DNA of 64,000 nt, taken from Terriglobus tenax (lineage in GTDB: Bacteria; Acidobacteriota; Terriglobia; Terriglobales; Acidobacteriaceae). Of this stretch, positions 1 through 64,000 are shown in pieces (positions within the stretch are counted from its first letter, which is position 1; every line of letters begins with the position of its first letter). The position numbers and the translations under genes are program-made. The notes beneath the pieces were generated by a model. It did no database searches. It was not told the origin of the DNA and saw nothing but the letters and a program-made list of their open reading frames with translations. The stretch lies in contig NZ_JAGSYA010000004.1 of NCBI RefSeq assembly GCF_025685395.1, forward strand, positions 310,001 to 374,000, in the 5' to 3' direction.

Positions 1-467
1 TGTTCAACACCGTGCTTGACTACCTGTCCGCAGATGACGAGGTGAAGGTCGTCGATATGACCACGGCGACGCTTGCACCGAAGATCGAAGCCGTTACATC
101 TGCCGAAGAATTGCTCGAACTGCAGCAGCTTGTCCGCATGGTTCCGATTGCGGAGTCGCTGGCGCGCTATGCGGTTAACCTTGTCCGAGCCACGCGCTTC
201 AAGAGTGACAACGCTCCGGACTTCGTAAAGAAGTATGTCAACTACGGCGGCAGCATTCGTGCCGCACAGTTCCTGGTACTTGCGGCCAAGGCGCGCGCAC
301 TGGCCAACAAGCGGTATCACGTGACGTATGACGATTTGAGATCACTGGCCACGCCCGTGCTGCGCCATCGCATCCTGCTCAACTTCCATGCCGAGAGCGA
401 GCGCATCGACACCGATGAGATCCTGCGCCGTCTCATCGCTCACCTGCCTGCACCCAAGGAAGCATGA
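1..467 (+). CDS. MoxR-family AAA+ ATPase, C-terminal part (5' end outside window)
   Basis: The open frame runs in from the left edge (first full codon at position 3) and stops at 465-467, so only the last ~154 residues are present. They form a helical lid domain of the MoxR type, with PIAESLARYAVNLV as the helical stretch. The Walker motifs would lie upstream. MoxR ATPases are thought to act as chaperones that mature protein complexes, usually beside DUF58 and von Willebrand A proteins. The stop overlaps the next start (ATGATG at 464), so translation is coupled to a DUF58 gene. That neighbourhood is the main support for the family call. Confidence 0.85.
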   Translation, partial: FNTVLDYLSADDEVKVVDMTTATLAPKIEAVTSAEELLELQQLVRMVPIAESLARYAVNLVRATRFKSDNAPDFVKKYVNYGGSIRAAQFLVLAAKARALANKRYHVTYDDLRSLATPVLRHRILLNFHAESERIDTDEILRRLIAHLPAPKEA

Positions 468-1357
468 TGCAGCGATTCCTCGATCCCGCGGTTCTGGCCG
501 GCATTGGCAACCTGGAGTTGCTTGCGCGTACGGTGGTGGACGGCTTTGTCGCCGGCCTGCACCGCTCTGCCGATTTTGGCTTCAGCCAGGAATTTGCCGA
601 ATACCGCGCCTATACTCCGGGCGAGGACCCGCGCCACATCGACTGGAATTTGTTTGCCCGTACAGAGCGCACTTATCTGAAGCGGTATCGTGGCGAGACC
701 AACAGCCAGATGACCGTGCTCCTGGATGCCAGCAACTCGATGAAGTACAGCTCGCACAAGGTCAGCAAGATGGACTATGCCCGCTATGCAGCTGCCGCGC
801 TGATGTACATGTCGATCAAGTATCAGCGAGATGCCGCCGGCATCATTGTCTTTGACGACGACATACGAGAGTCTGTTCGCCCATCCACCCGGCAAGGCCA
901 GCTGTATCGCGTGCTGGCCGTGCTGGACCGTGCCGAACCGGCAGCACGCACGAACTTCAACAATCCCATGAGGCACGCACATGAGTTGCTGCGACGTCGC
1001 GGCATGGTGATGGTCTTCTCCGACTTCTTTGGCGATCCCGAAGAGATGATTACCTCCATCGAGCCGCTGCGTTATCAAGGCAGCGAAGTCACCCTGTTCC
1101 AGGTGCTCGATCCGAAAGAACTAAAGCCCGAGCTTCGCGGGCCCTCCGTTCTGGAGGACATGGAAACCGGCCAGGTAATGGAGGTCATCCCGGATTACGC
1201 GAAGCATGAGTATCGCCGTCGCTTGAATGAACATCTTGCCGCTGTCGAGTCGAGAGCCCGCGCCGCGGGCATGGATTATCGCCTGCTGGTGACCGACCAG
1301 CCGCTGGACGCCACGCTGCAGGCGTACCTGTCGCTGAGAAAGGCGGCCGCTGCCTGA
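464..1357 (+). CDS. DUF58 domain protein with von Willebrand A-like fold
   Basis: 297 residues. The DUF58 signature is in the first third: YRAYTPGEDPRHIDWNLFAR around residues 45-65. A vWA-like MIDAS segment follows (LLDASNSMK, residues ~85-95). A second vWA strand ends in MVFSDFFG near residue 185. There is no signal peptide or membrane segment, so it is probably cytoplasmic. The gene overlaps the MoxR stop by 4 bases and abuts the BatA-like gene (stop shares bases with the start at 1357). DUF58 proteins are regular MoxR partners; their biochemical role is unsettled. Confidence 0.88.
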   Translation: MMQRFLDPAVLAGIGNLELLARTVVDGFVAGLHRSADFGFSQEFAEYRAYTPGEDPRHIDWNLFARTERTYLKRYRGETNSQMTVLLDASNSMKYSSHKVSKMDYARYAAAALMYMSIKYQRDAAGIIVFDDDIRESVRPSTRQGQLYRVLAVLDRAEPAARTNFNNPMRHAHELLRRRGMVMVFSDFFGDPEEMITSIEPLRYQGSEVTLFQVLDPKELKPELRGPSVLEDMETGQVMEVIPDYAKHEYRRRLNEHLAAVESRARAAGMDYRLLVTDQPLDATLQAYLSLRKAAAA

Positions 1358-3366
1358 TGGGATTCCTCGCGCCATGGTTTCTTGCGGGAGCACTCGCCAT
1401 AGGTCTGCCGGTCTATGTGCATCTGCTGCGTCGCCATAAGAGCATTCCTTTACCGTTCAGTTCCCTGATGTTCTTCGAGCGGGGCACACAGAGCTCAACC
1501 AAACATCGCCGTTTGAAGTTCCTCCTGCTCTTTGCGCTGCGAACGCTGGTTGTTCTTCTACTGGCATTGACCTTCGCCGCGCCGTTTGTTCGCAGGCCCG
1601 CGGCAAAAGCCAATGACCGTCTTCTGCTGATCGTTGTCGACCACTCTCTGAGCATGCGCAGCGGAACACGCCTGTTGGAAGCGAAGCAGCAGGCGCTCAG
1701 CACGCTTAGCTCGCGGCGTCCCGGACAGAAGGCACAGGTCATGGCGCTCGGTGGGCAGATGGAAGGCCTTACCCAGGCAATTGAAGACGACGAAACACTC
1801 CGCTCTGCCATCAACAGCATTCAGCCCGGGGATGGCCGCTCAAACTTCGGCGACCTCGGCCGGGGCGTACGAGCTCTGGAAGAGGCCACACACATTCCGA
1901 TTGATCTTCACCTGTTCAGCGACATGCAGCGCTCCAGCGTGCCCGGGAACTTTGCGGAGATGGTACTGCCTGAGTCTGCAAAGCTCCTGCTGCATTCCGT
2001 TGCAGACAGAACAGAAGAAAACTGGGGCATCGTCAGCGTGGACGCACCTTCGCAGGTCGCTGATACCAAGACAGCGCGCGTGCGTGCCGTCATTGCCGGG
2101 TACAACACCAGGGCAGCCAGCAAGAAGGTCTCACTGATGATCGATGGCAAAGCTGTCTCTTCAAAGACCGTCACCCTGAAAGAGAATGGCAATACCACGG
2201 TCGAGTTCACTGGGCTGGAAGTGCCTTACGGCTTGAGCCAATGCTCCGTGACCCTCGATGGCGGAGATGCTCTTTCCGCGGATGACCTGTGGCGATTCGC
2301 GGTGCGCCGTTCCGACCCCGAACACATCCTGATGGTCCGCCCGGCGCTCGATACACGAACCCCGCTTTACGTGAGTGCGGCCATTGCAGCAGCAAGTCAG
2401 GGAGCGTATCTGCTGCAGCCGATGAGCGCGGACGCCGTCACCGAATCCGATCCCTCAAAATATGCCTTCGTCATTCTGTCGGATGTCTCCACGTTGCCCA
2501 CAGCCTTTGAGAACGCGCTGAGGAAGTACGTACAAGGCGGCGGCAACGTGCTGATGTCCGTCGGCACGAATGCGGGACGTCAGGGCAAGCTTTCTTTACT
2601 GGCCACGGCGACCGCGCAGCCGCATTTCTATGCCCGTGGCGGGGATCCGATAGGGATCGGCGATATGGACCGCACGCATCCCGTGCTGCGCGAAACAGCA
2701 GGATGGAGCGACGCGCGGTTCTCTTTCGCCGCAAGCGTGGATGCAAACGACGCAAGGGTTCTCATCAAGCTGACGGATGGCACTCCCCTGCTGCTTGACC
2801 GTCAACTTGGCGAGGGTCACGTACTTGTCTTCGCTTCAGGATTCGACAACCTGACGAACGATCTGCCACTTTCGCCTGCGTTTGTTCCTTTCCTTGATCT
2901 GACGACACGCTATCTTTCCGGAACAGAACGACTGAGCGGTGCGCGTTCCGTGGATGAGTTTGTCCCGCTGCGTTCTGCCGCGGCGGGAGCTTCGCAGGGC
3001 GCCAGTGTAGACGTGATCGCACCGGACGGTACGCGGCCACTTACGCTTGCGGAAGCCAGTACCGCGCAGACACTGCGATTGACCTCCGCGGGTTTTTATC
3101 GCGTGCGCTTTGCAAACGGTCGTGATGGCCTGATTGGCGTAAATGCTGACACACGCGAAAGTAACCTTGAGATTCTTCCGCCCGATGTCCAGCAACTCTG
3201 GGCAGGAAGTGCCACCGGCAACGGAAACACGGCCTCGAATCCCGTACAAAATAGCACGGTACGCGTCAGCCTGTGGTGGTACGCTATGGTCGTCCTCTTC
3301 CTGCTGGCTCTGGCGGAGTCTATTGTGGCCGGGCAGTACCTGGGTACGCAAAGGGAGGAAGCATGA
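1357..3366 (+). CDS. BatA-like membrane protein with vWA domain
   Basis: 669 residues. The N-terminus matches the two-helix BatA domain: a first helix (GFLAPWFLAGALAIGLPVYV), the conserved HLLRRHKSIPLPFSSLMFFE stretch, and a second helix near residues 50-70. A degenerate vWA domain follows with DHSLSM near residue 88. The large middle region is probably periplasmic. A last helix lies near the C-terminus (residues ~640-660). In this family the helices anchor a vWA or glutamine-amidotransferase-like region. The stop overlaps the next start in ATGA at 3363-3366. Function is inferred only as part of the MoxR/DUF58 membrane complex. Confidence 0.85.
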   Translation: MGFLAPWFLAGALAIGLPVYVHLLRRHKSIPLPFSSLMFFERGTQSSTKHRRLKFLLLFALRTLVVLLLALTFAAPFVRRPAAKANDRLLLIVVDHSLSMRSGTRLLEAKQQALSTLSSRRPGQKAQVMALGGQMEGLTQAIEDDETLRSAINSIQPGDGRSNFGDLGRGVRALEEATHIPIDLHLFSDMQRSSVPGNFAEMVLPESAKLLLHSVADRTEENWGIVSVDAPSQVADTKTARVRAVIAGYNTRAASKKVSLMIDGKAVSSKTVTLKENGNTTVEFTGLEVPYGLSQCSVTLDGGDALSADDLWRFAVRRSDPEHILMVRPALDTRTPLYVSAAIAAASQGAYLLQPMSADAVTESDPSKYAFVILSDVSTLPTAFENALRKYVQGGGNVLMSVGTNAGRQGKLSLLATATAQPHFYARGGDPIGIGDMDRTHPVLRETAGWSDARFSFAASVDANDARVLIKLTDGTPLLLDRQLGEGHVLVFASGFDNLTNDLPLSPAFVPFLDLTTRYLSGTERLSGARSVDEFVPLRSAAAGASQGASVDVIAPDGTRPLTLAEASTAQTLRLTSAGFYRVRFANGRDGLIGVNADTRESNLEILPPDVQQLWAGSATGNGNTASNPVQNSTVRVSLWWYAMVVLFLLALAESIVAGQYLGTQREEA

Positions 3367-6300
3367 GCCGTCATCAGCAGCTCAACGCCTACATTGACAG
3401 TATGGAACGCCGTCTGCGCGTGGCTGCTACCGTACGTGGCGCAGCTGTCGTCGCAGCAACGGCGCTCATCGTTACCGTTGTTGCAATTCTCATCCTGAAT
3501 GCGTATGCCTTCCCTCTCAGCAGGCTGACTACAGCCCGACTCTGCATGTTGCTGGCCATCGTAGTAGCTGCCACGATCGCACTCGTAATTCCGTTGCTGC
3601 GACTCACGCGCAAAGCTACCGTTCGCCAGGCGGAACAGGCCTTCCCTGCCTTCGACGACCGTCTTCTGACTTTTTCTGAGCGACAGGAGACGAACTCAGG
3701 TCCATTCTTTGAATTGCTGGCCGCCGACACGCTGGCCATTGCCGAGACCGCGCATCCCACTGACCTTGTACCGCAACGGACTTTCTATACCTTGATGGGC
3801 GCCGGTGCGGCCTCGCTCGGTCTTTTGATCTGGATGATCGCCGCCGGCCCGGGCTACCTGGGCTATGGAGCGTCTCTGCTATGGACAGGCCCGAAGAAGA
3901 ATGTTGCTCCACTGTATGACCTGCGCGTGTTGCCTGGAAATGCTGCGCTGCGCCGCAATACCGACCAATTGATCACCGCGCAACTCACGGGCATTCAGAC
4001 AGACAAGGTGCAGCTCTTTGCGCGCTACCAGAGCTCGGCCCGATGGGAGCCGGTGCCCATGCGACCGCTGGAGGGCGCTCCCGGATACCAGTTTCTCTTC
4101 ACCGCGTTACCTGAAAATGTGGAGTACTACGTCAGCGCGGGACCACTTTCCAGCAGCCACTACACACTGCGCGTTGTCGACATGCCGCAGATTACCGCCA
4201 TCAAGGTGAATTACAAGTATCCAGCCTGGACAGGCATGAAACCGCAGATCGATGAACATGGTGGCGATCTTCGTGCGATTGAAGGCACCGAGGCGGAGCT
4301 TGAGATCCATACGGACAAGCCGTTGCACAATGGCCTACTTGCACTGGATGACGGAACCTTGTTGAAGCTGAGCGGAGGCGAAGGCAATACGTATCGTACG
4401 ACGATAAAGATGCAGAAGGATGGCGCGTACCACATTGCCGGCATCGACGATGGACAGCAGGTGCGCCTGACAGAAGACTACTTTGTTGCCACGAACAAGG
4501 CAGAGCCTCCTACCGTTGCAATTGAAAAGCCAACAAACGACTATCATGCAAGCCCGATTGAAGAGGTCACGATCAAGGTAAAGGGTTCGGCAGAGTTCGG
4601 CCTGAATGCCATGGCATTGCACTACTCCGTGAACGGTGGCCCTGAACAGACAGTACCCATGCTTAAGGCCAATGGACTTCGCCAGGCCGATGGCTCGCAG
4701 ACCATCAGTCTGGAAAACTACAAGATGCAACCTGGCGATGTCGTCAGCCTTTATGCCACGGCAAAAGACGGCCACGCGGAGGCGAAGACCGATATCAGCT
4801 TTATCCAGGCCGACCCCTTTGAGCGCGAGTTCTCACAATCGCAGGCTGGTGGCGGAGGCGGCGGTGGGGGCGGCGGACAGCAACAGAACCAGGGGGAGAT
4901 CTCCCGCCGGCAGAAAGAGCTGATCGCACAGACATGGAAACAGCAGAACGATAAGACCTCCACACCGAAGTCCAGCGAGGACCAGTCGAAGTTCCTGGCC
5001 GATGTACAGAGTAAGCTCCGGCAGCAGGTGGATGCTCTTTCCAGCCGCCTGGAAAGCCGAGACATGACCGCGGCCAATGAGACCTTTACCTCGTTTGAGA
5101 AAGACATGCAGGAAGCTTCGAAGGCCATGGTGCCCGCCGCCGATAAGCTGCGCGGCCAACAGTGGAAAGATGCAATTGCCAACGAGCAGAAGGCGCTCCA
5201 GTTCCTGCTGCGTGCCGAGGCTACCTTCCGCCAGATCCAGGTTGCCTTTGGCCAGCGCGGAGGTGGTGGCGGCGGTGGAGGAGGCTCCATGGGTCGCGAT
5301 CTCGCAACATTGCTTGACCTGGAGCTTGATACGGCAAAGAACCAGTATGAGAGCGCACAGACCGCATCGCCGCAGGAAGAGAAAGAAAAGAAGGTCGATG
5401 AAGCTCTGCAGAAGCTTGATGCGCTTGCCAAGCGGCAGGAAGAGCTGGCACAGAACGAGCGCAGCAATCCGCAGCAGAGCTTCCAGCAGCGCTGGCAACA
5501 GGAGATGCTGCGCCGGGAAGCCGAGCAACTGCAAAAGCAGATGGAGCAACTCGCTCAGAACCAGAACGGGCAGCAGCAAAATGGCCAGCAGCAATCAGGT
5601 TCGCAGCCGGGCCAACAGGGCGGACAGCAGTCGGGTCAACAGAGCAGCCAGCAAAGGGGACAGCAATCAGGCTCCCAGGGCGGATCGCAGAGAGGGGATG
5701 ATCCCCGCGTGCAGCAAGCACTCGATCGTCTGCGGCGTGCCAATGATGAGATGAAACGTGCGGCCACTCCACAGGCCGGCCAGCCCAACGCACAACAGGC
5801 GGCCAATGAAGCAGCTCGCCGCGCAGCCGAGTCGCTCCGTCAGGCGACCGGCTTGATGGGAGGAGCTCAGCAGCAACAGGCCAGCGGCAAGCTGGACTCG
5901 CTGGCACAGGAGTCTGACCGCATTGCCAAAGAGGAGCGCGCGCAATCTGACCGTATCCGCCAGTTTGTCGCCGAGCAAAACAGCAAAGGTCCTGCAACCA
6001 CCATGCAGGAGATGATGGAGCGAGCCAACGCGCGCAACCGCATTGCCGACGACCGGCAGAAACTGTCTGAAGACTTCTCGCGGCTGCAGAACAGCCTTCG
6101 CAGCACGGCGCGACAACTAGCACCAACACAGCCCGGCGTGTCCGGTAAGCTGCGGGATGCTCTGAACGCTTCCGATCAGGATGGTCTGGACAACCGCGTA
6201 CAGCGCACGGCCGACTGGCTTCGCCGGGGCATCAACCCGGAATCGAACGGTACGGAAGAGAGCATCCGCGCGGGCATGGACAAACTGAACCAGCAGGTGC

Positions 6301-7079
6301 GACAGGCGGCCAATGGTGTTGGCTCCGGCGGTGATCCGCGTCAGCAGCGGCAGAATACGGGAGACCAGACCGCCGCCCTGGGCGCTCTGGATCGTTTCCG
6401 TAGCCGCATCGAATCGCTTTCCAACCGCAATGGCAATGGACAGACCGGCAACCGCAACGGACCACAGCAGGGCCAAAGTGGCCAGCAAGGCAATGGGCAA
6501 CAGTCTGGCCAGAACGGACAACAAGGCGGACAGGGCCGGCAAGGCGGCGGGAATCAAAGCGGCCAGCAGACATCGCAGGCCGGCAATGGCGCAGGCGGCG
6601 GGCGCGCAAACAGTGGCGACCTGGGCAACTCCTCCAACCGCGGTGGCGGCTACGATGGCGGTGCAGCGTGGGGCAATGTGAATACCGGCAATAATCAGTT
6701 CGACCGTTCGCGCCGTGCCGGAGACCCGGGCGATACGAACAACCCCGCCGACCTGCAGCAGATTATCGCGCAGGGGATGCGTGACCTTAACAACCTGCGC
6801 CAAGCCGCTGGCAACGATCAACAGGCAAAGAAAGAGATCGACGACCTGCAGCGGCAGATGCAGAGCCTTGATCCACGGCGCTTCCCTGGCAATCCTGAGA
6901 TGGTGCAGCACATGAGCACCGAGGTGCTGGCCCAGGCTGACAAGATCGAGTTGCGCCTGCGGCAGAGTGCGGCGCTGGATCAGGGTCAGATACGTAGCTC
7001 AAAACCAAAGACAGCCGCCCCTGCATACCAGGACGCGGTGGCCGACTACTATCGCCGCCTGAGCAAGACACAGCCATAA
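3363..7079 (+). CDS. DUF4175-type large membrane protein with poly-Gly and Gln-rich segments
   Basis: 1238 residues. I chose ATG 3363, which overlaps the upstream stop in ATGA; an upstream in-frame start at 3273 would lie inside the BatA-like gene. Two hydrophobic helices lie at about residues 20-45 and 58-80, and a third near 160-180. Residues ~200-490 look like beta-rich extracytoplasmic domains. The C-terminal half is charged helix, probably coiled coil, broken by poly-Gly runs near residues 495-505 and 632-642 and by Gln/Gly/Ser/Asn-rich tracts near 723-780 and 1020-1086. The arrangement fits DUF4175 proteins found at the end of MoxR operons. Function is unknown; an envelope scaffold is a guess. 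Confidence 0.8.
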   Translation: MSRHQQLNAYIDSMERRLRVAATVRGAAVVAATALIVTVVAILILNAYAFPLSRLTTARLCMLLAIVVAATIALVIPLLRLTRKATVRQAEQAFPAFDDRLLTFSERQETNSGPFFELLAADTLAIAETAHPTDLVPQRTFYTLMGAGAASLGLLIWMIAAGPGYLGYGASLLWTGPKKNVAPLYDLRVLPGNAALRRNTDQLITAQLTGIQTDKVQLFARYQSSARWEPVPMRPLEGAPGYQFLFTALPENVEYYVSAGPLSSSHYTLRVVDMPQITAIKVNYKYPAWTGMKPQIDEHGGDLRAIEGTEAELEIHTDKPLHNGLLALDDGTLLKLSGGEGNTYRTTIKMQKDGAYHIAGIDDGQQVRLTEDYFVATNKAEPPTVAIEKPTNDYHASPIEEVTIKVKGSAEFGLNAMALHYSVNGGPEQTVPMLKANGLRQADGSQTISLENYKMQPGDVVSLYATAKDGHAEAKTDISFIQADPFEREFSQSQAGGGGGGGGGGQQQNQGEISRRQKELIAQTWKQQNDKTSTPKSSEDQSKFLADVQSKLRQQVDALSSRLESRDMTAANETFTSFEKDMQEASKAMVPAADKLRGQQWKDAIANEQKALQFLLRAEATFRQIQVAFGQRGGGGGGGGGSMGRDLATLLDLELDTAKNQYESAQTASPQEEKEKKVDEALQKLDALAKRQEELAQNERSNPQQSFQQRWQQEMLRREAEQLQKQMEQLAQNQNGQQQNGQQQSGSQPGQQGGQQSGQQSSQQRGQQSGSQGGSQRGDDPRVQQALDRLRRANDEMKRAATPQAGQPNAQQAANEAARRAAESLRQATGLMGGAQQQQASGKLDSLAQESDRIAKEERAQSDRIRQFVAEQNSKGPATTMQEMMERANARNRIADDRQKLSEDFSRLQNSLRSTARQLAPTQPGVSGKLRDALNASDQDGLDNRVQRTADWLRRGINPESNGTEESIRAGMDKLNQQVRQAANGVGSGGDPRQQRQNTGDQTAALGALDRFRSRIESLSNRNGNGQTGNRNGPQQGQSGQQGNGQQSGQNGQQGGQGRQGGGNQSGQQTSQAGNGAGGGRANSGDLGNSSNRGGGYDGGAAWGNVNTGNNQFDRSRRAGDPGDTNNPADLQQIIAQGMRDLNNLRQAAGNDQQAKKEIDDLQRQMQSLDPRRFPGNPEMVQHMSTEVLAQADKIELRLRQSAALDQGQIRSSKPKTAAPAYQDAVADYYRRLSKTQP

Positions 7080-7096
7080 CGATTAAACTCAAGCTT

Positions 7097-7996
7097 GTGC
7101 AGCAACTGATCATTAACGCAGACGACTTCGGCCAGGCTCCTGGCATCAACCTCGCCATTGCCGAGCTGTACGATGCCGGAGCACTGACCTCCGCGACACT
7201 GATGGCCAACGGCGCAGCCTTCGAAGAAGCCATGGCGCTGGCAAAACAGCGGCCAGGTCTGGGTGTGGGATGCCACGTCGTATTGCTGGACGGAAATCCG
7301 GTTCTTTCTCCGGAAATGGTTCCCTCTTTACTGGGCTCTGATCGGCTGACCTTTCGCCCGACGCTCTCGCTGTTCGTCCGCGACCTTGCCATGGGCCGCA
7401 TTCGCGAAGAAGACATCGAACGGGAAGCTGTAGCGCAGATCAGAAAACTCCAACAGGCTGACCTGCAGGTGACGCATGTCGACACCCATAAGCATATGCA
7501 CGCCTTCTCCCGTGTCCGCAGACCGTTGCTGCGCGCCATGGAAGCGTGTGGTCTGGACTGTCTTCGCAATCCCTTCGAAGAGGAATGGAGTATGCGGCTT
7601 TCCGCGGCACCATGGCTGCGTCAGTTCCAGACGCGGGCTATGCGATATCGCTCGGGGCGTTCCTTCTGGAACGATGCTGTTGCGCATACCATGGCCGCGC
7701 CCGATGCCTGCATCGGCATTGCGGCAACCGGAACACTTCACTCCGTAACAATCGAGAGATGGCTTGAAGTCCTTCCCGAAGGGATATGGGAGATTGCCTG
7801 TCATCCTGGATACCGGGATACTGTTCTGGCATCGCAACGGACACGTCTGCAGAGCGAACGAGAGATAGAACTACGCGCGTTGCTGGAGACGCTTCCCCGC
7901 ATCCTGCGGCAGCGTAGGGACATCCAACCTATGCACTTTGGCAATCTCGCAGCCGCCCGCGTTCAGCGTGATGGCTTCTCTCACTCTACCTGCTAA
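7097..7996 (+). CDS. hpnK: ChbG/HpnK-type carbohydrate deacetylase (YdjC fold)
   Basis: 299 residues from GTG 7097, which is the first codon of the conserved LIINADDFG strand. The metal-site motifs of the YdjC/ChbG fold are visible: NADDFG at residues 5-10, THVDTHKHMH near 127-136, and IACHPGY near 234. Known members remove acetyl groups from sugars such as chitin disaccharides; the HpnK branch is tied to hopanoid biosynthesis. No other hpn gene is in view, so the hopanoid link rests on sequence style alone. The gene lies 17 bases after the DUF4175 gene and 20 bases before bshA, probably in one transcript. The substrate is not certain. Confidence 0.75.
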   Translation: MQQLIINADDFGQAPGINLAIAELYDAGALTSATLMANGAAFEEAMALAKQRPGLGVGCHVVLLDGNPVLSPEMVPSLLGSDRLTFRPTLSLFVRDLAMGRIREEDIEREAVAQIRKLQQADLQVTHVDTHKHMHAFSRVRRPLLRAMEACGLDCLRNPFEEEWSMRLSAAPWLRQFQTRAMRYRSGRSFWNDAVAHTMAAPDACIGIAATGTLHSVTIERWLEVLPEGIWEIACHPGYRDTVLASQRTRLQSEREIELRALLETLPRILRQRRDIQPMHFGNLAAARVQRDGFSHSTC

Positions 7997-8016
7997 CGAA
8001 ACGATAGGGACAAGGC

Positions 8017-9159
8017 ATGAAGATTGGTATTACCTGTTATCCCACTTACGGTGGCAGCGGCGTCGTTGCCACAGAGCTTGGTATTGAGCTGGCCGCGCGC
8101 GGGCACGAGGTGCACTTCATTACCTACTCGCAGCCCTTCCGCCTGACAGGCCGCGAAGCCAATATCCGGTACCATGAGGTTCCGGTCACCAACTATCCGC
8201 TCTTCCAGTTCCCGCCGTATGACCTGGCTCTTGCCACGCGCATGGCGGAGGTGGCCGAGTTCTATCAGCTCGACCTGCTGCATGTGCATTACGCCATTCC
8301 CCACTCCGTCTGTGCGTTGCTCGCACGCCAGATGCTGGCCGCGCGCGGCATCCGTCTGCCCTTTATTACGACGCTGCATGGCACCGACATCACGCTCGTC
8401 GGGCAGGACCACTCGTACCTGCCCATCACCAAGTTTGGAATCGAACAGTCCGACGGCATCACCTCAATCTCGCAGCATTTGAAGGAGGAGACGGAGCGCG
8501 CCTTCTCCATTGCACGGCACATTGAGGTGATCCGCAACTTCGTCAATTGCGATGTGTATGTACGGCGCGAAGAGGTCTACAACCGCGATCGTCCGAAGTA
8601 TGCCGCTCCGGACGAAGCATTGCTGGTACACCTGTCCAATTTCCGACCGGTAAAGCGCGCTACGGACGTGGTGCACACCTTTGCAAAGATCGCACGTGCC
8701 ATACCGGCCCGCCTGATGCTGATTGGCGATGGTCCGGACCGCAGCGAAGCCGAGCGGCTCGCCGTCAGCTACGGAATCAAGAACCGTATTCACTTCCTGG
8801 GTAAACAGAACAGCGTGGAAGACCTGATCTCACTGGCGGACCTGATGCTGATGCCCTCTGAAATGGAATCCTTTGGCCTGGCAGCCTTGGAAGCGATGGC
8901 CTGCAGTGTGCCCGCAATTGCTACCCGCGTAGGTGGTGTGCCGGAACTGATCGATCACAACATCACCGGTATGCTTTTCCCGGTAGGCGATACGGACGGG
9001 ATGGCCGAGGCAGCCATTGCGCTGCTTACGAACAGTGAGGGCCTCACAAAGATGTCGCGTGCCGCACGGCAAACCGCACAGCAGCGCTTCTGTACCTCGA
9101 ACATCATTCCGCTGTATGAGCGCTATTACGAGGCAGTACTTGCGCAGGCACCTATGTAA
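8017..9159 (+). CDS. bshA: BshA, N-acetyl-alpha-D-glucosaminyl L-malate synthase
   Basis: 380 residues, a full-length GT4-family GT-B glycosyltransferase. It joins UDP-GlcNAc to L-malate, the first step of bacillithiol synthesis. The BshA N-terminal signature is present (CYPTYGGSGVVATELG, residues 7-22), as are YPLFQFPPYDLALA and HVHYAIPHS in the N-domain and LHGTDITLVG near residue 125. The C-domain nucleotide-sugar motif is PSEMESFGLAALEAMA. The start has a purine-rich upstream stretch (ACAAGGC). bshB and bshC are not in this window. The call is firm because the N-terminal motif is specific within GT4. Confidence 0.93.
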   Translation: MKIGITCYPTYGGSGVVATELGIELAARGHEVHFITYSQPFRLTGREANIRYHEVPVTNYPLFQFPPYDLALATRMAEVAEFYQLDLLHVHYAIPHSVCALLARQMLAARGIRLPFITTLHGTDITLVGQDHSYLPITKFGIEQSDGITSISQHLKEETERAFSIARHIEVIRNFVNCDVYVRREEVYNRDRPKYAAPDEALLVHLSNFRPVKRATDVVHTFAKIARAIPARLMLIGDGPDRSEAERLAVSYGIKNRIHFLGKQNSVEDLISLADLMLMPSEMESFGLAALEAMACSVPAIATRVGGVPELIDHNITGMLFPVGDTDGMAEAAIALLTNSEGLTKMSRAARQTAQQRFCTSNIIPLYERYYEAVLAQAPM

Positions 9160-9205
9160 GCCACAGCCAAGTATGATATTTTCAAAGAGTTGCTTCCCCC
9201 GCGCC

Positions 9206-9293
9206 GGAGAGATGGCCGAGTGGCTTAAGGCGCACGCTTGGAAAGCGTGTATACCGCAAGGTATCCAGGGTTCGAATCCCTGTCTCTCCGCCA
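9206..9293 (+). tRNA. tRNA-Ser (anticodon GGA), CCA encoded
   Basis: 88 nucleotides with all cloverleaf parts readable by eye. The acceptor strands GGAGAGA (9206-9212) and TCTCTCC (9283-9289) pair perfectly. The D arm follows TGGCCGAGTGG. The anticodon stem and loop ACGCTTGGAAAGCGT carries GGA. There is a long class II variable arm and a T arm with GGTTCGAATCC. Discriminator G9290 is followed by encoded CCA. It reads UCC/UCU serine codons. A run of T follows at 9296-9301. Confidence 0.97.
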
Positions 9294-9545
9294 TTCCTTT
9301 TCAACAGCTTAGCGTTTAAGGCCGCCAAGGGTTTGGTGTGCCGGGAATTGTAAGGCGTGAGACTTCCTGCTGCAGGCATTTTGCTCCGCTACGGCTGTTT
9401 TCCACTTGCGCTGGAGAGCCCGCCTTACAAGCAGCCGACCTTCCAGCCAGCACGCACCAGCAGCCCAGTGTGATGATCGCGCGTGTCAGTTGATCTTCAT
9501 CAGCCCCTTGCGTCGGCCGATAACGCTGCGTGCCGCGTGGCTGCT

Positions 9546-9580
9546 TGGTCTAACGGCACGCTCGTCGCTCCGTTAGACCA
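9546..9580. repeat. Perfect 10-bp inverted repeat with 15-base loop
   Basis: TGGTCTAACG (9546-9555) and CGTTAGACCA (9571-9580) are exact reverse complements around a GC-rich 15-base loop. No poly-T follows on either strand, so it does not look like a standard terminator. It could be a REP-like palindrome or part of a decayed element. Confidence 0.5.
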
Positions 9581-9750
9581 TGCCGCTGCTGTGCATGCTC
9601 CGCAGCCTGACGCCGACGCTCCGGGCTTAGAAGTTTCCCGAGGCGAAGTCCTTCAACACAAGGTTGTCCAGGCTTGAGATTTCAAGCATTCGTGTTTGGG
9701 TGTTGATGCGTGCCCATCTGTCTGCAGCTAAGAGTCTTCCGAGCAGAATA

Positions 9751-9821
9751 AAACGACCGCATCCGGCTCATTGCTGTGTCCTTTGATGGATCACAGCAGA
9801 TGATCAAGAATGCGGTCGTTT
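9751..9821 (-). terminator. Long stem-loop, probable terminator of the efflux operon
   Basis: AAACGACCGCAT (9751-9762) and ATGCGGTCGTTT (9810-9821) are perfect 12-base arms. A nested 7-base pair, TGCTGTG (9772-9778) with CACAGCA (9792-9798), sits inside. Read on the minus strand the stem is followed by TTTTATTC. It lies 44 bases beyond the stop of the outer-membrane efflux gene, which suits a Rho-independent terminator for that operon. The branched inner stem is unusual for a simple terminator. Confidence 0.65.
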
Positions 9822-9864
9822 GTAGGTTCCTTGCCGGTTATTCAGGGAACCAGCAAAGATTGCG

Positions 9865-11280
9865 TTATTTCCAGCCTCCGCCCAGTGCGGCGTAGAGCTG
9901 TACCAGGGTGAGTGCCTCGTTCTGCTGTGCGGTCACCAGGTTCAGCTGTGAGCTGTAGAGGTTGGCGTCGTTGGTCAGTACCTCGAGATAACCTGCGGCT
10001 CCACCCTGGTAGCGCATCCGTGCGAGACGGACAGCATCCTGAGCGGAGGCGACCAGCTTCTGCTGCTGCTCACGGCTTGCGCGGGTCTTATTCATCGCAA
10101 TCAGCGCATTGGAGACATCACGCAGAGCCCCGGCAATGGACTTCTGGTAGCTGATCACCAGCTCTTCCTGCTGCTGCTTGGACAGCTGCAATTGCCCCTT
10201 CAGCTTGCCACCCATGAACAGGGGCTGCGTAAGCGTACCCATGCCATAGATGGTTTTGCTGTTGGTGCTGAAGATGCTGCCGAAGCTGTCACCGCCCACG
10301 CCGGCGCTTCCCGTAATGGAGAGCTGCGGGAAGAACTGCGCGCGTGCGATACCGATCTGGGCGTTGGCAGCAATCAACTGGGCTTCAGCCTGCTGAATAT
10401 CAGGGCGGCGCTCCAGCAGCTGCGATGGTACGCCCACGGGAGTATCCTGCGGCACGGGCGCCAACACGTTGTCAGCGTGACGTGCGATCGGACCGGGGTT
10501 ACGTCCCAGCAGGATGCTGATGGCATTCTCCTGCTGCTCAATCTGCTGCTCCAGCAAAGGAATCTGCGCAGTCGCGGTGTAGAGCAACTGCTCCGCCTGG
10601 CGCTGGTCTGACAACGGAGCCGAGCCGCCCTGTGTCAGGCGCTCAGTCAGCTTCAGCGAATCTTCCCGCGTCTTCACCGTCTGCTTTGTAATTTCCAGCT
10701 GACGATCATAGGCACGCAGCTGGAGATACGCTCCCGAGATCTGCTGCACCAGTGTGACGCGCACAGCACGCTCCGCCCACTGCTGGCCCAGGAGCTGTGC
10801 ACGCTGCACTTCAGTTTGCTTACGATAGAGCCCCCAGAAATCGGGAGTCCAGGTCGCGCCCAGATTGAAGCCGCCAAAAGATAGCGGGCTGGTAATGTCT
10901 CCGAAGGAAGACGGGATATCGGCTCCAATAGCGGAGCCTCCAGCCGTGACCTGCGGAAACTGGCCTGCGCGGGTAATTTTTACCTGCGACTGCTGTTCAA
11001 GAATGCGTTGCGCCGCGATGCGAACATCGAAACTGTTGCCCAGCGCTTCCTTGATCAGGGCCTGGAGTTCAGGCTCCTGAAAGACCTCTGACCAGGTCTT
11101 GTCGCCAATTGAGGCCTGGGCGTTGGTGGCTATCTGCGCTTCGTCGGCACCGCGAAATGCTTCCGGCGCCTGATATGCAGGACGCTTGTACTTTGGTCCA
11201 ACGTTGCAGCCGGCCAGCAGGGCCATCGTAATGGCTCCTGCTGCCAGCTGGAACGTTACCTTCTGACGGGTGGATTTCAT
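9865..11280 (-). CDS. RND efflux outer-membrane lipoprotein (NodT/OprM family)
   Basis: 471 residues from ATG 11280, which overlaps the pump gene stop (ATGA at 11277-11280). Longer upstream in-frame sequence is a shadow of the pump gene. The N-terminus is a lipoprotein signal with lipobox LLAGC near residues 21-25, followed by NVGPKYKRP, the usual opening of NodT-type channels. Two outer-membrane-efflux repeats follow, with WTPDFWGLYRKQTEVQRAQ in the first and the family motif LLERRPDIQQAEAQL near the middle. It should form the trimeric exit duct of the tripartite pump encoded by the same operon. Confidence 0.92.
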   Translation of the reverse strand: MKSTRQKVTFQLAAGAITMALLAGCNVGPKYKRPAYQAPEAFRGADEAQIATNAQASIGDKTWSEVFQEPELQALIKEALGNSFDVRIAAQRILEQQSQVKITRAGQFPQVTAGGSAIGADIPSSFGDITSPLSFGGFNLGATWTPDFWGLYRKQTEVQRAQLLGQQWAERAVRVTLVQQISGAYLQLRAYDRQLEITKQTVKTREDSLKLTERLTQGGSAPLSDQRQAEQLLYTATAQIPLLEQQIEQQENAISILLGRNPGPIARHADNVLAPVPQDTPVGVPSQLLERRPDIQQAEAQLIAANAQIGIARAQFFPQLSITGSAGVGGDSFGSIFSTNSKTIYGMGTLTQPLFMGGKLKGQLQLSKQQQEELVISYQKSIAGALRDVSNALIAMNKTRASREQQQKLVASAQDAVRLARMRYQGGAAGYLEVLTNDANLYSSQLNLVTAQQNEALTLVQLYAALGGGWK

Positions 11281-14200
11281 GCGTGCCCTCCATCGGCCTG
11301 AAGGCCCGGTTGTGTGGGGCCATCCGAATCGTGCGGATCGTCCGCCGGATGCGTGCTGTCCATGGTCGTATCCTTCTTGCCCTTGAGGAAACGGAGCGAG
11401 AGGTATTCGACCACACTGAAGGTTGTCGGAATCATAAGAACGCCGATGATGGTGGACAGAACCGTTCCGCCAATCACGACCGTACCCAGGATCTTTCGTG
11501 AAGATGCGCCCGATCCGGTTGCAACCCACAGCGGGAGGCATCCGAAGACGAAGGCAAGTGCCGTCATCACAATGGGGCGGAAACGCAGACGTGCCGCGTT
11601 CAATGCTGCTTCTGAGATGCTCTGCCCCTTCTCGTAGTTCAGTTTTGCGAACTCGACGATCAGGATGGCGTTCTTTGCTGAAAGACCGATCAGCATGATC
11701 AGACCAATCGTGGCAAAGATGTCATTCTCAAACGCGCGCATATTCAACGCAAGATACGCTCCCAGAATTGCGACCGGCGTACTGAGCAGAACACTGAAAG
11801 GAAGCGTCCAGCTTTCATACAGAGCCGCAAGGATAAGGAAGACGAACAGGATGGACAGAGCAAAGACGGCCCATGAAGGTACGCCCTGTTCTGCCTGACG
11901 CTCCTGGAAGGTCATGCCCTGGTAGTCGTAGCCCATGCCTTCGGGCATCGATTCCTTGAAGGCCTCTTCCAGTGCCTTACGCACCTGCCCCGAGCTGTAG
12001 CCCGGCTTACCGGCAACGTTCAACTGCGCCGCACCATACTCATTGAAGCGAAGGATGAACTCAGGACCGGTGATCTGCTTGGTTTTCACCAGAGAAGACA
12101 GCGGTACCTGGCTGCCATTTGCACTGCGGACATAAAACTGATCGATGTTCTGGATCTTCGTACGCGACTCGCCTTCGGCTTCCACATAAGTCTGCCACTG
12201 GCGGCCGAAACGGTTGAAGTAGTTCACCAGGTATCCCCCCATGAAAGTCTGCAGGGTGGAATAAACATCGGCCAGGTTGACCTGCTGCTGCAATACGCGT
12301 TCACGGTCCACATCGACATAGAGCTGCGGCACTGCCGGCAGATACGACGGAATAACCGCCGCAATCTCAGGACGCTTTTGCGCTGCCGCCAGGAAGGCTC
12401 CAAGGTTCTTTGTCAGGAACATGGGATCGTCCCTGCCGGAGCGGTCCTGCAGAATCATCGTCACACCGCCCGAGGTACCGATACCCGGAATCGCTGGCGG
12501 CGGGAAAGCAAAGGCAATGCCGTCGTTCAGGCCACCAATTGACTTCTGAATATTGGCCTGGATGCCGGCCACCTGCTCTTCCGCAGACTTACGCTCTTCC
12601 CACGGCTTCAACGAAACGAAGAAGAAGGCCGTGTTGGTGCTCTGCGTCTGCGTCAGCAGGCTGAAGCCGTTGACGCTGATGACGCCCTTGATCCCTGGGA
12701 TCTTCATCAGCGAGTCGGTGATCTGCTGGGCTGCCTGGTCCGTACGCTGCAGAGAGGATGCGTCCGGAAGCTGAAGGGCCATGAAGAGGTAGCCCTGGTC
12801 TTCTTCCGGAATGAATCCGCTGGGCAGACGCGCCCCAAGCAGAATGGCTCCGCCGGCGACAACCGCCAGCAGGATCATCGTGAAGGCCGACTTATGCAAC
12901 AGCAGGCCCGAGGTGGAGACGTAGGTATCTGTTGTGCGTCCGAAGATACGGTTGAAGCCATTGAAGAACCGCTGCAGCGGACCGGGCTTCCCTTCCTTCT
13001 TCGGCTTCAGCAATAGGGCCGCCAGAGCGGGGCTGAGCGTCAGCGCGTTGAACGCGGAGATAAGCACCGAGATGGCGATCGTGATGGCAAACTGCTGGTA
13101 AAGGCGTCCCGTAATACCCGGAATTGCCGCCGTCGGAATGAACACCGCCGCAAGAATCAGCGCGATGGCCACTACCGGCCCCGACACCTCTTCCATGGCC
13201 TTGTAGGTCGCGTCGCGTGGCGACAGCCCCTGCTCGATCAAGTGCTCGACCGCTTCCACCACGATGATGGCGTCGTCGACGACCAGTCCGATGGCAAGCA
13301 CCAGACCGAAGAGTGACAACGTATTGATGGAGAAGCCCAGCAGCGGGAAGATGATGAACGTACCAATCAAAGATACCGGCACGGCCATCAATGGAATCAG
13401 GGTAGCGCGCCATCCCTGAAGGAAAATATAGGTAACGATGATGACGAGGATCAGAGCTTCCACAAGGGTCTCAGTGATCTCTCGAATACCCGCGGTCACG
13501 GCCAGGGTCGTGTCCAGCGGAACATCGTAGGTGAGTCCCTGCGGGAAGTTCTTCGCCAGCTCATCCATGCGCTTGCGAACGCCAGCGGCTACCTGCACCG
13601 CGTTCGATCCGGGAAGCTGGTAGATCGCCATCGCACCCGAAGGCGCGTTGTTGTAACGGGCCGTCAGGTTGTAGATCTGCGTACCAAGCTCAATGCGGGC
13701 GACGTCCTTCATGTGAAGGATAGAGCCGTCAGCATTAGCCCGGACAACGATGTTGCCGAACTCTTCTGAGGTCGTCAGACGACCCTGGGAGCGAACGGTG
13801 TAGGTGAACATCTGTCCATTCGGAACCGGTTCGCCACCGATCTGGCCAGCCGGGTGCACGTTGTTCTGCGTCTGCAGAGCGCTGATCACCTCCGGAACGG
13901 TCACGCCGAGCTTGGCGAGCTGGTCCGGACGGACCCAGATGCGCATGGCATACTGTCCGCCGAAGATCTGCACGCGCGAAACCCCCGGAACACGGGAAAT
14001 TTCGTCCTGCAGGTTGATGATGCCGTAGTTAGTCAGGAACTGGGCATCATAGTGCTTGTCTGGCGAGTTGAGACTGACCAGCATCAGCGGCGAGGTCAGC
14101 GCCTTCTGCACGATAACACCCGAGGTATTCACCTCGGAGGGTAGCTGCGACTGTGCCTGCGAAACGCGAAGCTGGGAAAGGATCTGGTCGGTGTCTGCGT

Positions 14201-14495
14201 TCGTCTTGACGTCGAAGTCAACGTAGAGCGAGCTCTGTCCATTGTTCGCATTCACCGAGTACATGTAGATCATGTTGTCGACGCCGTTCATCTGCTGCTC
14301 CAGCGGCGTAGCCACTGCCTGCTGCAGAGTCTTTGCGTCGGCTCCAGGATAGGTCGCCTGGACCAGGATTTCGGGTGGAACGATGTTCGGATACTGCGAC
14401 GTAGGCAGCGTGAACATCGATACCAGGCCGATCACCACGGTAATGATCGCGATCACAATGGCCACAATGGGCCGTCGGATAAAGAACTTTGACAC
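11277..14495 (-). CDS. RND multidrug efflux permease (HAE1/AcrB family)
   Basis: 1072 residues, a normal length for AcrB/MexB pumps. It starts with MSKFFIRRPIVAIVIAIIT (first helix). It has the paired aspartates in the fourth helix (LAIGLVVDDAIIVVEA, near residue 405) that carry proton transport, GFIPEEDQGYLF at the start of the second repeat, and a closing helix region with FGCLPLWVATGSGA. Substrates are pumped from the periplasm or inner membrane to the outside. The gene lies 3 bases after the adaptor gene and overlaps the channel gene. The C-terminal tail after residue ~1045 is polar and variable. The drug range cannot be read from sequence. Confidence 0.95.
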   Translation of the reverse strand: MSKFFIRRPIVAIVIAIITVVIGLVSMFTLPTSQYPNIVPPEILVQATYPGADAKTLQQAVATPLEQQMNGVDNMIYMYSVNANNGQSSLYVDFDVKTNADTDQILSQLRVSQAQSQLPSEVNTSGVIVQKALTSPLMLVSLNSPDKHYDAQFLTNYGIINLQDEISRVPGVSRVQIFGGQYAMRIWVRPDQLAKLGVTVPEVISALQTQNNVHPAGQIGGEPVPNGQMFTYTVRSQGRLTTSEEFGNIVVRANADGSILHMKDVARIELGTQIYNLTARYNNAPSGAMAIYQLPGSNAVQVAAGVRKRMDELAKNFPQGLTYDVPLDTTLAVTAGIREITETLVEALILVIIVTYIFLQGWRATLIPLMAVPVSLIGTFIIFPLLGFSINTLSLFGLVLAIGLVVDDAIIVVEAVEHLIEQGLSPRDATYKAMEEVSGPVVAIALILAAVFIPTAAIPGITGRLYQQFAITIAISVLISAFNALTLSPALAALLLKPKKEGKPGPLQRFFNGFNRIFGRTTDTYVSTSGLLLHKSAFTMILLAVVAGGAILLGARLPSGFIPEEDQGYLFMALQLPDASSLQRTDQAAQQITDSLMKIPGIKGVISVNGFSLLTQTQSTNTAFFFVSLKPWEERKSAEEQVAGIQANIQKSIGGLNDGIAFAFPPPAIPGIGTSGGVTMILQDRSGRDDPMFLTKNLGAFLAAAQKRPEIAAVIPSYLPAVPQLYVDVDRERVLQQQVNLADVYSTLQTFMGGYLVNYFNRFGRQWQTYVEAEGESRTKIQNIDQFYVRSANGSQVPLSSLVKTKQITGPEFILRFNEYGAAQLNVAGKPGYSSGQVRKALEEAFKESMPEGMGYDYQGMTFQERQAEQGVPSWAVFALSILFVFLILAALYESWTLPFSVLLSTPVAILGAYLALNMRAFENDIFATIGLIMLIGLSAKNAILIVEFAKLNYEKGQSISEAALNAARLRFRPIVMTALAFVFGCLPLWVATGSGASSRKILGTVVIGGTVLSTIIGVLMIPTTFSVVEYLSLRFLKGKKDTTMDSTHPADDPHDSDGPTQPGLQADGGHA

Positions 14496-14498
14496 GGT

Positions 14499-15683
14499 TT
14501 ACCTCCCGGCCGGCTGTGTGGATGCGGTTGGCTGGAAGTCGGTTACCTTGGCGGCAACCGGAGCGCCTTCACGCAGCTTCTGCAGGTTGTCGGTAATGAC
14601 CTTGGCTCCGGCGGGAACGCCACTTTCGATCACCCAGTTGTTGCCGTACTGCGGTCCCAGCTTGACATTGGAAACGTGAACCTTGCCATCCTCACCTGCC
14701 AGATAGACCTGCTGCGTGCCCTGTAGTTCGGCCACAGCCGACTGCGGAACCACGATCGCGTTGTGGCGAACCTGGGTCTCTGCGTGGATGCGGCCGAACT
14801 GGCCCGGACGCAAAATATTACCAGGGTTGGCAAACGCCGCGGCCACGCGGATTGCACCGGTCTGGGCGTTCATCTGGCGGTCTACAAAGACGATGTGTCC
14901 CTTCTGCGTGTAGGTCTCTCCATTGGAGAGCACCAGCGTCAGGGGAATCTTTGAAGCGCCGCTCAGCAGATCGCTGTTGCCAGTCGCACTGTGATGCGTC
15001 AGCGCCAGGTACTCGGCATCGCTCACCGAGAAGTAGACCTTCACTGGGTTCAACTGCGAGACCGACGTGAGCACCGACTGCGGGCTGACCAGGTTGCCTA
15101 CCTGCGTGGCGGCCTGACCGGCAACACCGGAGATAAGCGAACGCACCTGCGTCCAGCCAAGATTCAGTTTGGCATTCTCAACGCTGGCCTCTGCCGTCTT
15201 CACGGCGGCTTCTGCCTGAGCCAACTGCTGCAGCTCGTTGTCGAGCTGGCTCTGGGCAATAGCCTTGGCCTCAGCCAGTGGCGTGTCGCGCTTCACGTTG
15301 ATCTGGGCCAGTTGCATCTGGGCCTTGGCCTGTCCAAGCTGTCCCTCGGCCTGGTCGAGCGAGGCCTGGAACTGCCGCGGATCGATCTCAAACAGCACCT
15401 GTCCCTTGGCAACCTCAGAACCTTCGCGGTAATTCTGGCGGATAAGGTAACCGCTGACCTGGGGCTGGATCTGTGCATTGACATAGCCATCCAGGGTACC
15501 GACCCACTCGCCCGTCAAAGGCACGTCGGTTCCGCGGGCAACAATGGCCGAGACCGGCATCGGTCCCATGGGAGCTCCCGTAGCCTGGGTGGATTTTTCA
15601 CAGCCGGCGAGCCAAAACGTGCCAAATGCAGCAAATACCGGAAGCGACGCCCGCTGAATCCGTCTTTTGTTGAGGTTCATCAT
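14499..15683 (-). CDS. RND efflux periplasmic adaptor (AcrA/MexA family lipoprotein)
   Basis: 394 residues. It begins with a lipoprotein signal whose cysteine lies in FWLAGCEKS (residue ~28). The membrane-fusion fold follows: biotinyl-lipoyl-like halves around YVNAQIQPQVSGYL and QVLFEIDPRQF, a coiled-coil hairpin at about residues 110-175, and a beta-barrel with VYFSVSDAEYL. It bridges pump and channel in the periplasm. Two ATGs stand in tandem (15683 and 15680); either fits AAGGTGAAGG upstream. It is first in the operon and divergent from the TetR gene, 85 bases away. Confidence 0.93.
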   Translation of the reverse strand: MMNLNKRRIQRASLPVFAAFGTFWLAGCEKSTQATGAPMGPMPVSAIVARGTDVPLTGEWVGTLDGYVNAQIQPQVSGYLIRQNYREGSEVAKGQVLFEIDPRQFQASLDQAEGQLGQAKAQMQLAQINVKRDTPLAEAKAIAQSQLDNELQQLAQAEAAVKTAEASVENAKLNLGWTQVRSLISGVAGQAATQVGNLVSPQSVLTSVSQLNPVKVYFSVSDAEYLALTHHSATGNSDLLSGASKIPLTLVLSNGETYTQKGHIVFVDRQMNAQTGAIRVAAAFANPGNILRPGQFGRIHAETQVRHNAIVVPQSAVAELQGTQQVYLAGEDGKVHVSNVKLGPQYGNNWVIESGVPAGAKVITDNLQKLREGAPVAAKVTDFQPTASTQPAGR

Positions 15684-15725
15684 TTACCTTCACCTTCTGG
15701 AGGGGTTCTTAGTACCAGGTCTGCC

Positions 15726-15745
15726 GATACATACATGCGTGTATC
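15726..15745. promoter_or_regulatory. Candidate TetR operator between efflux operon and regulator
   Basis: GATACA (15726-15731) and TGTATC (15740-15745) are perfect arms around 8 bases. A second nested pairing ATACA/TGTAT lies within the same site. It sits in the 85-base divergent gap, 42 bases upstream of the adaptor start and 23 bases before the TetR start. AcrR-type repressors bind similar AT-rich palindromes containing TACAT. The binding protein is inferred from position. Confidence 0.55.
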
Positions 15746-15768
15746 ATTTGATAGATTTCGTAGCTGCC

Positions 15769-16383
15769 ATGAAAGATTCAGGAAATCATCGCTCCGACCG
15801 AATCCCTGCTCCCAAGCAGGCACGTGCCTTCAAAACAAGGGCGGAGTTGTTACAGGCAGCACGTACAGTGTTTGCAAAATCCGGCTTTGAGCATGCCCGG
15901 CTGGAGGATATTGCTCGCCTGGCGGGCAAAACCCGCGGCGCGATCTACGCGAATTTTAAGGACAAAGAGGACATCTTCTTCGCAATTTTTGAAGAAAGTC
16001 TCGAGGAAGACAGCAACCTGCTACGCGACACCCTCAAGCACTGTACCTCCATGATGGAGCGTCTGAAGGCTTTCAGCAAGCACCTGGCAGAGTGCGTCAA
16101 CGACCGTGAAGCAGCCCTGCTTCATATTGAGTTCAAAACATACGCCGTACGCCACCCGAAGCGGAAACGCCTTGCCGCCCTCCACTCCCGGATGATTGAG
16201 CAATATGTAGCACGCGAGGTCGCGGACTTTATCCCCCAGTTGCAAAACACCACCACCCGTAAGGTGATCTCCGGCCTGCTGGATGGGTTCGCATTGAACT
16301 ATCAGTTCGACACCAACCCGATCTCCCTGGTCATGCTTACGGAGATTATTTTCGTGTTGCTACAGCAGATTGTGTCTAGCTAA
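15769..16383 (+). CDS. TetR/AcrR-family transcriptional regulator of the efflux operon
   Basis: 204 residues from ATG 15769; the longer open frame upstream would run into the adaptor gene. The TetR N-terminal helix-turn-helix is clear: TRAELLQAARTVFAKSGF, then LEDIARLAGKTRGAIYANF with the recognition helix ending at about residue 60, and KDKEDIF after it. The C-terminal two thirds is all helical and variable, as expected for a ligand-binding domain. It is divergent from the RND operon and next to a palindrome, so the likely job is local repression released by a pump substrate. Confidence 0.9.
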   Translation: MKDSGNHRSDRIPAPKQARAFKTRAELLQAARTVFAKSGFEHARLEDIARLAGKTRGAIYANFKDKEDIFFAIFEESLEEDSNLLRDTLKHCTSMMERLKAFSKHLAECVNDREAALLHIEFKTYAVRHPKRKRLAALHSRMIEQYVAREVADFIPQLQNTTTRKVISGLLDGFALNYQFDTNPISLVMLTEIIFVLLQQIVSS

Positions 16384-16392
16384 ATTACCGAT

Positions 16393-17892
16393 CTAGGTGC
16401 CACAGAAAGTCTTACTGACATACTCTTCCGGACGCGCAGGCAGGGCGTACCGCTCCAGTCCTGCCCTTTCCTCGTAAGGATTCGCAAGCACTGCCAGGAG
16501 ATCTTCGAACGGCTGGAAGTCTTTGTCGTCTGTGGCCGAACGAAGTGCCGCCTCCACCAGGTGGTTGCGAGGAATGTAGACAGGATTCGTACGCCGCATG
16601 CGCGCAGCACGCTCCTCCGAAGGCATCTCTTCCTGCGCCAACCGTGCCCGCCACGCAACCTCCCAGGTATCGAAGGCTGCAGGATCCGCGAACATCTTTC
16701 GAACATCGTCGCCGGTGCCTGCAGCCGCAGAGCACAGCCCGCGGAAGGTCAGTGTGAAGTCGGCGCGGTTCTCCTCCATGCGATTCAGAAGATCTTCCAC
16801 CAGGGCTGTATCTCCCTCGCGTTCTGCTGCCAGGCCGATCTTCTTGCGCATACCTTCATTCAATGCAGCTTCAAACTGCACTCCAAACTGCTCAAGCGCC
16901 GCATAGGCCGAAGCCAGTCCTGCTTCATCGCCTCCTTCCTCTTCCATCAGAAGCGGCAGCAAGGTCTCTGCAAGACGCGCCAGGTTCCAGTGCATGGCAT
17001 GTGGCTGGTTGCTGTTCGAGTAACGACCCTGGTGATCAATGGAACTGAAGACAGTGCGCGAGTGATAAGCCTCTATAAAAGCGCATGGGCCGTAGTCAAT
17101 GGTCTCGCCTGAGATGGAGGTATTGTCCGTGTTCATCACGCCATGAATAAAACCAAGCTGCATCCACTGCGCCACCAGTCTTGCCTGTCGAGCGACCACG
17201 CCATCCAAAAACGCACGGTATCTGCGCTGCGCGTGTGCGGCCTCTGGATAATGGCGTGCAATGGCGTAATCGGCGAGTGTGCGAGTGCCCTCGACATCTC
17301 TCTGAGCAAAGAAGTACTGGAAAGTCCCCACGCGCAGATGGCTGGTCGCAACACGAGTCAGCACGGCTCCCGGCAGAACATTCTCGCGGAAAACTGCCTG
17401 CCCGGTTGCGACAGCGGCGAGCGAGCGCGTCGTAGGCACCCCCATGGTGGCCATGGCCTCGCTCACAATGTATTCCCGCAGGACGGGACCGAGCGCGGCG
17501 CGCCCGTCGCCGTTGCGCGAAAAAGGCGTGCGTCCTGATCCCTTAAGCTGAATGTCGTAACGGACGCCGTCAAGGCCGATCACCTCGCCCAGAAGATTCG
17601 CCCGGCCATCGCCTAACTGCCGGACAAAGTTCCCGAACTGGTGGCCGGCATATGCCATCGCCAGCGGTTCAGATCCCTCGCCAACGCGGCTGCCGGCAAG
17701 GATTGCCACACCTTCGGGACTCGCAAGCGCTTCGGCATCCAGGCCCAGCGCCGCGGCAAGCTGCACGTTCAGTTTGATGAGTGCCGGAGCGGGAGCGATA
17801 GAAGGCGCCACGCGAGCGTAAAACCTCTCGGGCAGGCGCGCATAACTGTTGTCGAATGGAAGACGGACCTTGCCCTGCTCAGAAACACTCAT
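16393..17892 (-). CDS. selO: SelO/YdiU protein adenylyltransferase (pseudokinase AMPylator)
   Basis: 499 residues, full length for the family. SelO transfers AMP from ATP to hydroxyl side chains of proteins and is linked to oxidative-stress responses. Visible family blocks are FYARVAP near the N-terminus, AMAYAGHQFGNFVRQLGDGRA (residues ~80-100), QLKGSGRTPFSRNGDGRA (~115-135), GVMNTDNTSISGETIDYGPCAF with the catalytic aspartate and metal ligands (~250-275), and RYSNSNQP. The C-terminus ends FCGT; a near-terminal cysteine is a known redox feature of the family. It converges on the TetR gene with only 9 bases between stops. Only its placement here is unexplained. Confidence 0.95.
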   Translation of the reverse strand: MSVSEQGKVRLPFDNSYARLPERFYARVAPSIAPAPALIKLNVQLAAALGLDAEALASPEGVAILAGSRVGEGSEPLAMAYAGHQFGNFVRQLGDGRANLLGEVIGLDGVRYDIQLKGSGRTPFSRNGDGRAALGPVLREYIVSEAMATMGVPTTRSLAAVATGQAVFRENVLPGAVLTRVATSHLRVGTFQYFFAQRDVEGTRTLADYAIARHYPEAAHAQRRYRAFLDGVVARQARLVAQWMQLGFIHGVMNTDNTSISGETIDYGPCAFIEAYHSRTVFSSIDHQGRYSNSNQPHAMHWNLARLAETLLPLLMEEEGGDEAGLASAYAALEQFGVQFEAALNEGMRKKIGLAAEREGDTALVEDLLNRMEENRADFTLTFRGLCSAAAGTGDDVRKMFADPAAFDTWEVAWRARLAQEEMPSEERAARMRRTNPVYIPRNHLVEAALRSATDDKDFQPFEDLLAVLANPYEERAGLERYALPARPEEYVSKTFCGT

Positions 17893-17930
17893 AGGACTAT
17901 TGTGCTTGATTCAGAGCAGCATGTGGTTCC

Positions 17931-18722
17931 CTACGGGCTAGGCTGCAGCAGGGCCTTTGCAATGGCATCTTCGGCAAGCGGCTTCATGCGTTGATAGCCG
18001 GCGTCCAACGGATGAACCCCGTCCCATGCCATGCCATCCTGCATGGCGCCGTCCGGCGTCGCCAGAACGCTGTAGTAGTCCACATACACAAGCTTCTTCG
18101 ATGTGGCGTAGCTCTTCAGCCACTGGTTCAGCGTACGAATAGACTCCGCGGGCTGAATATCAGGCCGCCAGCGGAATGCTTTTGCAGGAAGCACGCTGCA
18201 GATCACCGGCTGGATATGATTCGCCAGCGACAGCTCCACCATGGACTGAAGATTGTCCGTAATCATCTGCAGGGAGGATGGCCCCATATTGCCCGCGAGG
18301 TCATTAGTCCCGGCCAGTATCAGCACCACGGCAGGATGAAGGTCCAGCACGTCCTGGCGGAAACGCACCAGCATCTGCAGCGTCGTCTGCCCGGATATGC
18401 CGCGGTTGATGTAATTGGACTTATCCGGAAAAAAATGACTGCCATTGCGCTGTGTCATCCCCCAGCCTTCGGTCAGCGAATCCCCAAAGAAGACGATGCG
18501 GGGCTTAGATCTCTCCGGCGCGCCCAGTGCACGATTCGCCTCACGATACTTCTGCAATTGCGGAATGTCATTGGCAAGATCCTGCAGGCTCTTGCGCTGG
18601 ATCTCAGAGATCTCGCCTGTCGTCGGCTGCGTCATTGACGCACCCTGCTGCGCACGAAGGAGAGATCCGGTACCAGATGCCAGACAGAATACGAGAAGAA
18701 TGCGGCCCATGGATAAGGACAT
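17931..18722 (-). CDS. Secreted SGNH/GDSL-family hydrolase
   Basis: 263 residues with a hydrophobic N-terminal signal ending near LLRAQQ. The SGNH blocks are complete: Ser82 in FFGDSLTEGW (block I), Gly111 in NRGISGQTT (block II), Asn140 in LAGTNDLAG (block III), and Asp234/His237 in DGVHPLD (block V). Relatives are carbohydrate acetyl esterases or acylhydrolases. Next door and divergent lies a periplasmic glycosidase, with the palindrome at 18765-18780 in the shared gap. Deacylation of the sugar chain attacked by the glycosidase is a reasonable inference. Confidence 0.85.
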   Translation of the reverse strand: MSLSMGRILLVFCLASGTGSLLRAQQGASMTQPTTGEISEIQRKSLQDLANDIPQLQKYREANRALGAPERSKPRIVFFGDSLTEGWGMTQRNGSHFFPDKSNYINRGISGQTTLQMLVRFRQDVLDLHPAVVLILAGTNDLAGNMGPSSLQMITDNLQSMVELSLANHIQPVICSVLPAKAFRWRPDIQPAESIRTLNQWLKSYATSKKLVYVDYYSVLATPDGAMQDGMAWDGVHPLDAGYQRMKPLAEDAIAKALLQPSP

Positions 18723-18743
18723 AAAAGCAGGCTCCGAGGGAAA

Positions 18744-18771
18744 TTGACAGACGCTTTTGTATTAGTAGAAC
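18744..18771 (+). promoter_or_regulatory. Candidate sigma-70 promoter of the glycosidase gene
   Basis: TTGACA (18744-18749, consensus -35) is followed after 16 bases by TAGAAC (18766-18771, four of six matches to the -10 box). The -10 hexamer lies inside the palindrome at 18765-18780, which is the layout expected of a repressible promoter. Confidence 0.5.
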
Positions 18772-18780
18772 ATATTCTAC
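18765..18780. promoter_or_regulatory. Palindromic operator GTAGAA-N4-TTCTAC, site 1
   Basis: Perfect inverted repeat GTAGAA CATA TTCTAC in the 113-base gap between the SGNH hydrolase (minus) and the glycosidase (plus). The same 12 fixed bases with the same 4-base spacer occur at 39507-39522, and a degenerate copy lies at 30709-30724. It overlaps the candidate -10 box of the glycosidase gene, 55 bases before its start codon. Confidence 0.7.
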
Positions 18781-18835
18781 ACATTAGAACTTAGTGCGCT
18801 CACACTCCCAGCGCGCCGATTGGCAGGTCTCTCAA

Positions 18836-21220
18836 ATGCGGATATTTGCATTCACCGTGTGTGCAATTTTTGCGTCAGCCATTGCCGCCCAGCAGCCTGT
18901 TGCTCCCGGTAAGGTAGTTGTGCCGTTGCGCATGGTCTCGCCTTCCATCGACGAACCCGGTAAGCCCTTCAGCTATGCGTCACGCTCAACGGACCAGATC
19001 TCCGTCATGCATGCAACAGCAGGGACCGAAATTACACCTGAAGGCTATCTCTACAGCGGCTACGGCGAACTGATGTTCTTCCTTGGCATTGATCGCCAGC
19101 CACTGTCGTCTCGCATCCGCACACTGGAAGAGGGCTATCTACCCATCGTGCATTACAGCCAGCAGCATGACGGCGTGGAATATCACTTCACGGCATTCGC
19201 CGCTTCGCTTGGCAAAGAACAGGATGGAACACATGTAGCCAACTTTGTTCGCGTGACGGTCAGCAATCCCTCATCAACATCGAAGCGCGCCTTCCTGACC
19301 ACAGCATGGCGCTATCAGGCGGAGCAGACCACGCCGTATCAGTCCGGCGATAACCGCTTTGAGCGGCCCGTGGAAGGCAAGCAGCCCGGCGATCCGCAAC
19401 AGCAAGGCGCCCCTTTCCGCGCCGATGCCAGCTATCGCACTGCAGACGACGCATACCTGCAGGACGGCAAGGCGATCTATCTGTTCCCTGCTGACTCCTC
19501 GCCCTTGTTGCGGCCATACTTCCGTGAGTTCTATAACCTGCTTGACCTGGGCCCGGTGGGCATCGCCACTACGCTGACTCCGTCAACGCCTGTGGCGACC
19601 GCGCAGTTCACCGTCAATCTGAAGCCCGGCGAAACCCGGGACCTCGACTTCAAGATGCCGCTTGCACCGCTGGCAGAGAACAGCGATGAGTTGGCCATTC
19701 TGAGGGCAAGCAGCTTCAATGAAAGAAAGCAACAGGTCGCGGACTTCTGGAAGAAGCTGCTGGATCGCGGCCTGGTGATTGAAACTCCGGAACGGAAGGT
19801 CAATGACACCTTCCGCACCAGCCTGGTGAACGACCTTCTCTCCCTGAACAAGGTTGGCAACCAGTATGTGCAGACCATCAATCAACTGCACTATCACGGC
19901 TTCTACCTGCGAGACTCGGCCGACTTTGTCCGCATGTATGACACATCCAGCTATCCCGAAATTGGACGTCAGGTTCTGGATTTCTTCGCGACCAAGCAGC
20001 GGGAGAACGGAAACTTCCTTTCCCAGGAGGGACAGTACGACGGATGGGGAGAAGCGTTATGGACCTATGGCGAGCACTATCGTATGACCCACGATAAAGC
20101 CTTCGCCGCGGAGGTCTACCCGCGTATTCTGCACGCTGTGCAGTGGCTGGAAGGCGCTCTCCAGAAAGAGCCGCTGCACATTATGCCGTCTACGGACGTC
20201 CGCGATAACGAGTTTGTCCCGGGACACCTGACCGGATACAACTTTCTGGCGCTGAACGGTCTGCAGTCCGCACAGATGTTTGCTCGTGAGCTAGGACATC
20301 CTGATGATGAGAAGCGTTTCCACCAACTGGAACTAAACCTGCGCACGGCCTTCATGGTTCAGCTCAGGAAGGCAAGCGAAGCTGCCGGAGGAAAGATCCC
20401 TCCCTCGCTTGATCCGGGAGCCGGCGGAACGGACTGGGGCAACCTGCTTTCGGTTACACCAGAGGAACAGCTGAATCCATTGGATCCGATGGTCACAGCG
20501 ACGCTGAAGGACACGCAGTCGCGCTACCAGGAAGGGATCATGACCTATCACCAGGATGGGCAGGGCGAGTACCTTCACCACTACCTGACGATCAAAAACA
20601 CGCTGACAGAGCTGGTGCGCGGCGAGGACCAGCAGGCGATCAGCGAACTCTATGCTGTGCTGCTGCACACAAGTTCCACAAACGCCGGCTTCGAGTATTC
20701 CATCCGGCCATGGGGTGACCGTGACTTCAGTGGCAATCTTGCTCCGCACGGCTGGTTCGCGGCGGAGTACCGTAACCTGCTGCGTAACATGATGGTGCGC
20801 GAGCGCGGCAATGAACTGCACCTGCTGTCTGCAGTATCCCCGGAGTGGATTGGCGAGGACAAATCCATCCGCGTGGAACGTGCCGCAACCTATTTCGGTT
20901 CCGTGAGCTTTACGCTGACTGGCACAGGCGCCAGCTCGGCAAGGCTGATCTATACCGTCGATGCAACGCAGAAGAACCGCCTCAAGCAGGTGGTGGCACA
21001 TCTTCCCTGGTTCCTTGATGGAGTAACGGCCACCGTTGATGACAGACCTGTTACCGTGACGAATCGTCAGCTTATCTTGCCCATAGGTTCCCATACGGTA
21101 GAGCTGCGTTGGCAGAAGCGGTCAATAGACGCAACGATGAGCTATGAGAAAATCGTCGACGCTTATAAGCAGGAGTATCGCCGCCGTTATGAAGAACAGA
21201 CCGGCTACGACGGGCGCTGA
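18836..21220 (+). CDS. Exported six-hairpin-type glycoside hydrolase
   Basis: 794 residues from ATG 18836, which begins a clean signal peptide (MRIFAFTVCAIFASAIAAQQ). A GTG at 18794 would bury that signal. Residues ~25-300 look like a beta-sandwich. Residues ~320-680 look like an (alpha/alpha)6 barrel of the six-hairpin glycosidase superfamily, with YHGFYLRDSADFVRMYD, SQEGQYDGWGEALWTYGEHY, GTDWGNLLSV and NAGFEYSIRPWGDRD. The last ~100 residues are a small beta domain. I cannot name the CAZy family or the catalytic residues with confidence. Its operator is shared with the sugar-acid locus. Confidence 0.75.
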   Translation: MRIFAFTVCAIFASAIAAQQPVAPGKVVVPLRMVSPSIDEPGKPFSYASRSTDQISVMHATAGTEITPEGYLYSGYGELMFFLGIDRQPLSSRIRTLEEGYLPIVHYSQQHDGVEYHFTAFAASLGKEQDGTHVANFVRVTVSNPSSTSKRAFLTTAWRYQAEQTTPYQSGDNRFERPVEGKQPGDPQQQGAPFRADASYRTADDAYLQDGKAIYLFPADSSPLLRPYFREFYNLLDLGPVGIATTLTPSTPVATAQFTVNLKPGETRDLDFKMPLAPLAENSDELAILRASSFNERKQQVADFWKKLLDRGLVIETPERKVNDTFRTSLVNDLLSLNKVGNQYVQTINQLHYHGFYLRDSADFVRMYDTSSYPEIGRQVLDFFATKQRENGNFLSQEGQYDGWGEALWTYGEHYRMTHDKAFAAEVYPRILHAVQWLEGALQKEPLHIMPSTDVRDNEFVPGHLTGYNFLALNGLQSAQMFARELGHPDDEKRFHQLELNLRTAFMVQLRKASEAAGGKIPPSLDPGAGGTDWGNLLSVTPEEQLNPLDPMVTATLKDTQSRYQEGIMTYHQDGQGEYLHHYLTIKNTLTELVRGEDQQAISELYAVLLHTSSTNAGFEYSIRPWGDRDFSGNLAPHGWFAAEYRNLLRNMMVRERGNELHLLSAVSPEWIGEDKSIRVERAATYFGSVSFTLTGTGASSARLIYTVDATQKNRLKQVVAHLPWFLDGVTATVDDRPVTVTNRQLILPIGSHTVELRWQKRSIDATMSYEKIVDAYKQEYRRRYEEQTGYDGR

Positions 21221-22298
21221 GCGCATTCTTTCACTGGATGTCTTCCGGGGACTCACCATGGCCTTTATGGTCCTGGTGGGTAACCCCGGCAGCAACGACA
21301 TCTATTCACAGCTTGACCATGCCCCGTGGCACGGCTGGACAATCACCGACCTTGTCTTCCCCACCTTCCTATGGATCGTAGGGTTTTCTGTACAGCTTTC
21401 TTTTACCCGGCAAGCAGAAAAGGGCCGCGCATGGTCTTCCATGATGGTGCCCATGGCCAAGCGTTGCCTGCTGCTCTTCGTGCTTGGAACTGGCATCTAT
21501 GCCATCTCTGACTGGCGCCTCGAGACCTTCCGCATCATGGGCGTGCTGCAGCGCATCGCCCTCTGCTCACTCGGTGTCAGTCTGCTTTTCCCTTTGCCGG
21601 CTCGCAAACAGCTTGCTGTACTGGCAGGCATTCTGACGACGTACGCCCTTGTATTGAAGCTGGTCCCCGCGCCTGGATACCTGCCGGGAGATTTGAGCGT
21701 CGAGGGAAACCTCGCACACTTCATTGACCGTATCATTCTTGGCCGGCATAACTACTCCGGCACAGTAACCTGGGACCCCGAAGGAATTCTTAGTACACTT
21801 CCTGCGCTGGCGACAACACTGTTCGGCATGCTGGCCGCACGCCTGCTGCAATGTAAAGGGGCTGCAGCCCTAAGGTTGATGCCTGCTAACGGCGTAGTCC
21901 TGTTCACGGCTGGCCTGCTGATGGATACCTGGCAACCGATTAATAAGAAGCTCTGGACGACAGCCTTCTGCCTGCTTTGCGCAGGAGTCGACTTCCTGAT
22001 CTTCTCATTGCTTTACTGGCTCATGGATCGGCACCGGCTCCGCCGCGGGCTCACCCTTCCCTTGGCCTTCGGACAGAATGCGCTCGCGATTTACCTGCTG
22101 TCAGAATGTACAGGCGCCATTCTTTATCGCATTCGTCTTGCAAGCGGCTTGTCCTGGCATGACGCTATCTTTCAGGCGTTGTTTGCTGGAAAGACAACAC
22201 CACGCACGGACTCACTTCTATTCGCTGTCTCATTCCTCGCCATTGTCACCGGGTTTGCACTGCTGGCTTATCGCAAACGCTGGATTCTTAAGTTGTAA
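21189..22298 (+). CDS. NagX-like membrane acyltransferase (heparan-alpha-glucosaminide N-acetyltransferase family)
   Basis: 369 residues from ATG 21189, overlapping the glycosidase end by 32 bases, so the two are probably translated together. The DUF1624/DUF5009 opening is present: RILSLDVFRGLTMAFMVLVGN, then HAPWHGWTITDLVFPTFLWIVG with the conserved histidine and aspartate. About ten membrane helices follow. Relatives move acetyl groups across the membrane onto glucosamine, or sit beside sugar-uptake genes as NagX. Pairing with a glycosidase and an SGNH esterase suggests work on an acylated amino sugar, but this is inference. The 3' end overlaps the convergent MFS gene by 11 bases. Confidence 0.8.
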   Translation: MKNRPATTGAERILSLDVFRGLTMAFMVLVGNPGSNDIYSQLDHAPWHGWTITDLVFPTFLWIVGFSVQLSFTRQAEKGRAWSSMMVPMAKRCLLLFVLGTGIYAISDWRLETFRIMGVLQRIALCSLGVSLLFPLPARKQLAVLAGILTTYALVLKLVPAPGYLPGDLSVEGNLAHFIDRIILGRHNYSGTVTWDPEGILSTLPALATTLFGMLAARLLQCKGAAALRLMPANGVVLFTAGLLMDTWQPINKKLWTTAFCLLCAGVDFLIFSLLYWLMDRHRLRRGLTLPLAFGQNALAIYLLSECTGAILYRIRLASGLSWHDAIFQALFAGKTTPRTDSLLFAVSFLAIVTGFALLAYRKRWILKL

Positions 22299-23523
22299 CC
22301 TGCGACCGCTTCGGTAACGCCACGATGGCCAATGCTCCAACGGCAGCAACCAGCACCACGCAGACAAGCGCCGGTGTATAGCTGCGTGAATGCTCCCGCA
22401 GCAACGCGATCAGGTATGGGAACCAGGTCTGAGCGATCGTATTCAGAGGCAGAATGATAGACATGGCGCGAGCCAGCGTGGAGATACCGAATTCTTCGGC
22501 CACCATCAGCGGAATCAGCATGTAATCCGCTCCCATCGCAATGCCGAACAGAACAGCAAAGAAGTACGGTACATGGGGAGGCTGCAGCATCAGCAATGGA
22601 ATCACTGTGGCCGCAGTAAGCGCGTAGCTGCCGATCATCACAAGCTTGGTGGAAAACCAGTCCGCCAACAGGCCAACTAACAGACGGCCTACCGTGCTCG
22701 AAACAAGAATCAGGATCGACGTTGTACGCCAGGCTGCATCAAGCTGCGTTCCTTTGGCAAAGCCAGCATCCAGGAAGATGAACTTCATATGCTGACTGAT
22801 GGCGCCGACGGACGCGATGGAGCAGATGCTTCCAATCAGCAGAAGCCAGAAGGTAAGGCGTCCCAGCAGACCATTGACGGTAAGCGCTTCAGAGAGCTTC
22901 TGCCTCTTGCTTTCTGGCTCGCCATCCATCGTCAGACCGCAGTCGCTTGGTTTGTCGCGTAGCACCAGCAGCACCAACGGCCAGCCCGCAAACATGATGG
23001 CAGCCAGCACCATCAGTGCGTAACGGTAGCCATGAGCTTCCGTCAGCGGCTTGACCAGGTAACTCCCAAGCGAGCCAACCACACCCACTCCCAGGTACAG
23101 GATGCCCATCGCGGTACCACGGCGCTTGCCAAACCAGTGCGAGACAATCAGTTGGTGTGGGATAGGACCTGAGGTGAGGTAGCCAATCGTGTACAGCGCC
23201 CACAGAAAGAAATAGAGAGCGAGCGATCCGTTCATCCAGGCGAAGCCGGCAAGCGATGCAGCCGTTGCAACTGTACCGAACAGAATCAGCTTGCGCTGAC
23301 TGAAGCGCGGCACCAGCACCGGACCAACCCAGATGGTCAGCAGCGCCGCAAGCGGAAAGCCCAGCGTGATCTGCGAACGGCTCCAGCCAAAGGAGCGCTG
23401 GAAGTAGTCGTAGAAGAAACTGACGTTGTAATAAGGAATGCCCTGGGCGATGCCGTATGTGACCGCAGCGGCCATGACGACCCACCAACCACGAAAGATG
23501 CGACTTCCCTTCTCCACGCCCAC
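22288..23523 (-). CDS. MFS transporter (oxalate/formate antiporter-like, OFA group)
   Basis: 411 residues with about 12 membrane helices. The opening FRGWWVVMAAAVTYGIAQGIPYY resembles monocarboxylate and oxalate/formate exchange carriers, and the loop after helix 2 has the usual basic residues (PRFSQRK). The central loop WFGKRRGTAMGI is also typical. It lies 6 bases after the PQQ dehydrogenase gene in the same operon, so it may carry the acid product or substrate of that periplasmic oxidation. The transported compound cannot be told from sequence. Confidence 0.85.
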   Translation of the reverse strand: MGVEKGSRIFRGWWVVMAAAVTYGIAQGIPYYNVSFFYDYFQRSFGWSRSQITLGFPLAALLTIWVGPVLVPRFSQRKLILFGTVATAASLAGFAWMNGSLALYFFLWALYTIGYLTSGPIPHQLIVSHWFGKRRGTAMGILYLGVGVVGSLGSYLVKPLTEAHGYRYALMVLAAIMFAGWPLVLLVLRDKPSDCGLTMDGEPESKRQKLSEALTVNGLLGRLTFWLLLIGSICSIASVGAISQHMKFIFLDAGFAKGTQLDAAWRTTSILILVSSTVGRLLVGLLADWFSTKLVMIGSYALTAATVIPLLMLQPPHVPYFFAVLFGIAMGADYMLIPLMVAEEFGISTLARAMSIILPLNTIAQTWFPYLIALLREHSRSYTPALVCVVLVAAVGALAIVALPKRSQVTT

Positions 23524-23529
23524 TCCTTC

Positions 23530-25128
23530 TTACTTGTCTGGCAACGTCCACGCGTAGACAACTCCGTCTACGCAGGTCAACAGATACTGTTTGCCGTCGA
23601 CCATGTAGGTCATCGGCGAGCTGTTCATGGTAGCTCCAAGGCGCTTATGCCATAGCACCTTACCATCTACGGGGTTCAGTCCTAGAACATTCCCATCCAG
23701 GTCGCCGGTGATGAGCAGGTTACCCGCCGTGGTAAGAATGCCCGGGAAGCCGAAACCTTCCCCACTCTCCCGACGCCATTTGACCTTGCCTGTCTCATAG
23801 TCAATCGCGATGGTGTAGTACTTCGAGTACAGGGCAATCGAACCGCCGCCCTGGTGATCTGCCGCGAGCCCATTCTCATCCAGCGCAAGGTACCAGAAGC
23901 TATATCCTTCGCGGCCCGTCACATAAAACAGCTTTGTCAGCGGGTCATAGCTGGGCGACATCCAGTCCGTGCCGCCAAAACCTGCGCTGGCCGTCAGCGC
24001 ACCATCTGGCTGCGGCTCATGCTGAGGATCGGGAATCGGACTTCCCTTGTCATCAATCCCTTTCGCCCAATCCTGCGTTACAAACGGAGCGGTCACCAGG
24101 TGCTCGCCGGTCTCGCGATCCAGCAGGAAGTAGTATCCGTTCCCGCTCGCCTGCGCCAGCAACTTACGTTGCTGTCCTTTGTACGGAGCGTCAAAAAGCA
24201 CCGGCGTCTGCACCGCATCCCAATCATGCGTGTCGTGCGGATTCGCCTGAAAATACCATTTCAACTTGCCCGTATCGGCATCCATGGCAAGAATCGTGTC
24301 GGTGAACAGGTTATTGCCCTTGCGAACCGGCCCTGCCAACACGGGGTGCGGATTCGCCGATCCCCAGTAGACCAGATTCAGATCAGGATCATACGTACCG
24401 CTCATCCACATGGCTCCGCCACCGCGCAACATGGTCTTTGTGTCGGGCCACGTCTCCGCCCCCGGAGCCCCAGTTGCACGTGGCGTACTGCTGGTCTGCC
24501 ATACCTGCCTGCCCGTCTCCCAGTTGTAGGCATGCACCGCGTGCGGTACATCCGCCTGGTCACCGGAGGTGCCCACCAGAAGCATGTCTTTTACTATCTG
24601 CGGCGCAAGAGAGATGTAGTAGCCAAACTTAACATCCGCTACCTCGATATCCCAAACCTGCTTGCCGGTGTGCGCATCGATGCAGACAAGATGTGCATCC
24701 GGCGTTCCGATATAGAGATGTCCCTTGTAGTATGCAGCGCCACGATTGCCAATATGGTTGCCTTCAGAAGGGCGCACAAACTCCCAGATTTTCGCGCCGG
24801 TCTTCGCATCAACGGCCCATACATGATCGGGCAGAGTCAGATAAAGAACGCCGTCAATCATCAACGGCGTTCCCTTCATCTGCGGTCCATGCGTTTGGAA
24901 GGCCCAGTTCAGCGTAAGAGAATGGATGTTCTTCTCATGAATCTGTTGCAGCGTGCTGAAGCGCTTACCGGACGAATCTCCATTGAAGGTCGTCCACTGA
25001 TCGCGTACAGCCGGCACGCTTCCCGTGGCAACCCCCTGCTGAGCAGGCGCCACCCCGGCTGCTGTCAACACCGTAAGCAGAACAATGCATCGCTTACTTG
25101 AGCGTTTCAAGATAGGCAAACAGATCAT
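23530..25128 (-). CDS. PQQ-dependent dehydrogenase, periplasmic beta-propeller
   Basis: 532 residues from ATG 25128, preceded by AAGG at a good distance and followed by a signal peptide ending near GVAPAQQG. The start overlaps the cytochrome gene by 35 bases. The quinoprotein eight-blade propeller is shown by repeated W-motif blades such as LTLNWAFQTHGPQ, VWAVDAKTGAKIWEF, YWGSANPHPVL and VLGLNPVDGKVLWHKRLG. Relatives oxidise alcohols or aldoses in the periplasm and pass electrons to cytochrome c. The adjoining cytochrome gene fits as electron acceptor. No PQQ synthesis genes are in the window, and the substrate is unknown. Confidence 0.88.
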   Translation of the reverse strand: MICLPILKRSSKRCIVLLTVLTAAGVAPAQQGVATGSVPAVRDQWTTFNGDSSGKRFSTLQQIHEKNIHSLTLNWAFQTHGPQMKGTPLMIDGVLYLTLPDHVWAVDAKTGAKIWEFVRPSEGNHIGNRGAAYYKGHLYIGTPDAHLVCIDAHTGKQVWDIEVADVKFGYYISLAPQIVKDMLLVGTSGDQADVPHAVHAYNWETGRQVWQTSSTPRATGAPGAETWPDTKTMLRGGGAMWMSGTYDPDLNLVYWGSANPHPVLAGPVRKGNNLFTDTILAMDADTGKLKWYFQANPHDTHDWDAVQTPVLFDAPYKGQQRKLLAQASGNGYYFLLDRETGEHLVTAPFVTQDWAKGIDDKGSPIPDPQHEPQPDGALTASAGFGGTDWMSPSYDPLTKLFYVTGREGYSFWYLALDENGLAADHQGGGSIALYSKYYTIAIDYETGKVKWRRESGEGFGFPGILTTAGNLLITGDLDGNVLGLNPVDGKVLWHKRLGATMNSSPMTYMVDGKQYLLTCVDGVVYAWTLPDK

Positions 25129-25906
25129 GGACATCCTTATTGGTGTACTTTCCGAGAAGCTCCAGATGACCGCCCAGGGGATCATGGATCGCGGCCTTTA
25201 CCTGGGAACGCTCCCAGGAGTGATACGCACCGTTTGCGTCAATCACGGCAATGTAGAAAGGGTCCGCGTGAGCGAGCGTCCCCTGCACCACGGTGCCGTC
25301 GCGAAGCGTTACCGTGGCGGTGGATGCTTTGCCGCGGGGATAAAGAATTTTCGCCTGAAGCTCCGTCGGCTGATAGCGGCTTGCAACTCCGGCCAGGTCT
25401 CCGGTTACAGAATGGCACTTCGTACAACCACCTTGGCCTTCGAAGTACTTCCTACCGGCAACGGCGTCGCCGCTGAGCAATTGTTTTAGCTGATATCCAC
25501 TCTTTGGTCCCGCAGTCTCACGACTGTCCGTTGCCAGAACACGCGCATGCAGATAAGCGACGATGTCCGATACCTGGGAAGTCGCAAGACTCGCAAACTG
25601 AGGCATGCCCTTATCGGGCCGGCCTTCACGCAGCACGCCGCCGATCAGGTCTCCATCCTTGTCATGGCGCACCAGAGACGAATCAATCAGGCTCGGCCCT
25701 GTTGTCGATCCTTTTGCTGTTGGACCATGGCAAAAGGCGCAGTTGGAGGTGAACAGCTTCTCCCCTCGCTGTACATTTTCGGCTGCCATGGGATTGCGGC
25801 CCGGGTCTTCCACGCCCGCATGGACGGACGAGAAAGATCCCGAAACCGCAGTAGCCAATATGACAGCGGCACTACAGAACAATCCGGCCGCCAACCATCG
25901 GAACAT
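25094..25906 (-). CDS. Di-haem cytochrome c, exported
   Basis: 270 residues from ATG 25906 (AGGAG upstream); the longer upstream frame is rejected. A signal or anchor helix spans residues 4-25. Two haem sites are seen, CAFCH at residues 56-60 and CTKCH at 161-165. A likely axial methionine is M101 in KGMPQF. No equally clear methionine follows the second site. The C-terminal region (YPRGKASTATVTLRDGTVVQGTL) is a small beta domain often found in cytochromes paired with PQQ enzymes. It lies between an aminotransferase gene (23 bases) and the PQQ dehydrogenase (overlap), and is probably the electron acceptor of that enzyme. Confidence 0.88.
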   Translation of the reverse strand: MFRWLAAGLFCSAAVILATAVSGSFSSVHAGVEDPGRNPMAAENVQRGEKLFTSNCAFCHGPTAKGSTTGPSLIDSSLVRHDKDGDLIGGVLREGRPDKGMPQFASLATSQVSDIVAYLHARVLATDSRETAGPKSGYQLKQLLSGDAVAGRKYFEGQGGCTKCHSVTGDLAGVASRYQPTELQAKILYPRGKASTATVTLRDGTVVQGTLAHADPFYIAVIDANGAYHSWERSQVKAAIHDPLGGHLELLGKYTNKDVHDLFAYLETLK

Positions 25907-25929
25907 ACCCAACTCCTGCAAACGTGTAG

Positions 25930-27267
25930 CTATAGTTTCGCCGATGCGAAGACTTTCTTCAGCACCTTTACCGTTTCTTCCAGATCCTGGTCGGTATGAG
26001 CAGCCGAGATGGACCACTGCTTGACCGGGATGGGGAAGGTATAGATGCCGTCGGCAATCACTTCCTTACGAATCGCGCCATCCACGGCAAAGTTATGATT
26101 TGCCGCAAGATCGTGCCAGCTCACCGGCATGTGATCCATGAAGTACGGGCACAGGGCCGAGCCCTGCCGTCCAACAAGAATCTGCTTGCCCAATGTCTTG
26201 CCAATTCCCTCGATCTCAGCCTGCAGCCAGGCCCCCTTGCGCTCGAATTCGCGATAAACTTCGCCGTCATTGCTCTTCAGACGCTCAATGGTCGCAATGG
26301 CGGCAGCCACCATGACCGGATGAGCGTTATAGGTTCCGGCGAGCAGCACACGGCGCTTCGCGTCCTTATCCACGAACAGGTCAAGGATCACCTTCTTGCC
26401 GCCGAGAGCAGCAACAGGATAGCCATTCGCGATCGCCTTCCCGTAAACCGCAAGATCCGGATTCACTCCGGCAATCGAAGCATAGCCACCCAGTGCGTGA
26501 CGAAAACCAGTCTTGACCTCATCGAAAATCAGAACGACACCATGCTCGTCAGCAATGGAACGCAGACCCTGCAGATAGCCTTCCAATGGTTTGACAATGC
26601 CGATGTTCTGAAGAATCGGCTCAAGGATGATCGCGGCAACTTTGTGACGGGCAACAACCGTGCGGATGGCTTCAAGATCGTTGAAGCCGACCGGGTGCAC
26701 AAGCTGCTGATGAGCCACAGGAATGCCGGCGCTGATCGGCAGGAAGGGATACTCCTCCCCCTTGCGCTCTTCCCCCAGCTCGGAAAGTGGCGTCATCAGG
26801 TTGCAGGCAACATCGTTATGCCAGCCGTTATAGCCGCCCTGCATCACAATAATGTGGTCACGGCCCGTGTAGGCGCGCGCCAGGCGAATGGCCTGATAGG
26901 TGGCTTCACTGCCGGTATTCAATAACGCAACCGACTCAAGGAATGGCGCGCAGCCGCAGATCAGTTCAGCGAGGCGGCCTTCCAGTTCGGTCGTCCCGCT
27001 TCCATAAAGACTGTCGCCTTCTTCCAGCACGCGCTTTACAGCGTCATTGACCGCTGCGTCGTTGTGACCAAGCGCATACGGACCAAACGCCGCGTGATAG
27101 TCAATGTATCGTTTGCCATTCGTATCCCAAAGGTAGGCCCCTTGGGCGCGGCTGAAAACAATGTCAGGATCAGCCTGACGATTAATCGAGGCAATACCGC
27201 CGGCAAGATAACGCCGGCTCAACTCGCGCGGGTCTGCCATGACCGCTGAGGATAGATGCGTAGACAT
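25930..27267 (-). CDS. Class III PLP-dependent aminotransferase (glutamate-1-semialdehyde aminomutase-like)
   Basis: 445 residues of fold type I. The signature strand VVLIFDEVKTGFRHA contains the PLP-ring aspartate D249, and the Schiff-base lysine is K277 in YGKAIANGYP. LNTGSEATYQAIRLARAYTGR marks the cofactor phosphate site. DEVKTGFR is typical of glutamate-1-semialdehyde aminomutase, but this gene lies in a catabolic operon between a TonB receptor and periplasmic oxidation genes. A role on an amino or keto sugar is therefore more likely than haem synthesis. There is no signal peptide, so it is cytoplasmic, unlike its cytochrome and PQQ neighbours. Confidence 0.82.
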   Translation of the reverse strand: MSTHLSSAVMADPRELSRRYLAGGIASINRQADPDIVFSRAQGAYLWDTNGKRYIDYHAAFGPYALGHNDAAVNDAVKRVLEEGDSLYGSGTTELEGRLAELICGCAPFLESVALLNTGSEATYQAIRLARAYTGRDHIIVMQGGYNGWHNDVACNLMTPLSELGEERKGEEYPFLPISAGIPVAHQQLVHPVGFNDLEAIRTVVARHKVAAIILEPILQNIGIVKPLEGYLQGLRSIADEHGVVLIFDEVKTGFRHALGGYASIAGVNPDLAVYGKAIANGYPVAALGGKKVILDLFVDKDAKRRVLLAGTYNAHPVMVAAAIATIERLKSNDGEVYREFERKGAWLQAEIEGIGKTLGKQILVGRQGSALCPYFMDHMPVSWHDLAANHNFAVDGAIRKEVIADGIYTFPIPVKQWSISAAHTDQDLEETVKVLKKVFASAKL

Positions 27268-27305
27268 ACAACGAGTCCCTTCTGGATCGCCTGGGGAAGA
27301 AAGAA

Positions 27306-27331
27306 CCGCTGGCTGCAGAAGCAGCCAGCGG
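27306..27331 (-). terminator. Strong hairpin after TonB receptor 1
   Basis: CCGCTGGCTGC (27306-27316) and GCAGCCAGCGG (27321-27331) are perfect 11-base arms with a 4-base loop. On the minus strand the stem is followed by TTCTTTCTTCC. It lies between the receptor stop and the aminotransferase start, so it should reduce transcription into the downstream enzyme genes and leave the receptor mRNA more abundant. Confidence 0.8.
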
Positions 27332-27344
27332 CAGGTAATTGTGA

Positions 27345-30300
27345 CTAGAAGAGCAGCTTTGCACCAAACTGCAGCTGGCGAGGATCGATCGTCGTAGCCG
27401 AGATAACACCAAAACCAGCCACATTAAGCGTGTTAGCGGGGTTAGCAAAGTTCGTACTGTTCGTCAGATTGAAGGCATCCGCGCGCAGTTCGAAAGAAGT
27501 TCCTTCCAGCAATTTAGTGGTCTTGGCAAGGCTCATATTGACAACCTTCTGCCCAGGTCCAAACAGCATATTGCGACCGCTATTGCCATAGCCATAGGTT
27601 GGCGGGGCAGAAAATGCAGCTGTATTGATCCAATTCGTGATGCTACGGTTGGCCACGGCATACGGATCGCCACCATTCACACTCATATTCGCGCGCGAAG
27701 CATAGCTGTTTACTGCTGTGCTCTGATACAGGATGGAGAAGGGCGCGCCACTCAAAAGCCGGGTTACGCTCGTCACGCGCCATCCTTCAACCACGCGGGA
27801 GATCACGCTGCCTCGATTGTTAAGGAACATCTTCCCTGGACCAAATGGCAGGTCAAGGCCACCGGTAAAGTAGAAGGTCACACGGCGCACACCGTCGGCA
27901 TTACCACGATCACCACGCTGGTTATAAGGATCCTGAGGAGAGCCTGTATCCGGTACGTCGTCGATCGACTTTGTCCAGCTCAGGTTTGCCTGCATATAAA
28001 GCGAGCTCTTGAAGCGGCGAGTCCCCTGGATCTGCAACTGGTTGGTGAAGCCGGTTCCAGTAAAGCGCATACCGTAAATATTGCTGTATGGCTGGTATGG
28101 CAGAAAGTCCTGGTTGCTTTGTGTGCTGCTGCTGGGAGCAGCCAGGTCGCGTGGACGGTTCATTTCGTAGTTCACGTACGGAGCGTGAATCGCCCGATTG
28201 CCTACATACGAAATACGAAATCCGATTGAAGCAGGCAGCTTCTGTTCCAGCGAAAGGTTCCACTGCTGCGAGTAGGTGTTGTGCAGCTTCCGGTCCACGG
28301 AGTACAGCACCGGATTCGCAGTGACAACAGGAGACGTTGCAAATGGGTCGTCCAAAGAGATGGTCGGGGTTGTGCCACCGTTGTACTGCTGCGTCAGCTT
28401 GAAAGGCGGATTGCTGACGCCAAGCTGGTAGATTCCCTGATAAATCGCAGGCATGTTGTAGAAAATGCCATAGCCTCCGCGCAGAACCAGGTCCGTCGAA
28501 TTTGTAGGACGGAAGGCAAATCCGATACGGGGCGCAAAATTTGTTTTATCGGAAACAAGAACATCCGAACCCCAGCCCACCTGCTCCGATGTTTTATAGG
28601 GATACAAAGAGAGGAGCGTGGAATTCGCAGAGCTGGGCAACTGGCCGTTTACAGAGCGAACGACCAGGCTGCCGCTCGCAAAGTCAAAGTTCGTCCATCC
28701 ACCAAAACGCTCCGTTGGCTGGGTCTGTAACTCGTAGCGCAGTCCATAATAAACAGACAGGCGTTGTGTAATCTGCCAATCATCCTGAGCATAAAAGCCA
28801 TAGCGATTCTGATGGATCACATTCGAAGGAGAAACGGTAGAGCGAAGCGTTGATGTTGGAAGCCCCATCAGTGCGTTCCCAAGACCGTTCAGCGTATAGC
28901 GGCTTGACAGGAAGTTGAAGTAGCCAAGCGTCGTCGTGCTGGATCCGGGGTTCGTCGATACCTTCGTGATCTGAAGATCGGCTCCAGTTTTGAACGTGTG
29001 ATGACCACGATGCCAGATGAAGGTATCTCCATACTGCTGGGTCATCTGCGGATTTGAGCGCGAACCACCCGAATCTCCGATGCGTGTATATCCAGTAATG
29101 CTGAAGATAGGGATACCGCCGATCTCGTGCGGATACAGTCCAGGGAAAAGCTGCGTTCCATCAAAACTAGTATTTTGACCAAGGCGAGTGGATCGCATTG
29201 TGTAATACGAAACACGAAGCTCATTCGTCATAGACGCTGAAAGAATGCGTGTATAGGTAAGTGCTCCGGATTTTGTCTGGAAGCCGGCGTCGGAATAGTT
29301 TCCATACTGGACCGGATAACCAAGGTTGACGAAATAAAGACCACTTTCCGCCCAGTTCGCGTCAAACGCGATGCGATTCTTCGGGTTGAAAACGTGCTCC
29401 AGCTTACCGGAATACCGATTCAAGTCCAGATTCGTGGCGCGCGGCTGCTTCAGGTTGGAGGTTGCGAACGTTGTATTTGCACGCGGCACAAGCTGAAGAA
29501 TGGTCTGGAACTTCTGATTCAACATCGAATCGGGAATTTTGTTATTCGCAAAGTAGGTCAGTGTATACGGATTGCGAATCGCCGTCGTGAACTGTCCCGT
29601 GCGCTGGGCATCTGTTGGAACAGTAAAGATACCTTGGCGTTGCTGGCGTTGTGAAAAGCGCTCCGCCGATACGAAAAAGAATGTGTGATTCTTGACGATC
29701 GGACCACCAAAGGTACCGCCAAATTCATTGCGGTTGAACGGCAGGCGCGCCGTTCCCAGCGTCTTGGCAAAGTACTCATTTGCGGCAACAGCACTATTGC
29801 GGTTGAACTCAAACAACGTGCCGTGAAACTTGTTCGTGCCACCCTTGGTGGTCATGACAACCGCAACCGAACTGGCATACTCGGCCTTAGCCGCATTGCT
29901 CTCGATCTTCACATCCTGAATTGAGTCCAGCGATGGCTGCGTCGTCAGAGACGTTGAGTAAGCATACGAACCGCCACCGTTGCCACGGTCATCGTAGGTT
30001 ACACCGTTTACCTGGAAGCTGGTACCACCCCAGTGTTGCGAACCCGAGATCTTGGGATTGGAGTCCGAGCCGTCACCGCTGTTGCCCGGCGCGGTGGCAA
30101 TGATCGCAGAGATGGTACGGCCATTTGCCGGCAGTTCTACCAGTGCCTTGGAGTCGGTAACCGTCGCGATGGAGGGCGAGTCTGTGGTCGTCACGCCGGC
30201 ATCCGGCTTCACTTCCACAACCTCCGTCACGCCGCCGACATTCAGCGCGACATTGTTGCGGAGAACCTGGTTCAGGACGAGGTGAGCGTCCTTGATCTCC

Positions 30301-30554
30301 GCCGCCTTATAGCCCTGCGCGGCAATGCGGATGGTATAGGTTCCTGCTACCAGGTTGGTCGCGGAATACTCGCCTGCGCGGTTCGTCGTTACGACAGTCG
30401 TCACTCCCGTGCTCTGATTGATGACCTCAACACGGGCTCCAACGACCACGCCTTCGGCGTCGGAAACCGTACCGAGCAGTGTGCCGGTGGTGCTTTGACA
30501 GAGTGCAACAGAGACTGACAACAAACAGATACATAGAGCGATCAAACGTTTCAT
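27345..30554 (-). CDS. TonB-dependent receptor, Oar-like (receptor 1)
   Basis: 1069 residues from ATG 30554 (GGAG 8 bases upstream) with a signal peptide MKRLIALCICLLSVSVALC. Residues ~22-105 form a carboxypeptidase-regulatory-like beta domain (GTLLGTVSDAEGVVVGARVEV). A plug domain follows with VMTTKGGTNKFHGTLFEFNRN near residue 225. The rest is a beta-barrel ending in the aromatic LLF. This type imports oligosaccharides or other large ligands in Acidobacteriota and needs no SusD. Its promoter region holds palindrome site 2 and is shared with an IclR gene. Codon choice looks less C-ending than in the two other receptors of the window. Confidence 0.9.
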   Translation of the reverse strand: MKRLIALCICLLSVSVALCQSTTGTLLGTVSDAEGVVVGARVEVINQSTGVTTVVTTNRAGEYSATNLVAGTYTIRIAAQGYKAAEIKDAHLVLNQVLRNNVALNVGGVTEVVEVKPDAGVTTTDSPSIATVTDSKALVELPANGRTISAIIATAPGNSGDGSDSNPKISGSQHWGGTSFQVNGVTYDDRGNGGGSYAYSTSLTTQPSLDSIQDVKIESNAAKAEYASSVAVVMTTKGGTNKFHGTLFEFNRNSAVAANEYFAKTLGTARLPFNRNEFGGTFGGPIVKNHTFFFVSAERFSQRQQRQGIFTVPTDAQRTGQFTTAIRNPYTLTYFANNKIPDSMLNQKFQTILQLVPRANTTFATSNLKQPRATNLDLNRYSGKLEHVFNPKNRIAFDANWAESGLYFVNLGYPVQYGNYSDAGFQTKSGALTYTRILSASMTNELRVSYYTMRSTRLGQNTSFDGTQLFPGLYPHEIGGIPIFSITGYTRIGDSGGSRSNPQMTQQYGDTFIWHRGHHTFKTGADLQITKVSTNPGSSTTTLGYFNFLSSRYTLNGLGNALMGLPTSTLRSTVSPSNVIHQNRYGFYAQDDWQITQRLSVYYGLRYELQTQPTERFGGWTNFDFASGSLVVRSVNGQLPSSANSTLLSLYPYKTSEQVGWGSDVLVSDKTNFAPRIGFAFRPTNSTDLVLRGGYGIFYNMPAIYQGIYQLGVSNPPFKLTQQYNGGTTPTISLDDPFATSPVVTANPVLYSVDRKLHNTYSQQWNLSLEQKLPASIGFRISYVGNRAIHAPYVNYEMNRPRDLAAPSSSTQSNQDFLPYQPYSNIYGMRFTGTGFTNQLQIQGTRRFKSSLYMQANLSWTKSIDDVPDTGSPQDPYNQRGDRGNADGVRRVTFYFTGGLDLPFGPGKMFLNNRGSVISRVVEGWRVTSVTRLLSGAPFSILYQSTAVNSYASRANMSVNGGDPYAVANRSITNWINTAAFSAPPTYGYGNSGRNMLFGPGQKVVNMSLAKTTKLLEGTSFELRADAFNLTNSTNFANPANTLNVAGFGVISATTIDPRQLQFGAKLLF

Positions 30555-30699
30555 CGGTCGTTCTCCGGGAGTGTGGCTAAGTGGGATTCCAAAGGATGGC
30601 TCGACCGATAAATCGAAACAAGACCTCGGCCAGGAACATCCGAAATACTGGACAAGAGATGAAAATCTGGTCAAAGTTCCATGACTCTCTCTTGCGATA

Positions 30700-30724
30700 T
30701 TCTTACTAGTAGAATACGTTTTAT
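30700..30724. promoter_or_regulatory. Degenerate palindromic operator, site 2
   Basis: GTAGAATACGTTTTAT (30709-30724) matches GTAGAA-N4-TTCTAC at 10 of 12 fixed bases. Upstream, TTCTTA at 30700-30705 stands three bases from GTAGAA, the same spacing as the extra half-site TTCTAC before site 3. It lies in the divergent gap between TonB receptor 1 and the IclR gene at 30803, where an autoregulated IclR protein would be expected to bind. Confidence 0.55.
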
Positions 30725-30802
30725 TTTGTACACCAAGAATACACAAATTCCTCGCAGGCAGAACCTGTAATCTTCAAAAGAAAAATAGGTCCACGGAAAG
30801 AC

Positions 30803-31600
30803 ATGGCCGCTAAGAATCACATCGATCTCGTCGTAAAGACACTTGCCGTTCTGGAGTCTTTGGCCGTCAGCGAACACGGCAAGGCATTGAAAGAAATTGC
30901 AGCGGAAGTTGGCCTGGTAAAAAGCTCGGTCTTCCGCATCCTCTTCACGTTGAAGGAAGCTGGCTACGTGGAGCAGACGGATGCCAGCGGCATCTACCGG
31001 CTTACGCTGAAGTCAAGCGGACTGGCGCGGCGAAACACGGATCGGCTACGGCTTGCCGATGTCGCGCGGCCCCATCTTTCACGTCTGCGCGACCAACTGG
31101 ATGAGTCTGTTGCACTGGCTGAGCGCCGCCCGCAATCGGTCGTGCTCATTGACGTACTGGAGACATCGCATCCGCTTCGTCTGTCATTTCAGATTGGAGA
31201 TGATTGCCCCATCCACGCAACGGCACTTGGCAAGGCTGTAGCTGCATTTCTCGCCCCGGATGAGTTCTCGATGCTGGTTCCCGACATCAAACTGCCGCAA
31301 TACACGGATCGCACCAAGACCAAAGTGTTGCAGCTGAAATCGGAGCTCGCACTCGTCCACAAGAACGGCTATTCGCTGAACGATGAAGAAACAGTAGCAG
31401 GGGCCCTGCTTGTCGGAGCTCCTCTGTTTGATTCGGCTCGCAATGTCTGCGGCGCCATCAGTGTCAACACACCTACGGCGCGTTGCTCGACCAAACGCAA
31501 GCAGCTATTGATTGAATCCGTGATTGACGCCGGCCATCTCATTTCGCAGGACCTGCGAAACATCAGCTACCTTCACCCCCAGACAAAACCCGTCAACTGA
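30803..31600 (+). CDS. IclR-family transcriptional regulator A
   Basis: 265 residues. The N-terminal winged helix spans about residues 8-65 (LAVLESLAVSEHGKALKEIAAEVGLVKSSVFRILFTLKEAGYV in outline). The IclR effector domain follows, with VLIDVLETSHPLRLSFQIGDDCPIHATALGKAVAAFL containing the conserved H-x-T-A-L-G-K motif, and GYSLNDEETVAGALLVGAPLF. IclR proteins commonly sense sugar acids or aromatics and repress or activate neighbouring catabolic genes. It is divergent from TonB receptor 1, with palindrome site 2 between, and convergent with the end of the sugar-acid operon. Confidence 0.9.
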   Translation: MAAKNHIDLVVKTLAVLESLAVSEHGKALKEIAAEVGLVKSSVFRILFTLKEAGYVEQTDASGIYRLTLKSSGLARRNTDRLRLADVARPHLSRLRDQLDESVALAERRPQSVVLIDVLETSHPLRLSFQIGDDCPIHATALGKAVAAFLAPDEFSMLVPDIKLPQYTDRTKTKVLQLKSELALVHKNGYSLNDEETVAGALLVGAPLFDSARNVCGAISVNTPTARCSTKRKQLLIESVIDAGHLISQDLRNISYLHPQTKPVN

Positions 31601-31653
31601 CACGGATCCCTCTGGAACGTGTCTACGTTTCGTCTGCAACGCATCGTGTCGAC

Positions 31654-32415
31654 CTAGAACTTCAGCGCGAAGCCTCCGTCGACACGAAGCGTTGCTCCGG
31701 TGATGTAGCTGGCATCGTCTGAGCATAGGAATGCCACGGCTTTCGCGACCTCATCGATACTTCCGAGCCTTTCCATCGGAAGCGTCTTGGCGCGATCGAG
31801 AATCTCCTGTTCTGAGTTATGAACCCGCTCTCCGGGCGTATCGACCCATCCCGGCTCGATCGTGTTCACACGAATGCGTTCGTTCGCAAGTTCAAGCGCC
31901 AGTGATGCAGCAAGATGATTCACCCCCGCCTTTGCCATGTTGTACGCCGCAGCATTCGGGTAAGGCCGCTCTGCGTGCACGGAGCTGATCATAACGATGC
32001 ATCCCCCGCTTGCCTGCTTCACCATCTGCTGAGCCGCGAAGTAGGAGAAGAGATACACACCCCACTGGCTGACCAGCATCGTACGTTGTGCATCCTCAAG
32101 CGATGTCTGCAGAAACGGCTTGCGTACGCTGACGGCCGCATTGTTCACCAGGATATCGATGCGACCAAACCCAGCCAAAACGTCGGCAAGCCCGGTCCGC
32201 ACCTGCTCTTCTCGGGAGACATCCGCGCGTACTGCAATCGCTTTCCGTCCCATACCGTGTATCGCGGCGACTGCCTCTGCGGCAGCTTCTTCATTGCCGC
32301 AATCAACAATAGCCACGTCCGCACCACGGCGTGCAAGCTCAAGGGCGGCGCCACGGCCAATGCCGCGCGCCGCTCCTGTAATCACTGCCACTTTTCCTGC
32401 AAGTGAGTTCGGCAT
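31654..32415 (-). CDS. Short-chain dehydrogenase/reductase (SDR)
   Basis: 253 residues from ATG 32415, four bases after the dehydratase stop. The classical SDR motifs are intact: TGAARGIG (cofactor), NNAA near residue 92, catalytic serine in MISSVH, YNMAK (Tyr and Lys of YxxxK), and PGWVDTPG. D48 after the second strand (VAIVDCG) suggests NAD rather than NADP. As the last gene of the minus-strand sugar-acid operon it could oxidise a 2-keto-3-deoxy acid before hydrolytic cleavage by the FAH protein of the other arm. That follows known L-fuconate and L-rhamnonate pathways and is inferred. Confidence 0.85.
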   Translation of the reverse strand: MPNSLAGKVAVITGAARGIGRGAALELARRGADVAIVDCGNEEAAAEAVAAIHGMGRKAIAVRADVSREEQVRTGLADVLAGFGRIDILVNNAAVSVRKPFLQTSLEDAQRTMLVSQWGVYLFSYFAAQQMVKQASGGCIVMISSVHAERPYPNAAAYNMAKAGVNHLAASLALELANERIRVNTIEPGWVDTPGERVHNSEQEILDRAKTLPMERLGSIDEVAKAVAFLCSDDASYITGATLRVDGGFALKF

Positions 32416-32419
32416 CGTT

Positions 32420-33583
32420 CTACCAGTCTGCCACCGAACCATCACGATGGTTATAAGCCATGGTGACTTCCGGCTGGAAGGGATACTTCGCTGCTTCCTT
32501 CTCGTTGATGTCGATACCCAGTCCCGGCTTGGTCGGCGCCGTGCACTGGCCGGCTTCCAGGGGAATGAACTCGGTCACAATATCGTTGCGCCACGGCACA
32601 TCCGCGCGCACCATCTCCTGGATCAGGTAGTTCGGTGTAGCGAAACCAACGTGCGTAGAAGATGCCGTGCTGACCGGACCCTGCGGATTGTGGCAGGCAA
32701 CCGAAATCTGGTAGGCCTCTGCCATCGCCGCAATACGGCGAGCCTCGCTGATACCACCGCAGTGCGAGACATCCGGCTGCACGATCGAGCAGCCACGCTT
32801 CTCAAACAGTTCACGGAACTCCCAGCGGCCGACCAGGCGCTCCCCGGTTGCGATAGGCATGGGGAGATGACGCGCGACCTCCACCAGTCCGTCAATGTGC
32901 TCGGGCCAGCAGGGCTCCTCATACCAGTACAGGTTATAGTCCACCAGCATGCGGCCGAACTGAATCGCAGCAGCAGGCGTACAACGCGCATGCAGGTCCA
33001 GCATGATGTCGAAATCGTCACCAACAGCATTGCGCATCGCCTCAACGCATTTTGCTGCGCGCTTCAGCGTTGATGCGCTCTCGATGTATTCCGACACCGG
33101 GATCGGCATGGCCTTCACTGCAGTGAAGCCCTTTTCCACGCTGATCTGAATCCGCTCGGCAAACTCGCTCGGATCAATCGTCTTATACATGTTTTCGAGC
33201 AGGCCGCCGCCCAGGTGGTCGTAGAAGCGAAGCGTATCGCGCACCGGCCCACCCAGAAGGTTGCAGACCGGTTCGCCCAGGGCCTTACCTTTGATGTCCC
33301 AAAGAGCCTGGTCAATGCCACTCATCGCCGAGTAGTTCGTGATGCCACCACGCCAGAAATACTGGCGATGCATAATCTGCCAGATGTGCTCAATGCGACG
33401 GGGGTCCTGGCCGATGAGCAACACGCTCAAATCTTCTACCGCGCCAACCACGCCTTTCGTCTTCCACTCAAGCGTCGCTTCGCCCCAACCATACAGGCCG
33501 GGCTGGTCTGTTTCTACCTTCACAAAAATCCAGTTGCGCATGCGAGCATTCACAACCAGGGTTGAAATCTTCGTAATCTTCAC
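32420..33583 (-). CDS. Enolase-superfamily sugar-acid dehydratase, D-galactonate dehydratase-like
   Basis: 387 residues from GTG 33583, overlapping the upstream stop in GTGA. Metal ligands D196 (LDLHA), E222 (WYEEP) and E248 (TGERL) are 26 residues apart. H198, D271 (VQPDVSH), H298 (CHNPQGP) and E323 follow. From family knowledge, D-galactonate dehydratase (DgoD) uses D183/H185, E209, E235, D258, H285 and E310, a constant offset of 13 throughout. The enzyme should therefore abstract a proton alpha to a sugar-acid carboxylate and remove water to give a 2-keto-3-deoxy acid. The stereochemistry of the substrate is not proven. It is cytoplasmic and part of the seven-gene operon. Confidence 0.85.
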   Translation of the reverse strand: MKITKISTLVVNARMRNWIFVKVETDQPGLYGWGEATLEWKTKGVVGAVEDLSVLLIGQDPRRIEHIWQIMHRQYFWRGGITNYSAMSGIDQALWDIKGKALGEPVCNLLGGPVRDTLRFYDHLGGGLLENMYKTIDPSEFAERIQISVEKGFTAVKAMPIPVSEYIESASTLKRAAKCVEAMRNAVGDDFDIMLDLHARCTPAAAIQFGRMLVDYNLYWYEEPCWPEHIDGLVEVARHLPMPIATGERLVGRWEFRELFEKRGCSIVQPDVSHCGGISEARRIAAMAEAYQISVACHNPQGPVSTASSTHVGFATPNYLIQEMVRADVPWRNDIVTEFIPLEAGQCTAPTKPGLGIDINEKEAAKYPFQPEVTMAYNHRDGSVADW

Positions 33584-34989
33584 ACGTGCCTCACTTCATC
33601 CAATAGTTCGTTCATTACTTTCAGCGTCGTCGCTACAACAACGTCCGCCGCATCTTCTGAGAAAGGTGTCGCCGCCACCTCGTACCCACCGGTCACATAC
33701 GCTTCTCGATCGGGGATATAGCCGAACCCGCCATTCGAATAGCCCGACACGAAGGTGAACGACGAAGGTGCCTGCTCTCGGATTCGTGTCCCAATTGATG
33801 AGAACGGCTCACCCGGCATGGAGACCAGGGCAATCTCCCCGATACAAATCACCTGTAACTGCCATGGTGTGTGTGTTTTTTCGCTGTAGAGATTTGCGTT
33901 GCCAAGCCGCCAGCCCATCTGCGTCGCGCGCGCCTGTAAACGGCGCATCTCCTCCGTCTTCCCTGCGATGCGCAACTCCTGTACCTGCGCCCACAACGTA
34001 TCCAGGTCAGCCGCAATCTTCTCTGCAGCTTCCTGTCTGCGAATGGGCAACTGCATCGCAAGCGAGCGAAACGCAAGCTTCGGTTGCACCTGCGGAAGCG
34101 ACTCATAGCTGTACTGCGCGATGTTCGCGCCGGATGGCATCACCGACTCAAAGCGTGCCGTCTGCGGTTGTGTGGCAAGTGCACCGGCAACAGCAGCCGC
34201 TGCCAGCCCAAGCTCATGACCAAGCTGGTGATAGATCGAAAGATCGCCCGTAAATCCACGACGCGGTCCAAGATCGCCTGCCGCGCCTTGCAAAAAGACG
34301 CACACGCCACCAATCTCACGCTCCACAGTCTGCCGCATCGGCCCGGGATAATCCGGAGAAAATCGTACATTCTGCCAGCCGCATGTCGTCGGATGACAGG
34401 CGTAGTGCACCACGCTGGCAAACGCCGCACCGTCTTCGCAATCAAACCGGATGACTCCAAGCGAGTGGTCCGCAGGAACATCTTCGTTGACTCCAACGAC
34501 AGTCCCGCCATCCGGCGCAACAACCCGGCGGTTGCGATTGATGAATGCCTGTCCCTTGCCCGCAGCAACACGCACCGGGACCATCTGCTGTAAAGCCTGC
34601 CATGCCGCACCGGCGATACGCAGCGGAAGACCCTCAAGATAGCTGATGGCCATATCCAGGCCATCGCCGATGTTCTTCAGGCGAAAGGTATTCGGCCCCG
34701 CATGAGTATGGCTGCAGGAGAACCGGATGGCATTCGCCGGTACACCGGTCAACTGCTCCACCGCAGTTACGATCTTCGTCGTCCAATCCGTATCGAAGCC
34801 AATCGCATCTGCGTCGATGATGAGCACACGCGTGTCGTCCTGCTGTAAGGCAAGCGCAGTAACGATCATGGGCATATCCGCACCCACACCACGCTCATGC
34901 GTCTGGGCTCCCCAACCTCCTTGCGGAGTTCCAGGGGCCGGCGTAATGTCACACCGGCCAACTCCGGCCAACAGTACGCTATTCTGCAT
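33580..34989 (-). CDS. Neutral/alkaline ceramidase N-terminal-domain protein, function unknown
   Basis: 469 residues from ATG 34989 (an alternative GTG stands at 34999). The start overlaps the IclR B stop by 11 bases. The fold signature is DITPAPGTPQGG near the N-terminus, CSHTHAGPNT (metal histidines), HYACHPTTCG, and QGAAGDLGPRRG. In true neutral ceramidase the nucleophilic serine lies in GDVSPN; here the equivalent is GDLGP with glycine, and the C-terminal domain is missing. It has no signal peptide, so a lipid-ceramide role is unlikely. A metal-dependent hydrolase acting on a sugar derivative is possible. I would not name a reaction. Confidence 0.75.
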   Translation of the reverse strand: MQNSVLLAGVGRCDITPAPGTPQGGWGAQTHERGVGADMPMIVTALALQQDDTRVLIIDADAIGFDTDWTTKIVTAVEQLTGVPANAIRFSCSHTHAGPNTFRLKNIGDGLDMAISYLEGLPLRIAGAAWQALQQMVPVRVAAGKGQAFINRNRRVVAPDGGTVVGVNEDVPADHSLGVIRFDCEDGAAFASVVHYACHPTTCGWQNVRFSPDYPGPMRQTVEREIGGVCVFLQGAAGDLGPRRGFTGDLSIYHQLGHELGLAAAAVAGALATQPQTARFESVMPSGANIAQYSYESLPQVQPKLAFRSLAMQLPIRRQEAAEKIAADLDTLWAQVQELRIAGKTEEMRRLQARATQMGWRLGNANLYSEKTHTPWQLQVICIGEIALVSMPGEPFSSIGTRIREQAPSSFTFVSGYSNGGFGYIPDREAYVTGGYEVAATPFSEDAADVVVATTLKVMNELLDEVRHV

Positions 34990-35758
34990 CGTCAACACCA
35001 CTCTGCAAACGTTCGGCGATAATCCGTGCGGTGTGATGCAACCGTGCCACCAGCGCGGGAATTAGGTTGTCGCGAATCTGCTGTGTTGTTCCAGAGACAC
35101 TCAGTGCCGCGAGAAATTCATTGCGAACACTGAACATGGGGACAGCAAGGCAGCGGATGTCCAGCTCTTCTTCCTGGTTATCCAGCGCATAGCCCTGCTC
35201 TGCCACGCGACGCAGTTCTTCCCGCAGCAGGCTGGTCATCGTGATGGTATTCCGGGTATAACGTGCAAAGACGCCGCGCGACAGAACCTTCGTACGGAAG
35301 CCCTCGGAGGCGTATCCCAACAATACTTTGCCAACCCCGGTGCAATGCAGGTTCGTCCGCTTACCCGGATACGTCTCCATGCTGACCAGTCCCGGCCCCT
35401 GTACTTTCTGGATATAGACAGCCTGTGTCTGATCAAGGATGGCGAGGTGGCTTGTCAGCAGTGTTTGCGTCGAAAACCGGCGCATTGGCCGCAGCGCGGC
35501 AACGGCCATACGATCCGGCCGCACAGCATCCCGGCCAAGCATGTATGCCTTGGTCGACAGCATGCAGTTGCGTTGCGAGGCATCGCGTGTCAGGTAGCCG
35601 CATCGCTCCAGCGTAAGAGCAATCGTGTGTGCCGTGCTGCGCGGAATCGCGAGCTTCCTGCTGAGATCAGCAATGTTCATACCGCTTTTTGCATAATCAA
35701 GAGCTTCGAGCATGGCGAACGCCCGCTCGACCGCTGGTACGCTCTTCGTCATTTGCAT
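34979..35758 (-). CDS. IclR-family transcriptional regulator B
   Basis: 259 residues. A winged helix lies at residues ~7-65 (NIADLSRKLAIPRSTAHTIALTLERCGYL). The effector domain has VYIQKVQGPGLVSMETYPGKRTNLHCTGVGKVLLGYAS, with C in place of the common A of the HxTAxGK region, and GYALDNQEEELDIRCLAVPMF. It lies inside the sugar-acid operon, 18 bases after the symporter gene, so it should be made together with the enzymes it may control. With IclR A 3.4 kb away there are two candidates for the GTAGAA-N4-TTCTAC palindrome; sequence alone does not decide between them. Confidence 0.88.
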   Translation of the reverse strand: MQMTKSVPAVERAFAMLEALDYAKSGMNIADLSRKLAIPRSTAHTIALTLERCGYLTRDASQRNCMLSTKAYMLGRDAVRPDRMAVAALRPMRRFSTQTLLTSHLAILDQTQAVYIQKVQGPGLVSMETYPGKRTNLHCTGVGKVLLGYASEGFRTKVLSRGVFARYTRNTITMTSLLREELRRVAEQGYALDNQEEELDIRCLAVPMFSVRNEFLAALSVSGTTQQIRDNLIPALVARLHHTARIIAERLQSGVDDAE

Positions 35759-35776
35759 TCGTTCTCCCTTCCCCCA

Positions 35777-37399
35777 CTAACCAATTGAGGTGTACGGACT
35801 ATGGAATTGAAACCACGTCATGTAGCTGTACAGCGCAAGTGCCGCGATCACGAGAAGAGCCCACCAGAGCATGGGACTTCGCAGACCACGATTCAACATC
35901 TGCTCCGCAGCTGGCAGCCGCAGATAGCTCTTGTTCCACACCACGGAATCCACAACCTCTTTGGGGGAAGGGCGGGTGCATAGCGATACAAGGAACATGA
36001 GAACCAGGCAACTTATCCAAACCAGGAACGTACGGTTTAGATAGTTGTTGTACGGGCGAAGCCACGATACATGGGGGAAAAGGATGTATTGAACGAAAGC
36101 GGTATACGGAAAACCGAAGAAAAGCACCGTCGTTGCAGCGGCCGATGTTGCGCGACGCCACATCACACCAAGCAGGAACACTACTGCGATCGGTGAAGCG
36201 ACCCACGCACCAACATCCTGGATCAGGTAAAAGACGCCATACTGTCCACGCGCCAGCCAGATCGATATGGCTACGGCGATCACCAGAATCACAAAGGAGC
36301 TAAGAGCACCAACACGAACCAGGTGTTTCTCACTTGCATTCGGTCGCACCAGCGGGCGGTACAAATCCATCGTGAAAACGGTGCTGGAAGAGTTGAGTAC
36401 CGACGCAAGATGTGACAGCAAAGCACTGGCAATACCGGCCATCACAATACCGCCAAGCCCCGCCGGAACGACTGCCCGTACCAGGCGAGGGTACGCTTCA
36501 TCCGGGTCAGCCAGACCCGGGAATAGCCTGTAAGCGACGATGCCGGGGACAACCACGAGAAACGGGATCACCAGCTTCATAAAGCCGGCGAAGATCACAC
36601 CGACGCGCGCATCCCATTCCGTGCGGGCGCCAAGACATCGCTGCACGATGAATTGGTTGGTGCAGTTGTACCAGATGCCAATCGATAGGAAGAGTGTGAA
36701 AACACCGAACCACGGATAGTTCGGATCAGTGGCCGGATACAGAATGCGGAACTTATGGGGTGCCGCATGCATCAGCGCCTGCATCCCCCCAACCTTATGA
36801 ACACCGGCAACCGCAACAATCGTGCCACCGATGGTCAACATCAGGAACTGAATAAAATCAGTCCACGCAACAGCCTTCAAACCGCCGTAGATCGTATAGC
36901 TGCCCGCAAGTACCGCTAACCCGATGGTGGTGTACATGGGGTCAATGCCGAACATGCCGTTCAACGCCTTCGCTCCGGCCAGAATCACAACCGCCATCTG
37001 TGCAACGATCCAAAGCACAAGGGACGCAACCGCGAACAGGTATCGACAGGTTTTATTGAAGCGCCGTTCCAGAAACTCCGGCATGGTGTAAACGCCACCG
37101 CGGAGGTAGTACGGAAGAAAGACCCAAAGCAGGACAGAGAGCGTGAACCAGTTTCCCCACTCCCACTGCGCTACAACAAAACCTACCGAATACGCAGCAC
37201 CGGCCATTCCGATGAAGTGTTCGGTGCTGATATTCGCGGCGATAATGGAACCGCCAATCGCGTACCAGGGCAGTTCTTCACCTGCAAGAAAGTAGCCGCG
37301 CGTACCCGAGGACGAGCGCCGCGCGACCCAAAGACCGAGGAGAACATTGAAGAGCAAATACGCTGTAAACACTACGCGATCTGCTATCGAACCAAACAT
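35777..37399 (-). CDS. Sodium:solute symporter (SSS family)
   Basis: 540 residues with 13-14 membrane helices. The SSS family shape is clear: FLAGEELPWYAIGGSIIAANISTEHFIG in helix 1 to 2, RRFNKTCRYLFAV, ASYTIYGGLKAVAWTDF-like segment near residue 170 (GSYTIYGGLKAVAWTD), and NQFIVQRCLGARTEWDAR. Relatives carry sugars, sugar acids or inositol into the cytoplasm with sodium. In this operon it is the obvious inner-membrane importer for the compound broken down by the dehydratase and lyase. It stands 38 bases after the DHDPS-family gene. Confidence 0.9.
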   Translation of the reverse strand: MFGSIADRVVFTAYLLFNVLLGLWVARRSSSGTRGYFLAGEELPWYAIGGSIIAANISTEHFIGMAGAAYSVGFVVAQWEWGNWFTLSVLLWVFLPYYLRGGVYTMPEFLERRFNKTCRYLFAVASLVLWIVAQMAVVILAGAKALNGMFGIDPMYTTIGLAVLAGSYTIYGGLKAVAWTDFIQFLMLTIGGTIVAVAGVHKVGGMQALMHAAPHKFRILYPATDPNYPWFGVFTLFLSIGIWYNCTNQFIVQRCLGARTEWDARVGVIFAGFMKLVIPFLVVVPGIVAYRLFPGLADPDEAYPRLVRAVVPAGLGGIVMAGIASALLSHLASVLNSSSTVFTMDLYRPLVRPNASEKHLVRVGALSSFVILVIAVAISIWLARGQYGVFYLIQDVGAWVASPIAVVFLLGVMWRRATSAAATTVLFFGFPYTAFVQYILFPHVSWLRPYNNYLNRTFLVWISCLVLMFLVSLCTRPSPKEVVDSVVWNKSYLRLPAAEQMLNRGLRSPMLWWALLVIAALALYSYMTWFQFHSPYTSIG

Positions 37400-37437
37400 T
37401 TTGCCTTCCCCGGTCGAAAAATTTTGCTGGCTGCTTC

Positions 37438-38475
37438 TTACGAGAGCCAGGAGTCGAGGTTCTGCTTCACAAAGCCATCATCCACAAGGTGCGGATATGC
37501 AGCGATCACGCGATCGATCTCTTCCATCTGCCCCGGGGAAAGCTCTTCCTTCGGATTCAGGCACCAGCGGCCCTGCATCAGGCCTTGCCTGCGTAGAACC
37601 TCGTGAATCCCCGCAATGCATCCGTGGAAGTGATTTGCAACATCGAAGATGGCCGCGTTCATATCGGTCACTTCTCCATTGCGGATCAACCACTGGTCAT
37701 CAATCGCTCCACCCTGGGCGACAACATCCTTGATCTCGCGATGCAGAGCCGCGGCACGCTCCGTCCACACAGCCCAGTGCCCCAGCAGACCGCCCTTCAT
37801 CCGGACAGTCTTGCCCCCATATTGAAACGGCGAAAGCAGGTCCAACACGATATGGTCATCGTTGCCGGTGTAGAGCGTAATCTCTTCGCTGCGTCCGCTG
37901 GCAATCACACCACGCAGTACGTCCTGCGTGGCATAGCGATGGAAGGGCGCGATCTTGATTGCAATCACGCTCTCAATCTCCGCGAACCTGCACCAGAACT
38001 CATACGGGAAGATGCGTCCACCCACCGCAGGCTGCAGGTAGAAACCGATGATTGGCATCACCGCGCCTATTGCCCGGACATGCGCCAGAATCTCATCGAC
38101 CGGCGCATCCCCCATGGCTGCAAGACTCAGCAAGGCAGCGTTGTAGCCAAGGTCGCTAGCAATCTTCGCCTCGGCCAACGCCTGATCTGTTTTGCCGCAG
38201 ACACCAGCGACCATGATCAAATCGCTGCCCTTCAATGTGTCCGCGGCAAGCTCCAGGACGGGCTGGTAGAGCCCATACTGCTTCTCTCGAATCTCGAACT
38301 GCGTGGAGTGCACCCCCACAGCTACACCGTCTGCTCCCGCAGCCCGGTAATAACGCGCAAGCGCCCGCTGATGGCGCTCATCCAGCTTGCGCTCTACCGT
38401 CAGAGCCAGAGGGTGGGCAGGGATCACGGCGCCCTGGCTTAGCTTCAACTTCCAGTTGGCCTTAGAAACGTCCAT
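37438..38475 (-). CDS. DHDPS/N-acetylneuraminate lyase-family aldolase-like enzyme
   Basis: 345 residues from ATG 38475, overlapping the upstream gene by 14 bases. It is a TIM-barrel class I lyase: the likely Schiff-base lysine is K174 in SVIAIKIAPF and the catalytic tyrosine Y146 in IIGFYLQPAVGGR. It is longer than typical DHDPS (about 290-300) and diverged, with GNDDHIVLDLL near residue 205. The 2-keto-3-deoxygluconate/galactonate aldolases and keto-deoxy-acid dehydratases belong to this family. Beside a galactonate-dehydratase-like gene it could split a 2-keto-3-deoxy acid to pyruvate and an aldehyde. Lysine synthesis is unlikely here. Confidence 0.78.
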   Translation of the reverse strand: MDVSKANWKLKLSQGAVIPAHPLALTVERKLDERHQRALARYYRAAGADGVAVGVHSTQFEIREKQYGLYQPVLELAADTLKGSDLIMVAGVCGKTDQALAEAKIASDLGYNAALLSLAAMGDAPVDEILAHVRAIGAVMPIIGFYLQPAVGGRIFPYEFWCRFAEIESVIAIKIAPFHRYATQDVLRGVIASGRSEEITLYTGNDDHIVLDLLSPFQYGGKTVRMKGGLLGHWAVWTERAAALHREIKDVVAQGGAIDDQWLIRNGEVTDMNAAIFDVANHFHGCIAGIHEVLRRQGLMQGRWCLNPKEELSPGQMEEIDRVIAAYPHLVDDGFVKQNLDSWLS

Positions 38476-39493
38476 CGCGACTCTCAAATTTGGTGGGTTT
38501 GCCCAGAGTTGTTCCGCCAATCTCAAGCCAGTCGGCGGTCATCTCAAACAGTTCGTCTTCGTTCAGCTCAGAAGGCCCCAGCAGCTCCGTGCACAGACGC
38601 GCATCACTCAGCAAAGCCGTGGGGGCTTCTTCGCCCTTGAAGCGCGGAGTTACACCGAAACGCTTCCCAAATTTTTCTGCCGCTTCACGGACTGAGATTG
38701 TCTTAAGACCAGTGACATTCAGAATCCGCGCCGGCGTTCTGCACAACGCAAACGAACGCAGGCAATAGGAATTCGCATCGCCCTGCCAGATCACATTGGC
38801 ATGGCCCGTGGTCACGTCAATCTCCACGCCGTCCTTCACCTTCTGGCCAATGTCGACCAGCACTCCATAACGAAGGTCAACCGCATAGTTCAGGCGATAG
38901 ATCAACGTGGGCGTTCCGTATGCATTTGCGAAGTACTCGAAAATCCGCTCGCGTCCCAGCGCCGACTGCGCGTACTCACCGCGAGGATCCGTCGGCGTCT
39001 GTTCATTCGCGCCAGGCTTGTCGACCGGCATAAACGGATAGACATTGCCTGTCGAGAACGCAACCATGCGCGAAGTGCGGAAGCGATTGGCCGCGAGTCC
39101 AGCCACCCAGACATTGGTTGCCCACGTCATCGGCTGGTCGCCAACAGAGCCAAACTTTCGGCCAGCCATAAAGACCACGTTCGCTGCATCCGGCATGCGG
39201 GCATAGCTTTCCGGATCAAGCAGGTCCGTCTCGATCAGGTCCACGCCATCACCGTGCGCACTGAAGACACCTTCCCGATCCTTGCGAACCACCGCAATGA
39301 CGCGATGCTTCACCCCTGCCTCCTGGATGGCGCGCTTCATACGCACCACCAGGCTTGGCCCCATCTTGCCGCCGGCGCCAAGCACCAGCACGTCACCGTT
39401 GAGCTGCATGGCTGCTGCAATGTCCGCGGCATTCGGGCGTGTGAGCCGTTCTTCAAGCTCTGCTTCGTTCTGAATTTTTTCTTCTAAGATCAC
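38462..39493 (-). CDS. NAD-dependent epimerase/dehydratase-fold protein with altered YxxxK motif
   Basis: 343 residues from GTG 39493; the first in-frame ATG is internal at residue 29. The extended-SDR Rossmann motif is GAGGKMG (residues 39-45) and the catalytic-serine strand is VAFSTGNVYP (~144-153). The active tyrosine is Y174 in GEYAQSALGRERIFEY, but the lysine expected four residues later is A178. It lies first in the seven-gene operon, with its start only 4 bases from the outer half-site of palindrome site 3 and no clear ribosome site, so translation may be leaderless. A dehydrogenase or epimerase acting on the sugar acid is possible; the altered motif makes the chemistry uncertain. Confidence 0.75.
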   Translation of the reverse strand: MILEEKIQNEAELEERLTRPNAADIAAAMQLNGDVLVLGAGGKMGPSLVVRMKRAIQEAGVKHRVIAVVRKDREGVFSAHGDGVDLIETDLLDPESYARMPDAANVVFMAGRKFGSVGDQPMTWATNVWVAGLAANRFRTSRMVAFSTGNVYPFMPVDKPGANEQTPTDPRGEYAQSALGRERIFEYFANAYGTPTLIYRLNYAVDLRYGVLVDIGQKVKDGVEIDVTTGHANVIWQGDANSYCLRSFALCRTPARILNVTGLKTISVREAAEKFGKRFGVTPRFKGEEAPTALLSDARLCTELLGPSELNEDELFEMTADWLEIGGTTLGKPTKFESRDGRF

Positions 39494-39497
39494 TGTG

Positions 39498-39522
39498 TTC
39501 TACTTGGTAGAATTTGTTCTAC
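39498..39522. promoter_or_regulatory. Palindromic operator with three half-sites, site 3
   Basis: TTCTAC (39498-39503), three bases, GTAGAA (39507-39512), four bases, TTCTAC (39517-39522). The inner pair repeats site 1 exactly in its 12 fixed bases and spacer length. It lies between the divergent arms of the sugar-acid locus. TACAAT at 39529-39534 is a good -10 box for the plus-strand arm, with TTGGTA at 39504-39509 as a weak -35 within the operator. A protein bound here would control all eleven genes. Confidence 0.75.
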
Positions 39523-39635
39523 TTGAGATACAATGACCTTAGAGTCGATGTCATCCGTTGTCAACGGAGATTTTCACGAACCTTGATTTTCCATTCATCA
39601 ATCCTGCATATTGCGCGACAGAAGGCGGTGCATCC

Positions 39636-40469
39636 ATGAACCGGCTACGCTGCACACATACACCTTTGCCCGCTGACAGCGCAGACCGCATGGCGTTGCT
39701 CCGCAACACCGATGTACCGCGGAACGGCCTTCTGGTCTGGTTTCTTGGTCAGAATGGTTTCGTACTCAAAACCTCCGGCGGCGCACTGATCGCGATTGAT
39801 CCGTACCTGAGCGACAGTGTTGCGGAAGAGAATCCGTCTCATCCGCTGGATTTGCGACGCACCTTTCCGGCACCGATCGCCGCGGAGCACCTTACCGTGG
39901 ACACTGTGATCTTCACGCATTCTCACGGTGATCACCTGGATCTCCAGACCGTCGCATGCTTGCCTGGTGCGCCGGCCTTTCTTGCTCCCTGGGACGCAGA
40001 GCAGCGACTCCTTCACGCTGGATACGATGCCGGCCGCATCTTCCTGCTCCATCCCAATCAGGAAGTAACAGTGGATGGTGTCAACGTAAAAGGCATCTTT
40101 GCATTCCCCACTGATACTACGGACCTGAACCATATTGGCGTGCTGATCCAGCCGAACGCCGGCCCCTCCTTCTACAACACAGGAGACACGGCCTATGCTG
40201 AGCACCTCAAGAAGCTGCTGCCTGCGGAAGTCGATATCTGCGCCATCTGCATCAACGGAGGGTTCCATAACCTGACGCACGCCGAAGCCGCGCGCATCAT
40301 TGAGACCATTACCCCCGATACCGTCATTCCGACGCACTACGACCTGATGGCATGCAACCAGTCTGATCCGGAAATGTTCCGGGTTGCACTGCAGACATCT
40401 TCTATCAGCAGCCGCTATTGCCGCTTGTCCACGGATCACATGTATCTCTTTGAGAAGGACGTGGCATGA
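39636..40469 (+). CDS. MBL-fold metal-dependent hydrolase (UlaG lactonase-like)
   Basis: 277 residues from ATG 39636, with GAAGG upstream; a TTG at 39558 gives an extra 26 residues without a motif. The metallo-beta-lactamase ligands are HSHGDH in FTHSHGDHLD (residues ~90-99), the later aspartate in NTGDTAY, and the histidine in PTHYD. The pattern GQNGFVLKTSGGALIAIDPYLSD resembles L-ascorbate-6-phosphate lactonase UlaG. A sugar lactonase acting before the dehydratase would fit this locus, by inference. It is the first gene of the plus-strand arm and overlaps the next gene in ATGA. Confidence 0.8.
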   Translation: MNRLRCTHTPLPADSADRMALLRNTDVPRNGLLVWFLGQNGFVLKTSGGALIAIDPYLSDSVAEENPSHPLDLRRTFPAPIAAEHLTVDTVIFTHSHGDHLDLQTVACLPGAPAFLAPWDAEQRLLHAGYDAGRIFLLHPNQEVTVDGVNVKGIFAFPTDTTDLNHIGVLIQPNAGPSFYNTGDTAYAEHLKKLLPAEVDICAICINGGFHNLTHAEAARIIETITPDTVIPTHYDLMACNQSDPEMFRVALQTSSISSRYCRLSTDHMYLFEKDVA

Positions 40470-41434
40470 TCAGGCGTTTGCTTGTCGCGCTTCTTACAGG
40501 AGCATCTGTCTGTGGCGGTGCACAGGATCTGCGTCTTGGCATCGTCGGCACGGACTCCACCCATGCCGTAGAGTTCACGCGCACCTTCAATGACGCCTCG
40601 GCTCCAAACCACACCGCCGGCGCGCATGTAGTTGCCGCGTATCGAGGAGGCAATCCCGCGCTGACGCTGAGCCGCGACCGCATCGAACGGATTTCGACGA
40701 CGCTCTCGCACGAGCTCTCCATCCCTTTTGTAACAGCGATTGCTGAACTCTGCCCAAAGGTCGACGGCATTTTGATCCTCAGCGTTGACCCAGCATCGCG
40801 TGTGCGCGAGTTTGAGCAGGCTGCCTCCTGCGGCAAGCCTGTCTTTCTCGACAAGCCTCTCGGCGGCTCTCTGCCAGACGCTCTCCGGCTCTCACGTATC
40901 GCGGCCAGGAAACATGTTGCGTGGTTCACCGCCTCCGCTCTGCGATACTCCATCACAACTCCCCCCGTCTCTCTGCAGGCAGCCGAACTGTGGGGCCCCG
41001 GCGATCTCGGCAGACCCGACCAGGGCTATACATTGGATCTCGCCTGGTATGGCATTCACACGCTCGAAGCCATGTACGCGTTGCTGGGTCCCGGCGTAAC
41101 GCAAGTCTCCCGCACCCAGCATGGCGATGCGGACACGCTCCACTGCATCTGGCAGGACGGACGCACCGCAACCGTTCATCTCATCCGGCCTGACTATAGC
41201 TTCGGCGCACTTCTGTTCCAGCAAGGCGCAAACCAGCCAGAACGCATAGACCTCAAGGTCAGCTATCCAGCGTTGCTGCAGCAGGTGGTTCTCTTTATGA
41301 AGACAGGCAAGCCGCCTGTATCTTCGGAAGAAACTCTTGAAGTCTTCCGCCTGATGCAGGCATCCCAGGTAAGCCTTCGCCACCACGGCGCGCTCACGGC
41401 ACTCAGCTATCCAACATCACAGAAAGACAAGTAA
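40466..41434 (+). CDS. Gfo/Idh/MocA-type oxidoreductase with N-terminal signal
   Basis: 322 residues. After a hydrophobic leader (MIRRLLVALLTGASVCGGAQ), a Rossmann strand LRLGIVGTDSTHAVEF replaces the usual GxGxxG with GTDSTH. The family block FLDKPLGGSL contains the cofactor/catalytic lysine of the EKP motif (here DKP). The C-terminal half is shorter than in typical members (about 340-400). The leader suggests export by Sec, while the neighbouring M20 and FAH proteins are cytoplasmic. It may bind rather than turn over its cofactor. It overlaps both neighbours by 1-4 bases. Confidence 0.72.
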   Translation: MIRRLLVALLTGASVCGGAQDLRLGIVGTDSTHAVEFTRTFNDASAPNHTAGAHVVAAYRGGNPALTLSRDRIERISTTLSHELSIPFVTAIAELCPKVDGILILSVDPASRVREFEQAASCGKPVFLDKPLGGSLPDALRLSRIAARKHVAWFTASALRYSITTPPVSLQAAELWGPGDLGRPDQGYTLDLAWYGIHTLEAMYALLGPGVTQVSRTQHGDADTLHCIWQDGRTATVHLIRPDYSFGALLFQQGANQPERIDLKVSYPALLQQVVLFMKTGKPPVSSEETLEVFRLMQASQVSLRHHGALTALSYPTSQKDK

Positions 41435-42489
41435 TGCACGATTCCCTTTCGCAGGTCGACCCCTTCGCACTCACGCGCCAGTTGATTGAAATTGAGTCGC
41501 CCACCTTTCATGAGAACGCCGTCGGAAAGTTCCTTGTAGAGACGTTGACCGCGCTTGGCTACGCCGTAGAGACGATGCCCGTTCCACAGCCGGACCCCGC
41601 CCTTGTTCCCGGAGCCGGGACGCTGCCACGCTTCAATGTCTACGCCGTGCCTCCAGAAACAAATCCGGAGATCGTCTTCTCCACCCACATGGACACTGTT
41701 CCGCCGCATGTTCCTTTCCGTGAAGACGATGACTTCCTTTACGGCCGGGGAGCCTGCGATGCCAAAGGCATCATTGCAGCGCAGATCTGCGCATCCCAGC
41801 AGCTTCTTGCACAGGACATCCCAACAGGACTCCTTTTCCTGGTGGGAGAAGAACGCGACTCCGCCGGAGCCAAGGTTGCGAATAGGAAGCCACGCGGCTC
41901 ACGCTACCTGATCAACGGGGAACCCACCGATAGCCGCCTGGCCCTTGCCTCAAAAGGATCGCTCCGCGTTGACCTGCGCGCTCACGGCAAGATGGCCCAC
42001 TCCGCCTATCCAGAGCTTGGGGAGTCCGCCATCGCCAAGCTCGTAGAGGTGCTGCACGACATCCAGCAGCTTGAGCTTCCCGTGGAAGAGACGATCGGCC
42101 CTTCCACCTTGAACATCGGCCTGATCGCCGGAGGGCGTGCGCCCAACGTTGTTCCTGATGAAGCCGAGGCGCACCTGCTGATCCGTCTCGTCGGTCCGGC
42201 GGAGGCGATGAAGCAATTGATCGAGTCCACCGTTGCCTCCCGCGTCGATATCTCCTACTCGTTTGAGGTCCCCCTCGTGCGCATGCGCGCGCTGGGCGAT
42301 ATCCCCACCATGATCGCCAACTTCACCACGGATATCCCCTCGCTCACGGCGTGGGGCGAGCCCTTCCTTCTCGGTCCCGGCTCCATCCACGTTGCACACA
42401 CGCCGAACGAGCGGATCTCCAGGCAGGAGCTGCTCGATTGCATTGAGCTTTATGTACGCCTCGCCGGCATGCTCGCAGCCATCGCGTAA
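41434..42489 (+). CDS. M20-family metallohydrolase (ArgE/DapE-like)
   Basis: 351 residues, start sharing one base with the upstream TAA. The di-zinc ligands of the M20 fold are visible: STHMDTV (His and bridging Asp pair), YGRGACDAKG (bridging Asp), GEERDSAG (catalytic Glu and ligand), the dimer-lid motif SKGSLRVDLRAHGKMAHSAYPELG, and HVAHTPNERI (C-terminal His). Members remove acyl or amino-acid groups from amino compounds (deacetylases, desuccinylases, aminopeptidases). Its presence suggests that the substrate of the locus carries an N-acyl or amide bond, which would also fit the class III aminotransferase in the linked TonB operon. Confidence 0.85.
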   Translation: MHDSLSQVDPFALTRQLIEIESPTFHENAVGKFLVETLTALGYAVETMPVPQPDPALVPGAGTLPRFNVYAVPPETNPEIVFSTHMDTVPPHVPFREDDDFLYGRGACDAKGIIAAQICASQQLLAQDIPTGLLFLVGEERDSAGAKVANRKPRGSRYLINGEPTDSRLALASKGSLRVDLRAHGKMAHSAYPELGESAIAKLVEVLHDIQQLELPVEETIGPSTLNIGLIAGGRAPNVVPDEAEAHLLIRLVGPAEAMKQLIESTVASRVDISYSFEVPLVRMRALGDIPTMIANFTTDIPSLTAWGEPFLLGPGSIHVAHTPNERISRQELLDCIELYVRLAGMLAAIA

Positions 42490-42524
42490 ACCAAGTACTC
42501 TTATCATCACCAAGGAGAACGATC

Positions 42525-43370
42525 TTGAAGCTTCTACGATATGGCGCCGCTGGCGCAGAGCGTCCGGGCATTCTGGACAGTGACGGCAACATCCGCGACA
42601 TCTCTTCCATCGTCCCCGACCTTGCCGGGCAATACCTCACGCCGGAGGGGATCGGGAAGATTGCGGCAGCGGATACGACATCTCTCCCGCTGGTTCCGGG
42701 TAACGTTCGCCTCGGCTCCTGTGTCGCACAGCCGGGCAAGTTTCTCTGCATCGGTCTGAACTACTCTGATCACGCAGCTGAGTCCGGCATGGCTGTGCCT
42801 GCGGAACCCGTGCTCTTCATGAAGGCCGGCTCCTCCATCTGTGGCCCCAACGACAACGTCATCATTCCCCGCGGCTCCGTGAAGACGGACTGGGAGGTCG
42901 AGTTGGGCGTCGTCATCGGCAAAAAAGCCAAGTACGTCTCCGAAGCTGAAGCGCTGAACTACGTTGCGGGCTATTGCGTCATCAACGATGTCTCCGAGCG
43001 CGCGTTCCAGTTGGAAGGCACCGGCCAGTGGGTCAAGGGCAAGAGCGCGGACACCTTCGGCCCAACAGGACCCTGGCTTGTGACCCGCGATGAAGTGCCA
43101 GACCCGCAGGCGCTCTCCATGTGGCTTGAGGTGGACGGCCATCGCTACCAGAACGGCACCACCGCCACCATGGTCTTCGGCGTCGCTCACCTGGTCAGCT
43201 ATCTAAGCCGCTTCATGAGCCTCCACCCCGGCGACATCATCTCCACTGGCACGCCTCCCGGCGTTGGCCTTGGCCAGAAGCCGCCGGTCTATCTGCGTCC
43301 CGGTAACGTGATGCGCCTTGGAGTCGCGGGCCTGGGAGAGCAGCAGCAGACCGTCGTCGCCGACGAATAG
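42525..43370 (+). CDS. Fumarylacetoacetate hydrolase-family protein (2,4-diketo-3-deoxy-acid hydrolase-like)
   Basis: 281 residues from TTG 42525, chosen because AAGGAG lies 7 bases before it and the protein then begins MKLLRYGAAG, the normal opening of this group. The FAH fold is complete: CIGLNYSDHAAESG, the metal ligands in DWEVELGVVIG (E-x-E), CVINDVSERAFQ, KGKSADTFGPTGPWLV, and IISTGTPPGVGLG. Related enzymes hydrolyse 2,4-diketo-3-deoxy-L-fuconate or -rhamnonate to pyruvate and lactate. With the dehydratase and SDR of the opposite arm this would finish a non-phosphorylative route. The exact substrate is inferred. Confidence 0.85.
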   Translation: MKLLRYGAAGAERPGILDSDGNIRDISSIVPDLAGQYLTPEGIGKIAAADTTSLPLVPGNVRLGSCVAQPGKFLCIGLNYSDHAAESGMAVPAEPVLFMKAGSSICGPNDNVIIPRGSVKTDWEVELGVVIGKKAKYVSEAEALNYVAGYCVINDVSERAFQLEGTGQWVKGKSADTFGPTGPWLVTRDEVPDPQALSMWLEVDGHRYQNGTTATMVFGVAHLVSYLSRFMSLHPGDIISTGTPPGVGLGQKPPVYLRPGNVMRLGVAGLGEQQQTVVADE

Positions 43371-43372
43371 AT

Positions 43373-43434
43373 CCTCTCCTCACGGAGAGACTCAGGCCAC
43401 CGGTTCTCTATTCGGCCTGTCTCTCCGTGAGAGG
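43373..43434. terminator. Long hairpin between FAH gene and histidine kinase
   Basis: The arm beginning CCTCTCCTCACGGAGAGAC (43373-43398) pairs with GGCCTGTCTCTCCGTGAGAGG (43414-43434) with two small bulges. It lies between convergent genes, and its right arm includes the last codons of the histidine kinase, whose stop falls in the loop at 43408-43410. It would serve as a two-way terminator, although no clear T-run follows on either strand. Confidence 0.55.
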
Positions 43435-44799
43435 AAGACACACCGTCGCCACTGCGCCGCCGCGCGGATGGTTGGCAATCTCAATGCTGCCCCCCGCCCG
43501 TTCACAAATAGCTTTGCAGATTGAGAGTCCCAGGCCGGTCCCCCCGCTCTTGCGGCTGCGCGACGCATCTCCACGGTAGAAGGGCTCAAACAAGTGCGCG
43601 AGATCTTCCTCGCGAATGCCCTCTCCATGGTCTCGAATCGTCAGTATGGCTGTCTCTCCATCACGACGCAGACTTACTTCCACCTGGCTATTGTCATGGC
43701 TGTGCTGCAGCGCATTCACAACCAGGTTCGAACATAAGAGTGCAGCATCCCGAGAATCCAGGCCGACAACAACAGAAGCAATCGGCGAAAGCGACACCGC
43801 AATGTGCTTCATCGCGGCAAACGCGTGACTTTGCGTCACCGTGTCCTGCAGTACCTGGTGCAGAGCACACGAAGACGGAATCGCATCGGCAGGCTGTTCC
43901 AGCCGTGCCAGGATCAACATCTTCTGAACCGTCTCTTCCAGCCGGGTAAAGTCATCCAGCCCTATCGCAAGGCCCTTGGCGTATTCCTCGGCCGTACGTT
44001 CCCGCATGGTAAGCAGTTGCAATGATGACTTCACAATGGCGAGGTCTGTTTTAAGCTCATGCGCCGCATCCCGCGTGAAGCGTCTCTGCTGCTCAAACGA
44101 TCGCTGCAAACGTCCCACAGTCCGCTCAATCGCGGCTCCTAGCGGGCGCAGCTCTTCATATTGCATGGCCGTTTCCGGAGGCGTAAAGCTCCAGTGGACA
44201 GAGGTCACCTTATCCGCTTCTCCGGCAAGCAACAGGATCGGCGACAGGAGCCGACGCACCATCCATACCAGCAGGATCGCCGTCAGGCCCAGTAGCAGGG
44301 CCGTGGCTCCGGCAAAAAATCGCGTCGCTTCAAAGACCTCGTGCCAGATGCGGTCAACCGGCTGCCCATACACAATGTTGACGCGCCGCACCACACTCCC
44401 CGGAGCCCCGGCATCCACGACGCGCTCCCCCGCCAATGCGAAGAAACGATAAGCCCGCCGATGGACCTTTCTGTTCAGAAAAGAACCGTCGACCGGGACC
44501 TCATCCGGCATCACACCAGCCATGCCTAGCACCTGCCCACGGTCATCCATCACCCGGTAAATCGCATGGGGTCCCAGGCTGATGCGTTCCTGGTTCAGCG
44601 AAACATTGCCCGTGTCCCCAGCCTCCTGCACCGCGCCGAACAATGAGTTCGCGGATGCGCGCAAATTGGCATCGAAGGTCTTGTACTGGTTCTGCCGCTC
44701 GTTCACGGTGACGGCAACAATCAGGAAAACCCCGGCAAGCCCTTCCAGCAACAGCACGGCCGCAATCAGCCGTCTCGCAATAGAGTTGGACCACCTCAC
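43408..44799 (-). CDS. Sensor histidine kinase
   Basis: 463 residues. Two membrane helices (residues ~9-31 and ~161-181) frame a ~130-residue periplasmic sensor region. A HAMP-like linker follows. The phosphate-accepting histidine is H247 in RDAAHELKTDLAIV. The N box is LCSNLVVNALQHSHDN, G1 is IRDHGEGI, and G2 is GTGLGLSICKAICERAGG. It overlaps the response-regulator stop in ATGA at 44796-44799, so the two form a cognate pair. The signal sensed is unknown. Confidence 0.93.
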   Translation of the reverse strand: MRWSNSIARRLIAAVLLLEGLAGVFLIVAVTVNERQNQYKTFDANLRASANSLFGAVQEAGDTGNVSLNQERISLGPHAIYRVMDDRGQVLGMAGVMPDEVPVDGSFLNRKVHRRAYRFFALAGERVVDAGAPGSVVRRVNIVYGQPVDRIWHEVFEATRFFAGATALLLGLTAILLVWMVRRLLSPILLLAGEADKVTSVHWSFTPPETAMQYEELRPLGAAIERTVGRLQRSFEQQRRFTRDAAHELKTDLAIVKSSLQLLTMRERTAEEYAKGLAIGLDDFTRLEETVQKMLILARLEQPADAIPSSCALHQVLQDTVTQSHAFAAMKHIAVSLSPIASVVVGLDSRDAALLCSNLVVNALQHSHDNSQVEVSLRRDGETAILTIRDHGEGIREEDLAHLFEPFYRGDASRSRKSGGTGLGLSICKAICERAGGSIEIANHPRGGAVATVCLPLTERQAE

Positions 44800-45476
44800 G
44801 ACGAAGCTTCCTGGCTCAACCGGTAGCCGCGGTGCCGCAGCGTCTCAATCAGTGGTTCATTCCCTGCCTGGTTCAGCTTCCGGCGCAGGTTTGAGATGTG
44901 CGCCTCAATCACATTGGAGTGGTGCTCCCACTCGAAATCGTAGAGATGCTCCAGAAGCTCTCGCTTGGAAACAACCGCTCTCGGACGATAGGCAAGGTAC
45001 TGCAGAATGCGGTACTCCATCGGAGAAAGGTCGATCTCCTGGCCACATCTCTTCACAACCTGGCGCACTGTGTCTATCTCCACGTCCGCGATATGAATAA
45101 CGGCAGAGGGCACGCCCTTGGCGCGCCGGATAAGCGCTTTCACCCGGGCCAGCAGTTCTCCCAGGTCGAAAGGCTTGGCCAGGTAATCGTCAGCACCGTT
45201 GTTCAACAGATCGACGGTCGTCTCTTTCCCTTCCATCGCCGTAAGAATCAGCACCGGGGTATGCAGCTTCATCTGCCGGATATCGGAAAGGACCTTCTTA
45301 CCGCTCTTTCCCGGCAACATCAGGTCCAGGATGATGGCATCGAAGACGTCCTGCGTCGCCAGTTGCGATCCTGTAATTCCGTCGGCTGCATGGTCCACCG
45401 CAAACCCGGCCTCGCGCAGCGCCTGCATGATGTTCTCCGCAAGCCGCTTTTCATCCTCAACAATCAGCAGACGCAC
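44796..45476 (-). CDS. OmpR/PhoB-family response regulator
   Basis: 226 residues from GTG 45476, chosen because GGGAG stands 6 bases upstream and the protein then begins MRLLIVEDE at the receiver's first strand; a longer frame to 45545 is rejected. The receiver has E7/D8 acidic residues, phospho-acceptor D51 (IILDLMLPGKSG), T79 (LILTAME) and K101 (LAKPFDLGEL). The C-terminal winged helix has LSPMEYRILQYLAYRPRAVVSKRELLEHLYD and HISNLRRKLNQ, closing with the wing IETLRHRGYRL. It is paired with the kinase downstream. Targets are not obvious; the upstream membrane-protein gene lies 86 bases away on the same strand. Confidence 0.93.
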   Translation of the reverse strand: MRLLIVEDEKRLAENIMQALREAGFAVDHAADGITGSQLATQDVFDAIILDLMLPGKSGKKVLSDIRQMKLHTPVLILTAMEGKETTVDLLNNGADDYLAKPFDLGELLARVKALIRRAKGVPSAVIHIADVEIDTVRQVVKRCGQEIDLSPMEYRILQYLAYRPRAVVSKRELLEHLYDFEWEHHSNVIEAHISNLRRKLNQAGNEPLIETLRHRGYRLSQEASS

Positions 45477-45562
45477 AGTTGCTCCCCACTCAGCATATCC
45501 TCGCAGATCACCCTTAAAGCAGGCTGAAGAATCAGGATGAAGCAAAGCCCGGCGAGTTCCCG

Positions 45563-46798
45563 CTACCAGCTATAGAAGGCCTCGACCGATGGCGCACCCG
45601 TCTTTCCATCGATCACGCTGGTCTTCAGAACAACCTCAATATTCTTCTGGCTGAGGTCTTTGCCAAGACGCTGGCTTAACCACTCCAGGTAGTGAGGATT
45701 CGTTGCAAACTCAGAAGCAGCTTCGCTTCCATTTCGTCCAAGTCCTGCCAGGACGACGATCACGCTGCCGGTGGTCTGATTGCGGAAGCGCGCAACCAGC
45801 GCGTAATCATCGGCGCTGGAATAGGACAGCGATGTATCACGCTGCCAGTGTTTCCCTGCATCCTGGCTATCCAGAATCACGCCTTCCGGATTCACGCTGA
45901 AGTGATAGCGCAACCCGGAAAGCAGCCGGATACTCCAATCGTTGTTGTAGCCCCCCAGCAGGATCACCGGCCGGTCGCGGAGCTCATTCAACGGCAGCCC
46001 GACCGACGAACGCACCTCGTACATGGCACCTTCGCGCTGCAGCAGACCGCCAAGCTGTCCAATGGCAGTCGCAATCTGCATCGAGACAAAGGGGTACTGT
46101 GTGTCCTTCCCTGCTGTCACGACTCCGGAAAGATTGTTCGGAGCGAAGACCACTCCCCCCGGGCAGATCAGCGTCCTCTGTCCTTCACCCACCACCGGCC
46201 GCCAGAACTGGTCCAGCACATCCGGCGGATGAGGACGAAAACGCCATCCAGTCACCGCAATCGCAGCCAGGAGCAGAAGACTGATTCCTGCTATCCAGAC
46301 AGGTCGTCGCTTGTCCCGCAAGGAGACCCGGTCTCCCCTGTCGACAGCCGCGGCCTCCGCACCCCAAACCTGGGTCACTGGAACAGCCGATGCTTCTTCC
46401 TTAATAAGGATTGCGCCGGCTGCCGGCTCGTCGGCAATCAGGAACTCCGGTGTATACGATCCCGACGGGAGGGTGATCTGGACACGGCCATCCGGGTGGT
46501 CGTGGTAATAAAGCGACAACCTCTTCCGAACTTCGCCTGCGGTAAACCGGACGATCGTATCGGCGTTGGTGTCGTAATCCGGTGGCCGCTGGAAGACTTC
46601 GATGCCGAGCGTCCGCTCCTTCAGGTCGCCCCGGCCGGTCAGGGCACTCTCGACGACATACCGCAACAGGGCCGGATAGCGCTTGCTGTTGCAGAAATGC
46701 GTGCTGGCCAGAATCGACTCAAGCTCCTGCTGAACCCATTCACGGTCCTGCCCGTTTACCGGGTGCCACACCGCCCTGTCTGTCTTCAAAATGCTCAT
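45563..46798 (-). CDS. Single-pass membrane protein with winged-helix-like N-terminus; candidate transmembrane regulator
   Basis: 411 residues from ATG 46798. Residues ~20-120 match a domain common in Acidobacteriota: NSKRYPALLRYVVESAL, LKERTLGIEVFQRPPDYD, TIVRFTAGEVRKRLSLYY, then ITLPSGSYTPEF. The last two parts look like the recognition helix and wing of a ToxR/CadC-type DNA-binding domain; this resemblance is mine and untested. One membrane helix spans residues ~167-187. The remaining ~220 residues would be periplasmic, with no family I recognise. It is divergent from TonB receptor 2, which suggests a one-component sensor for the polysaccharide locus. It could share a transcript with the two-component genes. 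Confidence 0.6.
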   Translation of the reverse strand: MSILKTDRAVWHPVNGQDREWVQQELESILASTHFCNSKRYPALLRYVVESALTGRGDLKERTLGIEVFQRPPDYDTNADTIVRFTAGEVRKRLSLYYHDHPDGRVQITLPSGSYTPEFLIADEPAAGAILIKEEASAVPVTQVWGAEAAAVDRGDRVSLRDKRRPVWIAGISLLLLAAIAVTGWRFRPHPPDVLDQFWRPVVGEGQRTLICPGGVVFAPNNLSGVVTAGKDTQYPFVSMQIATAIGQLGGLLQREGAMYEVRSSVGLPLNELRDRPVILLGGYNNDWSIRLLSGLRYHFSVNPEGVILDSQDAGKHWQRDTSLSYSSADDYALVARFRNQTTGSVIVVLAGLGRNGSEAASEFATNPHYLEWLSQRLGKDLSQKNIEVVLKTSVIDGKTGAPSVEAFYSW

Positions 46799-46943
46799 AT
46801 TCCAGGCAGCAGCCATCATACTGCAACGAATACACCTTCGTCCCACGTTTGAAACAAGCTGCAACAAAATACCTATCCCATTGTTTCAAAAAGACTTAAA
46901 TCTTCCACTCCGGATACAAACCGTGAGTCACTTGCCATCGGTT

Positions 46944-46956
46944 CTTTGCGGCAAAG
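46944..46956. promoter_or_regulatory. 13-bp palindrome in the receptor 2 control region
   Basis: CTTTGCGGCAAAG is a perfect palindrome around a central G, 146 bases from the start of the membrane regulator gene and 121 bases before TonB receptor 2. It is a candidate operator for either gene. No other copy was noticed in the window. Confidence 0.35.
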
Positions 46957-47048
46957 ATGGTGGGCCCTGCTTTGCCTACATGCCTTTTAAGGACAGGAAG
47001 GGTAAAGCTCCGCAGCGTGGCGGAGGCTCTGGCACACGGCGCACATAG

Positions 47049-47064
47049 AAACGCCAGGGCGTTT
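47049..47064. promoter_or_regulatory. AAACGCC-AG-GGCGTTT palindrome next to the receptor 2 ribosome site
   Basis: Two perfect 7-base arms around AG end just before AGGAGG (47066-47071) and ATG 47077. It could be an operator of the LacI kind or an mRNA hairpin that affects access to the ribosome site. Confidence 0.4.
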
Positions 47065-47076
47065 TAGGAGGTTCGT

Positions 47077-50000
47077 ATGAAGTTGTTCGGCAAACTACTG
47101 CTGCTTCTGCTGCTGGTCGCTGGTATGGCGCAGGCGCAGCTCACCACCGCCACCATCGTCGGTAATGTGCAGGACTCCACCGGCGCGGTTATCCCCTCGG
47201 CCCAGGTCACCGCCACCAACCAGGAAACGCAGTTCACCCGCACGGTGACCTCCGGCGCGGACGGAGCCTACCGGCTCGACTTCCTGCCCGTCGGAACCTA
47301 CACCGTAAAAATTGAGGCCGCCGGCTTCCAGACCAGGCAGCAACAGGGTGTCGTCCTTACCCTGAATGCCGAGATCCACGTCGATGCCGCCCTCTCCATC
47401 GGTGAAGCCTCGCAGACCATCGACGTCACCTCCAACGAGATTCCACTGGTCGAAACGACCACCTCCTCGCTTGGACGCACCGTCACCAACGTCGAGGTCG
47501 ACAACCTCCCCATCGTCAACCGCAACGTCTATGACCTGCTGACCCTCACCCCCGGCGTCCAGGCCAGCTCCAACGTCAACACCCTCGGCTACCCGCAGCA
47601 GGTGGTCTACATCAACGGTGGTACAGACAACTTCGTCGGCTCGGTAAGCTACTACCTCGACGGCGGTCTGAACATGACCTTCATCCGCAACACCGGAAAC
47701 GTTCTTCCCAACCCGGACGCCCTGCGGGAGTTCAACGTCCAGACCAACAACTACAACGCTCTCTACGGCCGCATGTCTTCCGGCCTGGTGAACGTCGTCA
47801 CCAAGAGCGGCACCAACAAGGTTCACGGCTCCATCTTCTACTTCCACCGCGAGACCAACTTCGCCGCCGCTCCGGCCTTCAGCGCTCCCGGACCGAAGGC
47901 TCCGCTGCACCGGCATCAGTTCGGCGCCACCATCGGCGGCCCCATCTGGAAGGACAAGACCTTCTTCTTTGGCTCCTATGCCGGACTTCGCCAGATCACT
48001 TCCAGTATCCTGAACGGCGCCCTGGTACCCACCGCTGCGCAGCGCGCCGGTAACTTCGGCGAAAACCTGCCCACCTCCGGCACCCCGGCAACCTGCACCA
48101 GCAATACCTCCAGCATCGTCTTCGTTGTCTGCGACCCCGTTACCCGTACGCCGCGCCCGGGCAATGTGCTTGCCGCCAGTCAGATCGACCCCACCGTGCA
48201 GCGTCTGCTGGCACGCATCCCGCTGCCCAACGCCACCGGCGTCGATACCGCCACCGGTCGCACCACCTATCGTTGGCAGGGCACCATCGCCAACACCCTG
48301 AACACCGACGAGTTCCTGCTCAAGATCGACCACCAGATCGGCCAGCATCGCATTCAGGGCATGTACTTCAACACCGCCGGCAACCAGCAGCAGAGCCCCG
48401 GTGGCAACATTGACTGGTCGCGTCAGAACTTTGTCTACCGCCAGCAGAACGGCAACCTGTCTGACACCTGGGCTATCTCGCCCAACGTCGTCAACCAGGT
48501 CTGGCTCAACTACACCCGTATGATCGGCGGACGCATCAACACGCCTCAGCTCTCTCTGTCGGACTTCGGTTCCAGCTTCGGCATCCAGGGCGCTCCCATG
48601 CTTCCGCAGTTGGCCGTCAGCGGTTACTTCACCGCAACCCAGGCCATCAGCGGCCCCGTTACCGGCACCAACTTCTATTCCTTCCGCGACGTCCTCAGCC
48701 TCACGCGCGGCAAGCACACGCTGGCCTTCGGCGCGGAAACCTCGCTCAACAAGGACCTGCAGTACACCTACCTGAATAACTACGGAGTCTTCGCCTTCCA
48801 GCGCAGCACCACCGCACGCACCGGCGCAGAGATCTCGGACTTCGTCGCCGGTCTGCCTGCCACCATGAACCAGGACTCGCCCGTGCAGGCTGCGGACAAC
48901 TCGTGGTTCACCGGCGTCTTCCTGCAGGACGACTACCGCATCTTCCGCAACCTGACCCTGAACCTTGGCCTGCGCTGGGATGTGCAGACCCCGCCCACCG
49001 ATCCGAAGAACCGCCAGTCAGCCTTCATCCCCGGCCAGAAGTCGACCGTCTATCCCACCGCTCCCACCGGCCTTGTGGTGGTTGGCGATCAAGGCATCAA
49101 CCGCGGCATCGTCTCCACCCGCTGGCACCATGTCTCGCCGCGCGTCGGCTTTGCCTGGGACCCCTTCGGCAACGGTCGCACCGCGGTTCGCGGAGCTTTC
49201 GGACTCTTCTTCGGCTCTGTCTCCGGCAACGAGTGGAACGGCGTCTCCAACTTCCAGCCCTTCGCCGTCCGCAACCGGTATGCCTTCATCAAGTCGATGA
49301 CGGACATCTACGGCGATCCGCGTTCCTTCCCGAACGGTAACCCGTACCCCTACGTCTATGACCCGAAGAACCCGCGCCCCTTCATCACACCGGCACAGGT
49401 CCAGGGTATTGACCTGGCGTACCAGTGGCCCTACGTCTATCAAACCAACTTCTCCATCCAGCAGCAGGTCACCAACAGCCTCGCTGTCAGCATGAGCTAC
49501 GTTGGCTCCTTCAGCCACGATGTACCGTTCGCTCCCGACGTCAACTACCCGGTCTACGCCACGGCGGCAAACCCGGTCAACGGAGTCACCACCAGCAACG
49601 CCAACAACTTTGATTCCCGCCGTCCGTACAATCCGCTCGGCTTCGGCATCATCAACGTCATCCAGTCCAAGCAGCGCGCCAACTACCACGGCCTGCAGAT
49701 CACCGGAGAGAAGCGCCTCAGCAACCAGTTCTCCGTGAAAGCCTTCTACACCTGGTCCAAGACGCTCTCCACCGCCTCGGTCAATAACAGTGGAGCGGTC
49801 ATCGGCACCGCGCAGGACTTCAACCGCATGCAGGACGAGTACGGCAGCAGCGATACCGACATCCGGCACCAGGCCAACATTTCGGCGATCTGGAAGCCGG
49901 TTCTCTTCACCGGTTCGCCGCGCTACGTCCGTGAAACCATCAACGGCTGGACCATCTCCGGCATCGCGCAGTTCAACGCCGGTACTCCTTTCACCGTAAC

Positions 50001-50436
50001 CACCGGCACTGACAACAACTTCGACGGCTACACCACCGACCGCGCCAACCTCTCCGGCAAGGCCGACGTAGGCATCACCCGCGGCCGTTCGCGTGCGGAC
50101 AAAATCGCTGCCTACTTCAACCCAGCTGCTTTCTGCTCCTACACCGGCAGCACCGCTACCTGCCCCGCCGGCGTCGGTCCAGCTGGTCTGGATGGAACCA
50201 CCCGACGCAACAACTTCTTCGGCCCCGGATATCGCGTCGTCAACGCTGCGCTTTTCCGTGACTTTGGAGTGTACGAAGCGGTAAAGTTCCAGCTCCGTGC
50301 TGAAGTCAATAATGTCTTCAACCTGGTCAACCTCGGCAACCCGACGACATCGCTGAACTCTGGCAACTTCGGCAAGATCACCGGCGCCTCCGGTGTTCCC
50401 CGTCAGATCCAGATCGGCGGACGCATCCTTTTCTAA
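47077..50436 (+). CDS. TonB-dependent receptor, Oar-like (receptor 2)
   Basis: 1119 residues, with AGGAGG five bases before ATG and a signal peptide MKLFGKLLLLLLLVAGMAQA. A carboxypeptidase-regulatory beta domain follows (TATIVGNVQDSTGAVIPSAQV), then a plug domain with SGLVNVVTKSGTNKVHGSIF near residue 240, and a long beta-barrel ending GGRILF. It should import oligosaccharides for the locus that follows (alginate-lyase-fold protein 15 bases downstream, GH2, GH105). Third codon positions are strongly C-biased, a sign of high expression; this also creates long antisense open frames. Confidence 0.92.
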   Translation: MKLFGKLLLLLLLVAGMAQAQLTTATIVGNVQDSTGAVIPSAQVTATNQETQFTRTVTSGADGAYRLDFLPVGTYTVKIEAAGFQTRQQQGVVLTLNAEIHVDAALSIGEASQTIDVTSNEIPLVETTTSSLGRTVTNVEVDNLPIVNRNVYDLLTLTPGVQASSNVNTLGYPQQVVYINGGTDNFVGSVSYYLDGGLNMTFIRNTGNVLPNPDALREFNVQTNNYNALYGRMSSGLVNVVTKSGTNKVHGSIFYFHRETNFAAAPAFSAPGPKAPLHRHQFGATIGGPIWKDKTFFFGSYAGLRQITSSILNGALVPTAAQRAGNFGENLPTSGTPATCTSNTSSIVFVVCDPVTRTPRPGNVLAASQIDPTVQRLLARIPLPNATGVDTATGRTTYRWQGTIANTLNTDEFLLKIDHQIGQHRIQGMYFNTAGNQQQSPGGNIDWSRQNFVYRQQNGNLSDTWAISPNVVNQVWLNYTRMIGGRINTPQLSLSDFGSSFGIQGAPMLPQLAVSGYFTATQAISGPVTGTNFYSFRDVLSLTRGKHTLAFGAETSLNKDLQYTYLNNYGVFAFQRSTTARTGAEISDFVAGLPATMNQDSPVQAADNSWFTGVFLQDDYRIFRNLTLNLGLRWDVQTPPTDPKNRQSAFIPGQKSTVYPTAPTGLVVVGDQGINRGIVSTRWHHVSPRVGFAWDPFGNGRTAVRGAFGLFFGSVSGNEWNGVSNFQPFAVRNRYAFIKSMTDIYGDPRSFPNGNPYPYVYDPKNPRPFITPAQVQGIDLAYQWPYVYQTNFSIQQQVTNSLAVSMSYVGSFSHDVPFAPDVNYPVYATAANPVNGVTTSNANNFDSRRPYNPLGFGIINVIQSKQRANYHGLQITGEKRLSNQFSVKAFYTWSKTLSTASVNNSGAVIGTAQDFNRMQDEYGSSDTDIRHQANISAIWKPVLFTGSPRYVRETINGWTISGIAQFNAGTPFTVTTGTDNNFDGYTTDRANLSGKADVGITRGRSRADKIAAYFNPAAFCSYTGSTATCPAGVGPAGLDGTTRRNNFFGPGYRVVNAALFRDFGVYEAVKFQLRAEVNNVFNLVNLGNPTTSLNSGNFGKITGASGVPRQIQIGGRILF

Positions 50437-50451
50437 CCCACGGGAGAAAAC

Positions 50452-51672
50452 GTGAGCAAGCAAACCATCGAAGTATCCCGTCGTATCTTCTGCACCGGCG
50501 CCGCCGCAGCTCTGCTTGAGCTGCCGGCGGCCCGGCTGCGGGCCCAGCATGCAACCTCCGGCTACGACCTGGTTGCACGTACTGACCGTCAGCGTATCCT
50601 CACCGCTGCGAAAAAGTATCTGCCGCTTCAACCAGCCACGATTACCGCCTTTCCCTCCCCTAAAACTCCAGGCGGTCCCCACGACTTCTTCTCGGAAGCC
50701 GACTATTTCTGGCCCAACCCAGCGAACCCCGACGGTCCCTATGTCAATCGCGACGGCCAAAGCAATCCGAACAACTTCAACGGCCATCGCAAGGCGATGA
50801 TTGCGCTCTCTATCCAGATGCCTGCACTCACCTCCGCCTGGCTGCTGACGGGGGACAAGCGTTACGCCACACACGCTGCAAACCACCTGCGCGCCTGGTT
50901 CATCACGCCGGAAACGCGCATGAACACCAACCTTGAGTTCTCACAAGGCGTTCACGGCGTTACCACAGGTCGCAACTACGGCATCATCGACACCTTGCAC
51001 CTGGTCGAGGTCGCGCGCGCCGCCGCGCACATCGCGCCACAAATGAACGCAGCCGAACGTGAAGCTCTCTTCACATGGTTTCGTGAGTACCTGCACTGGT
51101 TGAAGACCAGCGAAAAAGGCATCGCCGAAAAGAAGACGTTGAACAACCATGCCGTCTGCTGGGCACTTCAGGCAGCCGAATTCGCGCGCTTGATCGGCGA
51201 TCAGCAGACTCGCCGCGAAGTCGCCGAACAATATAAGACGATCTTTATTCCCGATCAGCTCGGTACGGATGGCAGCTTCCCAAAAGAGTTGGCGCGCACC
51301 AAGCCTTACAGCTACTCCATCTTCAACTTCGATGTCGCAGCCATGCTCTGCCAGTCGCTCAAAGACAGCGGTGACAACCTGTTCGACTTCAATCTGCAGG
51401 ACGGCCGTGGTATCTGCAAAGCATCCCAGTTCCTCTATCCCTACCTCAAAGACAAATCCGCGTGGCCTTACAAGAAAGACGTGGAGCACTTCGATGCTCT
51501 GCCCGTGCGCTCACCCGGTCTGCTCTTCTGCGGACTCTCCTGCAGCCGCCCCGAATACCTGGCGTTGTGGAAGACGCTGAACCCCGACCCCGTCGACGCA
51601 GAGATCATCCGCAACTATCCAGTCCGCCAGCCGCTGCTCTGGTTCCCGGAACATACGCGCCACAAATCTTAA
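50452..51672 (+). CDS. Alginate_lyase-fold polysaccharide lyase (PL5-like), exported
   Basis: 406 residues from GTG 50452. The N-terminus has a Tat-like SRRIF motif followed by a hydrophobic run and an Ala-rich cleavage region. The Alginate_lyase fold (alpha/alpha barrel) is shown by SEADYFWPNP (residues ~81-90), the catalytic-type NNH at 231-233 in KKTLNNHAVCW, and RTKPYSYSIFN with Y286/Y288. Members cut uronate-containing chains by beta-elimination. The downstream GH105 enzyme would remove the unsaturated uronate ends that lyases make, which supports a lyase role. The polymer, alginate or another uronan, is not defined. Confidence 0.8.
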   Translation: MSKQTIEVSRRIFCTGAAAALLELPAARLRAQHATSGYDLVARTDRQRILTAAKKYLPLQPATITAFPSPKTPGGPHDFFSEADYFWPNPANPDGPYVNRDGQSNPNNFNGHRKAMIALSIQMPALTSAWLLTGDKRYATHAANHLRAWFITPETRMNTNLEFSQGVHGVTTGRNYGIIDTLHLVEVARAAAHIAPQMNAAEREALFTWFREYLHWLKTSEKGIAEKKTLNNHAVCWALQAAEFARLIGDQQTRREVAEQYKTIFIPDQLGTDGSFPKELARTKPYSYSIFNFDVAAMLCQSLKDSGDNLFDFNLQDGRGICKASQFLYPYLKDKSAWPYKKDVEHFDALPVRSPGLLFCGLSCSRPEYLALWKTLNPDPVDAEIIRNYPVRQPLLWFPEHTRHKS

Positions 51673-51689
51673 GCGCGAGAAGAGAACAA

Positions 51690-54155
51690 ATGACCATCAC
51701 ACGCCGATCCTTTCTTGCAGGCGCTGCCTGCCTCGGAGCGATGAAGACTCCTTTGCTCGCCTCTGCCCTGCAAAACAGCGATGCCGCTGCAGTCTCAACC
51801 CAACTGCTCTCCGGCGACTGGGAGTTTTACCGTGGCCCCCTCGATCCCAGGTTCCAGGTCTGGCACAGCGAAGAACTCGTGACCTGGCAGAAGGTCTCGC
51901 TTCCCCATTGCTTCAATAGCTACGACGGTTGCGACCCCGATATCCCCGCGTATCGTGGCGATGGCTGGTATCGCACCAGACTCAGCGTCAGGAACCCCTA
52001 TCCCAATGGCCGCACGCTGCTGCACTTTGAAGGCGCAGGTCAGCGGTCTGAGGTGTACCTCGGCACAGAACGCGTCCATGATCACACCGGTGGATATGAC
52101 GAGTTCATGGTCGATATCACCGAGGCCTGCGCTCGCCTGAACAAAGGCAAAGATATTCCGCTCGCTGTACTCTGCGACAATGGTCGCGATATGGAACGCA
52201 TGCCTTCGGACCTGAGCGACTTCACGCTCTACGGCGGCCTCTATCGCAACGTATGGCTTGTGTATGTTCCGGCCATTTCTTTTGAAGCCGTTCACACCAC
52301 CGTCAGCTTTGAGCCTGGAAAGCCCGCGCACATCGCCGTTACCTCCCGGCTCTATGCACCGCAGCAGTCTGGCACAAACCTCGACCTCCTCGTTACGATC
52401 CTTGATCCCGCAGGCAAGCGCATCCACAGCAAAACCCTCCAGCGCGCCGCATGGACCGGCGAAGTGGAACTAGCCTCTTTCCAGATCGACACACCCCAGC
52501 TCTGGTCACCAGCCACACCGCAGCTCTATCGCTGCGAGGTCACACTCGAATCCGCTTCCGGCAAAACCTCCGCAACTCATCGTTTCGGAATCCGTCACAC
52601 ACGTTTTGAAGAACACGGCCCCTTCTATCTGAATGGCGAACGCCTCCTGCTGCGTGGAACCCAGCGTCACGAAGACCACGCTGGCTATGCTGCGGCAACA
52701 CCCGAAGAGATCCTGCGCAAAGAGTTCGCGCTCATCCATGCCATGGGTGCCAACTTCATCCGGCTGGCCCACTACCAGCAGTCACGGCTTGTCCTCGATC
52801 TTTGCGACGAATACGGTCTGCTCGTATGGGAAGAGGTTCCCTGGTGCCGCAGCGGTGTCGTCAGCACGCTCTTCCGTCAACGCGGTCTTGACCTGATGCG
52901 CACGATGATCGATCAGCATCGTAACCATCCCTCCGTCTTGTTCTGGGGACTTGGCAATGAAGATGACTGGCCCGGTGAACCCCATGGCGAAGAACATGAC
53001 CAGATTCGCGCGTACATGACCGAGCTTCGCGACCTGGTCCATAAGCTCGATCCCTCACGCTACACCTCCTTCCGCCGTTGCGACTTCGCCAAAGACATCC
53101 CCGATGTCTACTCCCCCTCCATCTGGGCTGGCTGGTACAGCGGCAGCTATGTGGAGTATCGCGATGCACTCGAGAAAGCCCGCAAGGCAACTCCCTATTT
53201 CTTCCACGCCGAGTGGGGCGCGGACAGTCACGCTGGCCGCCACGCGGAAGACGCAGATCCCATGCTCGCCCATATCCTCACAGGGCACGGCACCGCAGAA
53301 AAAGGCTTCGATTACAAACTCACCGGGGGCACACCCCGCATGTCCCGCGATGGTGAGTGGAGCGAAACCTACGCCTGCGATCTCTTTGACTGGTACCTGC
53401 AAACGCAGGAGTCACTTCCTTGGCTGACCGGAACCGCACAGTGGATCTTCAAAGACTTCACGACACCACTGCGCGTTGAGAACCCCGTTCCGCGCGTCAA
53501 CCAGAAAGGCCTCACAACCCGCGACCTCACACCCAAGGAAGGCTATTACGTCTTCCAGTCCTACTGGGCAAAAGAGCCCATGCTCCGCATCTACGGCCAC
53601 AACTGGCCCGTACGCTGGGGCAAGGCCGGCCAACAGCGGCTGGTGCGCATCTACTCTAACTGCGCGGAGGTCGAGCTGTGGCTCAACGGAAAATCACTGG
53701 GCAAAAAAAAGCGCACACCGGATGACTTCCCCTGCAGTGGGCTTCGCTGGGACGCGGCCTTCCGTGCAGGCGAAAATGAGCTTCGCGCCGAAGGCCGCCT
53801 AGGCAACAGTCTCGTCAAAGATTCCGTCCGCTTCACCTATCAGACCACAGCATGGTCAAAACCAGCGAAGCTATCGCTACGCACGGTGAGCGACACCTCG
53901 GACCACACTACCGTCGAAGCCCGTCTTCAGGATACTGCCGGAGTTCTTTGCCTCGACTCACGCGCAGTTGTCCGTTTCTCTCTTGCCGGGAACGGTACTT
54001 TGCTTGATAACCTTGGTACGCCCAACGGGTCGCGTGTCGTACAGCTCTATAACGGCCGTGCAGAAATCAGTCTGCAACACACTGGCGCTGTGGTTGCAGG
54101 CGTGCACGCCGACGGCATGGAATCCGCATTCCTCACACTGGAGAAAACACGTTGA
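51690..54155 (+). CDS. Glycoside hydrolase family 2 protein (beta-galactosidase/glucuronidase type), exported
   Basis: 821 residues from ATG 51690, 17 bases after the lyase stop; the longer upstream frame is a shadow of the lyase gene. A Tat signal (TRRSFLAGAACLG) starts it. The GH2 domain order is jelly-roll sugar-binding (WYRTRLSVRNP), an immunoglobulin-like sandwich, then a TIM barrel with acid/base E424 (WGLGNEDDWPG) and nucleophile E508 (FHAEWGADSHAG), and C-terminal beta domains with WLNGKSLGKKKR. GH2 enzymes remove beta-linked galactose, mannose, glucuronate and others from chain ends. The linkage cut is unknown. The stop overlaps the next start in TTGA. Confidence 0.88.
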   Translation: MTITRRSFLAGAACLGAMKTPLLASALQNSDAAAVSTQLLSGDWEFYRGPLDPRFQVWHSEELVTWQKVSLPHCFNSYDGCDPDIPAYRGDGWYRTRLSVRNPYPNGRTLLHFEGAGQRSEVYLGTERVHDHTGGYDEFMVDITEACARLNKGKDIPLAVLCDNGRDMERMPSDLSDFTLYGGLYRNVWLVYVPAISFEAVHTTVSFEPGKPAHIAVTSRLYAPQQSGTNLDLLVTILDPAGKRIHSKTLQRAAWTGEVELASFQIDTPQLWSPATPQLYRCEVTLESASGKTSATHRFGIRHTRFEEHGPFYLNGERLLLRGTQRHEDHAGYAAATPEEILRKEFALIHAMGANFIRLAHYQQSRLVLDLCDEYGLLVWEEVPWCRSGVVSTLFRQRGLDLMRTMIDQHRNHPSVLFWGLGNEDDWPGEPHGEEHDQIRAYMTELRDLVHKLDPSRYTSFRRCDFAKDIPDVYSPSIWAGWYSGSYVEYRDALEKARKATPYFFHAEWGADSHAGRHAEDADPMLAHILTGHGTAEKGFDYKLTGGTPRMSRDGEWSETYACDLFDWYLQTQESLPWLTGTAQWIFKDFTTPLRVENPVPRVNQKGLTTRDLTPKEGYYVFQSYWAKEPMLRIYGHNWPVRWGKAGQQRLVRIYSNCAEVELWLNGKSLGKKKRTPDDFPCSGLRWDAAFRAGENELRAEGRLGNSLVKDSVRFTYQTTAWSKPAKLSLRTVSDTSDHTTVEARLQDTAGVLCLDSRAVVRFSLAGNGTLLDNLGTPNGSRVVQLYNGRAEISLQHTGAVVAGVHADGMESAFLTLEKTR

Positions 54156-56449
54156 AGCTCCTCCGCATCACCACAGGCGCTGCTCTACTATCAGCGGCCT
54201 TCCTCACTCCACTGCTCGCGCAGGACAAACCAATGTCTGGCGCGCAGATATCCGCCGCGGCCGGTGACACCATTCCGGATGGTGGCCCTCTTGCAACAGA
54301 CCTCTCCGGCGCCATCAAGCGGTCAGACATCCAGAAGGCCATGCGCAAGGTAGCTGACTGGCAACTGGCCTACTCTGAAGGCAAGTACAACCAGGACTGG
54401 ACCTACGGCCCACTCTACCTCGCCATGCTGGCAACCTCCGACATTACAGGCGATGCCAAATATCACGATCGCGCCGTCAAGCTCTTTGACCAATACCAGT
54501 GGAAGCTCTGGGCCAACCGTCCCTTTCATGCGGATGACGAAGTCATTGCGCAAGCGTACGAGCTGCTCTACCAGGAGAAGGCCGATCCCAAGCGCATCGC
54601 CGATGCTCGCGCCACCTTTGATCGTCTGATCGAACGTACGGACGATCCTGCGAAGGACCTCTGGTGGTGGTGCGATGCTCTGTACATGGCCCCGCCTGCA
54701 TTGGCGCGCATGTCGTTGATCACCGGCGACCATCGCTACATTGACAAGATGAACCAGGAGTGGAAGCTCACCCAGGAACATCTTTACGATCCGGAAGAGA
54801 AGCTCTTCTTCCGCGATGGCAGCTTCCTGAAGAAGACTGAGGCCAATGGCAAGAAGCTCTTTTGGAGCAGAGGCAATGGTTGGGTTCTGGCCGGCACAGC
54901 AAACGTTCTGAAGGCCCTGCCGAAGAATGATCCATCGCGTGCGCAATACATCCAGCTCTTTAAGGAGATGTCCGAGCGTATCGCCGGTCTGCAGCAGCCA
55001 AGCGGTCTGTGGCGCACTGGCCTGTTGGATCAGACATCATACGACCTGGATGAGATCTCCGGCTCAGGCTTCTTTACCTACGCCATGACCTGGGGCATCA
55101 ACGAAGGCATTCTTCCCCGCTCCAAGTATGGTCCGGTCGTGGAGAAGGCGTGGGCCGCCATGGTGAAGCACGTCTTCGCCAACGGACGTCTCGGTTCCAT
55201 CCAACCTATTGGTGCCGCGCCCGGACAGTTCACCACAACATCCAGCTACGTCTACGGCGTAGGAGCCTTTTTGCTGGCCGGCTCGGAGTTGGTTCGCTAT
55301 GCAGGCAAGGGTAAGCCCTCCGCAAGCCTTCTGCTCACCACCCCCGGGACAACGGCCCGCCGCGATGAAGTGCTGGACCTGCCGCTTACCGACGTGAAGC
55401 GACACCTTAACTCAATCGATGACCTGGTCGCGCGTAATCACGCAACGGGAAAGCGTCTGCTCACACAGATCTACTCCTCGCATGCGGAAGGCCCCGCTGA
55501 CCGCTTCCTGATCCTTACCGATGTTGCTCCCGGTTCCACCACCAGCGTTGAGCTGGCGGTGGAGCCCGGCGCAGTTCCACTCTCCTCCAAGGTCACCGCG
55601 CGCGATGTTCCGGAGCGTGCCGATGACTTTGTCTGGGAGAATGACAAGGTGGCCCACCGTGTCTATGGCCCTGCGCTGCAGGCCACGGGCGAAATTACCT
55701 CAGGCATCGACGTATGGTCCAAGCGCGTGACTGACTTTGTCAGCAACACCTGGTACAACCGTGACAAAGATAGCCAGAAGCAGCACAACCCCAACCTGAG
55801 CTACCACCACGACAACGGCGACGGCCTTGACTCCTACGAGGTCGGTCCTTCGCGTGGCATGGGCGGCGTTGGCATCTGGGTGGATGGCAAGCTGGCCAAC
55901 TCCAAAAATTTTACCCACTCACGCATCCTTGCCAAGGGGCCCATCCGCGTTGACTTCATCCTCGACTATGCTCCCTGGCAAGCGGGCGATAAGACTGTTA
56001 CCGAGAGCAAGCGGGTCACGCTCGACGCAGGCACACGGCTGAACCACATGCGCTCCACCTTTACCTTTGCGGGTGGCGGCACCGTGGAAGCGGCCGCGGG
56101 CCTGGCCATGCACAAGGGCACGGAGATCAAACAGCTTCCCGCCATTGGCGCTATCTCCGCATGGGACACACCCCAGACCGCCTCCGCAGGACATTTCACC
56201 ACCGCCGTTATGCTGAGCGGCAAGCAGCCCTTCCGTTTTGCCGGCGTTCCGATGCAGGGCAAAACTCCCGGAGACAGTCTTCTGCTCTTCACCGTGCGCT
56301 CCGGCGGCACCATCGACTACTACGCGGGCTCCGGCTGGTCCCAGGACGACATGCCTGACTTCAATACCTGGAACAATTATCTGGAAGATCGCTACAAGCA
56401 GATGCAGTCGCCCGTGAAGTGGACCTGGGCCACCAGCAAAGCACGCTGA
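54152..56449 (+). CDS. GH105 unsaturated uronyl hydrolase fused to DUF4861 domain
   Basis: 765 residues from TTG 54152, overlapping the GH2 stop, with signal peptide MKLLRITTGAALLSAAFLTPLLA. Residues ~50-390 are the (alpha/alpha)6 GH88/105 barrel: RPFHADDEVIAQAYELLY and WWWCDALYMAPPA, with D175 in the catalytic position known from YteR-type enzymes. Residues ~400-760 match DUF4861: FVWENDKVAHRVYGPA, GIDVWSKRV, and GLDSYEVGPSRGMGG. The first domain hydrates and releases the 4,5-unsaturated uronate left by a lyase. DUF4861 has no settled function and is often beside such enzymes. Having both in one chain is uncommon. Confidence 0.85.
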   Translation: MKLLRITTGAALLSAAFLTPLLAQDKPMSGAQISAAAGDTIPDGGPLATDLSGAIKRSDIQKAMRKVADWQLAYSEGKYNQDWTYGPLYLAMLATSDITGDAKYHDRAVKLFDQYQWKLWANRPFHADDEVIAQAYELLYQEKADPKRIADARATFDRLIERTDDPAKDLWWWCDALYMAPPALARMSLITGDHRYIDKMNQEWKLTQEHLYDPEEKLFFRDGSFLKKTEANGKKLFWSRGNGWVLAGTANVLKALPKNDPSRAQYIQLFKEMSERIAGLQQPSGLWRTGLLDQTSYDLDEISGSGFFTYAMTWGINEGILPRSKYGPVVEKAWAAMVKHVFANGRLGSIQPIGAAPGQFTTTSSYVYGVGAFLLAGSELVRYAGKGKPSASLLLTTPGTTARRDEVLDLPLTDVKRHLNSIDDLVARNHATGKRLLTQIYSSHAEGPADRFLILTDVAPGSTTSVELAVEPGAVPLSSKVTARDVPERADDFVWENDKVAHRVYGPALQATGEITSGIDVWSKRVTDFVSNTWYNRDKDSQKQHNPNLSYHHDNGDGLDSYEVGPSRGMGGVGIWVDGKLANSKNFTHSRILAKGPIRVDFILDYAPWQAGDKTVTESKRVTLDAGTRLNHMRSTFTFAGGGTVEAAAGLAMHKGTEIKQLPAIGAISAWDTPQTASAGHFTTAVMLSGKQPFRFAGVPMQGKTPGDSLLLFTVRSGGTIDYYAGSGWSQDDMPDFNTWNNYLEDRYKQMQSPVKWTWATSKAR

Positions 56450-56473
56450 AGTCTTCCAATCGCGCAATGACAA

Positions 56474-56491
56474 AGGGGGCCGAAGCCCCCT
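56474..56491. terminator. GC hairpin between convergent genes
   Basis: AGGGGGC CGAA GCCCCCT is a perfect 7-base stem with a stable tetraloop, 25 bases after the GH105 stop and 25 bases from the stop of the facing oxidoreductase gene. The T-tract is weak on both sides (TCTCTCATTT on plus). It likely ends transcripts from both directions. Confidence 0.75.
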
Positions 56492-56515
56492 CTCTCATTT
56501 AAGCCACGCAGATTG

Positions 56516-57841
56516 CTAGATCTTCGGCTCCCATCCTTTTTCATATTCCCGCTTGCGCATCTTCGTCGCTTCAGCATCGCCGAGAAACGCACCGGTCTTC
56601 GTATCCAGCTTCAGCTCGCGATTCAACTCCCACGCAATGTTCGCCATCAGCAGAATCGCCACCGAAGTACTCGCGTCCGCAATCGGCGAATGCAGCTTCG
56701 CTCCATTGCGGATGCCATCAATGAAGTTGGCAAAGTGCAGGTCCGTCATCGAGTCGCGTCCCACCGTATCCGCGCTGGACGTCTTCTTGTCCTTCGGAAT
56801 CTTGTACTCCTGCAGCAGCTTGCCCTTCAGGTCATGGACTTCGTAACCATCACGATCCAGGATCACCGTACCTTCGGTGCCATGAATGGCAACACCGCGG
56901 TCACGGCCATACTGCGGCATACCGTTGGAGCTGGTATCTTCCCACGAGATCATCGAGTCTTCATACTCAAAGCTTGTCACCAGCGTGTCATAGAACTGCC
57001 AGTCGTCCTTGTAGTGATAGCGTCCACCCTGCGCGGCAATGCGCTTCGGCCAAACCTCCTTCAACGCCCACCGGCACAGGTCTACCTCGTGTGTACCGTT
57101 GTTCAAGGTCTCGCCCGTGCCATAGACACGCAGCCAGTGCCAGTTGTACGGATGAATATTGTCCTTGTATGGAGCACGCGGAGCAGGTCCCTGCCACAGC
57201 TCCCAATCCAGCGTCGCCGGTACTGGAACTACCTTGCCCGTCCCCATCGACTTGCGCGTATTGCAGTACCAGGCCTTACCGTAATACGCGCGGCCAATAA
57301 TGCCGCCATGGATCTTCTCGATAATCTCAATCGAGTGTGGTGACGAGCGCTGTTGATTGCCCATCTGCACCACCTTGCCCATCTTCTTCTGGGCAGCCAC
57401 CAGCAGCTCTACTTCATACGGATTGTGGCTGCACGGCTTCTCCACATACACATGCTTGTCCGCCTGCATGCCCATGATCGCCATCGGCGTATGCCAGTGC
57501 TCGGGCGTGGCAATGGTAATGGCATCCACATCCCTGGCCTCAAGCATCTTGCGGAAGTCCTTCTCTGACTTCGGAGCGGCACCCATCGCCTTCTCCGCCT
57601 CCCCGGCATACTTCTGCAGAATCACCGAGTCCACATCCGCCACATGCGTAATCGCAGCATTCGCCTTATTCGCCTGCAGCGACGACAGATGTGCATAGGC
57701 GCGGCCGTTCAGGCCAATCACACCAAAATTCACACGGTCGTTCGCACCCACAATACGCGCATAGCTCTTAGCGCTCGACGCAACCGCGGCGCCTGCGGCA
57801 GCGGTCGTTACCATCTTTGAAAATTCGCGACGTGTCAGCAT
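56516..57841 (-). CDS. Tat-exported Gfo/Idh/MocA-family oxidoreductase (1)
   Basis: 441 residues. A twin-arginine signal (MLTRREFSKMV) precedes the Rossmann domain: VNFGVIGLNGRAYAHL, DAITIATPEHWHTPMAI, and the active-site block HVYVEKPCSHNPYE (EKP). The C-terminal half has YNWHWLRVYGTGETLNNGTHEVDLCRWAL, typical of the large group found in Planctomycetota and Acidobacteriota. Tat export folds the protein with NAD(P) before export. Such enzymes probably act on periplasmic sugars with a tightly bound cofactor. It ends a three-gene operon, 15 bases after the isomerase gene. Confidence 0.88.
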   Translation of the reverse strand: MLTRREFSKMVTTAAAGAAVASSAKSYARIVGANDRVNFGVIGLNGRAYAHLSSLQANKANAAITHVADVDSVILQKYAGEAEKAMGAAPKSEKDFRKMLEARDVDAITIATPEHWHTPMAIMGMQADKHVYVEKPCSHNPYEVELLVAAQKKMGKVVQMGNQQRSSPHSIEIIEKIHGGIIGRAYYGKAWYCNTRKSMGTGKVVPVPATLDWELWQGPAPRAPYKDNIHPYNWHWLRVYGTGETLNNGTHEVDLCRWALKEVWPKRIAAQGGRYHYKDDWQFYDTLVTSFEYEDSMISWEDTSSNGMPQYGRDRGVAIHGTEGTVILDRDGYEVHDLKGKLLQEYKIPKDKKTSSADTVGRDSMTDLHFANFIDGIRNGAKLHSPIADASTSVAILLMANIAWELNRELKLDTKTGAFLGDAEATKMRKREYEKGWEPKI

Positions 57842-57856
57842 ACGTTTCCTTGCGCG

Positions 57857-58687
57857 CTAGGCGCTGTATCCCATTTCGCTTAATGTCTTGCGCATGAAGG
57901 CAAAGCTCTTCAGCACACCGGGCAGCGGGTTGTCGCCGTTGATCTCATACTCCAAGTCCACATCGCCGTCATACTTCATCGCGATGATGGTCTCAAAGAT
58001 CTTCCGGAACGGCATCACACCATCGCCCACATCGCACTGACTCTCCTTCTTATGTGGATCGGCAAGGTCCTTCACATGCATGTTGAACAGTCGCGGCCCA
58101 ACCTCGCGCAGGGTCGACGGAATATCATCGCCGGCGCGCAGAGCATGGCCCACGTCCACGCAGCATCCCATGCGTTTGTCCATCTTGCCGATGTGCTTCA
58201 GAATGTCATGCGGCGACGGCCATTCCTTGTCCTCAGGACCATGGTTATGGATCGCCAGCTTGATGTCGTACTTCTTCACAAAACTCTCCACGCGGCCCAG
58301 CGCCTCATGCGTCGGCGATCCCACAATCACGGGGATGCCAGCCGACTTCACATACTCAAACTTCTGCCGGATGTCCTCATCCTCATCTTTGAGGAAGTAA
58401 ATCGTTCCCGCAGCACGCAATTGCAACCCCGCCGCACGATACACTGCCGCCTGCTTGGGCGCGGCATCCGCGGGAGTCATCGGAAGATGCACGTCCTTCA
58501 GGTTCAGGTACGGCGTCTTGATCTCATGCATGAAGCCGATCAACTGATCGGGCGTAAATTTGCGGAAGGTGTAGCTCGCAATTCCCAGCTTGACCGGAGC
58601 TGCCCCCTTGGCCATCGCTATCCGCGGAGCCATCAGGCCCGCTGCGGCCAGGCCGCCCATCTTCAAGACTTCACGACGTGTCGACAT
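57857..58687 (-). CDS. Sugar phosphate isomerase/epimerase-like TIM-barrel protein, Tat-exported
   Basis: 276 residues from ATG 58687, with AAGGAG at good distance. A Tat signal (MSTRREVLKMGGLAAAG) is followed by an AP-endonuclease-2/xylose-isomerase-like barrel: KLGIASYTFRKF, IPVIVGSPTH, KLAIHNHGPED, MGCCVDVGHALRAG and GDVDLEYEING supply the His/Glu/Asp metal ligands. Phosphorylated sugars are not expected in the periplasm, so the name only describes the fold. Members work as sugar epimerases or keto-glycoside lyases. It sits between two exported oxidoreductase genes. Confidence 0.85.
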   Translation of the reverse strand: MSTRREVLKMGGLAAAGLMAPRIAMAKGAAPVKLGIASYTFRKFTPDQLIGFMHEIKTPYLNLKDVHLPMTPADAAPKQAAVYRAAGLQLRAAGTIYFLKDEDEDIRQKFEYVKSAGIPVIVGSPTHEALGRVESFVKKYDIKLAIHNHGPEDKEWPSPHDILKHIGKMDKRMGCCVDVGHALRAGDDIPSTLREVGPRLFNMHVKDLADPHKKESQCDVGDGVMPFRKIFETIIAMKYDGDVDLEYEINGDNPLPGVLKSFAFMRKTLSEMGYSA

Positions 58688-58697
58688 CCCTCTCTCC

Positions 58698-59897
58698 TTA
58701 AGCAAGCTTCACCCACTTGGCCTGCATCTGTGCCTTGATCACCAGTTCCGCCGCCAGCAGAGCCTGCTCCTGGTCCTGCGCGATATGCGTACGATTCACC
58801 ACATCGGCCACAAACTGCGGCCCAAACGGCAACGACACCTGGTTGCAGTCGATGTACCGCTGCTCCTTGCCATCCACCAGGAACAGGTTGTTGCCCGCCT
58901 TGTTCACGGCAACATTGGTGTACTTGCGAACTTCGATGTATCCCTTGGTGCCAAGCAGGAACAGCCGTCCATCGCCCCAGGTTCCAAGGCCGTCCGGGGT
59001 AAACCAGTCCAGACGCACATAGCCAAATCCCTTGTTGCCGCGCAGCACCATGTCACCGAAATCCTGGAACTTCGGATGCTCCGGATGCGCAATGTTTGAG
59101 ATCTGCGACTCCACCACTTCGGCCGATGTGCTGCCCGTGTAGTACAGGAACTGCTCCACCTGGTGCGAGCCAATGTCGCACAGAATGCCGCCATACTGCT
59201 CCGGCACCCAGAACCAGTCCGGCCGCGGATCTGCACCGCCATTGCCGGCATTCGCCGCGCCACCCTGCACAATCTGGTGCGGAGCGATATTGATCGTCTG
59301 GATCACCTGGCCAATCGCGCCCTGCTGCACCAGTTCCCCTGCCTTGATGGCTGCCTTCACCTCCAGCAGTTCGCTGTACATGATGGCGTAGATACGCTTG
59401 GTCTCCTTCACCGTCTTACGCACCGCGGCCAGTTGCTCCAGCGTCGTAATACCCGGCTTGTCCGAAAGAAAGTCCTTGCCCGCCTTCATCGCACGTACAC
59501 CCAACGGAGCGCGTTCATTCGCGATGGTGGAACTTAGTACCAGTTGGATGGAAGGATCGTGCAGGATGGCATCCTCGCTCATCATCTGCTTCGCATCGGG
59601 ATAGCGCTTCTTGAAACGGGCTACCTTGTTCGGCTCCGCGCCATACCAGGCCACCAGCTTGCCACCGCCACGAATAATGGCATCCGTCATGCCGTAGATG
59701 TGGTCATGGCTCATGCCACACACGGCAAAGTTGATGCTGTGCTTCGGAGCCTCATCCGCCCCGATCGACGGTGCAGCCACCTCATGCACCACCGGTCCGT
59801 TGCCTGCAGGCTGGGTCAGCCCCATCTCCGCCAGGCCACCCATCATGCCCATCGCTCCTGCGGTGCGGAAGAAGTCTCTGCGATTGAATCCATTCAT
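58698..59897 (-). CDS. Tat-exported Gfo/Idh/MocA-family oxidoreductase (2)
   Basis: 399 residues with Tat signal NRRDFFRTAGA. The Rossmann part runs INFAVCGMSHDHIYGM, where CGMSHDH replaces the usual GxGxxG, and the active-site block reads DFLSDKPGITTLEQL (DKP instead of EKP). The C-terminal half includes WVPEQYGGILCDIGSHQVEQFLYYTG, with the conserved D-x-G-x-H that binds substrate or positions the catalytic histidine. It is first in the operon, 10 bases before the isomerase gene. The different cofactor loop suggests its role differs from that of the third gene of the operon. Confidence 0.86.
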   Translation of the reverse strand: MNGFNRRDFFRTAGAMGMMGGLAEMGLTQPAGNGPVVHEVAAPSIGADEAPKHSINFAVCGMSHDHIYGMTDAIIRGGGKLVAWYGAEPNKVARFKKRYPDAKQMMSEDAILHDPSIQLVLSSTIANERAPLGVRAMKAGKDFLSDKPGITTLEQLAAVRKTVKETKRIYAIMYSELLEVKAAIKAGELVQQGAIGQVIQTINIAPHQIVQGGAANAGNGGADPRPDWFWVPEQYGGILCDIGSHQVEQFLYYTGSTSAEVVESQISNIAHPEHPKFQDFGDMVLRGNKGFGYVRLDWFTPDGLGTWGDGRLFLLGTKGYIEVRKYTNVAVNKAGNNLFLVDGKEQRYIDCNQVSLPFGPQFVADVVNRTHIAQDQEQALLAAELVIKAQMQAKWVKLA

Positions 59898-60172
59898 CGG
59901 TAAAAGATCCCCATATCAGTTCAGTTTGTGCCAGAAAGTTATTTGAGAGACGGCGGAATTGTAGCAAGCCGCAACAAAGTCTTGCCGATCAAAAGCTGTC
60001 GCATGAACCCCAGCAGAGTGAAGGTGGGACTTCCCGCCTGGTTTTTAGTTTCAAAATGAAGCAATAAGCGACACATTTAGCCCCATCTGGCCCATATTGA
60101 TGCGTCTCAATAAAAAATATGCTTGCGCATGGTCCACTTGCGGTGTTTCTATTCTCGCGCCAAAAAAACCTA

Positions 60173-60182
60173 CCCATATGGG
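60173..60182. promoter_or_regulatory. CCCATATGGG palindrome just upstream of receptor 3
   Basis: A perfect 10-base palindrome ends 11 bases before ATG 60194 and contains the purine stretch that may act as ribosome site (GGGGGC). The rest of the 296-base divergent gap (59898-60193) shows AT-rich runs such as AATAAAAAATAT (60109-60120) that may hold the promoter. I see no gene in it. Confidence 0.35.
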
Positions 60183-60193
60183 GGCACTTGATT

Positions 60194-63100
60194 ATGAACC
60201 TGCAAGACTTTCGGCCAGTTGCTACCGACCATCCTTCTGCGACCTCGCGCGGTAAAACAAGATCTCTGCTCATCACCCTGCTTTTGGCGGCAATGGTGAT
60301 GCTGGCAGGACCGCGCATGATCGCTCAGGACACCACCGCCACAATCCTTGGAACCGTCACCGATCCTTCCGGGGCCAATGTTTCCAACGCGGACGTCAGT
60401 GTAACGAACACCCAGACCAACATCACGGTCAGCGTGAAGACCACGGACTCCGGCGCCTACACCGTTCCCAACCTGATCCCCGGCACCTACAACGTCAGCA
60501 TCAAGCTGCAGGGCTTCCAGACGGTCAGCATTCCGAACGTCACCGTCGCCGCCGGCGATCGCCGCCGTGCCGACGCAGCCCTGGTTGTGGGCGCCGTCAA
60601 TGAAACGGTGGAGATCTCCACCGCCGCTCCCGTACTCCAGACCGATGCTTCCTCGGTCGGCAGCAACGTTACCGACCGCGCTGTGCAGGACCTGCCGCTC
60701 AACGGACGTAACTTCATCAACCTGGTCCAGGTAATGCCCGGCGCCACGGAAGGCGCTCCAAACAGCATCAACAGCGGTAACCGTCCCGACGACCGTCGCC
60801 AGTCCTCGTCCATCTCGATCAACGGCCAATCCGAAGTGCTCAACGACCAGCTTGTCGACGGTCTTGACAACAACGAGCGCGTCATCGGCACCATCGGCGT
60901 ACGCCCATCCATCGACTCCATCCAGGAAGTCCGCATTCTCACCAACAGCTTCTCGGCCGACGGTGGCCGCGCGGGTGGTGGTCTGATCAACGTCATCACC
61001 AAGAGCGGCACCAACAACTTCCACGGCTCGCTCTATGAGTTCTTCCGCAACGATAAGCTGAACGCCTACGCCTACCAGTTCGGCGCATCTGCGCCAAAGC
61101 CTCGCCTGCGCCAGAACCAGTTCGGCGGCTCGCTCGGCGGACCAATCTTCAAGGACAAGGCCTTCTTCCACGGCGATGCGGAGTTCTTCCGTCTCATCAA
61201 GGGTGGACTGCCCAGCTCGCTCACTGTACCCACGGCATTCCAGCAGGCCAACCCTGGGAACTTCTCCGATGCCATCCCCGCAAGCGGCTGCGCGACAATC
61301 GCTGCCACCGTTACTGACCCGACCCAGAACCACACCACGGGATGCGTTTATGATCCCAACCCGGCTTCGCCCACGTATCTGCGTGCTCCGGTAGCCGGTA
61401 ATATCATCCCCAGCAGCTACATCGATCCGGTCGGTCTGGCCTACTTCAAGCTCTATCCCCGGCCAAACTCCGGCAATGCAGGCTACGTAGGCACCCGGAA
61501 CCAGTCGCAGTTCTCCACCACCTACGATGTCCGCGTCGATTACCACCTGAACAACGACAACCAGATCTTCGGCAAGTACATCGTCAACGACCTGTTCACG
61601 TTTTCGCCAGGTGCACTCCCCATTTCCAGTGCCAACGGGTTTGCAATTGATCCCCAGACGGGCAACGGATTTGGTCAGGCCCCGCAGATCGCCCGTAACA
61701 CGGCGCTCATCTACACCCACACCTTCTCTCCAAACATGATCATGAACGTCGGCGCGGCATGGACGCACATCGACAACGCATCCTATCCGCTCAACTACGG
61801 CGTCAATCCCAACACCAAGCTGGGCCAGCCGAACGTCAACGTCAGCCAGCTTACCTCGGGCCTGGCAGTTGCCCTTCCAACGGGCCTCACCGGCCTTGGA
61901 GGCGGCAGCAACTTCGTTCCGCTGCAAAACAAGGACAACAGCTACCAGCTCAACGGCAACATTTTCTACAACCGTGGAAACCACAGCTTCCGCTTTGGCG
62001 CAGCGGGTATCCGTCGCATCGCCCTCAACATTCAGGATAACCAGGGAGAAGGAAGCTGGACCTTCCGCATGGGCGCACCCGGCCTGTTGATGGGTATCTT
62101 CTCAGCAGCTACCCGCAACAACAACCTCTACCCGCCCACCTACCTGACCTGGGAACCCAGTGTGTATGTCCAGGATGACTGGCACGTCCGCTCGAACCTG
62201 ACCTTCAACATCGGTCTCCGCTATGACATCTACACGCCCTTCACCGAAAAGAAGAACCATATCTCCAACTTCGATGAAGCCAACGGTGTCATCGTGCAGG
62301 CCGGCGTCAATGGCGTCAGCAAAACCGCTGGTGTAAGAACGGACTACTCCAACCTGGCGCCACGTGTCGGCTTTGCGTACACGGCAACGCCAAGCCTGGT
62401 CATCCGCGGAGGCTTCGGCCTCGCATTCTTCCCCAGCAACTACATGTCCCCGGTCAACCTGAAGAACACACCGAACATCTCCATCTACGGCAACTGCTCT
62501 TCGGTGCAGGCGGCGGCTGGTACCAGCGGTTGCAACACCTCCTATACCCGCTTCTATCAGGGCATGCCGTTGCCCAACCAGAACCCCGCCACTACCCCCG
62601 GCCAGTTGGTCGGCTCCATCCCGGCAACAGTCGACTTCGGCTTCCGTTCCGGCTACCTGGAGCAGATGAACCTCACAGTGCAGAAGGACTTCAAGGGCAA
62701 CACCCTGACGGTCTCCTACGTCGGCCAGCTTGGCCGTCACCTCTCCACCGGCTTTGACATCAACCGCGCTCCGCTGGGCAATACCACCGGCACGCAGACC
62801 TTGCGCCGTTACTACGGGACCATGCCGGGTGTCACCACCATCACCCGCAGCTATGCCTCTGGCGCATCGTCATACCATTCGCTGCAGGCTGTGTTTGAAC
62901 GCCGCTTTTCCAACGGACTCGGCTTCAATGTCAACACCACCTGGGCACACCTGCTCGACAACGCTCCAAACATCAATGGTCAGAGCGGCAACGGTGTAGG
63001 CCAGGTACTGGCCACCCAGAAGTATGCTGACTACGGCAACGGCGATCTCGACGTCCGCAACCGCATCGTCGTAACCGGCAACTACGCCCTGCCCTTCGGC

Positions 63101-63604
63101 AAGGGTGCCCACGGATTCAAGGGCGCTCTCCTGGGCGGCTGGCGCACCAACGTCCTCTACCTCTGGTCCACCGGACAGACATTCACCATCCTGAATGCGG
63201 CAAACCAGAGCGGCACCAGCCCGGGCGGATCGGCGGATCGTCCGAATGTTGTTGGCGACCCCTTCAGCAATATTGTCCCCGTCAACCCCTCTGCGAAGCA
63301 GTTGCAGTTCTTCCGCGCCTCGGCCTTCGTTGCGCAGGCGGCTGGCACGCTCGGCAATGAACGTCGCAATCCCTACCACGGCCCGCACTTCCGCCACTGG
63401 GACATGTCCCTGTTCAAGGAGTTCACGGTCTATCGTGAAACCAAGCTGCAGCTTCGCGCCGAAGCGTTCAACATCGCCAACCAGGCCAACTTCAGCAATC
63501 CTGTCACAGGACTCGGTTCCACCACCACCTTCGGTGCCATTACCTCGACCCTGCCTTCGTATCAACCGCGCCTCATACAGTTCGCGGCCAAATACGAGTT
63601 CTAA
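60194..63604 (+). CDS. TonB-dependent receptor, Oar-like (receptor 3)
   Basis: 1136 residues from ATG 60194; a longer frame to 60119 lacks support. The signal peptide lies late (residues ~28-45, LLITLLLAAMVMLAGP) after a charged 25-residue lead. The carboxypeptidase-regulatory domain follows (TTATILGTVTDPSGANVSNADV), then the plug with GGLINVITKSGTNNFHGSLYEFFRN near residue 275, and a beta-barrel ending AAKYEF. It is divergent from the Tat oxidoreductase operon and followed by a GH18 gene, so chitin or another amino-sugar polymer is a possible ligand source. That link is inference. Confidence 0.9.
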   Translation: MNLQDFRPVATDHPSATSRGKTRSLLITLLLAAMVMLAGPRMIAQDTTATILGTVTDPSGANVSNADVSVTNTQTNITVSVKTTDSGAYTVPNLIPGTYNVSIKLQGFQTVSIPNVTVAAGDRRRADAALVVGAVNETVEISTAAPVLQTDASSVGSNVTDRAVQDLPLNGRNFINLVQVMPGATEGAPNSINSGNRPDDRRQSSSISINGQSEVLNDQLVDGLDNNERVIGTIGVRPSIDSIQEVRILTNSFSADGGRAGGGLINVITKSGTNNFHGSLYEFFRNDKLNAYAYQFGASAPKPRLRQNQFGGSLGGPIFKDKAFFHGDAEFFRLIKGGLPSSLTVPTAFQQANPGNFSDAIPASGCATIAATVTDPTQNHTTGCVYDPNPASPTYLRAPVAGNIIPSSYIDPVGLAYFKLYPRPNSGNAGYVGTRNQSQFSTTYDVRVDYHLNNDNQIFGKYIVNDLFTFSPGALPISSANGFAIDPQTGNGFGQAPQIARNTALIYTHTFSPNMIMNVGAAWTHIDNASYPLNYGVNPNTKLGQPNVNVSQLTSGLAVALPTGLTGLGGGSNFVPLQNKDNSYQLNGNIFYNRGNHSFRFGAAGIRRIALNIQDNQGEGSWTFRMGAPGLLMGIFSAATRNNNLYPPTYLTWEPSVYVQDDWHVRSNLTFNIGLRYDIYTPFTEKKNHISNFDEANGVIVQAGVNGVSKTAGVRTDYSNLAPRVGFAYTATPSLVIRGGFGLAFFPSNYMSPVNLKNTPNISIYGNCSSVQAAAGTSGCNTSYTRFYQGMPLPNQNPATTPGQLVGSIPATVDFGFRSGYLEQMNLTVQKDFKGNTLTVSYVGQLGRHLSTGFDINRAPLGNTTGTQTLRRYYGTMPGVTTITRSYASGASSYHSLQAVFERRFSNGLGFNVNTTWAHLLDNAPNINGQSGNGVGQVLATQKYADYGNGDLDVRNRIVVTGNYALPFGKGAHGFKGALLGGWRTNVLYLWSTGQTFTILNAANQSGTSPGGSADRPNVVGDPFSNIVPVNPSAKQLQFFRASAFVAQAAGTLGNERRNPYHGPHFRHWDMSLFKEFTVYRETKLQLRAEAFNIANQANFSNPVTGLGSTTTFGAITSTLPSYQPRLIQFAAKYEF

Positions 63605-63625
63605 CCCCTCCATTGCTTTCCATTC

Positions 63626-63663
63626 GCGGCCTGCGTCTCATCAACGCGGGCCGCTCTTCTTTT
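63626..63663 (+). terminator. Rho-independent terminator after receptor 3
   Basis: GCGGCCTGCGT (63626-63636) pairs with ACGCGGGCCGC (63644-63654) with a single G-T wobble and a 7-base loop, followed by TCTTCTTTT. It stands 22 bases after the receptor stop, before the GH18 gene. Confidence 0.85.
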
Positions 63664-63710
63664 AACCACTGGCGGTTGCCGAAATCCTGCTTCTGCCGTC
63701 TGATGAAAGA

Positions 63711-64000
63711 GTGCGTATTTCTCACATCCTTTGCGCTGCCGGCGCTTTTCTTACTGCTACTCTTCCCTTCGCAGCGGCTGCGGCACCTGCACAGCGAAAG
63801 AAATCCGCACCTCGTCCCGTGGTCGTGGGCTATTTCCCGCAATGGCAGCTGTATTCGGATACGCCATACTCGGTAAAAGCCTTGGACACCAGCGGCGGCG
63901 CTGCCCTGCTTGATCAGATCAACTACGCCCAAGGCTTCGTCAAAGATGGCCACTGCTCCGTGGCCGACCCCAATGCCGATCTGAACACCACGTATACGGC
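63711..64000 (+). CDS. Exported GH18 chitinase-like protein, N-terminal part (runs off window)
   Basis: An open frame from GTG 63711 continues without a stop to the right edge (96 full codons). It begins with a clear signal peptide (MRISHILCAAGAFLTATLPFA, Ala-rich end) and then RPVVVGYFPQWQLYSD, the first strand of a GH18 TIM barrel. ALLDQINYAQGFV corresponds to the second strand, where GH18 proteins have L-x-x-I-x-Y-A-F. The catalytic DxxDxDxE motif would lie beyond the edge. The start is a GTG with only a weak purine stretch upstream (GATGAAAGA). The enzyme would cut chitin or a related GlcNAc polymer outside the inner membrane. Confidence 0.78.
   Translation, partial: MRISHILCAAGAFLTATLPFAAAAAPAQRKKSAPRPVVVGYFPQWQLYSDTPYSVKALDTSGGAALLDQINYAQGFVKDGHCSVADPNADLNTTYT

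What the first reader, a model, noticed from the sequence alone, without database searches (positions are those of the whole stretch)
18765..39522. A shared GTAGAA-N4-TTCTAC operator points to an undescribed carbohydrate regulon
The same palindrome with the same 4-base spacer is perfect at 18765-18780 and 39507-39522, and 10/12 at 30709-30724. All three are intergenic and lie between divergent genes for carbohydrate use. Twelve fixed bases are expected by chance about 0.004 times in 64 kb, so two exact copies in promoter gaps are unlikely to be random. Sites 2 and 3 also carry a third half-site at the same 3-base distance. Site 1 overlaps a TTGACA-N16-TAGAAC promoter. Two IclR genes (30803 and 34979) are candidates for the binding protein. 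Together this would link TonB receptor 1, the PQQ/cytochrome operon, the glycosidase/SGNH/NagX group and the eleven-gene sugar-acid locus.
Basis: partly seen in the sequence, partly recalled or inferred. Interest (0 to 1): 0.85.

Follow-up and report, generated by a model that had tools for sequence, protein, structure and literature searches.

The report
Conserved sugar-acid operator in acidobacteria
Three near-identical DNA switches in an acidobacterium's sugar-use gene cluster are real, recur in related bacteria that carry one particular regulator gene, and most likely let that regulator keep about twenty genes off until their food is present.

Summary
GTAGAA-N4-TTCTAC is perfect at 18765 and 39507 and 10/12 at 30709; the genome (4.36 Mb) has no other perfect copy. 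It behaves as a conserved operator: a profile built without the window ranks the three sites first (35.0, 32.5, 30.7; best of 20 simulated sequences 20.5), and aligned sites are 68-73% identical across genomes, flanks 23-35%. It tracks the IclR gene at 30803: of 398 family genomes, 6 of 7 with its orthologue have a site at one mismatch or less, against 16 of 391 without. The second IclR gene (34979) is missing from three genomes that keep sites. Promoter geometry (window: TTGACA-N17-TAAGGT, operator, epimerase start) suggests repression. Alternating three-box sites are an established IclR architecture (PMC8222616), so this is a new regulon of a known kind. Binding, sign of regulation and inducer are untested.

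The parts
18765..18789 (-). operator site 1 (TTCTAATGTGTAGAATATGTTCTAC), between SGNH esterase and the GH15-like gene; perfect palindrome plus third box
   Evidence: score 35.0; corresponding sites in G281, G349, G347
18744..18771 (+). TTGACA-N16-TAGAAC promoter-like element towards the GH15-like gene, its -10 inside the operator
   Evidence: exact TTGACA also near the corresponding sites of G281 and G349, not G347
30700..30724 (+). operator site 2 (TTCTTACTAGTAGAATACGTTTTAT), between TonB receptor 1 and IclR1 (autoregulation)
   Evidence: score 30.7; sites upstream of IclR1 in G281, G347, G338
39498..39522 (+). operator site 3 (TTCTACTTGGTAGAATTTGTTCTAC), between epimerase-like gene and metallo-hydrolase gene
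   Evidence: score 32.5; sites before the epimerase in G281, G349, G007, G338, G347
39536..39564 (-). TTGACA-N17-TAAGGT promoter towards the epimerase operon; operator 13 nt downstream of its -10
   Evidence: exact TTGACA at 6 of 6 site-3 promoters and at the epimerase promoter of G113
39529..39534 (+). TACAAT, -10-like, 6 nt right of operator 3, towards the metallo-hydrolase operon (G281: TATAGT at the same spacing)
   Evidence: sequence reading
30803..31600 (+). IclR1, proposed regulator
   Evidence: Pfam HTH_IclR + IclR_C; presence tracks the operator
34979..35758 (-). IclR2, probably a regulon member inside the epimerase operon, not the operator's main reader
   Evidence: no orthologue found in G007, G338 and G113, which keep sites
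17931..18722 (-). SGNH/GDSL esterase, divergent at site 1
18836..21220 (+). GH15-like glycosidase candidate (no Pfam match; weak TIGR01577); ATG 18836 taken as start
21144..22298 (+). NagX/HGSNAT-like acyltransferase
22288..23523 (-). MFS transporter
23530..25185 (-). PQQ-dependent dehydrogenase
25094..26017 (-). cytochrome c
25930..27267 (-). class-III aminotransferase (closest solved relatives: glutamate-1-semialdehyde aminomutases)
27345..30554 (-). TonB-dependent receptor 1 (start ATG 30554, before a signal-peptide-like stretch, is my reading)
   Evidence: sequence reading
31654..32445 (-). SDR dehydrogenase
32420..33583 (-). galactonate-dehydratase-family enzyme (NCBIfam cut-off passed)
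33580..35001 (-). neutral/alkaline-ceramidase-like protein
35777..37399 (-). sodium:solute symporter
37438..38526 (-). DHDPS/2-keto-3-deoxy-sugar-acid aldolase-like enzyme
38462..39493 (-). NAD-dependent epimerase/dehydrogenase, first gene of the site-3 minus-strand operon
39558..40469 (+). metallo-beta-lactamase-fold hydrolase (lactonase candidate; the ascorbate-6-phosphate lactonase model is far below its cut-off)
40466..41434 (+). GFO/IDH/MocA-like oxidoreductase
   Evidence: 21 bits, Pfam cut-off 24
41434..42489 (+). M20 peptidase/deacylase
42525..43370 (+). fumarylacetoacetate-hydrolase-family protein

Best explanation
The three sites are operators of the IclR-family regulator encoded at 30803 (IclR1). 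Each is a 25-bp element of three half-site boxes with alternating direction (TTCT, AGAA, TTCT, about one helical turn apart). IclR1 binds them as dimers or a tetramer, represses its own promoter and five further divergent transcription units (about twenty genes from 17931 to 43370), and lets go, or changes its mode of binding, when an intermediate of the pathway, probably a sugar acid or keto-sugar acid, binds its C-terminal domain. At the epimerase promoter the operator lies just downstream of the -10 box, at site 1 on top of it. Shown: the sites, their conservation, their confinement to these promoters in this genome, co-occurrence with IclR1, the promoter geometry at sites 1 and 3. Inferred: binding, repression, operon membership, inducer.
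For: A leave-one-genome-out profile puts the three window sites at ranks 1-3 and recovers sites above the best of 20 first-order Markov sequences in 6 of 6 other orthologous loci, including G113 which was never in the training set. Operator columns are 72/68/73% identical (sites 3/2/1) against 23-35% in the flanking 25-nt blocks. Of 398 family genomes, 6 of 7 with an IclR1 orthologue (57-80% identity) and 16 of 391 without one have a match at one mismatch or less (Fisher p 9.5e-8; the 398 of the two calls are taken to be the same draw). The four exact matches are all in IclR1 carriers. The carriers hold 13 such matches: 11 in the regulon cluster, one 35 kb from IclR1 in G113, one in an ORF of G281 about 40 kb away. 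The seventh carrier, G007, has its epimerase site at two mismatches, a level at which chance matches also occur. Beyond the family 3 of 5 orthologues have a site close upstream of the regulator gene (G559 32.0, G466 20.2, G516 14.8). Exact TTGACA within 70 nt on one given side of the operator at 11 of 22 sites, 1 of 22 on the other side, 218 of 27,000 random positions. The recognition-helix region is much alike among IclR1 orthologues and different in IclR2. Three-box sites are known for the IclR family (PMC8222616).
Against: No binding or expression data. Two of 5 extra-family orthologues (G615, G544) have no recognisable site in 20 kb although their recognition helices are similar. G007 keeps one site, at the epimerase, and has none before its IclR1 gene. 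Sites before IclR1 are weaker in G338 (16.0) and G349 (17.7). Sixteen genomes without IclR1 have a match at one mismatch, four of them in no ORF of 150 aa, among them G314 with a perfect palindrome. The palindrome is not enriched genome-wide at one mismatch. Box letters (TTCT, not TTYC) and the inner spacing (12 bp, not 13-14) depart a little from the published IclR consensus. The 15 training sites were picked by pattern, so their column counts are partly built in.
Confidence: 0.85

Rival explanations
1. IclR2 (34979), alone or together with IclR1, reads the operators.
For: IclR2 lies inside the cluster and is itself IclR family; orthologues sit in the same operon in G281, G349 and G347.
Against: G007, G338 and G113 keep operator sites without an IclR2 orthologue (none in the fetched loci; whole-genome search: G007 no match at 1e-30, best G338 31% and G113 34% identity, on other contigs). 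Its recognition helix differs. It is downstream in the operon of site 3.
Confidence: 0.12
2. IclR1 acts as an activator or dual regulator at some of these sites, as described in print for part of the IclR family, rather than as a simple repressor.
For: The IclR family holds repressors, activators and dual regulators (PMC8222616 section 4). At site 2 no TTGACA promoter was found on the side used at sites 1 and 3, so its geometry differs.
Against: At site 3 the operator lies 13-19 nt downstream of the best -10-like hexamer in all six genomes, and at site 1 it covers the -10 in the window and G349, places where a bound protein would block RNA polymerase.
Confidence: 0.25
3. Chance or duplicated DNA: the palindromes are coincidental, or copies of one mobile repeat.
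For: The palindrome with up to two mismatches is not very rare in 64 kb (3 of 100 shuffles reach three), and it is not enriched genome-wide at one mismatch.
Against: Conservation in position and sequence across genomes with diverged flanks, held-out profile scores well above simulated sequence, flanks of the three window sites unlike each other by eye.
Confidence: 0.02

Closest known systems
IclR-family three-box binding sites (32 orthologous groups; Suvorova and Gelfand 2021, PMC8222616)
   Same: Three boxes of alternating direction; the outer pair spans 15 bp as in TTYCRYW3RYGRAA; sugar and sugar-acid genes are frequent targets of parts of the family; regulation of own gene and nearby operons.
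   Different: Box is TTCT rather than TTYC; the inner pair AGAA-N4-TTCT is 12 bp, one shorter than the shortest GRAACA-N1-2-TGTTYC; the paper's taxonomic table has no Acidobacteria row (supplements not read).
PcaU, PobR and HmgR operators (as cited in PMC8222616)
   Same: [quoted passage not shown] for PcaU the extra box is reported as needed for binding.
   Different: Different box letters and aromatic-compound genes; IclR1 scores 129.1 bits against a PcaR/PcaU/PobR cut-off of 284.75.
KdgR of gamma-proteobacteria
   Same: IclR family, controls pectin/galacturonate use genes (PMC8222616 Table 1); effector a keto-deoxy sugar acid (recalled, from no call).
   Different: Single A/T-rich palindrome RWWGAAACGNCGTTTCAKKA (PMC8222616 Table 1); IclR1 scores 129.3 bits against a cut-off of 275.

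Membership tests
IclR family of transcription factors | N-terminal HTH_IclR and C-terminal IclR_C domains, about 250 aa | tested here: met
   HTH_IclR 2.2e-12, IclR_C 2.7e-37, 265 aa
IclR three-box operators | three boxes with alternating direction | tested here: met
   counts over 15 pattern-picked sites: first box TTC 15 of 15 and T 14; middle box AGAA 14-15 of 15; last box TT 15, C 11, T 15 of 15; paper
IclR three-box operators | one pair of boxes fits group 1, GKTYCRYW3-4RYGRAMC | tested here: inconclusive
   spacing identical to the W3 form (15 bp from TT to AA) but the fourth box letter is T, not C
IclR three-box operators | the other pair fits group 2, TGRAACAN1-2TGTTYCA | tested here: not met
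   inner pair AGAA-N4-TTCT is 12 bp where the consensus gives 13-14
Named IclR equivalogs (BhcR, KdgR, PcaR/PcaU/PobR, IclR, AllR) | score above the curated NCBIfam cut-off | tested here: not met
   best 151.4 against 350 (BhcR); 129.3 against 275 (KdgR); 129.1 against 284.75 (PcaR/PcaU/PobR); 111.9 against 380 (IclR); 81 against 406 (AllR)
IclR family regulon | the regulator binds the operator | not testable with these tools
   needs gel shift or footprint

The most novel reading that the evidence does not exclude
The operator is two overlapping dimer sites that share the middle box (TTCTNCTNAGNAGAA and AGAATNNRTTCT), so that IclR1 switches between two dimer arrangements on one 25-bp element when the inducer binds, controlling a whole uptake-to-catabolism cluster for an as yet unknown carbohydrate of acidobacteria.
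Probability: 0.25. Interest if true: 0.6.

Novelty: new member of a known kind. Interest (0 to 1): 0.42.

Why it matters
It gives a candidate regulator, a 25-bp operator and about twenty target genes for a carbohydrate cluster in a bacterial family where my paper searches (listings only) showed no IclR regulon. It joins genes that homology alone would not (ceramidase-like protein, GH15-like enzyme, PQQ dehydrogenase, TonB receptor, sugar-acid enzymes) into one pathway, and the conserved core (epimerase plus aldolase-like enzyme) says where to look for the inducer. The shared middle box makes the published suggestion of alternative IclR dimers testable on a compact site.

Tried and rejected
Rejected: chance or repeat DNA. 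Rejected as main reader: IclR2. Left open: the substrate. The GH15-like protein has no Pfam hit and no solved relative by sequence and its model was poor (mean pLDDT 44), so I made no fold search with it. The aldolase-like enzyme modelled at mean pLDDT 62.7 matches the DHDPS/N-acetylneuraminate-lyase/keto-deoxy-arabonate-dehydratase superfamily at 13-21% identity in the 50 rows shown, which does not fix its substrate. The ORF test for 'intergenic' is weak here: 7 of the 16 distinct regulon-type sites in loci L102-L130 also lie in mechanical ORFs of 150 aa or more. Of the 16 IclR1-negative matches, 11 lie in such ORFs, 4 do not, and one (L143) could not be classed because the locus is cut off. 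No IclR gene was found near them (1e-3), and of the regulon and neighbour proteins only that of 45563 had a hit, in L142. In one search the tables show only the best of overlapping hits, which is why the epimerase is missing from some lists; one search confirms the G113 epimerase (45% identity). Paper searches: (PcaU) empty; one E. coli paper; empty; twenty-one papers, eight listed, none of the eight with the word acidobacteria; led to PMC8222616.
Full report
Check of the observation. The palindrome GTAGAA-N4-TTCTAC is perfect at 18765-18780 and 39507-39522 and has two mismatches at 30709-30724. At 58% GC, 0.0017 perfect copies are expected in 64 kb and 0.12 in the genome. The whole 4,359,123-base genome holds exactly two, both in this window. 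With one mismatch there are ten more places, nine of them inside ORFs of at least 150 aa, and the pattern read backwards is commoner than the pattern itself (32 against 12 matches per strand), so there is no genome-wide enrichment. Site 2 taken alone as a two-mismatch palindrome is not significant; its case rests on conservation.

The real element is longer. Read with the third half-site it is TTCT-N5-GTAGAA-N4-TTCTAY, 25 bp. Site 1 has it too, on the other side: TTCTAATGTGTAGAATATGTTCTAC on the minus strand, 18765-18789. In this genome the 25-bp pattern with up to two mismatches occurs only at the three window sites (five matches, two being the same palindromes from the other strand).

Conservation. 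A search for the IclR protein at 30803 (IclR1) in 398 genomes of the family found matches at 1e-40 or better in seven, including this genome: G007 (77% identity, same genus), G281 (80%), G349 (70%), G338 (69%), G347 (67%) and G113 (57%). I fetched 37-40 kb around each, plus 20 kb more of G113. Large parts of the cluster are kept, and the operator recurs at matching promoters: between the epimerase and the metallo-hydrolase or oxidoreductase genes in 5 of 5 relatives with that junction (G281, G349, G007, G338, G347), and before the epimerase in the rearranged locus of G113 (epimerase identity 45%); upstream of IclR1 in G281, G347 and G338 (G349 weaker, G007 none); and before the GH15-like/NagX genes, or NagX alone, in G349, G347 and G281.

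A profile was built from 15 sites and tested by leaving out one genome at a time. With the window left out, the three window sites score 35.0, 32.5 and 30.7; the next place not overlapping them scores 16.4, and the best of 20 first-order Markov sequences 20.5. Held-out sites score 27.5 in G007, 21.8-35.6 in G281, 26.9 and 32.8 in G349, 27.0 and 16.0 in G338 and 24.0-28.2 in G347, against maxima of 12.3-17.3 in simulated sequence for those loci. G113, never in the training set, gives 30.7, 26.8 and 26.0 (simulated maximum 18.9), and a fourth site of 35.4 lies 35 kb from its IclR1. Mean pairwise identity in the 25 operator columns is 0.72 (site 3, six genomes), 0.68 (site 2, four) and 0.73 (site 1, four), against 0.23-0.35 in the adjacent 25-nt blocks. 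The site-2 set leaves out G349 (weak site) and G007 (none); the site-1 set leaves out G007 and G338, where none was found; G113 is in none of the three sets.

Which regulator. At one mismatch or less the 25-bp pattern is found in 22 of 398 family genomes: 6 of the 7 with IclR1 and 16 of the 391 without (p 9.5e-8; searches are assumed to have drawn the same 398). The four exact matches are all in IclR1 carriers. Of 13 matches in the six carriers, 11 lie in the regulon cluster, one is the G113 site 35 kb from IclR1, and one (G281, about 40 kb away) lies in an ORF and is probably chance. The seventh carrier, G007, has its epimerase site at two mismatches, a level at which the reversed-pattern control also gives 0-3 matches per strand. 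Near the 16 matches without IclR1 no IclR gene was found; 11 of them lie in ORFs of 150 aa or more, 4 do not, one was not classed. G314 has a perfect palindrome with nothing from the regulon in 20 kb, which I take as chance or a relic.

Beyond the family, a profile search of 299 genomes of the class (family members included) found five further orthologues. G559 (46% identity) has a 32.0 site 56 nt before the regulator gene, G466 (61%) a 20.2 site 19 nt before it, and G516 a 14.8 site that abuts the likely start codon, the next best in its 3-kb locus being 4.2. G615 and G544 (45% each) have none. IclR2 has orthologues in the cluster of G281, G349 and G347; G007, G338 and G113 keep operators without one. 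The recognition-helix region is much alike in IclR1 orthologues and different in IclR2. So IclR1 is the best candidate, and IclR2 is probably one of its targets.

Mechanism. At site 3 each of six genomes has exact TTGACA on the same side of the operator. In five a -10-like hexamer follows after 17 bases (TAAGGT twice, TAACGT, TAATGT, TATTGT); in G281 the program's best hexamer is at 16 bases (TCTAAC), and TAACGT lies at 18 by my reading. The operator starts 13-19 nt after the hexamer, and the epimerase start follows. The epimerase promoter of G113 has TTGACA-N16-TATGAT, then the operator 14 nt on. Over all 22 sites examined, exact TTGACA lies within 70 nt on that side at 11, on the other side at 1, and at 218 of 27,000 random positions (the random positions include coding DNA, so the one of 22 on the other side is the fairer control). 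At site 1 the operator covers the -10 of TTGACA-N16-TAGAAC. These are repressor positions. Site 2 shows no such promoter, so autoregulation may work differently. The consensus TTCTNCTNAGTAGAATNNRTTCTAY holds two overlapping palindromes sharing the middle box, of 15 and 12 bp, with centres 9.5 bp apart.

What the regulon does. The three sites lie between six transcription units, about twenty genes from 17931 to 43370: SGNH esterase; GH15-like enzyme and NagX-like acyltransferase; TonB receptor, aminotransferase, cytochrome c, PQQ dehydrogenase and MFS transporter; IclR1; epimerase, aldolase-like enzyme, sodium symporter, IclR2, ceramidase-like protein, galactonate-dehydratase-family enzyme and SDR; metallo-hydrolase, oxidoreductase, M20 and FAA-hydrolase-family proteins. 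Operon membership is inferred from direction and spacing. The dehydratase passes the NCBIfam cut-off for galactonate dehydratase (366.1 against 311 bits), and the aldolase-like protein matches pyruvate-dependent lyases in fold and weakly in sequence (a model of middling confidence). I infer uptake of an oligosaccharide, oxidation to an aldonate, dehydration to a 2-keto-3-deoxy acid and cleavage. The sugar itself is unknown. The part kept with a site in every family carrier examined is the epimerase and the aldolase-like gene.

Comparison with what is known. A study of 1,340 IclR-family regulators (PMC8222616; I saw the abstract, sections 4, 13, 14 and 15 and found passages) describes two palindrome types and three-box sites of alternating direction in 32 orthologous groups, and names PcaU, PobR and HmgR as earlier cases. 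The present site has that architecture: the outer pair has the spacing of group 1, the inner pair is one base shorter than group 2, and the box reads TTCT. The paper's taxonomic table has no Acidobacteria row; its supplementary tables were not read. IclR1 is far below the named equivalog cut-offs. My searches for an acidobacterial IclR regulon (listings only, 8 of 21 shown) showed none in the held library, which lacks most subscription journals. I file it as a new member of a known kind.

Limits. There are no binding, expression or effector data here. Several orthologues come from draft or metagenome-assembled genomes. Chance matches occur in about 4% of genomes at one mismatch. Two of five distant orthologues lack a site.

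Noticed in passing
32420-33583: The galactonate-dehydratase-family enzyme is 98% identical to its G281 orthologue (89-91% in G349, G338, G347) while the other cluster proteins are 50-87% identical between the window and G281, so it is under unusual constraint or was exchanged recently.
   Followed up: no
L080:13884-15722: A protein of about 600 aa with a Tat-like signal and no Pfam family sits next to IclR1 in G281, G349 and G347 (60% identity to both), with an operator at its promoter in G349 and G347. It is not in the window's cluster: a likely regulon member lost here.
   Followed up: partly
43408-56449: Next to the regulon lies a second carbohydrate cluster (two-component system, TonB receptor 2, alginate-lyase-family protein, GH2) without an operator among the window's top sites, so it is probably controlled separately.
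   Followed up: partly
45563-46867: A 434-aa protein without Pfam match has relatives in G338 (34-40% identity) and in L142 (33%); in G338 they lie near TonB-receptor genes.
   Followed up: no
L160:9610-9625: G314, in which no IclR1 was found, has a perfect GTAGAACTAATTCTAC in no ORF of 150 aa and no regulon gene in 20 kb: chance, relic, or another regulator with the same taste.
   Followed up: partly
L158:4737-10951: In G559 (another family) the IclR1 orthologue with the best distant operator lies downstream of two GH123-family genes and a TPR protein, so the regulator may serve a different glycan there.
   Followed up: no

Follow-up and report, generated by a model that had tools for sequence, protein, structure and literature searches.

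The 411-residue protein encoded on the minus strand at 45563..46798 of the analysed window, a 64,000-nucleotide stretch of the Terriglobus tenax genome, is most probably (roughly 78%) a membrane-anchored one-component transcription regulator that controls the divergent receptor-lyase-GH2-GH88 operon through an 18-bp site, as judged from comparative sequence analysis. Its N-terminal domain (residues about 20-120) would bind this site, of the pattern CAAAC-N-GTGAGTCACTTG and located 142 bp upstream of the receptor start, with the help of a second CAAAC-type element, and the bound regulator would control the operon and probably its own gene, too. The periplasmic domain (residues about 196-411) would sense conditions in the envelope, the most likely signal being either the receptor itself or a polysaccharide fragment, and would relay this through the single membrane span. 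The features of the locus are the following:

45563..46798, minus strand: candidate membrane-anchored one-component regulator, 411 aa (P0001), with a conserved start and without Pfam, NCBIfam or PDB sequence match
45566..46213, minus strand: conserved periplasmic domain, residues about 196-411, presumed sensor (conservation across the family)
46238..46300, minus strand: predicted single membrane span, residues about 167-187 (Kyte-Doolittle 2.1)
46439..46741, minus strand: predicted cytoplasmic N-terminal domain, residues about 20-120, probable diverged winged helix (Trans_reg_C swap in L093; weak in-register profile matches)
46442..46480, minus strand: presumed wing QITLPSGSYTPEF, residues 107-119 (alignment to the Trans_reg_C wing)
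46517..46561, minus strand: recognition segment DTIVRFTAGEVRKRL, residues 80-94 (co-varies with the 18-bp site among family members)
46845..46857, minus strand: second conserved element TTGTTTCAAACGT (read ACGTTTGAAACAA), nearer to the regulator (clade conservation)
46917..46934, plus strand: presumed operator, site CAAACCGTGAGTCACTTG, facing the receptor gene with 142 bp to its ATG
47077..50436, plus strand: Oar-type TonB-dependent receptor, 1119 aa (CarboxypepD_reg, Plug, OMP_b-brl_4)
50452..51672, plus strand: alginate-lyase-family protein (PF05426; Pfam)
51681..54155, plus strand: glycoside hydrolase family 2 (GH2) enzyme (domain match)
54152..56449, plus strand: GH88 (unsaturated uronyl hydrolase family) with DUF4861 (domain match)

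The divergent receptor has all tested features of the Oar type (CarboxypepD_reg, plug and an OMP_b-brl_4 barrel) and is separated from the regulator by 278 bases up to its ATG at 47077. SusD (PF07980) was not found anywhere in the genome, which means that the SusC-SusD pair of a Sus-type locus is absent, and both the length of the gap and the SusD-less nature of the locus are as an earlier sequence-only reading of this DNA had described them. GH88 enzymes act on unsaturated uronates, and based on established knowledge of these families the combination of a lyase with GH88 in one operon suggests a uronate-containing polysaccharide as its substrate. Two further Oar-type receptor barrels are encoded in the window (27369-29852, minus strand; 60995-63580, plus strand), and a family search of the window found no such regulator beside them.

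That the regulator is a single-pass protein of 411 residues divergent from an Oar-type TonB receptor had already been read from the sequence, and open reading frame and hydropathy agree with it. Its ATG and start (MS..KTD) are kept in three orthologues, and Terriglobus albidus DSM 26559, a culturable relative, encodes an orthologue. A single strongly hydrophobic stretch is found at residues 167-185 (Kyte-Doolittle 2.1), with basic residues on its N-terminal side, and 144 of 151 family members have a membrane span predicted by hydropathy at this place. No match was found for the protein in Pfam, NCBIfam or among PDB sequences. The periplasmic region, described earlier as unrecognised, is a conserved domain for which we likewise found no confident family match; an identity as S_layer_C was considered from matches in two relatives and not trusted at E-values of 0.013-0.019.

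The sequence-only reading had further likened the end of the cytoplasmic domain to the recognition helix and wing of ToxR/CadC, a claim that stands in part. In its favour, the N-terminal domain of the relative L093 is exchanged for a true Pfam Trans_reg_C domain, which is combined with the same periplasmic domain in a protein encoded divergently from an Oar receptor, and Trans_reg_C matches below threshold are found at the corresponding position of the distant members L095 and L184. A profile of the diverse family also aligned to Trans_reg_C in register through helices and wing, albeit weakly (P about 0.013-0.018, with 5 of 300 column shuffles reaching the score), whereas an earlier profile-profile comparison with a narrow alignment had given no match. 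On the other side, the protein itself has no Pfam match, PDB profile searches returned nothing, and AlphaFold models made from four sequences, at full length and for the N-terminal domain alone, were of low confidence (pLDDT 37 and 52), did not make a winged helix apparent and were too poor for a fold search. Taken together, we infer that the N-terminal domain is likely a diverged winged helix. CadC topology includes an N-terminal beta-sheet (PMC5430869), in place of which the low-confidence model of the regulator apparently has a helix.

The absence of a recognised DNA-binding family in the protein itself and the poor AlphaFold models count against its reading as a regulator and would fit a protein that does not bind DNA at all and instead acts as an envelope factor, e.g., of an anti-sigma-like or receptor-assembly kind. 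We consider this very unlikely in light of the replacement of the N-terminal domain by Trans_reg_C in L093, its occurrence at the head of a TPR protein and the correlation between recognition segment and site described below. This domain heads the TPR proteins at L003 (C4:994752-995114 of the same genome) and L075:13537-15291, one of which has a weak TolB_N match, an arrangement that resembles CadC but has a different sensor part.

Acidobacteriota are among the commonest bacteria of soils. Genome comparison shows that the regulator belongs to an unnamed, multi-copy family of this phylum. Of 150 genomes from its taxonomic family, 102 encode a relative, whereas none was found in viral contigs, and the full-length members belong mostly to that bacterial family with few elsewhere in the phylum, though all counts of the phylum-wide survey are lower bounds because it scored six candidates per genome. 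By the family profile, the T. tenax genome itself encodes four full-length or nearly full-length members and one protein that shares the N-terminal domain alone, while genome G128 has 21 matches of which most are full length.

Comparison of loci also shows an association of this family with Oar receptors, for which members were picked solely by their similarity to the window protein. The sequence-only reading had proposed to count how often the domain lies divergent from Oar-like receptors, and an Oar receptor is indeed divergent and no more than 700 bases upstream at 32/63 loci of a first set, compared to 4/289 (1.4%) for the other genes of these loci, and at 16/39 loci of a second set (Fisher P about 1e-23 and 2e-13, respectively). 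At least eight more loci of the first set have an Oar receptor just downstream on the same strand, and another eight of the 63 have none nearby, which counts against the regulator reading. About 60 Oar-type receptors are encoded in each of three genomes checked, so the family regulators would serve a minority of them. At L077, L079 and L084, regulator and divergent Oar receptor are separated by a gene for about 540-640 aa.

The gap between regulator and receptor is well conserved as a whole among orthologues, and two blocks, CAAGTGACTCAC-N-GTTTG and TTGTNNCAAACRT, persist in comparison to distant relatives with 45-54% protein identity. In most members, these blocks are 56-59 or 36 bp apart, a difference of about two helical turns. 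Comparison across genomes shows how specific the 18-bp site is: it occurs in a single copy in the 4.36-Mb genome of T. tenax, where the next best match has three mismatches, and in 21 copies across 300 genomes of the family against none for the reversed pattern. Of these 21 sites, 15 are positioned upstream of a gene for a family regulator, at distances of 138-162 bp and with constant orientation. In the opposite direction, each of the 20 sites that could be tested points to a presumed structural gene, namely 13 Oar receptors, four GH2 genes, one PF05426 gene, one GH141-like gene and the gene at L202, for whose downstream reading frame Pfam gave no match. Ten of the encoded proteins were scanned and the remainder assigned by sequence similarity or by start. 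Several sites face enzymes and not receptors, which means that no Oar gene needs to be adjacent, and genome G550 has one copy of the site at the regulator and another at an Oar receptor. The two palindromes that the sequence-only reading had noticed in the gap do exist as sequence (TTTGAAACAA/TTGTTTCAAA and TCTTTGCGGCAAAGA), but they are not the conserved site and were rejected as operator since neither the right arm of the first nor any part of the second is conserved in orthologues.

On a tree built with FastTree, the site-bearing regulators form one fully supported clade with 39-97% identity, which is also recovered from the part of the protein after the N-terminal domain. The TTGTNNCAAACRT element is found without mismatch in 14/19 clade members and never with fewer than two mismatches outside the clade. 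As comparison further shows, recognition segment and site go together: every regulator with a site at 0-1 mismatch carries DT.VR[FY][ST]AGE[VI]RKRL at the expected recognition helix, and all regulators without the site except one also lack this segment, so that 17 of the 94 regulators in the tree set have the site and 18 have the segment. The exception, L218 of genome G431, carries the segment without a site at its own promoter, and in G431 two sites are present at Oar receptors unlinked to it. Because the site-bearing regulators are one clade, the association largely reflects a single evolutionary event, though it is strengthened by these unlinked sites. In a second clade (DPIVRVTAAEIRKR), 9/10 members have, by loose match, an element like TAAGGTCCTTGCGG at an equal distance, compared to at most 4 in shuffles; this result consists of position counts and not of exact-match frequency, for which the element scored 4 against 4 for the reversed control with those four loci being part of the discovery set. 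These observations suggest that paralogues may have their own operators. At L041, L046, L050, L157 and relatives, TAAGGTCCTTGCGG is found about 165 bases upstream of the aligned regulator start (-165), and its core AAGG-T-CCTT is an odd palindrome. If the segment sets specificity, exchanging DTIVRFTAGEVRKRL for DPIVRVTAAEIRKRI would move preference from the CAAACNGTGAGTCACTTG to the TAAGGTCCTTGCGG element, and binding of residues 1-150 to 46799-47076 would depend on GTGAGTCAC if our reading is true.

A different, cytoplasmic transcription factor might bind the 18-bp site instead, which would leave the membrane protein as a co-regulated or co-inherited neighbour. Such a scenario would fit the clade unity of the site-bearing regulators, whose binding to the site is predicted from sequence, as well as genome G571, where two exact sites at L202 and L213 face an unassigned gene and a GH2 gene and no regulator of the matching clade was detected in an assembly that is 93% complete; both points count against the regulator reading. 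We nevertheless judge this alternative unlikely, as the site is restricted to cases with one type of recognition segment, its single copy in T. tenax is too rare for a global factor and another element takes this position in the second clade. The claim of a membrane regulator for the divergent receptor locus, as first made from the sequence, has strong comparative support from the Oar divergence over controls, from the tie of the site to the regulators and to polysaccharide genes and from the match of site and segment, yet not from the palindromes.

With the membrane protein as the regulator that would bind the site, we infer activation over repression. That the site keeps one orientation and mostly stands 108-171 bp before receptor starts favours activation, as this arrangement resembles that of upstream activator sites, and ToxR/CadC-like regulators usually act as activators. 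Repression of the operon that is lifted on sensing of an inducer seems rather unlikely in comparison, though the site also lies near the presumed promoter of the regulator's own gene, as would suit a repressor. Directly downstream of the regulator gene and on the same strand, an OmpR-type response regulator and a kinase are encoded (43408-45476, minus strand), and their adjacency could speak for control of the receptor operon by this two-component system. We regard that as highly improbable, given that the orthologous loci L005, L037 and L007 (the latter with one short flanking gene covered) keep regulator, site and receptor operon, and neither a response regulator nor a kinase was found there.

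Like ToxR and CadC, the proposed regulator combines an N-terminal cytoplasmic DNA-binding part (predicted here), one membrane span, a C-terminal periplasmic part and a local target operon, and relative L093 even has their Trans_reg_C domain. It differs from them in an N-terminal domain missed by Pfam, a periplasmic domain of an undescribed family and predicted targets that are Oar receptors and polysaccharide enzymes. These parallels support a ToxR/CadC-like mode of action, though by sequence the Trans_reg_C domain that marks ToxR/CadC membership gave no match in the window protein and a true match only in L093. With the hybrid two-component and ECF sigma/anti-sigma systems of Bacteroidetes, it would share local regulation of a TonB-receptor polysaccharide locus and sensing from the periplasmic side, but it is one protein without kinase, receiver or sigma factor in a genome without SusD. 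The contrast to hybrid two-component systems had been anticipated from the sequence, and indeed the protein has no Pfam match for histidine kinase or receiver. As in FecA-FecR-FecI, a predicted single-pass inner-membrane protein accompanies a TonB receptor with an N-terminal periplasmic domain, except that there is no sigma factor and the predicted DNA-binding part resides in the same protein. It is conceivable, though rather improbable, that the family represents a one-protein counterpart of that system in which the DNA-binding domain is absent from current libraries, every paralogous clade uses an operator of its own and the Oar receptor is read directly by the periplasmic domain.

Transmembrane transcription regulators, which like this protein are one-component and have a membrane span, were surveyed in 2023 with Pfam DNA-binding models, and Acidobacteriae were noted as slightly rich in them (PMC10269533). 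The regulator family does not match these models and was therefore not counted there, so that surveys of this kind miss a multi-copy group of predicted membrane regulators. In the open-access literature, we found no description of such Acidobacteriota regulators nor of any regulator of Oar-type receptors, though an earlier description elsewhere is possible. For the Oar receptors of Acidobacteriota, our analysis offers a regulator family together with a candidate operator and a predicted target set.

We also considered GTxy-N-y'x'AC as a family-wide operator rule. It is enriched (17 loci versus 3.2 expected, and 12/19 in a second set) but was rejected, as many of its matches are GTATNATAC and thus maybe -10 promoter boxes. 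Palindromes of the GTATNATAC type are found upstream of L045, L048, L054, L055, L063, L090, L161, L165, L166, L168 and L172 and may be either such promoter boxes or operators of another clade.
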